36,807 nucleotides of DNA from Candidatus Methylacidiphilales bacterium (lineage in GTDB: Bacteria > Verrucomicrobiota > Verrucomicrobiia > Methylacidiphilales > CAZTYG01): the NCBI GenBank assembly GCA_033875315.1, contig JANRJG010000017.1, forward strand, positions 1-36,807. Reading direction: 5' to 3'. Both the position numbers and the translations under genes were made by a program. Position 1 is the stretch's first letter. Each line of letters starts with the position of its first letter. Positions 1 through 36,807 of this stretch are shown here, in pieces. A model generated the notes under the pieces. It saw nothing but the letters and a program-made list of their open reading frames with translations. It did not search any database and had not been told where the DNA came from.

Positions 1-2
1 TT

Positions 3-125
3 CTGCGCAAAGCATCGGCCAGAACTTGGAAGGAGCTGATCTCAGCCCTCAAAGAAGCCATCGAATCCTTCACCCCGGAGCACTGTGCCAACTTCTTCTC
101 TCATGCCAACTACGAAGCTAATTAA
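3..125 (+). CDS. IS630-type transposase, C-terminal fragment (cut by window edge)
   Basis: The third frame is open from the window edge and encodes 40 residues ending in FFSHANYEAN before a TAA stop. A C-terminus of the form 'FF.HA.Y' after a segment rich in W-K-E-L and A-I-E-S-F is typical of IS630/Tc1-like DDE transposases, which cut and paste DNA at TA dinucleotides. Only the tail is visible, so the catalytic DDE residues cannot be checked. The sequence just after the stop, up to the TA at 139-140, could hold the terminal inverted repeat and target-site TA, but the other end lies outside the window. The element sits beyond the 3' end of the ybeY cluster and may limit that operon. Family call is from the C-terminal pattern only. 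Confidence 0.6.
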   Translation: MRKASARTWKELISALKEAIESFTPEHCANFFSHANYEAN

Positions 126-151
126 GTGGAAAGTGCTCTAGCAATCCGGAA

Positions 152-445
152 TCAGGATATCCAGCCGCAACTTTGCAGGACCGAGAGCCGGTAGTTGTAG
201 ATCTCGCTCTCATTCATCATCGAGGGGTCGAATTCGGCCAGGGTTCCGGTGATGTTCCATTTGCCGCCGGCCCACCAGCGCTGTTTGTCCGCCAGGACAA
301 ACCAATGGGTCCGTCCCTGTGTGTCCGGGATCATCAGGACCTCGCCCGGAACCGCATCCTCGGGCACGGTGCACTGCTGGGGCAGAACCGGGGGGAGTTG
401 CTTGTTCAGCGGAAGGATGCGGAGAGTGGGGGTGCGGAATTTCAT
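152..445 (-). CDS. small hypothetical protein downstream of ybeY
   Basis: A 97-residue protein that I do not recognise. Codon third positions are strongly G/C like the neighbours, which argues for a real gene. It has no signal peptide or membrane segment. It is Trp- and Tyr-rich in its second half (HWFVLADKQRWWAGGKWN), which suggests a small beta-rich fold. The ATG at 445 is preferred; a TTG at 466 in the same frame would add seven residues. It begins 46 bases after the ybeY stop in the same direction, so it probably shares the phoH-pgpH-ybeY transcript. The IS630 fragment lies directly beyond its 3' end. Confidence 0.55.
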   Translation of the reverse strand: MKFRTPTLRILPLNKQLPPVLPQQCTVPEDAVPGEVLMIPDTQGRTHWFVLADKQRWWAGGKWNITGTLAEFDPSMMNESEIYNYRLSVLQSCGWIS

Positions 446-491
446 GCCCTGGGTCAGGCTAACCAATCCTGACGAAAGTGCGATGTAAAAA

Positions 492-914
492 TCAACGGCC
501 AGGCGGTCCGGGTTGTTTCAAGCCGCGCACTTTGTCCAGCAGCCGCTGCTGCTCCCGCCTCATGCGGGCAAAATCGCGCTCCTGTTGGTCGTCCAGTCCG
601 CACAGGTGAAGCAACCCGTGGAGGATGTAGGTCAGGACCTCGTCGTGCAGTTCCAGTCCCTCCGCCCGCCGCTGGCGTTCCGCCACCGCCGGGCAAACCA
701 GAATTTCCCCATGCTCGAAAGTGATGACGTCGGTGGGGGTGGGATCGCCGAGGAATTCCCCGTGTACGCGGGCCATGGCCGCCGGCGAGAGGAAGACGAC
801 GGCGATGTGGTCCAGTCCGCTGGGCAGGCGGCGGGCCAGGAGCACGGCCGCAGCCTCACTCTGCCGCAGCAGCCGGGAGAGATGCAGTCGGGGGCTTTTC
901 CGCCGGTCGTGCAT
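492..914 (-). CDS. ybeY: YbeY-like endoribonuclease (rRNA maturation factor)
   Basis: YbeY is a zinc-dependent single-strand endoribonuclease of 16S rRNA 3'-end maturation and ribosome quality control. The protein is 140 residues, close to the family length. It carries the TDVITF block (about residues 61-66, family TDVLSF) and the metal-site region HGLLHLCGLDD (residues 99-109). The family motif is H-x3-H-x5-H; His99 and His103 are present, but the third His is Asp109, confirmed from the DNA (GAC GAC on the minus strand). The ATG at 914 is chosen because a longer in-frame start at 992 adds 26 residues that resemble no YbeY N-terminus. The gene overlaps the 3' end of the upstream HD-hydrolase gene by 59 bases, so translation is probably coupled. 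phoH, pgpH and ybeY are neighbours in many bacteria, which supports the call. Confidence 0.88.
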   Translation of the reverse strand: MHDRRKSPRLHLSRLLRQSEAAAVLLARRLPSGLDHIAVVFLSPAAMARVHGEFLGDPTPTDVITFEHGEILVCPAVAERQRRAEGLELHDEVLTYILHGLLHLCGLDDQQERDFARMRREQQRLLDKVRGLKQPGPPGR

Positions 915-2451
915 CGTAATCCGGACCTTCGCGGGCCTTGCGGTCCCTGGGGTATTCGATCCGCGCATGGAGCATGTTCTTGAGGGTTTCAATGAAGGCT
1001 TCGGTCACGATGGCCAGTTCGTTGAAGGTGAGGTTGCTGGCGGCCAACTGGCCTTCCTCGACCCGGGCCTTGACGATGTCGTTGACCAGGCTTTCCAGGC
1101 GCTGGGTGGTGGGGTTCTTCAGGGAGCGGGAGGCGCTTTCAAGGGCATCGGCCAGGGAAAGAATGGCGGATTCACGGCACTGCGGCACCGGGCCGGGGTA
1201 GCGGAAGGAGGCCTCGGTGACTTCCGGGACGTCTTCCTCGCGCAGCTTGAGGATCTTGCCGCCCTCGAGGGCGTCCTGCTTCTGCTGGAGGGCGCGCTTG
1301 TAGAAGTAATAAACGATGGAGGTGCCGTGGTGCTCCTGGATGACGTCGATGACCGGCTGGCGCAGGCGGTATTTGCGGGCCAGGTTCACGCCCTCTTTGA
1401 CATGGGAAATGATGATGAGCGCACTCATCGATGGGTTGAGCAACTTGTGGGGGTCGCCTTCGCCGCGGTAGTTCTCCACGAAGTAATCCGGTTTGACCAG
1501 TTTGCCGATGTCGTGGAAATAGGCCGAAACACGGCACTGGGTGGGGTTGGCCCCGATGGCCTCGGCCGCGGCTTCGGCCAGGTTGGCGACGTTGAGGCTG
1601 TGGTGGTAGGTTCCCGGGGCCTCCTCCTTGAGCCGTTGCAGCAGTGGGTGGTTGAGGTCGGTCATTTCCAACCAGGAGATGTCGGTGATGCGGTCGAAGA
1701 GCCACTCCAGCACGGGGAGGGCGGTGCCGACCAGGATCGAGGTGGTGACGCCGAGGGCGATGGCCCAGACACCCTGGACGACAAGGAAGACCAGAGAAGG
1801 ATCATGAAGCCAGCCAATGAGCAGGGCGCAGCCCAGGCCGACCAGGCCGACCCCGACGCCGGCCATGAGCAGGTCGGAGCGGCGGCGTATGCGTTGAGTC
1901 AGGTAGGCGGCGGCGAAACCGGTCAGAAGGGAACTGAGGGATAGTTCCGGTCCGGGGGCGAGATAGAGCGAGCCGAGCAGGGGGACAAGGAAGGCGGTGA
2001 CGAAACCCGCGCTGGGCGAGATCAGGATGGTGATGAGCATCGGGGCCACGGCGGAGGGCACGAGGAGGGCGGGGATGCTCTTTTCGAAAACAATCAATTG
2101 GTCCGAGTAGACGACCAGTACCTTGTTGAGGAGAAGGTTGGTCACGGTGCAGAGGAACATCAGAAGCAGGAGGTAATTGTTTTGCCAGACCTCACGGGCG
2201 GCCAGTTTGACCACGACCATGGCGATGATGAGGGCCAGCACGCCGAGGGTGACGATTTCCACCGTGGGCATGGTGCCGTGCCAGTGGCCGATGCGCACGA
2301 TGGCGGCCAGGACCAACCCGAGGATGACCAGGCGCACCAGGCCGTTGTTTTCCATGGCCTGTTTCCAGCCCGGCAGGTCGGACGTGGCCCGTTCCTTGCC
2401 GCAGGAAAGACCTTCGCGTACCAGGGCCTGTTTTTTGAACCAATTGAACAT
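856..2451 (-). CDS. PgpH-like membrane HD-domain phosphohydrolase (short form)
   Basis: A 531-residue membrane protein. About seven hydrophobic helices occupy residues 38-255. A cytoplasmic HD domain follows, with HHSLNVANLAE (His283/284), the HD pair in YFHDIGKLVKPDYF (His313-Asp314), and later ISHVKEGV and QEHHGTSIV. This matches the 7TMR-HD family, whose characterised member PgpH hydrolyses cyclic-di-AMP. Family members are usually 700-850 residues, with a large extracellular domain after the first helix; here only about 37 soluble residues precede the helices, so that sensor domain is missing. It lies 32 bases after phoH and overlaps ybeY, in the conserved phoH-pgpH-ybeY order. The C-terminus is Pro/Ala-rich and disordered. 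The HD-hydrolase call is firm; the cyclic-di-AMP substrate is inferred from family and neighbours. Confidence 0.88.
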   Translation of the reverse strand: MFNWFKKQALVREGLSCGKERATSDLPGWKQAMENNGLVRLVILGLVLAAIVRIGHWHGTMPTVEIVTLGVLALIIAMVVVKLAAREVWQNNYLLLLMFLCTVTNLLLNKVLVVYSDQLIVFEKSIPALLVPSAVAPMLITILISPSAGFVTAFLVPLLGSLYLAPGPELSLSSLLTGFAAAYLTQRIRRRSDLLMAGVGVGLVGLGCALLIGWLHDPSLVFLVVQGVWAIALGVTTSILVGTALPVLEWLFDRITDISWLEMTDLNHPLLQRLKEEAPGTYHHSLNVANLAEAAAEAIGANPTQCRVSAYFHDIGKLVKPDYFVENYRGEGDPHKLLNPSMSALIIISHVKEGVNLARKYRLRQPVIDVIQEHHGTSIVYYFYKRALQQKQDALEGGKILKLREEDVPEVTEASFRYPGPVPQCRESAILSLADALESASRSLKNPTTQRLESLVNDIVKARVEEGQLAASNLTFNELAIVTEAFIETLKNMLHARIEYPRDRKAREGPDYDARPAEKPPTASLPAAAAE

Positions 2452-2483
2452 GAAAGCAACCAGCCCCGCCGGGGCCGGGAAAA

Positions 2484-3461
2484 TCAGAGCGTCATGCTCG
2501 TGGTTTTGACCCCACGGTGCATTTTATAGGCGTCGACGATGGCGGCCACCAGCGGGTGGCGGACAATGTCGATTTCTTCAAATTTGATCATCCCGATGCC
2601 GGGCACGCCGTGCAACGCCTGGACCGCTTCCACCAGACCGGATTTTTTGCTGTGCGGCAGGTCGACTTGGGTGGGGTCGCCCGTGACCACGCATTTGGAA
2701 TTTTGTCCCAGACGGGTCAGGAACATGAACATCTGCTCGGTGGTGGTGTTCTGGGCTTCGTCAAGGATGACGAAGGCGTTGGCCAGGGTGCGTCCACGCA
2801 TGTAGGCCAGCGGGGCGATTTCAATGACCCCGCGGTCCATGGCCTTCTGGATTTCCTCCATGTCCATCATGTCGTAGAGGGCATCGTAGAGCGGCCGGAG
2901 GTAGGGGAAGATTTTTTCCTGGAGGTCGCCGGGCAGATAACCGAGGGCTTCGCCGGCTTCGACCGCCGGGCGGGTGAGGATGATGCGGGAGATCTGTTCC
3001 GTGCGAAGGGCGGCCACGGCCATGGCCATGGCCAGAAACGTTTTGCCGGTACCCGCGGCGCCGATGCCGAACGTCAGGTCGTAGTTTTTGATGTCCTCCA
3101 AATAGGCCATCTGGGAGAACGTCTTGGGGGTGAGGGGGGCCTTTTTGGGCGAGAGGGTGACGCGGTAGGCCCACAGTTGCTCCAATTCCTCGCCCTTGCC
3201 GGTGCTGACCGCTTTGAGGGCGTAGTTGTACTCATGCTCCCGGATGCGGATGCCGTTTTGATGGGCCAGATGCAGTTGCCGGAAGAGTTCCTTGGTGGAT
3301 TCGACGCCCTTCTTCGTGCCCTCGACCTTGAGCCAGGAATCGCGGCTGGTGATTTTGACCCCCAGCTCCTCTTCGGCTTTCTTCAAGAGGGCGGTTTTGC
3401 CGACGTATAGATTGGACAGAGCCCGGGCGTTTTCGAAATTCAGCGTTTGGCTGGAGGACAT
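2484..3461 (-). CDS. phoH: PhoH family ATPase / predicted RNA helicase
   Basis: The 325-residue protein has a KH-like N-terminal part (VGKTALLKKAEEELGVKI through ELFRQL, about residues 20-62) followed by the PhoH P-loop ATPase domain. Walker A reads GAAGTGKT near residue 134-141, Walker B VILDEAQN near 231, and the arginine-containing stretch MRGRTLANAF precedes Walker B as in other PhoH proteins. Length fits the PhoL/YbeZ type, which works with YbeY in RNA metabolism. The ATG at 3461 is preferred over a TTG at 3470 three codons upstream. It is probably the first gene of the phoH-pgpH-ybeY unit or follows the DUF362 gene 126 bases upstream. No clear Shine-Dalgarno sequence is seen. The biochemical role of PhoH proteins is only partly established. 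Confidence 0.93.
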   Translation of the reverse strand: MSSSQTLNFENARALSNLYVGKTALLKKAEEELGVKITSRDSWLKVEGTKKGVESTKELFRQLHLAHQNGIRIREHEYNYALKAVSTGKGEELEQLWAYRVTLSPKKAPLTPKTFSQMAYLEDIKNYDLTFGIGAAGTGKTFLAMAMAVAALRTEQISRIILTRPAVEAGEALGYLPGDLQEKIFPYLRPLYDALYDMMDMEEIQKAMDRGVIEIAPLAYMRGRTLANAFVILDEAQNTTTEQMFMFLTRLGQNSKCVVTGDPTQVDLPHSKKSGLVEAVQALHGVPGIGMIKFEEIDIVRHPLVAAIVDAYKMHRGVKTTSMTL

Positions 3462-3587
3462 CGGCTGCAATCTATCGGGGTCGGAGGGGGGGGGAAAGGG
3501 GAAAAACGGAAAACTCTACTTTGGTTTGCTGATGATCAATTCGCCTCTTTGGAAGCTGAACAAAAGACACGAACTATAACGTAATAG
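3462..3587. other. phoH leader with a G9 tract
   Basis: This 126-base spacer between the DUF362 stop and phoH contains a run of nine G (3486-3494) followed by G4 (3498-3501) in a purine-rich stretch, read as C9 in the phoH transcript 25 bases before its ATG. No convincing -35/-10 pair or terminator hairpin was found. Confidence 0.4.
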
Positions 3588-4772
3588 TTAAGGAATTACG
3601 GTGATTTCAATCAATTCTGGCTTGTTATTGCCCAAGCCGGCCAAGGCTGCTTCGGCGATATGGCCGGCCTTTGCACTGACCGGGATCACGCCCCGGCTGC
3701 GTCGTCCGTCCTCGATGCGTTCCAAGGCCAGGGTGTCCAGGGCGACCGGGTCGGTGCTGAGCATGAGGAGACCGGGGGAGGCGGCGTAATGGGGGTTGAA
3801 CGCCGGGCCGCCGGCATACTGGCACACCAGGCCGTCCATGACGTGCAGGATGGTTTTTTTGGAGATCAATTCATTGCTATATAAATCGGCGATGGCCTCG
3901 GCCGCGGCCTGGCTGTCGTTGAGGAAGCGCCGCTGGTTGTCGATGCTGCCCAGGGTGAGGGAGGAGAGGCACCCACTCAGTCCGATGCGGTCGTGGTCGC
4001 TGAGCACGGGAAGATTGATGATTTTGGTCACATCGCGGGTCAGGATACGGGCGAAGTAGGATCGGTTGCTGACCTGCGGGGGAGGTTCCTTCTTGCCGTC
4101 TTTGGGGGCGGAGTTGTCCCGGAAGGGGTCGAGGCTTTCGTTTTTCCGCGGGGCCGCCGCCTGCTCCAGGAGCTGGCGCAGGGTGTTGTTCGATTTCTCC
4201 ACCTTTCCAATGAAATCGCGGTCCCCCCAGATCAACTGGCCGGCGATTTCATGGAAGAAGAACTTTTCCCCGTCGAATCCCGCCCCCGGGACGACCGACT
4301 GGCAGCGCCACTCTTTCGAGGGTTGCATCGGCACGTAGCCGGCGGCGAGCATCTGGTCCTCGAACTTATCCCAGATCACCACCTGTTCGGGTGGGATGCC
4401 GGATTTTTCCAGGCCCGCGACGATGGCCTCGACCAGGGCAGGATGGGTGCAGAGGATGGAGCCTCCCGCTGTGTTGATTTTCAAGCCCACCACATCGGCG
4501 GGGGAAACGAGGGAACGCCAGGCCTCGGTGACCGAGTTCTTCCGGGTCAGGGCCATAAGGGCGCGGTTGAATTCGACCGCGACGGCCGCCTCGTCGACTT
4601 GGAATCGGCTGACCAGCGCGGGTTTTTCCACCAGAACCACCCGTGACTTGGGCTTGGCCGGGGTGGACGGCGCGGTGGCGTCGTCCTGTGGCCGCAGGTT
4701 TTGTGCAGCCAGGGGTGCCGCAGCCAGAATGGCCGCCAACAGAACACTGATGCGGAGAACAAGGATGGGCAT
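3588..4772 (-). CDS. DUF362 domain exported protein
   Basis: A 394-residue protein starting MPILVLRISVLLAAILAAAP and continuing LAAQ, a standard Sec signal peptide with probable cleavage after the Ala-Ala-Gln region. The body carries DUF362 features: DVVGLKINTAGGSILCTHP near residue 95, ALVEAIVAGLEKSGIPPEQVVIWDK, and a C-terminal part with VMDGLVCQYAGGP and LLMLSTDPVALDTLALERIE. DUF362 proteins have no settled biochemical function; some carry ferredoxin clusters, but none is seen here. The ATG at 4772 is chosen because it places the signal peptide at the N-terminus; an upstream in-frame start at 4829 would bury it. It is divergent from dnaG with 74 bases between starts and upstream of phoH. 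Role unknown. Confidence 0.82.
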   Translation of the reverse strand: MPILVLRISVLLAAILAAAPLAAQNLRPQDDATAPSTPAKPKSRVVLVEKPALVSRFQVDEAAVAVEFNRALMALTRKNSVTEAWRSLVSPADVVGLKINTAGGSILCTHPALVEAIVAGLEKSGIPPEQVVIWDKFEDQMLAAGYVPMQPSKEWRCQSVVPGAGFDGEKFFFHEIAGQLIWGDRDFIGKVEKSNNTLRQLLEQAAAPRKNESLDPFRDNSAPKDGKKEPPPQVSNRSYFARILTRDVTKIINLPVLSDHDRIGLSGCLSSLTLGSIDNQRRFLNDSQAAAEAIADLYSNELISKKTILHVMDGLVCQYAGGPAFNPHYAASPGLLMLSTDPVALDTLALERIEDGRRSRGVIPVSAKAGHIAEAALAGLGNNKPELIEITVIP

Positions 4773-4846
4773 GAAAAGAAGATTGTAGGCTTTTGCCCGG
4801 TGCTTGGCAAACACGCAGGAAGGGCCCATCTTCGGGAACTGCGTCC
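4773..4846. promoter_or_regulatory. divergent DUF362/dnaG promoter region
   Basis: The 74 bases between the two divergent starts must hold or adjoin promoters for both genes unless those lie within the coding sequences. No consensus -35/-10 hexamers or Shine-Dalgarno sequences stand out. The assignment rests on position only. Confidence 0.3.
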
Positions 4847-6700
4847 ATGATGATCCCCCCCGAGACCGTTGAACAGATCCGCCAGGCGGTCGACATCGTC
4901 GAAGTCATCGACGGATATGTGCCGCTCAAACGTTCCGGCTCCACGTACAAGGCGCTCAGTCCCTTCAACAAGGAAAAAACCCCTTCGTTTTTCGTCAACC
5001 CCCAGAAGCAGATCTTCAAGTGCTTCAGCAGCGGGAACGGCGGGGATGTCTTCAAGTTCATCATGCTTTATGAGAATGTCGATTTTCCCACCGCGGTGCG
5101 GAAAATGGCCGAGAAGGCGGGCATCCCGATCCCGGAACAGGATGGCACGGTCGACCGGACGAAGCGCGAATCACGCGGGCGGCTGCTTTCGCTCCACGCG
5201 GAAATCGCCACCCACTGGAGGGAATTGCTCCTGCACGATCCCCGTGCTCAACAGGCCCGGGCCTATCTCAAGGAACGGGAAATCCCCCTGTCCTGGGCCA
5301 AGGAATACGGGCTCGGCTTCGCTCCCGAGGCCTGGGACGACACCGTCGCCTGGGCCCGTGAAAAAAAATACGAACCGGAACTTCTTTTCCAGGCCGGCCT
5401 GGTCAAACGGCACGAGGAATCCGGCCGAGTTTACGATTTTTTCCGCGGGCGACTGATCTTCCCCATCACCAACGAATCCGGGGAAGTCATCGCGTTCAGC
5501 GCGCGCCTGCTCGACCCCGAGGCCAAAGCGGCCAAATACGTCAACTCGCCCGAAACCCCGCTCTTCACCAAGAGCCGGGTGCTCTTCGGATTCCACCGGG
5601 CCAAGCGGGCCATTCTGGATGCCGACCGGGTGGTGGTTTGTGAGGGCCAGATCGATGTCCTCCGATGCCATGCCGCGGGCATCCTCCATGTGGTGGCGCC
5701 CCTGGGGACTTCCTTCACCGCCGACCATGCCAAGATCCTCCGCCGGTTCACCCGCAATGTGGTCATTTGTCTGGATGCCGACAACGCGGGCCAGAAGGCG
5801 GCCGAGAGGCTGGCCGACGTATTGCTGGGCGGGCAGGGCGGACTGGAGGCGCTGGTGCAATCCGATCTGGGCATCCAGGTGGTCGAACTTCCGGCGGGCC
5901 ATGACCCGGACTCGTTCATCCGCAAAGAGGGCGGGTCCGCGTTCCAAGCCCTGCTCGACCGTCCGACCGACTACCTGCTTTACCTCATCCGCACACAGAC
6001 GGCCCGGCATGGCGGGGACATCCAGGGGCGACGGCGCGTGATCGAGACGGTGGCCGCATTCCTCGGGCGTATCCCGAACCAGGCCTACCGCGAACAATTG
6101 ATCCAGCAGGCCTCGATCCACCTGGGCTCCAGTGCCGAAGCCCTGACGACCGAGATCCAGCGCCAGGTCCCGCGGCGGCGGGCGGACGAACCGTCGCGAC
6201 AGCCCGTGGGTAGCGAGATCGCACGCACGGATGCCACCGGCCCGTCCCGCGGAACCGCGGATGATTGCCATCCCCTGGTCCGTGAGCTGGTCGAATTGTT
6301 GCTGGCGCGGCCTGAAATGGCCGCCGAGGCCCAGCGCACCATTGCGCCCGTGTGGCTGGCGGAATTGCCCGGGGCTGGTGTGGTGGAAAAACTATACGAC
6401 GCCGCCAACCAGGATGCCCTGGGGGACATCAATCTGGTCTTCCCCCTGCTCACCCCCGGCGAACAACGTCTGGTGGCCGGGGTGCGCACCGGTTTGTTGG
6501 AGGGACTGCCCGAGGAGGGCCTCCTCGACTTCCTGCGTGCGTTGGAAAAAAAGGCCCGTCTCCTCCACATCCGCAACCGTGAACTGGCCCTGGCCCAGCA
6601 AATGAAAAATCCCGCCCTGGGCCCGGCCGAGCGCGCCGAATTGATGAAACAACAGACCGTGCTGCTGAATGAGAAAAAGCTTTTGACTTCAAGGGGTTGA
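4847..6700 (+). CDS. dnaG: DNA primase
   Basis: DnaG makes RNA primers for replication. The 617-residue protein starts MMIPPETVEQIRQAVDIV, the usual DnaG N-terminus. The catalytic core includes YVNSPETPLFTKSRVLFG, and the TOPRIM part contains VVVCEGQIDVLRCHAAG, PLGTSFTADH and ICLDADNAG, giving the metal-binding acidic residues. The C-terminal 150 residues are divergent and helical, as in DnaB-binding domains. The N-terminal zinc ligands are mostly lost: family CPFH is SPFN (residues 38-41) and CFGC is CFSS (59-62), so only one of four ligands remains. The ATG at 4847 is preferred over an in-frame upstream start at 4793, which gives an unrelated extension; the next codon is also ATG. rpoD follows by 90 bases, as in the macromolecular synthesis operon of many bacteria. 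Confidence 0.95.
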   Translation: MMIPPETVEQIRQAVDIVEVIDGYVPLKRSGSTYKALSPFNKEKTPSFFVNPQKQIFKCFSSGNGGDVFKFIMLYENVDFPTAVRKMAEKAGIPIPEQDGTVDRTKRESRGRLLSLHAEIATHWRELLLHDPRAQQARAYLKEREIPLSWAKEYGLGFAPEAWDDTVAWAREKKYEPELLFQAGLVKRHEESGRVYDFFRGRLIFPITNESGEVIAFSARLLDPEAKAAKYVNSPETPLFTKSRVLFGFHRAKRAILDADRVVVCEGQIDVLRCHAAGILHVVAPLGTSFTADHAKILRRFTRNVVICLDADNAGQKAAERLADVLLGGQGGLEALVQSDLGIQVVELPAGHDPDSFIRKEGGSAFQALLDRPTDYLLYLIRTQTARHGGDIQGRRRVIETVAAFLGRIPNQAYREQLIQQASIHLGSSAEALTTEIQRQVPRRRADEPSRQPVGSEIARTDATGPSRGTADDCHPLVRELVELLLARPEMAAEAQRTIAPVWLAELPGAGVVEKLYDAANQDALGDINLVFPLLTPGEQRLVAGVRTGLLEGLPEEGLLDFLRALEKKARLLHIRNRELALAQQMKNPALGPAERAELMKQQTVLLNEKKLLTSRG

Positions 6701-6741
6701 GCACATAACTTCTAGGGCTCGCCGTGCTTGAGCCAAGGGGC

Positions 6742-6770
6742 TTGACACGGTCCTTTTTGTTGCATTTTTG
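6742..6770 (+). promoter_or_regulatory. possible rpoD promoter
   Basis: In the 90-base dnaG-rpoD spacer, a perfect TTGACA (6742-6747) is followed by a T-rich stretch ending near 6770 where a -10 element would lie. The -10 is poor (TTTTTG at 17-base spacing), so this is a candidate only. Confidence 0.3.
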
Positions 6771-6790
6771 CTGAAACCACCGAGGCCCCT

Positions 6791-8569
<1,779 letters not shown>

Positions 8570-8615
8570 AATCTGGCGACGGATGCCAGGTTCCATATGA
8601 CGGACGACGGCGGGC

Positions 8616-9236
8616 ATGCGCCCGCTCTCGACAAAAGAACAAACCCCGGGAATAGTCCTCGCCGTGGAGTCCGCCAAAGATCCGTCCAGTCTATCCTTCG
8701 ACCAGTTGGTCGCGGACTACTATGATGGGCTTTACCGCTTTGCCCTCAGTCTGAGCCAGCGCGAGGCTGATGCCGCCGATCTGGTGCAGCAGACATTCCT
8801 CCGTTGGGCCACCAAGGGTGGGCAATTGCGCGATCTGTCCAAGGTGAAGACCTGGCTTTTCACCACCCTGCACCGGGAGTTTCTTGGTTCGCGGCGCCGT
8901 GCGACCCGCTTCCAGCACCATGAGGTGGAATCGGTCGAACACGAACTTCCGGTTGTTGATTCGCCCATCGCCCGGCAGATGGACGGAGCCTTGGTCATGG
9001 AAGCCCTCGGCCAGGTCGAGGAAGTGTACCGCGCCCCGCTTGGGCTTTTTTACCTCGACGACCATTCCTACCATGAAATTGCGGTGATCCTCGGGATCCC
9101 GATCGGGACAGTCATGTCACGGCTTTCCCGGGGGAAAGAACAATTGCGGAATATTTTGAAACAAAAGGAAGGCGCCGTGCATCGTAATGGTATGGGCCAG
9201 CCGGGCCGCCCGGCTTTGGAACAAGATCATGGATAA
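8616..9236 (+). CDS. ECF-type RNA polymerase sigma factor
   Basis: A 206-residue sigma factor with only regions 2 and 4. Region 2 spans about residues 27-90 (FDQLVADYYDGLYRFAL, ADLVQQTFLRWA, VKTWLFTTLHREFL); region 4 spans about 128-182 (APLGLFYLDDHSYHEIA, IPIGTVMSRLSRGKEQLR). ECF factors redirect RNA polymerase to a small stress or envelope regulon. The start at 8616 is the first ATG; a GTG at 8664 just before the conserved part is possible. The next gene begins inside its stop (ATGGATAA), the arrangement of a sigma/anti-sigma pair. It follows rpoD by 46 bases with no evident terminator. The signal and targets are unknown. Confidence 0.9.
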   Translation: MRPLSTKEQTPGIVLAVESAKDPSSLSFDQLVADYYDGLYRFALSLSQREADAADLVQQTFLRWATKGGQLRDLSKVKTWLFTTLHREFLGSRRRATRFQHHEVESVEHELPVVDSPIARQMDGALVMEALGQVEEVYRAPLGLFYLDDHSYHEIAVILGIPIGTVMSRLSRGKEQLRNILKQKEGAVHRNGMGQPGRPALEQDHG

Positions 9237-9999
9237 GGAACAAGCCAAACTCATCCTCGCCTGCGCCCGGCCTGATGGGCAGGACGATGCGGACCCCGCG
9301 GTGCGGGAGGCGCTGGCTTTTGCCCAAAACGATCCGGAACTGCGCACTTGGCTGGAAGCGGAGCGAAAGCAGGACCGTGAAGTCGTGCGGGCCCTGGCCT
9401 CGCTGCCCGTGCCCCAGAGGCTGCGCGCCGATCTCCTCTCGCAATTGAACGGGCGGGAAAAAGTCGTGACCTTTCCCTTTTGGCGCCAACCCCAAGTTTG
9501 GGCACTGGCCGCCGGCCTGTTGGTTCTGGGGGCCATTGGCTGGATGGTCAGCGAGCCGGGCTTCACCCGCCCCCGGTTGCTGGCCGCCACCTACACGGAG
9601 ATGCGGAAGGACATTGGAACGATGGTGTCCACCGGCCAGTTCAAGCCCACCCACGAGGTGCCGGGCACCGGGGAAGCTCTGGCCTGGCTGGCGGAAAAGC
9701 AGGCACCCCTCCTCAATGACCTGCCGCCTTTCCTCACCGATGCGCGGGCCGTGGCCTGCTCGGTCTTGGAATGGCGCGGACGCAAGGTGGGTGGCATGTG
9801 CCTGGAGAAGAACGGCCGGTTGATGCATGTTTTCGTCATCCCGCGCAACCAACTCAACGCCCTGCCGCCGGACGGGCAAATCCTGCGCGAATCTTTCGGG
9901 GGCCACCGCACGCTGGCCTGGAATTCGCCCCGGAACTTTTATGTCCTGATTGGCGACCAGACGGATACCGACGTGGAGTTCCTCCTCGGCGGTTCCTGA
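9229..9999 (+). CDS. probable membrane anti-sigma factor
   Basis: A 256-residue protein with a cytoplasmic N-terminal domain (1-85), one membrane helix (about 88-107, VWALAAGLLVLGAIGWMV) and a 150-residue outside domain. The topology and its place directly after an ECF sigma gene, with an 8-base overlap (ATGGATAA), point to an anti-sigma factor holding the sigma at the membrane. The zinc anti-sigma motif H-x3-C-x2-C is not seen, so it is not a classical ZAS protein. The outer domain has two Cys (ACSVLEW and GGMCLEK, about 24 residues apart) that could form a disulphide. The ATG at 9229 is chosen because of the overlap; an earlier in-frame start at 9187 is less likely. Function is inferred from context. 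Confidence 0.7.
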   Translation: MDKEQAKLILACARPDGQDDADPAVREALAFAQNDPELRTWLEAERKQDREVVRALASLPVPQRLRADLLSQLNGREKVVTFPFWRQPQVWALAAGLLVLGAIGWMVSEPGFTRPRLLAATYTEMRKDIGTMVSTGQFKPTHEVPGTGEALAWLAEKQAPLLNDLPPFLTDARAVACSVLEWRGRKVGGMCLEKNGRLMHVFVIPRNQLNALPPDGQILRESFGGHRTLAWNSPRNFYVLIGDQTDTDVEFLLGGS

Positions 10000-10148
10000 C
10001 TTCACAAGGCGCAGTTGTTGATCCGCCCCTGCAAACGACGCTTGCAAATCTTGGAATTGATTGAACTGTTCAAAGAATAGTCATCGCCCTCGTTGCTGCT
10101 TAGTAGTAGATCGTAAGTTGAAAGCAACGACGTTCCGTGGCGGCGGTT
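10000..10148. promoter_or_regulatory. malQ upstream region
   Basis: A 149-base gap with lower GC than its surroundings, holding the perfect palindrome at 10061-10073. A weak promoter-like pair, TTGGAA (10051-10056) and AAGAAT (10073-10078) with a 16-base spacer, would straddle the palindrome, so a protein bound there would block polymerase. No small gene is seen. Confidence 0.5.
10061..10073. promoter_or_regulatory. predicted LacI-family operator, malQ site (perfect palindrome)
   Basis: TTGAACTGTTCAA: 6-base arms TTGAAC/GTTCAA around a single T, ending 75 bases before the malQ ATG. Near-identical copies lie upstream of lacI (13694), upstream of the small secreted gene (25585) and at the GH57 start (26489). 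Binding by the LacI-type protein encoded in the locus is inferred. Confidence 0.7.
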
Positions 10149-11942
10149 ATGAACATTCATCCAGAACAGAAGGTGGCAGGCGTTCTGGTTCCGGTATTTG
10201 CCCTCCGGCGGGAAGGGGACTTGGGCATCGGGGACACGGCTGCCTTGATCGAATTCATCCATTGGGCCCGTCGTCATGCCCTCCATTTGGTCCAGATTCT
10301 CCCGATCAATGAAACCGGGGCGGACAACAGCCCCTACAACGCGATCAGCAGCACCGCGCTCGATCCGGTTCTCCTCCGCACCGACCCCGAGGGCCTGGTC
10401 GATCTCGACCCGGCGGCTTTTGCAGAGGAATGTGCCCGCTACGATTTGATTTCCCTGCGCTCAGGCCCGGTGGATTATGGCCGGGTCAAAGCCTTGAAAC
10501 TCGCCTTGTTGTGGCGCGCCTTTGAGGCCTTTGAAAATGACATTCCCGCCCAGGCCCCGCGCGCCCGGGCCTTCGCCGCCTTCCGTCAATCGAAGGCCGA
10601 ATGGATGGAAGACTACGCGCTCTTCCGCGTGTTGATGGAAGAGCAGCGGACGGAGCAGTGGGATCTCTGGCCCCTGGACATCCGCAAGGTGGCCAGTGCC
10701 CGTCGCTGGTTGGAGGCACAAAACGGCGAGCGCCGCCGCCATCTGGCCCGCCAGATGAAGTTCCATATTTACGTCCAATGGCAGGCTTTCCTCCAGTGGG
10801 ATGAAGTCCGCCAACTCTGCGACCGTCTGGGTGTGGCCCTCATGGGCGATGTCCCGATCGGCGTCAGCTACTACAGCGCCGATGTCTTTTCCCGCGGCGA
10901 GATCTTCGAGCTCGACTGGTCCGGCGGTGCCCCTCCCGAGCGCATCTTCAAATCCGATCCCTTCACCGAGAAATGGGGCCAGAACTGGGGCATCCCGCAC
11001 TATCGGTGGGATGTGCTCCGGGAGTTGGACTACGACTGGTGGCGGCAGCGTGTGGCGACAGTCCGCTCGATTTTCCACCTCTTCCGCATCGACCATATCC
11101 TGGGTTTCTACCGCATCTACAGTTTTCCCTGGCGTCCGCAGCGCAATGACGAATTCCTCCCCTTGTCCGAGGAGGAGGCCCGGGTGCGCACCGGTGGGCG
11201 CTTGCCGGGTTTCCTGCCCCGGGGGGATGACAGTCTGGAAGATCGTCTGGCCAACCGGCAGGGGGGCGAGGTGTTGCTGCGGATGGTATTGGAAGAAGTC
11301 GGTGAATTCCGGCTGGTGGGCGAGGATCTGGGCGTGGTGCCGGATTACGTACGGCCCAGTCTGGCGTCGTTGGGCATTGCCGGCTTCAAGATCCCGATGT
11401 GGGAGACCGCCCCCAACGGAAGCCTTCTGCCCGGATCAGGTTACGAACGCCTGTCCCTGGCCACTTACGCCACCCATGACCACGACCCGCTGCGGACGAT
11501 GTGGGAAAAATGGGACGCCATCCTGGCGGCGGCGGCCGCAGGAGACAAGGAGGCCGGGGCCAAGGCGGAAGGGGTGCGGGCGCAGATGCAGCAGCTATTG
11601 GATTTCGCCGACACCGGCTGGCGCGCCGGGGAAGTGGCCTTCGACGACGCCCTGCGCGAGGCCCTGCTCACGGCCCTTTTCCATTCCAATTCGTGGATCG
11701 CGGTGGCCATGATCACCGATCTTTTCGGAACGACCGAGCGCTTCAATGTTCCCGGTGCGGTGGCCGACTCCAATTGGACACGCCGGATGGACCAGACGGT
11801 GGCCGACTGGGAGCGCGATACGGGTCTGAACCAAAAAATGGAGCGCCTGGCCCGGATCATCCGTGCTTCCGGACGGGCCCCCCGGGTGGTCCGTCCGGAG
11901 TGTGCGGAAACCGCCGTCCTCACTGTTTCGCCAGTCACCTAA
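10149..11942 (+). CDS. malQ: 4-alpha-glucanotransferase (amylomaltase, GH77)
   Basis: MalQ moves alpha-1,4-glucan segments between maltodextrins in the cytoplasm, releasing glucose and longer chains. The 597-residue protein has no signal peptide. GH77 landmarks: an N-terminal GVLVPVFALRREGDLGIGD and SPYNAISSTALDP; GDVPIGVSYYSADVF; FRIDHILGFYRIY with nucleophile Asp315; VGEDLGVVPDYVR with acid/base Glu392; and YATHDHDPLRTMW with the third catalytic Asp444. The catalytic triad is therefore intact. The ATG at 10149 is chosen over an upstream GTG at 10137. The predicted operator lies 75 bases upstream, and a pseudopilin gene starts 12 bases after the stop. It is the only evident cytoplasmic glucan enzyme in the locus; no phosphorylase or glucokinase is seen. 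Confidence 0.93.
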   Translation: MNIHPEQKVAGVLVPVFALRREGDLGIGDTAALIEFIHWARRHALHLVQILPINETGADNSPYNAISSTALDPVLLRTDPEGLVDLDPAAFAEECARYDLISLRSGPVDYGRVKALKLALLWRAFEAFENDIPAQAPRARAFAAFRQSKAEWMEDYALFRVLMEEQRTEQWDLWPLDIRKVASARRWLEAQNGERRRHLARQMKFHIYVQWQAFLQWDEVRQLCDRLGVALMGDVPIGVSYYSADVFSRGEIFELDWSGGAPPERIFKSDPFTEKWGQNWGIPHYRWDVLRELDYDWWRQRVATVRSIFHLFRIDHILGFYRIYSFPWRPQRNDEFLPLSEEEARVRTGGRLPGFLPRGDDSLEDRLANRQGGEVLLRMVLEEVGEFRLVGEDLGVVPDYVRPSLASLGIAGFKIPMWETAPNGSLLPGSGYERLSLATYATHDHDPLRTMWEKWDAILAAAAAGDKEAGAKAEGVRAQMQQLLDFADTGWRAGEVAFDDALREALLTALFHSNSWIAVAMITDLFGTTERFNVPGAVADSNWTRRMDQTVADWERDTGLNQKMERLARIIRASGRAPRVVRPECAETAVLTVSPVT

Positions 11943-11954
11943 CCTGATGATACC

Positions 11955-12560
11955 ATGAAATCAAATACGCAACGATCCACCCGCGCCTTCACCCTCATCG
12001 AGATGCTGGTGGTCATCGTGATCATCGGCATCCTGGCCGCGCTGCTCGTGCCGGCGGTCAACCGGGCCCTGGATGCCGCCCAGGTGGCCAAGGCCAAGAG
12101 CGATCTGTCCCAGTTGGTTACCGCGGTGAAGTCTTACGAAATCGAATACGGCGTGCTGCCGACGACTTCAGTGTCCAGCAGTGACGGTCCGGAAGCGACC
12201 GAAGGCTGGTTCCAGGACAACAACGACGAACTGATGAGGGTTCTCAGCGGGGAGGCTTACAACAACCTCAACCAGCGCAGGATCGTCTTCATGGAATTTC
12301 GCGCGGCCAAAGGATCGTCCGGCTCATTCAAGGACGGCCTCGGCTCGGACAATAAATTCTACGATCCCTGGGGGACGCCCTATGCGGTCAAGCTCGACAC
12401 CAGTTATAACAATATGTTAGAGTATTACGATTCGGCCCAGAACAGCAACCTGAGCCGGACGGTCATCGCCATCAGCTTCGGGAAAAACAAAGTCCAGCAA
12501 GATCCCACCAAGGGCACTGACAAGGGCCTGAAAGTGGACGACCTGGTCAGTTTCAAATAA
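11955..12560 (+). CDS. type II secretion (GspG-like) pseudopilin, orphan
   Basis: A 201-residue protein with a class III prepilin leader: MKSNTQRSTRA, then the cleavage boundary A|FTLIEMLVV with Glu at +5, and a hydrophobic helix to about residue 36. The globular part ends with FYDPWGTPYAVKLD, the GspG-type 'DPWG.PY' motif of major pseudopilins, and a Gly/Lys/Asp-rich tail. Residue -1 is Ala rather than the usual Gly, as often in PVC pseudopilins. Such proteins build the periplasmic pseudopilus that drives type II export, or a related pilus. It starts 12 bases after malQ and is probably translated from the same message, under the malQ operator. No other secretion gene lies in the window, so its machine must be encoded elsewhere. 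Confidence 0.85.
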   Translation: MKSNTQRSTRAFTLIEMLVVIVIIGILAALLVPAVNRALDAAQVAKAKSDLSQLVTAVKSYEIEYGVLPTTSVSSSDGPEATEGWFQDNNDELMRVLSGEAYNNLNQRRIVFMEFRAAKGSSGSFKDGLGSDNKFYDPWGTPYAVKLDTSYNNMLEYYDSAQNSNLSRTVIAISFGKNKVQQDPTKGTDKGLKVDDLVSFK

Positions 12561-12587
12561 CACGTCCGGCTTGGCCGGGTTTGCTGC

Positions 12588-13649
12588 TCAAGCGGTTTTT
12601 TTCTTTTTCCGCCCCGGCACTTTCTCCTCGGCGGAACGTCGCACGGTGCTCCCCGGAACCCAGAGGCTCTCCACCATCATACACCTCGGACATTCCGGAA
12701 TGCCTTTTTCATTCCGGTGCAGCTGTCCGATCAACAGGTCCACGGCAAAGGCCCCGACCAAGTGATTGCTTTGTTTCATCCCGCTCCAGCCCTCGACCTC
12801 GCGGGTGAGGTCCAAATGGATCAATCCGATGTCCTTCGGACAGGCCAGCCCGTGTTCTTTCAGCCAGGAGCGGATCTCCGGATGGGTGGTGACCACGACG
12901 TCCGGGTGGTGTCGCTTGAGCCATTGGAAAAAACCGGTTTTTTGCTCCGTGTGGAAGTCCCAGCCGGGCAGGCGTTCTTCGAATCGCGGCGGCCCGGAGT
13001 AGAAACCCGCGGTGAAGCGGTGATCGATGTTTTCTTCGATGGCCGGGTCGATGACCAGGCCGGGGCGGCGGTAACCCAGACGTTGTAATTCTTCTGCCGC
13101 GTGCAAGGCGGTGGAATACTGGTCGTTGCAGGCGAAGTGCAGGGCGGGCCGTTCCGGGCGGACCCCGACGACCACACAGGCAAGGTCACGCCAGAGGAGA
13201 TCGAAGCGGGCGGGGATTTCCCGGTGCTCGAGCACCCCGGCTATGACGACCCCCCGGATATTGCGTGCGCGGAGGATCTGGCGCAGGCGGGCCGGATCCA
13301 CCGCGGGGTCGCGCAGCCAGAATTCATCCAATCCATAGCCCAATTCGGCGCTGTGGGCGGCCAATCCCTCGGTCCAAGTACGGAAAGTGAAGTTCGTGCG
13401 GAGGGCATCGGGATGATTTGAAGCGTTCAAGAGACCCAGGGTCGACTGGTATTTGGGATTCTTGCTCGCGCGGAGCTGGGCCATCAGGTTGGCCACCACC
13501 GCATTGGGCGTGTAGCCAAGGCGCTCCGCCACCCCTTGGATGTGCAGGCGGGTTTCCTCGCGCAGCCGGGTGTCATTGCGCAGGGCCAGGGAAACCGTCG
13601 CTTTACCCACCCCGGCGACCCGGGCGATATCCGCCATGTTGACCGCCAT
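12588..13649 (-). CDS. LacI-family transcriptional regulator, likely local alpha-glucan repressor
   Basis: A 353-residue regulator. The N-terminal helix-turn-helix reads MADIARVAGVGKATVSLAL and is followed by the hinge-helix region (ERLGYTPNAVVANLMAQLR). A periplasmic-binding-protein-like sensor domain follows (TLGLLNASNH, IRGVVIAGVLEH, FACNDQYSTALHAAEELQRLGYRRPGLV, LIHLDL). The ATG at 13649 is chosen; one four codons later (13637) is equally possible and has an AGGA 11 bases upstream, while the longer start at 13736 adds a non-homologous leader. It lies between malQ and the amylase genes, divergent from the 2765-residue amylase. A predicted operator at 13694-13706 is 45 bases upstream of its start, consistent with autoregulation, and a weaker one lies inside the gene. 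The inducer is unknown; maltose or a maltodextrin is inferred from the neighbours. The C-terminus is Lys-rich. Confidence 0.9.
   Translation of the reverse strand: MAVNMADIARVAGVGKATVSLALRNDTRLREETRLHIQGVAERLGYTPNAVVANLMAQLRASKNPKYQSTLGLLNASNHPDALRTNFTFRTWTEGLAAHSAELGYGLDEFWLRDPAVDPARLRQILRARNIRGVVIAGVLEHREIPARFDLLWRDLACVVVGVRPERPALHFACNDQYSTALHAAEELQRLGYRRPGLVIDPAIEENIDHRFTAGFYSGPPRFEERLPGWDFHTEQKTGFFQWLKRHHPDVVVTTHPEIRSWLKEHGLACPKDIGLIHLDLTREVEGWSGMKQSNHLVGAFAVDLLIGQLHRNEKGIPECPRCMMVESLWVPGSTVRRSAEEKVPGRKKKKTA
13418..13430. promoter_or_regulatory. operator-like palindrome inside lacI-type gene
   Basis: TTGAAGCGTTCAA matches the locus operator at 11 of 13 positions and is itself a perfect palindrome (TTGAAG/GTTCAA with wobble centre, arms TTGAA/TTCAA). 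It lies about 275 bases from the upstream site at 13694, a spacing compatible with a looped repressor. It could also be coding coincidence. Confidence 0.35.
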
Positions 13650-13693
13650 CCTGAGATCGTATTCGAACCCGGCGGACTTGCCAGCCGGATTAC

Positions 13694-13706
13694 TTGAACT
13701 GTTTAA
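13694..13706. promoter_or_regulatory. predicted operator between lacI-type gene and giant amylase
   Basis: TTGAACTGTTTAA, one mismatch from the malQ palindrome. It lies 45 bases upstream of the regulator start on the minus strand and 135 bases upstream of the giant amylase on the plus strand, so one bound protein could control both directions. Confidence 0.65.
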
Positions 13707-13841
13707 TTGAATCCCTTTTGCAACGATCGCTGACATCGCTTATTTTGCAGACAGGCCGGGTTATTTAGCCATTCTTGCTGAAACAGTTACGCCAACCGGC
13801 TCCTGTGGCGGCACTGGTGGTTATTCCCGGGTTCCCATTGC

Positions 13842-16800
13842 ATGAAGAATTGCCGTCCATTCGGGGCTTTGCTGGTCGCCTGCGGCCTGCTGTTCACATG
13901 CTTCGCCCCGCGCCCGGCGCGGGCCGAGGCCATGTTGCAGTACTTCAACACCAGCTGGGCGGAGATCACCCGCAAGATGCCGGAATTGGCCGAGGCCGGT
14001 TACACCTCGCTTTGGTTGCCACCTCCGACCAAGGGCAGTGGCGGGTTGTCTGTGGGCTACGACCTTTGGGATCCTTTCGATCTGGGCTCGAAGGACCAAC
14101 GGGGTTCGGTGCGCACACGTTACGGCACCGAGGCCGAATTGCTCCACCTCATGGAAGTGGCCCACCGCTTCGGCATCCGTGTCTATTTCGACAACATCAT
14201 GAACCACCGGGCCTTCGATGTTCCGGGCTACAATGAACAAACGGCCATCGATATCTATCCCGGTATGGTTCCCGAGGACTTCCACCTCCGCGTGACGGAA
14301 GACGGATTCTATCGCAAGTGGGACAACACCCGGGATTGGGGCAGTGCCTGGCAGGTACAGAACCTCGGTCTGGCCGATTTGATCGACATCGCCCATGAAA
14401 CCCCCAATGCCAACTTCGGCCGCACCGAGGGTTCCACCCACCCGAAGTACTCCTTCGTGCGCCACCCCAACAATCCGGAATACTACGACCGGCTGCCCAA
14501 CGGCACCTATGTTGGTTTTGGCACCAACAATGGGATCACCACGGGGATCATCGCCGCCAACCCGGATTTTTACAAAGAAGATGTCGGCGCTTACCTCATC
14601 CGCAACGCCCGTTGGCTGATGGACCGGACCCGGGCCGACGGACTCCGGCTCGATGCGGTCAAACACGTCCCTGATTACTTTTTTGGCCAGCAGAGCGGGG
14701 CCAACAAGGACAGCAGCGATGCCGGCTACCTCGGCGGCGTGCAGCGCCAGTTCAACATCACCCGCGGCTTCTCCGACAGCAACCATCGGGATTCCGTCTT
14801 CGACACCGAGAAGGGCCGCGACGACGCCATGGTTTTTGGTGAACACCTGGGCTCGCCTCCCGGTTACTCCGGTTATTGGGACGCCGGGATGCGCCTGGTC
14901 GACAACGACCTCCGCTCCAAACTCAACGGGGTGCTCGGCAGCCCCTGGGGCACCCTGCTGGGGCTGGACAGTGCCGGAGGCGGCGGATTTTCCCCGTCGC
15001 TGGGCGTCATGCACGCCAACAGCCACGACAGTGACTATTCCGCCATGCGCCAGCTCCAACATGCAATGTACTACACCCGCGAGGGGCTGGGCCTGGTTTA
15101 CACCGACGGCTACCACCAGGCGGAAACCCTCGGCGAATCCGGTGGGGCGTTCCCCCGCCATGCCAACACCGCCTTCCTCGGCCAGTTTGCCGATCCCCGC
15201 ATCCCCAACCTGCTGAAGATTCACCAGGACTTTTCCCGCGGGTTCCAGGTCGGTCGCTGGGGCGACAACGATTTCCTCGCCTACGAGCGACGGGACAACC
15301 GCAACCCCGACGGCTCAACCCGCGTGGGCAATGCCGCTGACGAAATCACCATGGTCGTCATGCTCAATGACAACACTGCGGCCGGACAGTCGCGCGCCTT
15401 CAGTCACAGTTTTCCGGCCGGGGCCTATCTTTACCAATACGCCACCGGTCCGAATGGTTCGAACCAGACGGGCTTCTATAAATTTGGCAGCGAATTGTCC
15501 TCGGTGATCGTCCCGCCGGGCGGCTACTTCATCTTCGGCTACCGCACTCCCGAACTCTCGACCCTCTGGCCGGAGTCCGCCATCACGCTCTACCAGAACG
15601 GAGTCGAAGTGCCCCGCATCACCGTCAAGCGGGAGGACGGGCCGGACGGCGACGAATCCTTCAACCCGTTGGGCTTGTCCAACCGCGGTTATGCGCCCGG
15701 GGAAACACCCGAACCTTTCACCTACCAGACCACCGTGCCAGTGGTGAAATCCGGCAGCGCCCTCACCATCCTGGCCCGGGCGGACGGTTCGGCGGAAAAC
15801 ATCATGCTCAAACTCGACGGGGGCGTCGATCTCAACGGCACCGTGCCCCCCGGCATCACCGATCCGGCCAAGCGCGACAACCCGCCCGCCGTTCGCACTG
15901 ATACCTGGCTAGGCTACGAACAACCCACTTTTGTCGACCGCCAGCACCCGGAGAAATTTGCGGCCGTTGATACCGCACGCAGCCAGATCGGATCACCCGG
16001 AGCCGAGACATACTCCAAGGTCATCGGTTCGGGAAACTTCACCATCAACAACGGCCCTGCTGGAGCCAACAACTACAGCACCGAGAGCGGTCGCCAAGCC
16101 GCCTGGATCTACCACGACCCGGCCCAGACGGTCGGAGGCGCAAACGGCACCACGGGCGTTGGCGATGCCCAATACTCCGAGGGCGCCACCACCCTCACTC
16201 TCTGGGCCAAAAGCAATTCAGTGGGCGCGGGTTTCAAGATGTTTGTTTACTACACGGTTGACGGCTCCTATCCCGAGGGCGCGGGCGGTATCGGCCGGGG
16301 CACCACCCAAGTCGCCGAGATGCTCTTCCAGCACAACCAGAATCCCGATGACTGGTGGAACACGGTCGATATCCCCAAGCCGGCCCCCGGCAGCACCTTC
16401 CGCTACAAAATCGGGCTGTTCAAGAACGGCGACGGCATCCAGGCCTCCTGGTGGCCGGCCGACGCCGCCTCCGTGGCCTACAAAAAGAAGATGCTCACCA
16501 CCTTCCGGGTCAACAATTTCGACCCGGCCACCGTTCAGCATCACCTTCACAACGATTACAATTCCCTCACCACCGGTTTGAAAGAAGGCTTCCACGTCCT
16601 CCGGGCCAAGGCCCTGCTCAACCGGAATCCCTCAACCCAGGCCGCCCTCTACCAGACGTTCACGCAAACCTTCTACTACGATGCCGTCACCCCGGGCGGC
16701 GAGGTGGCCTTTCCGCAGAACAATGGCGATACCGTCGGCGGTTCTTCCTACGAAGTGGTCATCCGCACCGATCCCACAGTCGAAGAAGTCTGGTACAATA

Positions 16801-19800
16801 TCGACGACAGTGAGGCTGGCAACAACGACTCGGCCACCGCCAAACTCAATGGCAATGGTGACGGCTTCGAGCCCTTCACCGATGAGAACCAAAATGGTGT
16901 GCGCGATTCCGGGGAGGCCTTCACCGATCTCAACGGCAACGGAGCCTACGATGACGACATCCCCATGGCCTGGGCCCGGGCCACCGAGGTCACGGCCAAC
17001 CCGGCCGTGACCAGCACCTACGCCAAGGAATGGCGTCTGCGTTACACCAACATTCCCTCCGACAACTCCGCCACCCTCACGCTTCGTCTGCTCGAAGCCT
17101 CATCCTCGCGCAATTTCACCCTCAACGCGACCGTCGGCCACTACACCGAATTGCAACGCACCGTCCAGACCCGCGGGCCGCTTGAACGCATCAATATCGC
17201 CTGGCCACAGAACGATGGCGACCGTGTGGACGACAACTACACCATGAAGGTCTACTTCTCCAAATCACTGGCCAATGGATTGAGCGAGACCGACTTGAAG
17301 AACCGCTTCACCTTCTCCGCCAACGGGGTTGCCCAGAGCCGTTCGGGATTCGCCATCAACTACGGCAGCTTCGGCCCGGGCGGCGCATATCATGAATTGT
17401 CCGTCCCGTTGCCCAACCTGTACAACGACGTGGCGGATTTCCTCCACGAATTGAAGGTCGAATACCGGTTCCCGGACCCCGATAACCGCGTGCTCCAGGC
17501 CTTCCGCCTGGTCGTGGCCAACCCCAGTACCAAGCCCTACGTCCTCATCACCCAACCGGCCGAACTCGGCTCCGACGGCAAACCCGTCGAAATCGTCCTG
17601 CCGGACGGCCCGGGGGCCGATTCCACCATCTCCACCGTGCGTGTCACCACCGGCATGACGGTCACCGGCCTCTCGCTCAGTTATCTCACCGGCAACATCA
17701 CCCTGGTCAATGAGCCCTTCACCGACAGCAACTCGAACGGCAAATACGACGACGGGGAGCCCTTCACCGACAGCAACAGCAACAACGTTTGGGAAGGCAC
17801 CACGGTGGAAACCGTGGGCACGACCAAGTATTGGGATTTCCGCTGGTTGATCACCGCCCCTGGAACTTACAATTTGGTCGCTGCTACAACTTCCACCACC
17901 AACGGCCAGTCGGCCAGCGACACCCGCAGTGCCCTGGTGGTCCTGCGCGAATCCGTCGCCACCGACGTCGATGAATACAACGACGACGACGACGACGGGT
18001 TGATCGACATCGACGAAACCAATCCCAAGGAACTCCCCACCGGCAATGCCGAAACCTGGACCAACGGGGATGTGCACGTTTATTACGCCTACGGACGCAC
18101 CCTGCCCAACACCCCGGATTCGGATGGTGACGGACTGCCCGATGGCCTCGAGGTCGGCTGGCGCACCGCCGCCAGTGCCACCACCAACGCCACCATGGAC
18201 ACCAACGGCGACGGTTTCCCGAATTTCATCGGCGACATGGACCCACCGCTTTATGCCGTTCTGGAAAACAACGGCTACGTCCCCGGCGTTGGCTCGGCCA
18301 GCCAGGGGGACAGCCGCACCCGCCAGGCCGCCGGTTCGGTCACGAATCCCTCCAACCCCGACACCGACGGGGACGGACTGCCCGATGGCATCGAGGACGC
18401 CAATCGCAACGGCTGGACCGACGGGGATGGAAAAACGCTCCCGCTGACCGCCACCCGGACCCAATATGCCACCGCCCGCCCGAACGCCGGTGATTGGCCC
18501 AATGGCATCATCGATTCCTTCGAAACCTGGACCGAAACCAGCCCGGTCAAGGCGGACAGCGATGGCGACGGCCTTGTCGATGGTTACGGCGAGGACAAGA
18601 ATGCCAACGGTCTCATCAACGGCGACACCGACCTCGACCGCGTGTACGATGCGGGTGAAGCTTGGACGGAAACCGATCCCCTCAAAGCCGACACCGATGG
18701 TGATGGCCTGCCTGACGGCTGGGAAGTCCAATACGGTCTCGACCCGCTCGACAACGGAACGGACAGCATGCGCTCGGCTGATCCCAATGACGGCAATCCC
18801 CAGATGGGCGCCAGTGGGGACTTGGATAACGACGGCTTGACCAATGCCCAGGAGTTGGCGGCCAATACCAATCCGACCCAGATCACCGTGGTCAGCAGCG
18901 GGGGAGGGGAGGGCACGATCCGCATCGGCACCTTCACTGATTGGACCCACAACGACCTGCTCGCACTCGATGAATACAACGAGGGCGGCAGCCAGGGCGC
19001 CGACGTCTATCGCACCAACAATTACGACAATTCCCGCGATATCGTCGCCTTCTCCTTCCGCGATGGCGGGGCGGTTGCCTCCGGCGGAGATGGCAAGGTG
19101 TATTTCCGCGTCGACCTCGTCGACCTCGCCGCCAATGCCGAACAGGGCGAAGTGGATGCCTACGTGGTCATCGACACCGGCAACACCGCCGTCGGCGAGC
19201 GCGCACTCCCGGATTCCGTGGATATCGCCACCGATATGCGTTGGGAAGTCGTAGTCGCCGCATACGGGCAGAATTCCGGCGCGGTTCTGGTGGACACCAA
19301 TCGCAGCAACAACACCACCACCGATGTCCAGACACCCAACGAGGCTTTCGGGGTCGAGCGGCGCGGCATCACCGCCAATGGCCTCAATGCCGTTGCCTGG
19401 TCGAGCAAATACGATGCGGTGGAAATCGCCGTCCAGCGCCAGGCTCTCCTCGATGCCGGTTGGCTGGGTGACCCCTCCACGCTCAATTTCCAGGTCTTCA
19501 CCACCCGCGATGGCACCCAGAACAGTCCCGTGGGTCCGGGCGACATCGGCGGACGTAATGACATCCGCGACACCATTGGGGACGACTGGCTGGCTTCCGA
19601 TTATTGGAAGGACCAGGACAACATCCGCCTCAATGGCAAGCTGACGAGTTTCTTCGGACGCTCCAGCAACAACGACCGGGGCAAGGCGGCCAAGGTCATG
19701 CTTCTGGCCCACGGCAACCATTCGATCCTGCCGGCCAGTGCCATCCAGACTTTGGTCCACAATGGGGCGAGTTCCGGGGCGGCGGGTTACTTCCGCATGC

Positions 19801-22139
19801 TGCAAACCCACGAGAATTACCACGCTCCATTGACCCTCCACGTCACCCCGACGCTGGCCTCGGCCCTGCAATGGGCCGTCAATCCCGCCCCGGGTGCGAC
19901 CAACGACGGGCCCTCCCTAAACGCCCGCATTGCCGCCCTGGTTTCCGGTGGTAATGCCACGATCCTGGGGTCGACTTACGCCGACCATATTCCGAAATAC
20001 TTCCCGCAGGCCTTCAATCACGCGAACAAATTGCTAGCAGACAAATTCCTGGATTCCATCTACGGGGCCGGCAATGCCACCGCCTCCCGCCAGGCGTTCT
20101 GGGCCCCGGAACGGGTTTTGGACGACGAAACCCTGGCCCAGATCGCCGCCATGGGTTACACCCACACCTTCGCCGACCAGACCCGCCACTTGGTCAAGTG
20201 GTTTGGACGCACCTCCGCCCTAGGCACCGACGGCTTCCGTCTCAATGAGGTCAATGGCGTGAAAATTTTCCCCATCCACGACACCACCTCGGAATACCTC
20301 GACCAGACCCTCGATGAGGGGGCCTCCCAACCGGTGCGTGAGTTGCTTTCCCGTCGCGCACGCAGTTCGGTCCAGGACCAAGTGGTCGTTCTCTGGCGTG
20401 ATATGGCGGATTTTGCCGACAATGCCAAGTCTTCCTCTTACGACGCCAACGTCCGCTGGCTGGCCAGCCGCCCCTGGATCCGGGTGGTCACGGCGGGCGA
20501 TATCATCAACGGTTCGGTGGCCTACAAGGGCCAGGACGGCAATACCTACACCACTTGGGGCACCGTGGCCCGTGGCTCCGGGCTCAACCTCATCCAGACG
20601 GCCAAGGATTGGATCGACCACGCCACCCAGGAAAATTACGATAACTGGTATAATGGCTCGGCCAATGAACAGGGCCTGGCCGGGCGCAATTTTGGCGCCA
20701 CCACCCCCTTCGGACAGGTGGGTTCCAGTGGCCATGCCAACACCGTCTGGCAGACCCTCGCCGGCACAACCTTCTTCTCCAGCCTCGCCGACCTGGCCGG
20801 CAGTGTTTTCCACGCCGCCATGTTCCAGACCGCCTTCCACAACACCAGCAACAACGACCTCTCCAAGTTCAGCACCGGTGCCTATATCTATCCCGACAGT
20901 GACAGCAACCAAACCCTCGCCGATTTCGCCAAATATGCCCAGTCCCAGGCCCGATATGCGGTCGTTTACAGCCGGGTCCAGCAATGGGCCAACTCCGCCA
21001 CTTCCTCCACCCTCGCCGCCGAGGCCGCGGACATCGACCTTGATGGCTCCAACGAGTATCTCCTCTACAATTCCCGGGTCTTTGCCCTGTTCGAGGCCAA
21101 GGGCGGACGCATGACCGCCGCCTGGATGCGCGACCCCTTCACCGGGCGTCTATGGCAGGTCGCGGGCAACTTTGCCTCCTACAGCGGCACGGACACCGAA
21201 GATGAAGGGGCCTCCAATTTTGTCGGCGCCACCACCATCCTCTCCGCCTATCGCACCAGTGGATTTAAAGACTGGTGGACGGTCAACACCTCCAATGCCG
21301 GCTCCAACAGCGGCGTCAATTCTGTCTATACCGTCGCCCCGGCCCCGGACGGCACCGGTTGGACCTTCACCAGTGGGGGTATCAGCAAAACGATCCGCAT
21401 CCCGGCGGCCGCCTCGGAAAAAATCCGCGCCACTTACACCCTGACCGGATTGAACAAGGCTTACATCCGCTTCGGCCTGTCCCCGAACCTCCTCGCCCTC
21501 ATGCTCCAGGGGCAATCCGGCCTCTCCGCTGAGGCGGCCACCGCCACCCGGGCGAGCATCACCAACACCCGCGGGGGCGATGTGGTCCGGGCCTGGGTCG
21601 AGGCTCCACAGATCAACGCTGCCGCCACCGACGTGGCCGCCTCCGGCTTCACCACCGTCCTGCGTCGCAACCAGGCCCAAACCCACCAATTGGAAGCCGA
21701 GCTCACCGGAGCGGGGCCCCATACCCTCACGCTCGGCTTCGACCTCGGAACCGATCTCCCGGAAAATGACACCGACGGGGACACCCTCCCGGACGACTGG
21801 GAAACCGCCAACTTTGGCAATCTCAATGCCAATCCGACCGGCGATGCCGACAACGATGGCCTGACCAACCACGTGGAGTACCGCATCGGATCCAACCCCA
21901 ACAATGCCGCCAGCGGACGTTCCGCCACCCTGGCCGGGACCCCTGTTTCCGGATTTGACATCACCTTCCCGACCCTCTCCGGGTTGACCTACCAGGTGCA
22001 GTTCAGCAACAGCCTGACCCCCACGGATTGGCAGCCTTTGGGTTCACCGGTTCCGGGCGACGGCAACAACCAAACAGTCACCGACAGCGGCACCCTGCCC
22101 GGCCGCCGGTTCTACCGGGTCCTCGTCACTTCGCCATGA
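13842..22139 (+). CDS. giant secreted dual-catalytic alpha-glucan hydrolase (GH13 + GH57-like)
   Basis: A single intact 2765-residue reading frame. A signal peptide (1-29, ...FAPRPARA) precedes a GH13 alpha-amylase domain (about 30-590) with region I DNIMNH (Asp117-His122), II GLRLDAVKH (nucleophile Asp271), III FGEHLG (acid Glu334) and IV NSHDS (His395-Asp396), all catalytic residues present. Then come beta-rich modules (about 640-1370) with two EPFTD...NGN...D inserts (1010-1040, 1291-1316) and a long Ca-binding Asp-rich repeat region (1377-1680, many DSDGDGLPDG units). A beta-sandwich (about 1690-1930) precedes a second catalytic, GH57-like domain (about 1950-2230) with LLAHGNH, GGNATILGSTYADH and FWAPERVLDD (candidate nucleophile Glu2090), followed by a GH57-type C-terminal beta domain (DIDLDGSNEYLLYNSRVFAL). 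The end has another Asp-rich repeat and the FYRV-type terminal module. No clear Shine-Dalgarno precedes the ATG. The next gene overlaps by four bases. Starch is inferred as substrate. Confidence 0.9.
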   Translation: MKNCRPFGALLVACGLLFTCFAPRPARAEAMLQYFNTSWAEITRKMPELAEAGYTSLWLPPPTKGSGGLSVGYDLWDPFDLGSKDQRGSVRTRYGTEAELLHLMEVAHRFGIRVYFDNIMNHRAFDVPGYNEQTAIDIYPGMVPEDFHLRVTEDGFYRKWDNTRDWGSAWQVQNLGLADLIDIAHETPNANFGRTEGSTHPKYSFVRHPNNPEYYDRLPNGTYVGFGTNNGITTGIIAANPDFYKEDVGAYLIRNARWLMDRTRADGLRLDAVKHVPDYFFGQQSGANKDSSDAGYLGGVQRQFNITRGFSDSNHRDSVFDTEKGRDDAMVFGEHLGSPPGYSGYWDAGMRLVDNDLRSKLNGVLGSPWGTLLGLDSAGGGGFSPSLGVMHANSHDSDYSAMRQLQHAMYYTREGLGLVYTDGYHQAETLGESGGAFPRHANTAFLGQFADPRIPNLLKIHQDFSRGFQVGRWGDNDFLAYERRDNRNPDGSTRVGNAADEITMVVMLNDNTAAGQSRAFSHSFPAGAYLYQYATGPNGSNQTGFYKFGSELSSVIVPPGGYFIFGYRTPELSTLWPESAITLYQNGVEVPRITVKREDGPDGDESFNPLGLSNRGYAPGETPEPFTYQTTVPVVKSGSALTILARADGSAENIMLKLDGGVDLNGTVPPGITDPAKRDNPPAVRTDTWLGYEQPTFVDRQHPEKFAAVDTARSQIGSPGAETYSKVIGSGNFTINNGPAGANNYSTESGRQAAWIYHDPAQTVGGANGTTGVGDAQYSEGATTLTLWAKSNSVGAGFKMFVYYTVDGSYPEGAGGIGRGTTQVAEMLFQHNQNPDDWWNTVDIPKPAPGSTFRYKIGLFKNGDGIQASWWPADAASVAYKKKMLTTFRVNNFDPATVQHHLHNDYNSLTTGLKEGFHVLRAKALLNRNPSTQAALYQTFTQTFYYDAVTPGGEVAFPQNNGDTVGGSSYEVVIRTDPTVEEVWYNIDDSEAGNNDSATAKLNGNGDGFEPFTDENQNGVRDSGEAFTDLNGNGAYDDDIPMAWARATEVTANPAVTSTYAKEWRLRYTNIPSDNSATLTLRLLEASSSRNFTLNATVGHYTELQRTVQTRGPLERINIAWPQNDGDRVDDNYTMKVYFSKSLANGLSETDLKNRFTFSANGVAQSRSGFAINYGSFGPGGAYHELSVPLPNLYNDVADFLHELKVEYRFPDPDNRVLQAFRLVVANPSTKPYVLITQPAELGSDGKPVEIVLPDGPGADSTISTVRVTTGMTVTGLSLSYLTGNITLVNEPFTDSNSNGKYDDGEPFTDSNSNNVWEGTTVETVGTTKYWDFRWLITAPGTYNLVAATTSTTNGQSASDTRSALVVLRESVATDVDEYNDDDDDGLIDIDETNPKELPTGNAETWTNGDVHVYYAYGRTLPNTPDSDGDGLPDGLEVGWRTAASATTNATMDTNGDGFPNFIGDMDPPLYAVLENNGYVPGVGSASQGDSRTRQAAGSVTNPSNPDTDGDGLPDGIEDANRNGWTDGDGKTLPLTATRTQYATARPNAGDWPNGIIDSFETWTETSPVKADSDGDGLVDGYGEDKNANGLINGDTDLDRVYDAGEAWTETDPLKADTDGDGLPDGWEVQYGLDPLDNGTDSMRSADPNDGNPQMGASGDLDNDGLTNAQELAANTNPTQITVVSSGGGEGTIRIGTFTDWTHNDLLALDEYNEGGSQGADVYRTNNYDNSRDIVAFSFRDGGAVASGGDGKVYFRVDLVDLAANAEQGEVDAYVVIDTGNTAVGERALPDSVDIATDMRWEVVVAAYGQNSGAVLVDTNRSNNTTTDVQTPNEAFGVERRGITANGLNAVAWSSKYDAVEIAVQRQALLDAGWLGDPSTLNFQVFTTRDGTQNSPVGPGDIGGRNDIRDTIGDDWLASDYWKDQDNIRLNGKLTSFFGRSSNNDRGKAAKVMLLAHGNHSILPASAIQTLVHNGASSGAAGYFRMLQTHENYHAPLTLHVTPTLASALQWAVNPAPGATNDGPSLNARIAALVSGGNATILGSTYADHIPKYFPQAFNHANKLLADKFLDSIYGAGNATASRQAFWAPERVLDDETLAQIAAMGYTHTFADQTRHLVKWFGRTSALGTDGFRLNEVNGVKIFPIHDTTSEYLDQTLDEGASQPVRELLSRRARSSVQDQVVVLWRDMADFADNAKSSSYDANVRWLASRPWIRVVTAGDIINGSVAYKGQDGNTYTTWGTVARGSGLNLIQTAKDWIDHATQENYDNWYNGSANEQGLAGRNFGATTPFGQVGSSGHANTVWQTLAGTTFFSSLADLAGSVFHAAMFQTAFHNTSNNDLSKFSTGAYIYPDSDSNQTLADFAKYAQSQARYAVVYSRVQQWANSATSSTLAAEAADIDLDGSNEYLLYNSRVFALFEAKGGRMTAAWMRDPFTGRLWQVAGNFASYSGTDTEDEGASNFVGATTILSAYRTSGFKDWWTVNTSNAGSNSGVNSVYTVAPAPDGTGWTFTSGGISKTIRIPAAASEKIRATYTLTGLNKAYIRFGLSPNLLALMLQGQSGLSAEAATATRASITNTRGGDVVRAWVEAPQINAAATDVAASGFTTVLRRNQAQTHQLEAELTGAGPHTLTLGFDLGTDLPENDTDGDTLPDDWETANFGNLNANPTGDADNDGLTNHVEYRIGSNPNNAASGRSATLAGTPVSGFDITFPTLSGLTYQVQFSNSLTPTDWQPLGSPVPGDGNNQTVTDSGTLPGRRFYRVLVTSP

Positions 22140-25100
22140 ATGCATCCACCACTCTCCCTCCGTTCAAAAGCCTTTCCATCACAGTATTGCTGTTGCTGGC
22201 TGCGGTCATTTCGTCTCCGGCCCAGATTGTCACCAATCTCTGGCATATCCCCTCGAATACGACGGACATACCCGGCGGTATTTCCATGCGTTCTCCGGTG
22301 AGTCCCGGTTCCGGGGTGGGCACAACCCTTTACCAGGGGGTTTGGCGGAACGGCGGGAACAACAACCAGACCGGTGGTACACTCTACTACCGGACCGGCA
22401 ACAGCGGCGCTTGGTCATCGGTGGCGCTTTCTTTCGCCGCCAACAACGGCGACAACCAGTTCTGGAGCGCTTCGGTGACTACTGGGTCTCCCGGTTCCAC
22501 CCTTCAATATTACTTCAGGGTCACGTTTTCCAACAAATCAACCACCTACCTCTACACTTCGGGCGGTGTCAGTGCCCAGTCCCTGACCGAATCCGATGCC
22601 CAGGCCAGTCCCTTCAGCGTCACCGTCGGTGCGGCCCCTTTTTCCCTGACCGTCAGCAGCGCCACCACCGGGGCACTCAATGCCGACTACACCACCACCA
22701 AGCTTTACATCGATGAACTCCAGGCCCAATCGGTCCCCGTCACTTTCACCTTCAATACCGGTGCGCTCAACACCGCCGAGGCCGAAGTTTGGACCAACCT
22801 CAACAACCGGGACCGCGCCGATGATGACGCCGACGCGGATGGCATCGACGATGGCATCGTTCCCCCCACACCCCCCGATGAAAAGCCATCGGGCTACGCG
22901 GGCGGTGCCTACCCGGCCAATGGCTACTTCCAGGCCATCCCCCTGGCCGGAGGCAACGGTACCTATTCCCTCACTGTCAACGCCACCAAAACCGGGGCCT
23001 ATCGCCTCACCGCCCGTTATCGTCTTTCCGGGAATTCGACCTGGATCTGGTATTCATCCTCCGGCCGGCGTGACCACTGCATCACCGTGGCTCCCCAACT
23101 CGCTCGCAACCTCCGCATCTACGAGGCCAATGTGCTCAATGTCGATGCCACCGGGCCGACCTTTGCCCAGCGTTCGACCTTTGAAAGCCTGACCGACAAC
23201 ACCCGCTGGAACCTGGATTATCTCCTCAAGACCGGTTCCAATGCCATCTGGTTCCAGCCCATCCATCCCAATGGAATCGAGGGCCGCGAAGCCCCCGGTG
23301 GAACCCCCTACGATCCCGGCAGCCCTTATGCCGTGAAGAACTTCTTCCAAGTGATGGAACAGATGAGCCAGGGCAATACCCGCAATGCCTCCATGGCCGC
23401 ATTCCAGAACTTCGTCTCCATCGCCGATACCAAGGGGATCAGCATCATCCTCGACGCCCCATTCAACCACACCGCCTTCGACTGTGAAATCGACCAGATT
23501 GGATTGAATGTCTTTTCCGCCGCGGGGCTCAACACCTCGGGCTGGAGTGCCACCGACAAAATAAAGGACCGCGAAGCCAGGTTCTATTCCTCGGCCGGTG
23601 GCGCGGGCACTGCTTACTCCGTTCCCGCTTCCTCCGCTGGTGATGTCGCCGCCGCTCCCGACCGCAACGACTTCGGCAAGTGGAACGACGTCAAGGATGT
23701 CTTCTTCGGACGCTACGCCACTCTGGTCACCGGCTATCCGGATGCGGATACCAGTCGGAACACGGTCAAAATCGAGACCGATACCATCGATATGTCATCG
23801 CTGAACGGTGCTGCCGGCTCGACCCAGGCGGTCACCCGTGGGGTTTGGAAGTACTTCGCCTCCTACGTGCCCTACTGGCTGGAGAAAACCGGCCTGCCCG
23901 CCGGCAGTTCCCTGACCGATCAATCCTACAAGGGCATCGATGGGTTGCGTGCGGATTTCGGCCAAGGCATGCCCCCGCAATTCTGGGAATACGCCATCAA
24001 CGTGGCCCGTTCCCACAAATGGAGCTTTGTGTTCATGACCGAGTCGCTTGACGGCGGCGAAGTCACCTACCGTTCCAACCGTCATTTCGAACTTCTCAAT
24101 GAAAACATCGTTTTTCCCTTCCAGTCGGCCACCACCACCACCGGATACCGCGACATCTTTGAAGGACGGCGCAACGCCTACGGTCAGGGTCTGGTCCTGC
24201 TCAACAACACTTCCCATGACGAAGCGGGCTACTCCGATCCCTGGCAGGCCTTCATCCGCTATGCGGTCGGCAGCACCATCGACGGGGCCCCCATGGTGAT
24301 GTATGGCCAGGAAATCGGCACGGCTGCCAGCCTCAGCTTTGACTTCTACGAGTTGAATTTTGGCAAGAGCATCCCCCACTTCAAACGCTACAACTCGATG
24401 CAGCCACAATGGACGGCCTGGGCCTCCAACACCCTTGGCGTGGCCAACCTCATCCCGGCCTATTCCGGTGTCGGTCTGGCCCGTGGCTTCAGCCCCGCCC
24501 TCCGTTCCTCCAACCGATGGTTCCTCAATCCCAATGGCAACAGCACCGCCGACCCCGACATATTCGCCGTGGCCAAGTACCAGACCAGCGGGGCTTCGCC
24601 CGCGACCAGCGATGTGGTTCTGGCCTTCCTCAACCTGGACCGCACCAACGCCCAGTCCAATACCTTTGGCATCCCCACGGCTTTGGCCGATAACATGGGC
24701 CTCCAAAGCGGCCGACGCTACAACGTCAAAAACATCGCGGCCTACCTCGGCCCCAACAATGAATACGATGGACGTCGCGATGTTTTCCTTTGGGGCACCA
24801 ATGGGTTCACCCGTGAGGACCTCGTCACCAACGGGGTCTTTGTTTCACTCAATCCGGTGCCCTCCACCGACGGTGCCTGGGCCACCGCCCCTTTCGAGGC
24901 CCAATACCTCAAGCTCTATGACGTGACACCGTTGCCCGCACCTTCCTCCGCGCCCCTTGTCGGCGACTACGCCCTTGATGGATCGGTCACCTTTACTTGG
25001 AGCCCTGTCGTCGATGCCGGAGGTCTGACTCCACGCTACCGCCTCACCGTGACCCGCAGTGACAGTGTGGTCCAGAATTTCGAAACCACCCTGACGTCCT

Positions 25101-25516
25101 ACACCGTCACCGGCATCCCCGACGGAGTCACGGCCACGGCCACCGTCACCACCCTCAATCCCAACAACACCGCCATCGCCTCCAGCCCGACTTCCGCCAG
25201 CAATCCAACACGATCGCTCACTTCGGCCGGAGACAACGACAACGATGGCATCACCAACGCCGCAGAAGTTTACGACGGCACCAACCCGCTCGATGCCACT
25301 TCCCGTTTGAAAGTGGCTTCTGTCCAGGCCATCCCGGGCAGCGGCTTCACCCTCACTTGGTCCACCGTCGCCGGACGCACTTACCGGGTGGAATCCCGCG
25401 CCAGCCTCACCTCGGGGGATTGGTCGGTCCTGGCCAGCGGACTCACCTCCGGCAACTACACCGACCCCGCGGCTCTGACCGACAAAAAATTCTACCGCGT
25501 CATCACCGAGCCCTGA
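22136..25516 (+). CDS. secreted GH13 alpha-amylase with Ca-repeat and C-terminal FYRV module
   Basis: A 1126-residue exported GH13 enzyme. The signal peptide (about 1-30, SITVLLLLAAVISSPAQ) is followed by a beta-sandwich (about 60-165, GTLYYRTGNSGAWSSVALSF), a linker containing a small Asp-rich insert (DDDADADGIDDG), and the catalytic barrel from about 370. Conserved regions: I DAPFNHTAF (Asp440, His445), II GLRADFGQG (nucleophile Asp607), III FMTESLDGG (Glu636), IV NTSHDEAG (His694-Asp695); all are intact. After the barrel come an Ig/Fn3-like domain (about 940-1025), a short Asp-rich repeat (DNDNDGITNAAEV) and the terminal YRVESRASL...FYRVITEP module shared with two other enzymes here. The ATG overlaps the upstream stop (ATGA), indicating coupling with the giant amylase. 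Exact bond specificity cannot be read from the motifs. Confidence 0.9.
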   Translation: MNASTTLPPFKSLSITVLLLLAAVISSPAQIVTNLWHIPSNTTDIPGGISMRSPVSPGSGVGTTLYQGVWRNGGNNNQTGGTLYYRTGNSGAWSSVALSFAANNGDNQFWSASVTTGSPGSTLQYYFRVTFSNKSTTYLYTSGGVSAQSLTESDAQASPFSVTVGAAPFSLTVSSATTGALNADYTTTKLYIDELQAQSVPVTFTFNTGALNTAEAEVWTNLNNRDRADDDADADGIDDGIVPPTPPDEKPSGYAGGAYPANGYFQAIPLAGGNGTYSLTVNATKTGAYRLTARYRLSGNSTWIWYSSSGRRDHCITVAPQLARNLRIYEANVLNVDATGPTFAQRSTFESLTDNTRWNLDYLLKTGSNAIWFQPIHPNGIEGREAPGGTPYDPGSPYAVKNFFQVMEQMSQGNTRNASMAAFQNFVSIADTKGISIILDAPFNHTAFDCEIDQIGLNVFSAAGLNTSGWSATDKIKDREARFYSSAGGAGTAYSVPASSAGDVAAAPDRNDFGKWNDVKDVFFGRYATLVTGYPDADTSRNTVKIETDTIDMSSLNGAAGSTQAVTRGVWKYFASYVPYWLEKTGLPAGSSLTDQSYKGIDGLRADFGQGMPPQFWEYAINVARSHKWSFVFMTESLDGGEVTYRSNRHFELLNENIVFPFQSATTTTGYRDIFEGRRNAYGQGLVLLNNTSHDEAGYSDPWQAFIRYAVGSTIDGAPMVMYGQEIGTAASLSFDFYELNFGKSIPHFKRYNSMQPQWTAWASNTLGVANLIPAYSGVGLARGFSPALRSSNRWFLNPNGNSTADPDIFAVAKYQTSGASPATSDVVLAFLNLDRTNAQSNTFGIPTALADNMGLQSGRRYNVKNIAAYLGPNNEYDGRRDVFLWGTNGFTREDLVTNGVFVSLNPVPSTDGAWATAPFEAQYLKLYDVTPLPAPSSAPLVGDYALDGSVTFTWSPVVDAGGLTPRYRLTVTRSDSVVQNFETTLTSYTVTGIPDGVTATATVTTLNPNNTAIASSPTSASNPTRSLTSAGDNDNDGITNAAEVYDGTNPLDATSRLKVASVQAIPGSGFTLTWSTVAGRTYRVESRASLTSGDWSVLASGLTSGNYTDPAALTDKKFYRVITEP

Positions 25517-25520
25517 TCCG

Positions 25521-25554
25521 GGGGAGGGAGTTGCCTGATCCTCCTTCCCCCTCC
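25521..25554 (+). terminator. possible G-rich/C-rich stem after GH13 gene
   Basis: GGGGGAGGGAG (from about 25520) can pair with CTCCTTCCCCC (to about 25552) across a short loop, giving a strong imperfect stem four bases after the stop. There is no U-tract, so it may slow RNA decay rather than end transcription. Confidence 0.35.
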
Positions 25555-25584
25555 ACGCCGCTCTTCGAAGTGCGGGCGCTTGGA

Positions 25585-25597
25585 TTGATCTGTTCAA
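25585..25597. promoter_or_regulatory. predicted operator upstream of small secreted gene
   Basis: TTGATCTGTTCAA, one mismatch from the malQ palindrome; the flanking A and T extend its symmetry by one base each side. It lies 63 bases before the ATG at 25661 and would let the same regulator control the distal half of the locus independently. Confidence 0.65.
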
Positions 25598-25660
25598 TAG
25601 ATTCTCCTTCGACTCCCCGGTATCGACACTTAAGATGGCTTTGATTGCTTTGGTGACTTC

Positions 25661-26461
25661 ATGAAGACCGTTCTTCCCATTCTGTGTTTCCTTGCCATGT
25701 CCCACGCGATGCTATCCGCCCGTGAACGGATCAATCTGGCCGAAGACGATGCGGCCCACAGCGCTTACAACGGTGGTTGGAACAATGGCGGTAACGCCGC
25801 CAACAGTGGCTTTGGAGGCTGGCAACTCGTCACCTCGGGTGCGGACAAATCCGACCGCCATGCCGGATTCATCATCGCCCGGCGTGAGGCAGGCAACGAA
25901 CTCGACCATGCCGACATCGACCGCAAAGCGTTCGGCCTCTACGCGAATGGCAGTGGTTTTGAGACCGCCGTCGCCTTCCGCAACCTCGACAACCCTCTCG
26001 GCGTGGGGGAATCCTTTTCTCTCCTCATGGAAGCGGGCGATTTCGCCCCCAAAACCGGCTCCGATGACCCCAAGCCAGGATGGGTCGGCTTTGCCCTCCG
26101 CACCGGCACCGCATCGGCATCAACCGAAGACATCGAGCGGGCGGCCCGTTTTGTCTTCGGTGTCCGGCAGGGGGAGAGCCGCTACTTCGTGCGCGATGGG
26201 GGCAAGGATACGGACACCGGGGTGGAGGCCAACGGCTCGGGGGTGGCCGTCACGGTCACCCTGGTCTCGGCTGATGCCTACGATCTTGAGATTACCGCAC
26301 TCGATACCAAGGTGACCAAACGCTTTGCCGGACGGCGGCTCGCGGGTCCGCCCGGCGGGCCGATTGAAAGTTTCGCCCTCTGCAACCAGGACGGGGAGAA
26401 GGGGGATGCCTACTTCAACGGCTTCCAAGTCACCCGCCTCGTCGAGTCCCTGCCCCGCTGA
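25661..26461 (+). CDS. small secreted protein of unknown function in amylase locus
   Basis: A 266-residue protein with a signal peptide (about 1-20, TVLPILCFLAMSHAMLSA) and a single beta-rich domain. I do not recognise a named family. Visible features are an aromatic/Asn-Gly N-terminal block (AYNGGWNNGGNAANSGFGGW), KAFGLYANGSGFETAVAFR, LGVGESFSLLMEAGDF, and a central Asp/Gly-rich stretch. The alternating pattern suggests a jelly-roll or concanavalin-like carbohydrate-binding fold. No catalytic signature can be named. It follows its own predicted operator and is 21 bases upstream of the secreted GH57 gene, so a glucan-binding or enzyme-accessory role is a reasonable but untested guess. Confidence 0.8.
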   Translation: MKTVLPILCFLAMSHAMLSARERINLAEDDAAHSAYNGGWNNGGNAANSGFGGWQLVTSGADKSDRHAGFIIARREAGNELDHADIDRKAFGLYANGSGFETAVAFRNLDNPLGVGESFSLLMEAGDFAPKTGSDDPKPGWVGFALRTGTASASTEDIERAARFVFGVRQGESRYFVRDGGKDTDTGVEANGSGVAVTVTLVSADAYDLEITALDTKVTKRFAGRRLAGPPGGPIESFALCNQDGEKGDAYFNGFQVTRLVESLPR

Positions 26462-26482
26462 ATCCCCATTTTGTCGTTGGCC

Positions 26483-29400
26483 ATGAAATTGAACTGTCCA
26501 AGCTGGAGACCCTGGGCCCTTGCTTTTCTGGCCTGGGGGATGGCCACCAGCCACGCCAACAACAACGTCTATGTCTCCCGCTTCTGGCACAACCACCAGC
26601 CGATCTATTGGCCGGAGTGGAACGGCAACGGAGGGCAGAACCAGCGCATCCAGTATGCCTGGGATTCGATCGTGTTGAAAAACGGCCAGACCTACGGCAC
26701 CGGCGTGGGCCACCCGGAAAATGACCTGGGCAACATCTTTGGACTCGACGACCGCCGCAATGCCTATCAAAGCGGCCCGCGAAATTCCCTGGCCTCTTTT
26801 AACAGCAACGGGGGTTTCGCCGTCAGCTACTCCGGTTCGCTCATCGACAACGTCCGCCAGCTCGGTTCGCTCGGCCAGCTCGGCTACGGCAGCGGCTGGA
26901 ACAACGGTTACCGCGAGGCCCGTGGCTGGCGCACCCGCAACGGCACCGGGGCCACCCGCATGGACATGGTCGGGTTCACCTACCACCACTCGCTCGCCCC
27001 CCTCATCCCCAAGGCCGTCCTGCGCAAGGAAATCCAGATCTTCAAGCAGGCTTGGTGGAAGGCCTGGGGCGGCAACGCCGACCTCTCCGACCATTCCAAG
27101 GGATTCTTTCCCACCGAAATGGCCTATTCGCGCCACATCATCGATGTCCTGGCCGATGAAGGCTACGAATGGGTCATTGTTCCCAGCCACCACATCAGCC
27201 GCACCTGTCCGACCTACAACAACCAGGCCGACCCCACCGCCTCCTACAACATATTCTCCAGCCCGCCCAACAAGGCCGACCAGATCGGCCCATCCCCCAC
27301 CACCGGTTGGTGGTACAGCCAGCCCAACCCCGGCAACGCCGCTTGGAATGTCGCCCCCTACGCCTACCAGCTGCACAAGGTCAAATACGTCAACCCCGAA
27401 ACCGGGGCGGAAAAATTCATGGTTGCCGTGCCCTCCGACGATGTACTCAGCTATCGCTACGGCTACGCCAATGAGGGCATCGGCAAAATCGGCGAGTTCA
27501 TTTCACCTTTCGCCACCGATCCCAACCGCCCGGTCATCGTCATGCCCGCGACCGACGGCGACAATGCCTGGGGAGGGGGATCAAGTTCCTGGAACGAAGC
27601 CACCCCGCAATTCTTCAATGGCTCGGCTTCGGCCGGTTACCGGCCTTCCACCCCCCAGGATTTCGTGGATGACAACAAGGCCAATGCCCCCCTGGCCCAC
27701 ATCGAGGACGGGGCTTGGATCTTTCCGGAGAGCGACTACGGTTCGCCCTACTTCCTCAAATGGATCGAGCCCCCGGTGGGCAACGCCACCAGCACCACGA
27801 AAGTTCCGGGCACGGTCATCGACTTGGAAACGCCCGGCTTCGCCCTCAAATTCTGGAGCTGGGCCCCGGTCATCACGGGGGCCAATTGGGTCGAGACCGC
27901 GGAACAGATCCTGCGCGATGAGGGGGGCAGTGCACGGGCCTGGGTTATCCAGGCGCCTTACGATTGGGGCGATGGCAACACCTCCAGTTGGAATCCCGCA
28001 CCCAACGATGTCGAGCTGGCCTGGCACATCTACCTCGGCGGTCTCGATTCCGGCTTCAATTACTACGGCGGCCTGGGAAATGACGATGAAGTCAAACAGT
28101 CCCTGGCCACCCGCCGTGCCATTGAAAAACTGCAGCCTTGGATGACCGCGTCCCGCCGCAACAACGACCGCACCCCGCCCTCGGTCCTCAAGCCCCAACG
28201 CTTCCCCTACAACCCGGGTGCCTACACCTTCGGATGGTTCAATTCCATTCCCGGCGGTGACACCCGTTACCTCAAAAAGATGCCTTCGGAATTCTACATC
28301 TGGACCCACGCCTACGATCTTTCTGGAATTTCCTCGGTGAATCTCAAGGTGCGCATCGACGCCGACGGCACCAATCCGCTGGGCTCGAACCAGAATGAAA
28401 CCTACGCGGGCGGCGGCGAAGTGGGTTCCTGGGTCAGCCTTCCCATGACCAAAAAAGTCCTGCCCAATTCCCCCTCCACCCTCAACGCCGCCGCCAACAA
28501 CGGCCAGATCAATTACTTCACCACCCCACCCGAACTGGCCGATTACTACGTGGTCAAAATCACCAACACCAACCTGGCGGGTTTCAAGGGCAAGCTCCTC
28601 GATTATTACGTCGAGGCCACCGACACCCGCAACAACACCCACAAGTCCGACATCCAGCATGTCTTCGTCGAGGACGATGGTACCGCCACCCAGCCCCCCG
28701 CCGCCCCCACCGGCCTGGCGGGGGAATCCCCGGCGGGTAACCGCATCAACCTCGGTTGGACCGCATCCTCCGAAGCCTCCAGCTACCGCATCCTCCGGGG
28801 TGGGGTCGAGGTGGGCACCAGCGCCTTTCCCTACTTCTCCGACACCACCGTCATGCCCTCGACCTCCTACAGCTATACCGTCATCGCGGTGAACAGTGCC
28901 GGGCAGTCCTCCCCCAGCGCCGCCCTGTCCATCACCAGTGCGGCACCCGGTGTCGATCCTCCGCCCTTTGTGCTCAGCGGCTCCGCACCCCCCGGTTATC
29001 TCCTCAGCAACCCCGGCATGACGATTTACGCCTGTGTCCGCGGCACCAAGCTTTACGTCGCCACTTGGTTTGCCGCTGCCGCCAATGGCAATGACCATTT
29101 CGTCCTGGTTTCCGATGAACTCCTGCCCTCCGCCACCACCCCCGCCCTGGCGGGTTGGGGCAAGGCCGGGCAGGTGGCCGTGCCCACCACCGCGGCCGTG
29201 CTTTGCATGGAGTCCACCAATGGCTGGGCCGGATGGCAGTGGCACAATCCCGGCGGCACCACGCTGAATGGCACCGTCAACAAGAACGCTTCCGGCCAGG
29301 TGGAGGGAGTCATCGATCTGGTGGACACCTTCGGCACGATGCCCGACACGCTCTACTTTGCCAGTGCCGCCTATCAAACCGCCAACGGTGGCGCCCTGGC

Positions 29401-29767
29401 CGCCCAGGCGCCCGCCGCGGTGGTCCCCAACGGCAACATCGAACCCTCGGAGTTTCTCGCCGTGCCCCTCCAGGCCCTGCGCGATTCCGCCGGCGACAAC
29501 CGCCTTGACCTCCTGGTTCCAGAACGCGGCTTGCGCCCGTCTTTCGGTCCCCGCAATGGCATCCTGGAAATCCGCTGGCCCGGTGTTCCGGGCAAGTCGT
29601 ATCGCATCCGTTACAAGAATTCCCTCGCCGATGCCCAGTGGGTCACCGACCTGCCCGACTCGCTCCTGACCGCGCCTTCTGCCGAAACTTCCCCGCCCGA
29701 GCTGATTTTTTCCGACTCCACGACTCTGCCCGCCTCCCGTTTCTACCACATCGAGGTTCAACCCTGA
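26483..29767 (+). CDS. secreted GH57 family glycoside hydrolase with Fn3 domain
   Basis: A 1094-residue exported enzyme. The signal peptide covers about residues 1-25 (ALAFLAWGMATSHA). The GH57 barrel starts at once with RFWHNHQPIYW (His36-Pro40, motif 1), then FTYHHSLAPLIPK (His168/169, motif 2), KGFFPTEMAYS (nucleophile Glu212, motif 3) and PATDGDNAWGGG (acid Asp358, motif 4). GH57 enzymes are retaining alpha-glucan hydrolases or transferases. Downstream are a beta domain (about 560-730), a fibronectin type III domain (about 735-820, PPAAPTGLAGESPAGNRINL), a further beta domain resembling glucan-enzyme accessory modules, and the terminal module (SYRIRYKNSL...FYHIEVQP). The ATG at 26483 is preferred to a TTG at 26471. 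An operator-like palindrome spans codons 3-7. Whether it acts as amylase, pullulanase or transferase cannot be decided here. Confidence 0.9.
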   Translation: MKLNCPSWRPWALAFLAWGMATSHANNNVYVSRFWHNHQPIYWPEWNGNGGQNQRIQYAWDSIVLKNGQTYGTGVGHPENDLGNIFGLDDRRNAYQSGPRNSLASFNSNGGFAVSYSGSLIDNVRQLGSLGQLGYGSGWNNGYREARGWRTRNGTGATRMDMVGFTYHHSLAPLIPKAVLRKEIQIFKQAWWKAWGGNADLSDHSKGFFPTEMAYSRHIIDVLADEGYEWVIVPSHHISRTCPTYNNQADPTASYNIFSSPPNKADQIGPSPTTGWWYSQPNPGNAAWNVAPYAYQLHKVKYVNPETGAEKFMVAVPSDDVLSYRYGYANEGIGKIGEFISPFATDPNRPVIVMPATDGDNAWGGGSSSWNEATPQFFNGSASAGYRPSTPQDFVDDNKANAPLAHIEDGAWIFPESDYGSPYFLKWIEPPVGNATSTTKVPGTVIDLETPGFALKFWSWAPVITGANWVETAEQILRDEGGSARAWVIQAPYDWGDGNTSSWNPAPNDVELAWHIYLGGLDSGFNYYGGLGNDDEVKQSLATRRAIEKLQPWMTASRRNNDRTPPSVLKPQRFPYNPGAYTFGWFNSIPGGDTRYLKKMPSEFYIWTHAYDLSGISSVNLKVRIDADGTNPLGSNQNETYAGGGEVGSWVSLPMTKKVLPNSPSTLNAAANNGQINYFTTPPELADYYVVKITNTNLAGFKGKLLDYYVEATDTRNNTHKSDIQHVFVEDDGTATQPPAAPTGLAGESPAGNRINLGWTASSEASSYRILRGGVEVGTSAFPYFSDTTVMPSTSYSYTVIAVNSAGQSSPSAALSITSAAPGVDPPPFVLSGSAPPGYLLSNPGMTIYACVRGTKLYVATWFAAAANGNDHFVLVSDELLPSATTPALAGWGKAGQVAVPTTAAVLCMESTNGWAGWQWHNPGGTTLNGTVNKNASGQVEGVIDLVDTFGTMPDTLYFASAAYQTANGGALAAQAPAAVVPNGNIEPSEFLAVPLQALRDSAGDNRLDLLVPERGLRPSFGPRNGILEIRWPGVPGKSYRIRYKNSLADAQWVTDLPDSLLTAPSAETSPPELIFSDSTTLPASRFYHIEVQP
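26489..26501. promoter_or_regulatory. operator-like palindrome over GH57 start
   Basis: TTGAACTGTCCAA, one mismatch from the malQ palindrome, begins seven bases after the A of the ATG. With only 21 bases between genes it would act as a roadblock or on an internal promoter if functional. It is partly constrained by coding, so it is less certain than the intergenic sites. Confidence 0.4.
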
Positions 29768-29841
29768 CCCCCCATCATGTGCGACGTTCTGCCCGGTTCT
29801 GTTATACATCGCCCCGTCAAAGCTTTTGCTTTCTCAACTCC

Positions 29842-32352
29842 ATGAATCCATCCTATCCCCGTCTGAGCCTCCTGTTTCTCTTTTCCGCCATGAGCCCACT
29901 CCTCACACCTGTCTATGCCTACGAGGGGAGGGGAGCGGATGGTGTCGGTTATACTGTCCAATACAGTCCGGAAGCGCTTTCGGTGACCTGGAAAAGTCCC
30001 CGTGTCAACGCATCCTCGTCCCAGGTTTGCCTGGCCGTGGGCAACCGGGAGATGGGTGGTTCCTTCATCACGCCCTACGCCAAGGACACCGAGGGTTCGA
30101 CCGTTTTCCTCCCCTTCCGCGCAGGTTTGTTGGTCTACGCCACCGCAGACGGCTCAAATACCCGGTTCCGCCGCTGGAACCAGACCCAGTGGTCGGCCCC
30201 CCAGTCCGGCAACGACACCGTTCGCGTCCAGCGGGGGGAGGGCACTCTCACGTTGGTTCTGCCCCGGAGTCTCATCGGAAAATCGGAAGGTCTGCGGGTG
30301 ACCGCCTACGCCAAGGATTTCAGCAGCCCTCCCGGTTGGGGCACGCTTTTCGGCGCCCTCGGAACAGGCCACACCGGGGGCTCGGGTGACGTTGTGCTGC
30401 GACACTTCCTCGCCTTGGAAGGAAAAGACGGCGCTCTGACGCTCAGGTCGCGCGGTGACACCGATGCCGCCAAGGTCCGTATCTATCAGATGCTTCCCCG
30501 CCATTTCGGCAACACCAACGAAACCCGCAAACCCAACGGGTTCATCGAAGACAACGGCTCGGGCAAGTTCGCCGATCTGAATCCGGATTCCCTCGCCTCC
30601 CTCAAAAAAACGGGCTTCACCCACATCTGGGCCACTGGTGTTCTCCAGCAGGCCACCGCGACCGACTACAGCGCCATCGGCGAACCCGCCGACGATCCCG
30701 ACCTGCTCAAGGGACTGGCCGGCAGTCCCTACGCCATCAAGGATTACTTCGATGTCTGCCCCGACTACGCCCGTGATCCGGCCAAGCGACTGGAAGAATT
30801 CAAGGCCATGGTGTCCCGGGTCCACGCTTCCGGGTTGAAAGTCCTCATCGACTTCGTCCCCAACCATGTGGCCCGCAGCTACCATTCCACCATCAAGCCG
30901 GATCTGGATTTTGGGAGCAAAGACGACCGCACGAAATTCTTCAGCCCGGACAACAATTTCTTCTGGCTCACCCCCGAATGCAACCCCACCGGCAAGGGGC
31001 CACCCCTCCGTCTGCCCACGGTCGATGCCCAAGGCCGGCCGACCAGCCCGACCTGCAAGGTGGCCAAAACTCCCAGCGACGGCCTCTTCGCCGGCGAAAG
31101 GGACGCGGGACGGGTCACCGGAAACAACGTCGCCAGTTGGGAGCCCGACGCGGGCAGTTGGTACGAAACGGTCAAACTCAACTACGGGTTCGACTTCACC
31201 GACCCCGCCAAGAAGCGCCGCACCTACCCCCATGGCGACCAGTCGGCTTTGCCCATCCCTGATACTTGGAACAAAATGGACGCGGTCATCGCCTATTGGC
31301 AGGAGATGGGGGTGGACGGGTTCCGCGTCGACATGGCCCACATGGTCCCACCGGAATTCTGGTCATGGATGATCACCCGCGCCCGCTCACGCAATCCGGG
31401 GGTGTATTTCGTCGCAGAGGCCTATGACAGCGATCCCGCCAAGGTCCCGGGGGGCGATCCGGTGGTGCGCGAAGCCGGAGGGGGGCATGTCATGGTCGAC
31501 CTGCTCAATGCCGGATTCGACGCCGTTTACGACGATGCCACTTACGACAAGCTCAAGGATATCTATGATGGCGGGGCCTGGGCCAACGACCTGGACCGTA
31601 TCCACCTCGCCCCCTTTGTCGCCGACCAGTCCCTGCGTTACGCGGAAAACCACGACGAGGTCCGTCTGGCCGGGAAGGGCCATTGGGGCGGTATCGGCAT
31701 GGAAGCCGGACGTCCGGTTTCTGCCATCCTTTACGGCCTCTCGCGCGGGCCGATCATGCTCTACAGTGGCCAGGAAGTGGGTGAACCGGCCGACGGTGCG
31801 GAGGGTTTCGGCGGGGATGATGCCCGCACCTCGATCTTCGATTACTGGTCGATGCCGGAATTCGCCAAATGGGTCAACGGGGGCAAGTTCGACGGGGGGC
31901 GCCTCTCCGCCGCCCAAAAGGACTTGCGGGAATTCTACGGACGCCTGGTGCGGCTGGCCAATGAGCCGGCCTTCCGTGATGGCGATTTCTATCCCCTCAA
32001 TCCCGATAATGAACCCAACCCGGCCTACGGGCGGTTGGGGGATGAAAAAGCCAGCGGCCACTGGCTTTACGGATACCTCCGCCGGGATCAGGCCACCGGA
32101 CAAGCGTTCCTCGTTCTGGCCAACCTCCACCGTTCGGAAACGCTGCGGGACGTCGCGGTGGTCTTCACCCCGCAGGCTTCCATGTTCCTGGGCAAACCCC
32201 TGGCCGGTCTCGCCTTCGAGGAAAAACTTTCCTCGACGCCTCCGCTCCGGCTGGTAGCCGCCGGGAAAGAACTGGTCGTTCCCACACTCCCTCCGCTCAC
32301 CCCGTATTACTTCGAAATCAAAAGCGCCGCGTCCGGCCCCGCCTTGAAATGA
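29842..32352 (+). CDS. secreted GH13 alpha-amylase family enzyme
   Basis: An 836-residue exported enzyme. The signal peptide covers about residues 1-27 (LSLLFLFSAMSPLLTPVYA). An N-terminal beta domain (about 30-205) resembles surface or binding domains of outer-membrane-associated amylases. The barrel starts near VRIYQMLPRHFG (about 212). GH13 regions: I DFVPNHVAR (Asp337, His342), II GFRVDMAHM (nucleophile Asp497), III YFVAEAYDS (Glu526), IV AENHDEVR (His604-Asp605); all are present. It is followed by a C-terminal beta domain. It lacks the FYRV module and Asp-rich repeats found in the other large enzymes, so it may be located differently, for example periplasmic. The ATG at 29842 is chosen because it fits the signal peptide. 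It starts 74 bases after the GH57 stop, and the next gene overlaps its stop by four bases. Confidence 0.92.
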   Translation: MNPSYPRLSLLFLFSAMSPLLTPVYAYEGRGADGVGYTVQYSPEALSVTWKSPRVNASSSQVCLAVGNREMGGSFITPYAKDTEGSTVFLPFRAGLLVYATADGSNTRFRRWNQTQWSAPQSGNDTVRVQRGEGTLTLVLPRSLIGKSEGLRVTAYAKDFSSPPGWGTLFGALGTGHTGGSGDVVLRHFLALEGKDGALTLRSRGDTDAAKVRIYQMLPRHFGNTNETRKPNGFIEDNGSGKFADLNPDSLASLKKTGFTHIWATGVLQQATATDYSAIGEPADDPDLLKGLAGSPYAIKDYFDVCPDYARDPAKRLEEFKAMVSRVHASGLKVLIDFVPNHVARSYHSTIKPDLDFGSKDDRTKFFSPDNNFFWLTPECNPTGKGPPLRLPTVDAQGRPTSPTCKVAKTPSDGLFAGERDAGRVTGNNVASWEPDAGSWYETVKLNYGFDFTDPAKKRRTYPHGDQSALPIPDTWNKMDAVIAYWQEMGVDGFRVDMAHMVPPEFWSWMITRARSRNPGVYFVAEAYDSDPAKVPGGDPVVREAGGGHVMVDLLNAGFDAVYDDATYDKLKDIYDGGAWANDLDRIHLAPFVADQSLRYAENHDEVRLAGKGHWGGIGMEAGRPVSAILYGLSRGPIMLYSGQEVGEPADGAEGFGGDDARTSIFDYWSMPEFAKWVNGGKFDGGRLSAAQKDLREFYGRLVRLANEPAFRDGDFYPLNPDNEPNPAYGRLGDEKASGHWLYGYLRRDQATGQAFLVLANLHRSETLRDVAVVFTPQASMFLGKPLAGLAFEEKLSSTPPLRLVAAGKELVVPTLPPLTPYYFEIKSAASGPALK

Positions 32353-34766
32353 ACCTATTTCTATCCCATCGCCATCGTCCCTCCCCATCGCTGTGGTGCG
32401 TCCTGCTCGCAAGTGGGGTACTGGGCTTGGGAATCCTTCATGCCGCCGATCGGCCCTATCTGGGCTGGATCCCGATTCAAACCGTCGAGGCCGGGAAGGA
32501 ATTCACCCTGGATCTGCGGCGATTCTTCGAAGCCGGGCCGGGAGGCCGGCTTGACGTTCCAACATCCGGAAAGGACTGGGAAGCCAGTCTGAATGAATCC
32601 GCGTTCCAACTGCGGGTCACGCCTGCGTCCGGAGCCAAGGGGCTCATCGACATCCCGCTTCGTGTGGTGGCCGAAGGCGCCAAAAAGAACGCACCACCGC
32701 TGGCCGAGGCCGTCCTGACCCTGGCGGTGTCGGCGCCCGCCGGGCACACCTTTGTCTACGAGGATCGGACGGGCAAGGCATCCAAGGTCACGCTGGCAGG
32801 GGTATTCAACGGTTGGAATACCGATTCCCACCCCTTGAAATCCAATGGTTCCGGGAAGTTCGAACTCACCGTTCCTTTGCCCGCCGGGGATCATCCTTAC
32901 AAGTTCCTGGTCGATGGCGTCTGGACCCCGGACCCCGCCAATTCCGAGACCGAACCCGGTAGTGACAACTCCCTGCTCCGTTTGAAGGAAGGAACGGCCC
33001 CGGGCGCGGCGGCCTCGGTCTATGCCGAGAGTCAGGGCCGCGACAACGTGGTCTTCCGTGTGCCCGATGGTTCGCTCCCCCGGGTGTCGGCCGTGCTGCA
33101 ACTTCCAAACGGATCGTCCCAAGTGATCCAGACCGAAGCGACGGGTGGGCGGGTCAAGATTTCCACCGCATCCTTCCCCGACCGCTCCTGGCTCCGGTTG
33201 GCGGTTGTGGATGACAAGGGACGCGTCAGCCCGCCCGCCCGCGTCCAGATCCGGCCCGATGGATCATTCCAATGGCAGGATGCGGTCATCTACTACGCTT
33301 TCACCGACCGCTTTGTGAACGGCGATCCCTCCAACGACCGCCCGGTGAAAAATCCCGATGTCCTGCCGCAGGCCAATTACTACGGTGGCGACTTCGCCGG
33401 CATCCGCCAGAAGGTGGAGGAAGGCTACTTCGAGAAAATCGGGGCCAACGTCCTCTGGTTGGCCCCGCTCAACCGCAATCCCGACGGCGCTTGGAAGTCC
33501 TACAAGGCCCCGCAGCGCACCTACACCGGCTACCACGGTTACTGGCCGGTATCTTCCACCGACGTCGAACCCCGCTTTGGCGGCGAGAAGGAGCTGACGG
33601 CCCTGGTGGAAAGCACCCACAAGAAAAAGGGGAAAATCATCGCCGACCTGGTGCTCAAGCACGCCCACATCGAGCACCCGCTCTGGAAGGAACACCGTGA
33701 TTGGTTCGGCACCCTCGAACTCCCCGATGGCCGCAAAAACCTCCGCATTTGGGACGAACACCAGTTCACCACCTGGTTCGAAGAATGGCTGCCCGGTTTC
33801 AACTTCGAAAACGAGCAGGCCGTGCGCTACCTCATCGACAACGCTGTCGCCTGGGCGGAAAAGTACCAGCTAGACGGCTACCGCCTGGATGCGGTCAAAC
33901 ACATCCAGTATTCCTTTTGGTGGAAATTCCGTGCCGCCCTGCGCGACCGCGTCCAGGCCAGACGGAGTGCCCCGATGTATTTTGTCGGGGAAACCTTCAT
34001 GGACCGCCGGGGCATCATGTCCTTTGTCGGGCCGAACATGCTGGATGGGCAATTTGATTTCCCACTCTACGACACCCTGATGGAAGTTTTTGCCACTGGT
34101 AAAATGGACTTTGCCGAATTGGAAAAATCCCTGGCCGCCTCCGAAGTCATCTACGGCAAGGAGACCCTCATGTCCACGCTGGTCGGGAACCACGACAAGT
34201 CCCGCTTCATGGCCTTCGCCGATGGCGATCTGCCCGATGCCGAAATCAAGGACGAGGAAGAGGTTGGCTGGAACAAGCCCCCCCAGGTCGACCATCGCAG
34301 TTCCTACGAGAAACTGAAGATGGCCCTGGCCTTCATCATGGCCATCGATGGCGCACCGATGGTGTATTACGGCGACGAAGTGGGCATGACCGGGGCGGGC
34401 GACCCCGACAACCGCCGCATGATGCCGCTGGAGAAGGATCTTTCCAGTGACCAGAAGTCGGTGCGGGATTTCTTTTCCCGGGCCACCGCCGCACGCAGGA
34501 TGCATCCGGCCCTCCGTTACGGCAGCCGCCGCGCCTTGGTGGCGGATGGGGACCGTTATGCCTTTGTCCGCCGCCATCTGGATGACGTCGTGCTCGCGGC
34601 CTGGAACCGGGGCGAGGCCGCCTCTGCCTTCGAATTGCCGGCGGGTCCGGAGATGGCCGATGGCACGTATACGGACGCCTTTTCGAAAAACACCCTCGAA
34701 GTGCGCAACGGAACAGCCCGGTTCAATCTGGACGCCGGCCGCGCGGCCTATTTCACCAAACCCTAA
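32349..34766 (+). CDS. exported GH13 enzyme with CBM48-like domain
   Basis: An 805-residue protein starting in the ATGA overlap with the preceding GH13 gene. The signal peptide covers about residues 1-33 (LWCVLLASGVLGLGILHAA). An N-terminal beta domain is followed by a CBM48/AMPK-type glycogen-binding domain (about 134-208: KVTLAGVFNGWNTDSHPL, AGDHPYKFLVDGVWTPDP) and a GH13 barrel (from about 315, IYYAFTDRFVNGDPSND). Catalytic residues are present: II GYRLDAVKH (Asp514), III FVGETF (Glu548), IV GNHDKSR (His615-Asp616). Region I reads DLVLKH (Asp433-His438), with Lys437 where Asn is nearly invariant. It resembles cyclomaltodextrinase/neopullulanase-like enzymes that act on short oligosaccharides. 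It sits directly before the sugar transporter, suggesting a late, periplasmic step. The precise activity is inferred. Confidence 0.9.
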   Translation: MNLFLSHRHRPSPSLWCVLLASGVLGLGILHAADRPYLGWIPIQTVEAGKEFTLDLRRFFEAGPGGRLDVPTSGKDWEASLNESAFQLRVTPASGAKGLIDIPLRVVAEGAKKNAPPLAEAVLTLAVSAPAGHTFVYEDRTGKASKVTLAGVFNGWNTDSHPLKSNGSGKFELTVPLPAGDHPYKFLVDGVWTPDPANSETEPGSDNSLLRLKEGTAPGAAASVYAESQGRDNVVFRVPDGSLPRVSAVLQLPNGSSQVIQTEATGGRVKISTASFPDRSWLRLAVVDDKGRVSPPARVQIRPDGSFQWQDAVIYYAFTDRFVNGDPSNDRPVKNPDVLPQANYYGGDFAGIRQKVEEGYFEKIGANVLWLAPLNRNPDGAWKSYKAPQRTYTGYHGYWPVSSTDVEPRFGGEKELTALVESTHKKKGKIIADLVLKHAHIEHPLWKEHRDWFGTLELPDGRKNLRIWDEHQFTTWFEEWLPGFNFENEQAVRYLIDNAVAWAEKYQLDGYRLDAVKHIQYSFWWKFRAALRDRVQARRSAPMYFVGETFMDRRGIMSFVGPNMLDGQFDFPLYDTLMEVFATGKMDFAELEKSLAASEVIYGKETLMSTLVGNHDKSRFMAFADGDLPDAEIKDEEEVGWNKPPQVDHRSSYEKLKMALAFIMAIDGAPMVYYGDEVGMTGAGDPDNRRMMPLEKDLSSDQKSVRDFFSRATAARRMHPALRYGSRRALVADGDRYAFVRRHLDDVVLAAWNRGEAASAFELPAGPEMADGTYTDAFSKNTLEVRNGTARFNLDAGRAAYFTKP

Positions 34767-34790
34767 ACACGCATCCCAACCCGATTCATT

Positions 34791-36116
34791 ATGAAGGAAA
34801 AACCCCGTCTCAATTTTTGGTCGCTCTGGAACATGAGCTTCGGCTTCTTTGGTATCCAGTTCGGCTGGGGCCTGCAAATGGCCAACATGTCGTCCATCTA
34901 TCAAATGCTCGGAGCCAGTGAGTCCGAGCTGCCCCTTTTGTGGCTGGCCGCCCCGGTGACCGGCCTCGTGATCCAGCCGATCATTGGTTACATGAGCGAC
35001 CGGACCTGGAACCGGTTGGGCCGCCGTCGTCCTTATTTTCTCGTCGGGGCCATCCTGGCCTCGGTCGCCCTGGTCTTCATGCCCAATTCGAGCGGGTTGT
35101 GGATGGCGGCCGGATTGCTCTGGATCCTCGACGCTTCCGTCAACATCAGCATGGAACCGTTCCGTGCCTTCGTGGCCGACATCCTGCCGGAGTCCCAGCG
35201 CAAACAGGGCTTTGCCCTGCAGAGCCTGTTCATCGGCCTCGGGGCGGTGCTGGCCTCCTCGATGCCCTACTTCCTGACCGAGCACTTCGGGGTGGCCGGG
35301 ACAGCCCCTGCGGGACAGATCCCTCCGGCCGTGCATTATGCTTTTTACACCGGTGCCGTGGTCTTCTTGGCTGCGGTCCTCTGGACCGTTTTCACCACAA
35401 CGGAGTATCCTCCGGAGGACCCGGAGGCTTTTGCGCGCATGAAGTCGGAAAGTGGGGGCGTGGCGGGGTTCTTCCGCGAGTTCATCCATGGCTTGAAAAC
35501 GATGCCGCGCGTCATGCGCCAACTGGCCTGGGTCCAGTTCTTCACCTGGACCGGTTTGTTCTGCATGTGGATTTATTTTTCACCCGCCATTGCCCGCCAC
35601 GTCTTCGGCGCCGTCAAGGACACGCCCGCCTATTCCGGCTTGGTGGCCGAGGCCGGCCAGTGGACCGGGGTGTGTTTCTCGGTCTACAACGCGGTTTGTT
35701 TTGTCTTCTCCTTTGCCTTGATTGCCCTGGCGCGGAAGTTTTCCGCCCGCCTGATCCACCTGGCCTGTCTTTTGATCGGTGCCGCCGGCCTGGCATCCGT
35801 GTCTGTGATTTCGGACAAGCACTTGTTATTGCTGGCCATGGCCGGGGTGGGGATCGCCTGGGCGTCCATCCTTTCGATGCCCTACGCCATGCTGGCCAAC
35901 GCACTTCCGGCGGACAAAATGGGTTTCTACATGGGCGTGTTCAATTTCTTCATCGTCCTGCCACAGATCACCATCGCCCTCGGCCTGGGCAAGGTGTTGG
36001 AACACTTCCCCGCGATCGATTCGGTTTACATCGTCGTGGCCGGTGGAGCCGCCATGGCCCTGGCCGCGCTGCTGACGTTGAGAGTCAAGTCAGACGAACA
36101 ACCGGTGGCGGAATAA
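34791..36116 (+). CDS. MFS sugar transporter, SUT/GPH-like (probable maltose/maltodextrin uptake)
   Basis: A 441-residue integral membrane protein with about twelve hydrophobic helices and no signal peptide. The N-terminus (LNFWSLWNMSFGFFGIQFGW, then LQMANMSSIYQMLG) and the loop GYMSDRTWNRLGRRRPYF (about 66-83) are hallmarks of the sucrose/maltose transporter branch of the major facilitator superfamily, which imports disaccharides with protons or sodium. It follows the CBM48-GH13 gene by 24 bases and ends the plus-strand glucan gene series. It is the only sugar importer in the window, so the products of the secreted amylases probably enter here as maltose or short maltodextrins for MalQ. No Shine-Dalgarno is evident. 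The REP/G-rich block follows 9 bases after its stop. Substrate is inferred from family and neighbours. Confidence 0.9.
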   Translation: MKEKPRLNFWSLWNMSFGFFGIQFGWGLQMANMSSIYQMLGASESELPLLWLAAPVTGLVIQPIIGYMSDRTWNRLGRRRPYFLVGAILASVALVFMPNSSGLWMAAGLLWILDASVNISMEPFRAFVADILPESQRKQGFALQSLFIGLGAVLASSMPYFLTEHFGVAGTAPAGQIPPAVHYAFYTGAVVFLAAVLWTVFTTTEYPPEDPEAFARMKSESGGVAGFFREFIHGLKTMPRVMRQLAWVQFFTWTGLFCMWIYFSPAIARHVFGAVKDTPAYSGLVAEAGQWTGVCFSVYNAVCFVFSFALIALARKFSARLIHLACLLIGAAGLASVSVISDKHLLLLAMAGVGIAWASILSMPYAMLANALPADKMGFYMGVFNFFIVLPQITIALGLGKVLEHFPAIDSVYIVVAGGAAMALAALLTLRVKSDEQPVAE

Positions 36117-36125
36117 AACCGTATT

Positions 36126-36150
36126 CTGTAGCCGCGACGGGTCATCGCGG
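36126..36150 (+). repeat. REP hairpin, first copy
   Basis: CTGTAGCCGCGA, then CGGGTCATCGCGG: a 25-base unit whose CCGCGA and TCGCGG arms form a hairpin. An inverted relative is at 36205-36229. Such repeats are the usual partners of RAYT transposases, one of which adjoins. Confidence 0.75.
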
Positions 36151-36161
36151 AAGGGGATGGG

Positions 36162-36200
36162 GGTAGGGGAGGGAGGTAGGGGAGGGAGGTAGGGGAGGGA
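36162..36200 (+). repeat. three tandem copies of a 13-bp G-rich unit
   Basis: Unit GGTAGGGGAGGGA, three exact copies (162-174, 175-187 and 188-200 of the 36 kb stretch), between the two REP hairpins. Each unit has a G4 and a G3 run, so the array could form a G-quadruplex on the plus strand, 45 bases after the transporter stop. Confidence 0.85.
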
Positions 36201-36204
36201 GGCC

Positions 36205-36229
36205 CCGCGATCACCGATCGCGGCTACAG
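36205..36229 (-). repeat. REP hairpin, second copy (inverted)
   Basis: Reads CTGTAGCCGCGA, TCGGTGATCGCGG on the minus strand, matching the first copy except at a few loop bases. The stop codon of the RAYT remnant lies within it (36224-36226). Confidence 0.75.
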
Positions 36230-36644
36230 GGGATGAATTTCTCCGGACCAAGGCCAATCTTCAGCACGGTCCACCAATCCGGCACGCACGGGGTTCTGCC
36301 GCACATATTCCCATTTTTCTCCGACTTTTGCTTCGGTGCGGCACAGATGGTCGAAGAATTCGCGTTGCCAGATAGGGGCGGGAATCGTAAGGGCCTTGGT
36401 CAATTGTTTGGATGTCCATTGCTTCCACTGCTGAATCCATTTTGCTCAAAGATGAAGGATTCTCTGCTGGCCAGGCTAGTAAGTGAACGTGATCAGGCAT
36501 GATCACATAACGGTTTACCCTCCAGCCGTGGCGGACTGTAGATTGTTCCCATTCTTTCCGAAGGATGTCTGCCGCGACAGCTTGAGCCAGTAGTGGTCTG
36601 CGCTGGTAGAGACAAATTGTCAAAAAAAAGACCGGCGACCTCAC
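36224..36644 (-). pseudogene. REP-associated tyrosine transposase (RAYT), frameshifted
   Basis: RAYTs are single-domain HUH transposases that mobilise REP sequences. The first frame (GTG at 36644) gives VFFLTICLYQRRPLLA and WRVNRYVIMPDHVHLLAWP, with the HVH (HUH-type) metal motif. After ENPSSLSK the family continues WIQQWKQWTSKQLTKAL, but that sequence lies in another frame, reached by removing one A from the AAAA run at 36440-36443 (TTTT on the plus strand). The second frame continues IWQREFFDHLCRTEAKVG, EKWEYVRQNPVRAGL, which contains the catalytic Tyr, and ends WPWSGEIHPL at TAG 36224. Apart from this one base the gene looks complete at its 3' end. The open frame extends upstream of the GTG (LSRLNQIF) to a stop near 36675, so the true start may be a non-ATG codon there. 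A sequencing error cannot be excluded. Confidence 0.85.
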
Positions 36645-36697
36645 GAAAATCTGGTTCAGCCGGCTAAGAGCCTATCCGGATAACCCGCGTGACCCGC

Positions 36698-36800
36698 GCT
36701 GGGGATCAAAAAGCCGTCCGGCGAGGCGCGAGGAGGGAGCAGGTATGAAATATACCCGTGACCGACGAGCAACAAAGCGGGGCGGCTTTTTGGCCCCAGC
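36698..36800. repeat. long imperfect palindrome at right edge
   Basis: The outer arms pair as GCTGGGG with CCCCAGC, then CAAAAAGCCG with CGGCTTTTTG and further GC pairs (36698-36719 with about 36780-36800). A central hairpin GGTAT/ATACC (742-746 with 752-756 of the 36 kb stretch) sits at the tip. This is the shape of a palindromic mobile repeat or a structured RNA. No gene is seen in the 160 bases here. Confidence 0.6.
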
Positions 36801-36807
36801 CCAGAGG

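What the first reader, a model, noticed from the sequence alone, without database searches (positions are those of the whole stretch)
10061..26501. A 13-bp palindrome, TTGAACTGTTCAA, marks a local alpha-glucan regulon
Seen directly: TTGAACTGTTCAA at 10061 (malQ), TTGAACTGTTTAA at 13694 (lacI/giant amylase), TTGATCTGTTCAA at 25585 (small secreted gene) and TTGAACTGTCCAA at 26489 (GH57 start). Three of the four lie in the few intergenic gaps longer than 100 bases of the locus. With equal base frequencies, a match with at most one mismatch is expected about 0.02 times per orientation in this window (40 x 36,807 / 4^13). A LacI-type regulator sits between the sites with one upstream of its own start. 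Inference: this protein is the repressor or activator of the locus. The single-base centre is unusual, since LacI-family operators typically have a central CG.
Basis: partly seen in the sequence, partly recalled or inferred. Interest (0 to 1): 0.82.

Follow-up and report, generated by a model that had tools for sequence, protein, structure and literature searches.

The report
Odd-palindrome LacI operator for starch genes
A short mirror-image DNA sequence in this Verrucomicrobia-class bacterium is very probably the binding site through which one LacI-type regulator switches the genes for digesting starch-like sugars, and it belongs to a large regulator subgroup whose sites have an unusual single-base centre.

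Summary
TTGAACTGTTCAA with at most one mismatch occurs at only six places in the 3.15 Mb genome. Four are in this window; the other two precede a CBM20 esterase gene and separate a GH13 amylase from a divergent PEP-CTERM gene. LacI relatives with recognition helix GK[A/S]T mostly carry the motif upstream of their own gene; 39 sister regulators with SKN[T/A] never do (12/16 vs 0/39). In genome G306 (LacI 56% identical) 5 of 6 exact sites sit beside amylase or CBM20 genes; in G172 (64%) the variant TTGATCTGTTCAA is kept letter for letter at the same gene. De novo analysis shows the sister group also uses an odd palindrome, ACWTKACNGTMAWGT, so the single-base centre is a property of this class-wide subfamily; only 4% of 1,303 catalogued LacI regulators have odd palindromes (PMC4052901). 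Corrections: the site at 26489 lies inside the GH57 coding region and is not conserved; the regulon is not only local; odd LacI operators are rare but known. Binding, repression and a maltodextrin inducer are inferred. Verdict: real, correctly read, and extended; a new variant of a known kind.

The parts
10061..10073 (.). Operator TTGAACTGTTCAA, 63-76 bp before malQ (GTG 10137 / ATG 10150)
   Evidence: exact match; one of three exact places in the genome
13694..13706 (.). Operator TTGAACTGTTTAA between lacI and the divergent giant amylase; autoregulatory
   Evidence: orthologous lacI-upstream sites in relatives
25585..25597 (.). Operator TTGATCTGTTCAA, 63 bp before the 266-aa secreted gene that heads the GH57/GH13/MFS run
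   Evidence: identical sequence before the homologous gene in G172, L225:12815
26489..26501 (.). TTGAACTGTCCAA inside codons 3-7 of the GH57 gene; doubtful operator
   Evidence: absent at the homologous start in G172
12588..13649 (-). LacI-family regulator, recognition helix VGKATVSLALR (ORF open from 13736; likely start 13649)
   Evidence: PF00356 E 1.6e-13, translation
10137..11942 (+). malQ, GH77 4-alpha-glucanotransferase
   Evidence: PF02446 E 9e-109
11955..12560 (+). GspG/pseudopilin-like protein, probably co-transcribed with malQ
   Evidence: G172 homologue preceded by TTCAACTGTTCAA
13842..22139 (+). Giant 2765-aa protein with GH13 and GH57-like parts
22028..25516 (+). 1162-aa GH13 protein
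25661..26461 (+). 266-aa protein without Pfam match, N-terminal leader-like
26483..29767 (+). GH57 protein
   Evidence: PF03065 E 7e-10
29638..32352 (+). 904-aa GH13 protein
32349..34766 (+). 805-aa GH13 protein with CBM48/AMPK1-CBM
34791..36116 (+). MFS sugar transporter, GPH-sucrose-like

Best explanation
TTGAAC-N-GTTCAA is the operator of the LacI-family protein encoded at 12588-13649. A dimer binds the odd palindrome, one recognition helix (GKATVSLALR) per TTGAAC half-site. It controls its own promoter and that of the divergent giant amylase, the malQ unit, the secreted-protein/GH57/GH13/MFS unit, and two or three distant targets: a CBM20 esterase, a GH13 amylase with a divergent PEP-CTERM gene, and perhaps an autotransporter-like gene. 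Shown here: rarity of the motif, identity of its targets, conservation with the regulator, dependence on the recognition-helix class. Inferred: physical binding, repression (sites lie about 45-150 bp upstream of starts, as for most LacI repressors), and release by maltose or a maltodextrin.
For: Rarity and clustering. Both distant near-exact sites are at glucan-related genes. Five of the six GH13 genes of the genome lie in regulon loci; the sixth, on C9, does not. Sites upstream of GK[A/S]T-type lacI genes but not of SKN lacI genes, 12/16 vs 0/39. A palindrome search given no motif recovers TTGAACNGTTCAA from lacI upstreams alone, score 75 against at most 24 in shuffles. Footprints: identical TTGATCTGTTCAA at the same gene in G172; a site between homologues of the C39 amylase/PEP-CTERM pair in G172; six exact sites in G306, five beside GH13 or CBM20 genes; a one-mismatch site at the G306 giant amylase and at its lacI. 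Exact matches in three SKN-only genomes fall in fliF, beside recQ, and in or near an unassigned ORF.
Against: The closest orthologue by identity (G172, 64%) has only a half-site (TTGAACGG) between lacI and its giant amylase. L144 and L165 (GKAT) and L139 (SKAT) also lack a clear site. GK[A/S]T is one weakly supported side of the tree, so the covariation rests on few evolutionary events. No binding or expression data. The genome has 17 other LacI-domain matches, any of which could in principle bind.
Confidence: 0.88

Rival explanations
1. The motif is a real operator but is read by another regulator of this genome (another LacI paralogue or a non-LacI factor); the window LacI is only a neighbour.
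For: 18 LacI-domain matches in the genome; G172 keeps target sites but not a full site at its lacI.
Against: The site accompanies GK[A/S]T lacI genes across families and is absent upstream of SKN lacI genes; the nearest paralogue (C14, SKNT) has its own different motif, present exactly once in the genome.
Confidence: 0.08
2. The regulator is an activator, or acts in both senses, at these sites rather than a simple repressor.
For: Some LacI-family members activate (for example Cra, PMC4052901); no convincing promoter was found that the sites would block.
Against: Sites lie 45-150 bp upstream of starts and the regulator has a site at its own gene, the common repressor layout; sigma-70 consensus may not apply in this phylum.
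Confidence: 0.15
3. The matches are chance or a generic repeat without regulatory role.
For: 26489 and 13418 are inside coding sequence and are not conserved.
Against: Six near-exact places in 3.15 Mb, four in this window; conserved at homologous genes in other genera.
Confidence: 0.02

Closest known systems
LacI-family local regulators of maltose/maltodextrin genes (MalR, MdxR, MalI)
   Same: LacI-type DNA-binding domain, autoregulation, alpha-glucan targets beside the regulator
   Different: NCBIfam models of named LacI regulators match far below cut-off and essentially only in the DNA-binding domain. By PMC4052901 known LacI operators are mostly even palindromes with a central CG; here the operator is odd, with a 13-bp core and no CG. 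Effector unknown.
LacI regulators with odd (non-canonical) palindromes: LacR, GalR, EbgR; E. coli LacI at natural O1
   Same: One extra base at or near the operator centre (PMC4052901; PMC2978694 for O1)
   Different: Half-site TTGAAC; recognition helix TVSL rather than TVSR; here the odd geometry is the rule across a class-wide subfamily.
Sister LacI group with SKN[T/A]VSLALR helix (C14 paralogue in the same genome)
   Same: Odd palindrome with AC-N-GT core upstream of its own gene
   Different: Half-site ACWTKAC; in this genome only its own site is an exact match.

Membership tests
LacI-family transcription factor | N-terminal LacI helix-turn-helix domain | tested here: met
   PF00356 E 1.6e-13, above cut-off
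LacI-family transcription factor | Periplasmic-binding-protein-like sensor domain | tested here: inconclusive
   PF13377 E 2e-5, 25.1 bits, just under its cut-off of 26.5
LacI-family transcription factor | Hinge-helix leucine (Leu56 of E. coli LacI) | tested here: met
   PNAVVANLM in the translation; alignment to LacI numbering made by eye
Canonical LacI operator | Even palindrome with central CG pair (1251 of 1303 regulators even, 1173 with CG; PMC4052901) | tested here: not met
   Odd, centre mostly A or T; odd widths beat even widths in de novo search in both groups
LacI local regulon | Autoregulatory site | tested here: met
   13694 and corresponding sites in relatives, with exceptions
LacI local regulon | Sites conserved at homologous targets in related genomes | tested here: met
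   G172 and G306 footprints
MalR-type maltodextrin repressor | Maltose or maltodextrin binding releases the operator | not testable with these tools
   no biochemical data

The most novel reading that the evidence does not exclude
A class-wide subfamily of LacI regulators in this Verrucomicrobia lineage (helix TVSLALR) uses odd palindromes with an AC-N-GT core as its standard operator geometry, and specificity is set by residues equivalent to LacI 16 and 18 (GKA: TTGAAC; SKN: ACWTKAC; AKS: TCGAAC), a recognition code separate from the known TVSR/even-palindrome code.
Probability: 0.65. Interest if true: 0.62.

Novelty: new variant of a known kind. Interest (0 to 1): 0.55.

Why it matters
LacI regulators are the textbook repressors, and their operator geometry and recognition code were derived mostly from even palindromes read by TVSR helices. 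A large, naturally varied subfamily that consistently uses odd palindromes gives dozens of regulator/operator pairs for working out how hinge and half-site spacing accommodate one extra base pair. It also gives a key for reading sugar regulons in this group, for which the held-library searches made here found no reconstruction.

Tried and rejected
The place at 13418 as a looping partner of 13694 was dropped: it is in lacI coding sequence and relatives have no match there. LexA was considered because of the GAAC/GTTC half-sites; from general knowledge its spacing is larger, so it was set aside without a test. A -35/-10 reading of the sites was not supported: one promoter-like match in 9900-14000, equal to the shuffle mean and not at the sites. 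In the sister group the TTGACA inside the motif is unlikely to be a -35 box, because the motif ends only a few bases before ATG in many genes. Paper searches for the 13-mer and for LacI operators in Verrucomicrobia found nothing in the held library. No structure was predicted: it would not show DNA contacts.

Full report
Observation. The window has five places within two mismatches (ten strand-rows) against 0.56 expected. In the whole 3.15 Mb genome, at most one mismatch gives six places; the reversed-pattern control gives one. Four of the six are in this window (P about 3e-7). The other two are C4:59894, about 150 bp before a CBM20 esterase gene, and C39:2233, between a GH13 amylase and a divergent PEP-CTERM-like gene. 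A looser seventh, C39:4732 (TTGAACGGTTTAA), precedes a PATR autotransporter-like gene.

Gene context. Pfam and NCBIfam assign GH77 (malQ), a pseudopilin-like protein, LacI, a giant protein with GH13 and GH57-like parts, further GH13 and GH57 proteins and an MFS sugar transporter. Of the six distinct GH13 genes in the genome, four are in this window and one is at C39; only the C9 gene lies outside the regulon loci. Three of the sites are intergenic. The site at 26489 lies in codons 3-7 of the GH57 gene, and G172 has no such match at the homologous start, so I treat it as doubtful.

Regulator. The LacI protein has helix VGKATVSLALR and keeps the hinge leucine. Relatives were gathered from up to 384 genomes of the class and from public contigs. 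Counting matches with at most two mismatches, centre free, within about 350 bp upstream of lacI: 12 of 16 genes in the GK[A/S]T, AKST and SKAT set have one; none of 39 SKN[T/A] genes does (Fisher 4e-9). That test ignores relatedness: four of the 12 are near-copies, and the tree puts GK[A/S]T on one side of a weakly supported branch, so the number of independent changes is small. Exceptions are L135 (G172), L144, L165 and L139. The grouping was chosen after seeing the first matches, so the P value is descriptive.

De novo motifs. A palindrome-constrained search of lacI upstreams, given no motif, returns TTgAAC.GTTcAA for the first set (score 75; shuffles at most 24) and acaTgAC.GTcAtgt for the SKN set (37 of 39 genes; score 323 at width 17; shuffles at most 38). 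In both sets odd widths score well above even widths. The genome's own SKN paralogue on C14 has ACTTGACAGTAATGT upstream, the only exact copy in the genome. L104 (helix AKST) has four TCGAACNGTTCGA sites around GH39 and enolase-superfamily genes. The odd centre is thus shared while the half-site changes with the helix. A smaller SxAT group shows AACTGTT-centred sites such as TTTAACTGTTTAA in some members.

Footprints. In G172 (LacI 64% identical) TTGATCTGTTCAA, the exact variant at window 25585, precedes the homologue of the 266-aa gene and GH57 (L225:12815) and also a giant-amylase paralogue. TTGAACGATTCAA lies between homologues of the C39 amylase and PEP-CTERM gene, and TTCAACTGTTCAA precedes the pseudopilin homologue. 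In G306 (56%) there are six exact sites; five are beside GH13 or CBM20 genes (L217, L218, L219, L220, L222). TTAAACTGTTCAA precedes its giant amylase (L223) and TTGAACTGTCCAA its lacI (L136). In 15 SKN-only genomes exact matches occur in only three: within fliF, beside recQ, and in or near an unassigned ORF. Near matches with one mismatch also occur in SKN-only genomes, at rates somewhat above the reversed control, so single near matches should not be read as sites. Family f4 genomes, with LacI near 40% identity, keep both the lacI site and the amylase/MFS neighbourhood (L145, L147).

Operator. Across 24 selected sites the information is confined to the 13 bases and the centre is mostly A or T; the sites were chosen by matching the motif, so conservation inside it is partly built in, but the absence of signal outside is not. 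By PMC4052901, 96% of LacI motifs are even palindromes and 4% odd, and the text does not mention Verrucomicrobia. PMC2978694 ties NT-4 and NT-5 to the residues equivalent to LacI 17 and 18 in the TVSR group; the proteins here are TVSL, outside that code, yet the residues that differ (16 and 18) and the bases that differ are in the same area.

Mechanism. Best reading: a dimeric, autoregulated LacI repressor of a mainly secreted alpha-glucan regulon, released by a glucan breakdown product. Binding, sign and inducer are inferred. Confidence that this protein reads this motif is 0.88.

Novelty. The regulon alone would be a new member of a known kind; the class-wide odd-palindrome subfamily, with its own helix-to-half-site pairing, makes it a new variant. 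Odd LacI operators are already known singly.

Noticed in passing
window 11955-12560; L226:4415-5063: A pseudopilin/GspG-like gene sits behind malQ and its G172 homologue is directly preceded by an operator, so a pilin-like protein seems to belong to the glucan regulon.
   Followed up: partly
window 13842-22139: A 2765-residue protein with a GH13 part, a GH57-like part and TSP3 repeats; its divergent pairing with lacI is kept in L135, L137 and L138.
   Followed up: partly
L100 (C14 paralogue) and other SKN loci: The sister LacI group has the operator ACWTKACNGTMAWGT ending only a few bases before the start codon in many genomes, which suggests leaderless transcripts.
   Followed up: partly
L104:7750, 8765, 10898, 13787: A LacI with helix AKST and four TCGAACNGTTCGA sites around GH39 and enolase-superfamily genes: a third half-site variant.
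   Followed up: partly
L029:4732; L218:1136; L224:4888: PATR autotransporter-like or PEP-CTERM proteins lie next to operator-like sites in two genomes; their role in glucan use is unknown.
   Followed up: no
L135:5408-5533: The closest lacI orthologue has only a half-site upstream although targets elsewhere in its genome keep full sites.
   Followed up: partly
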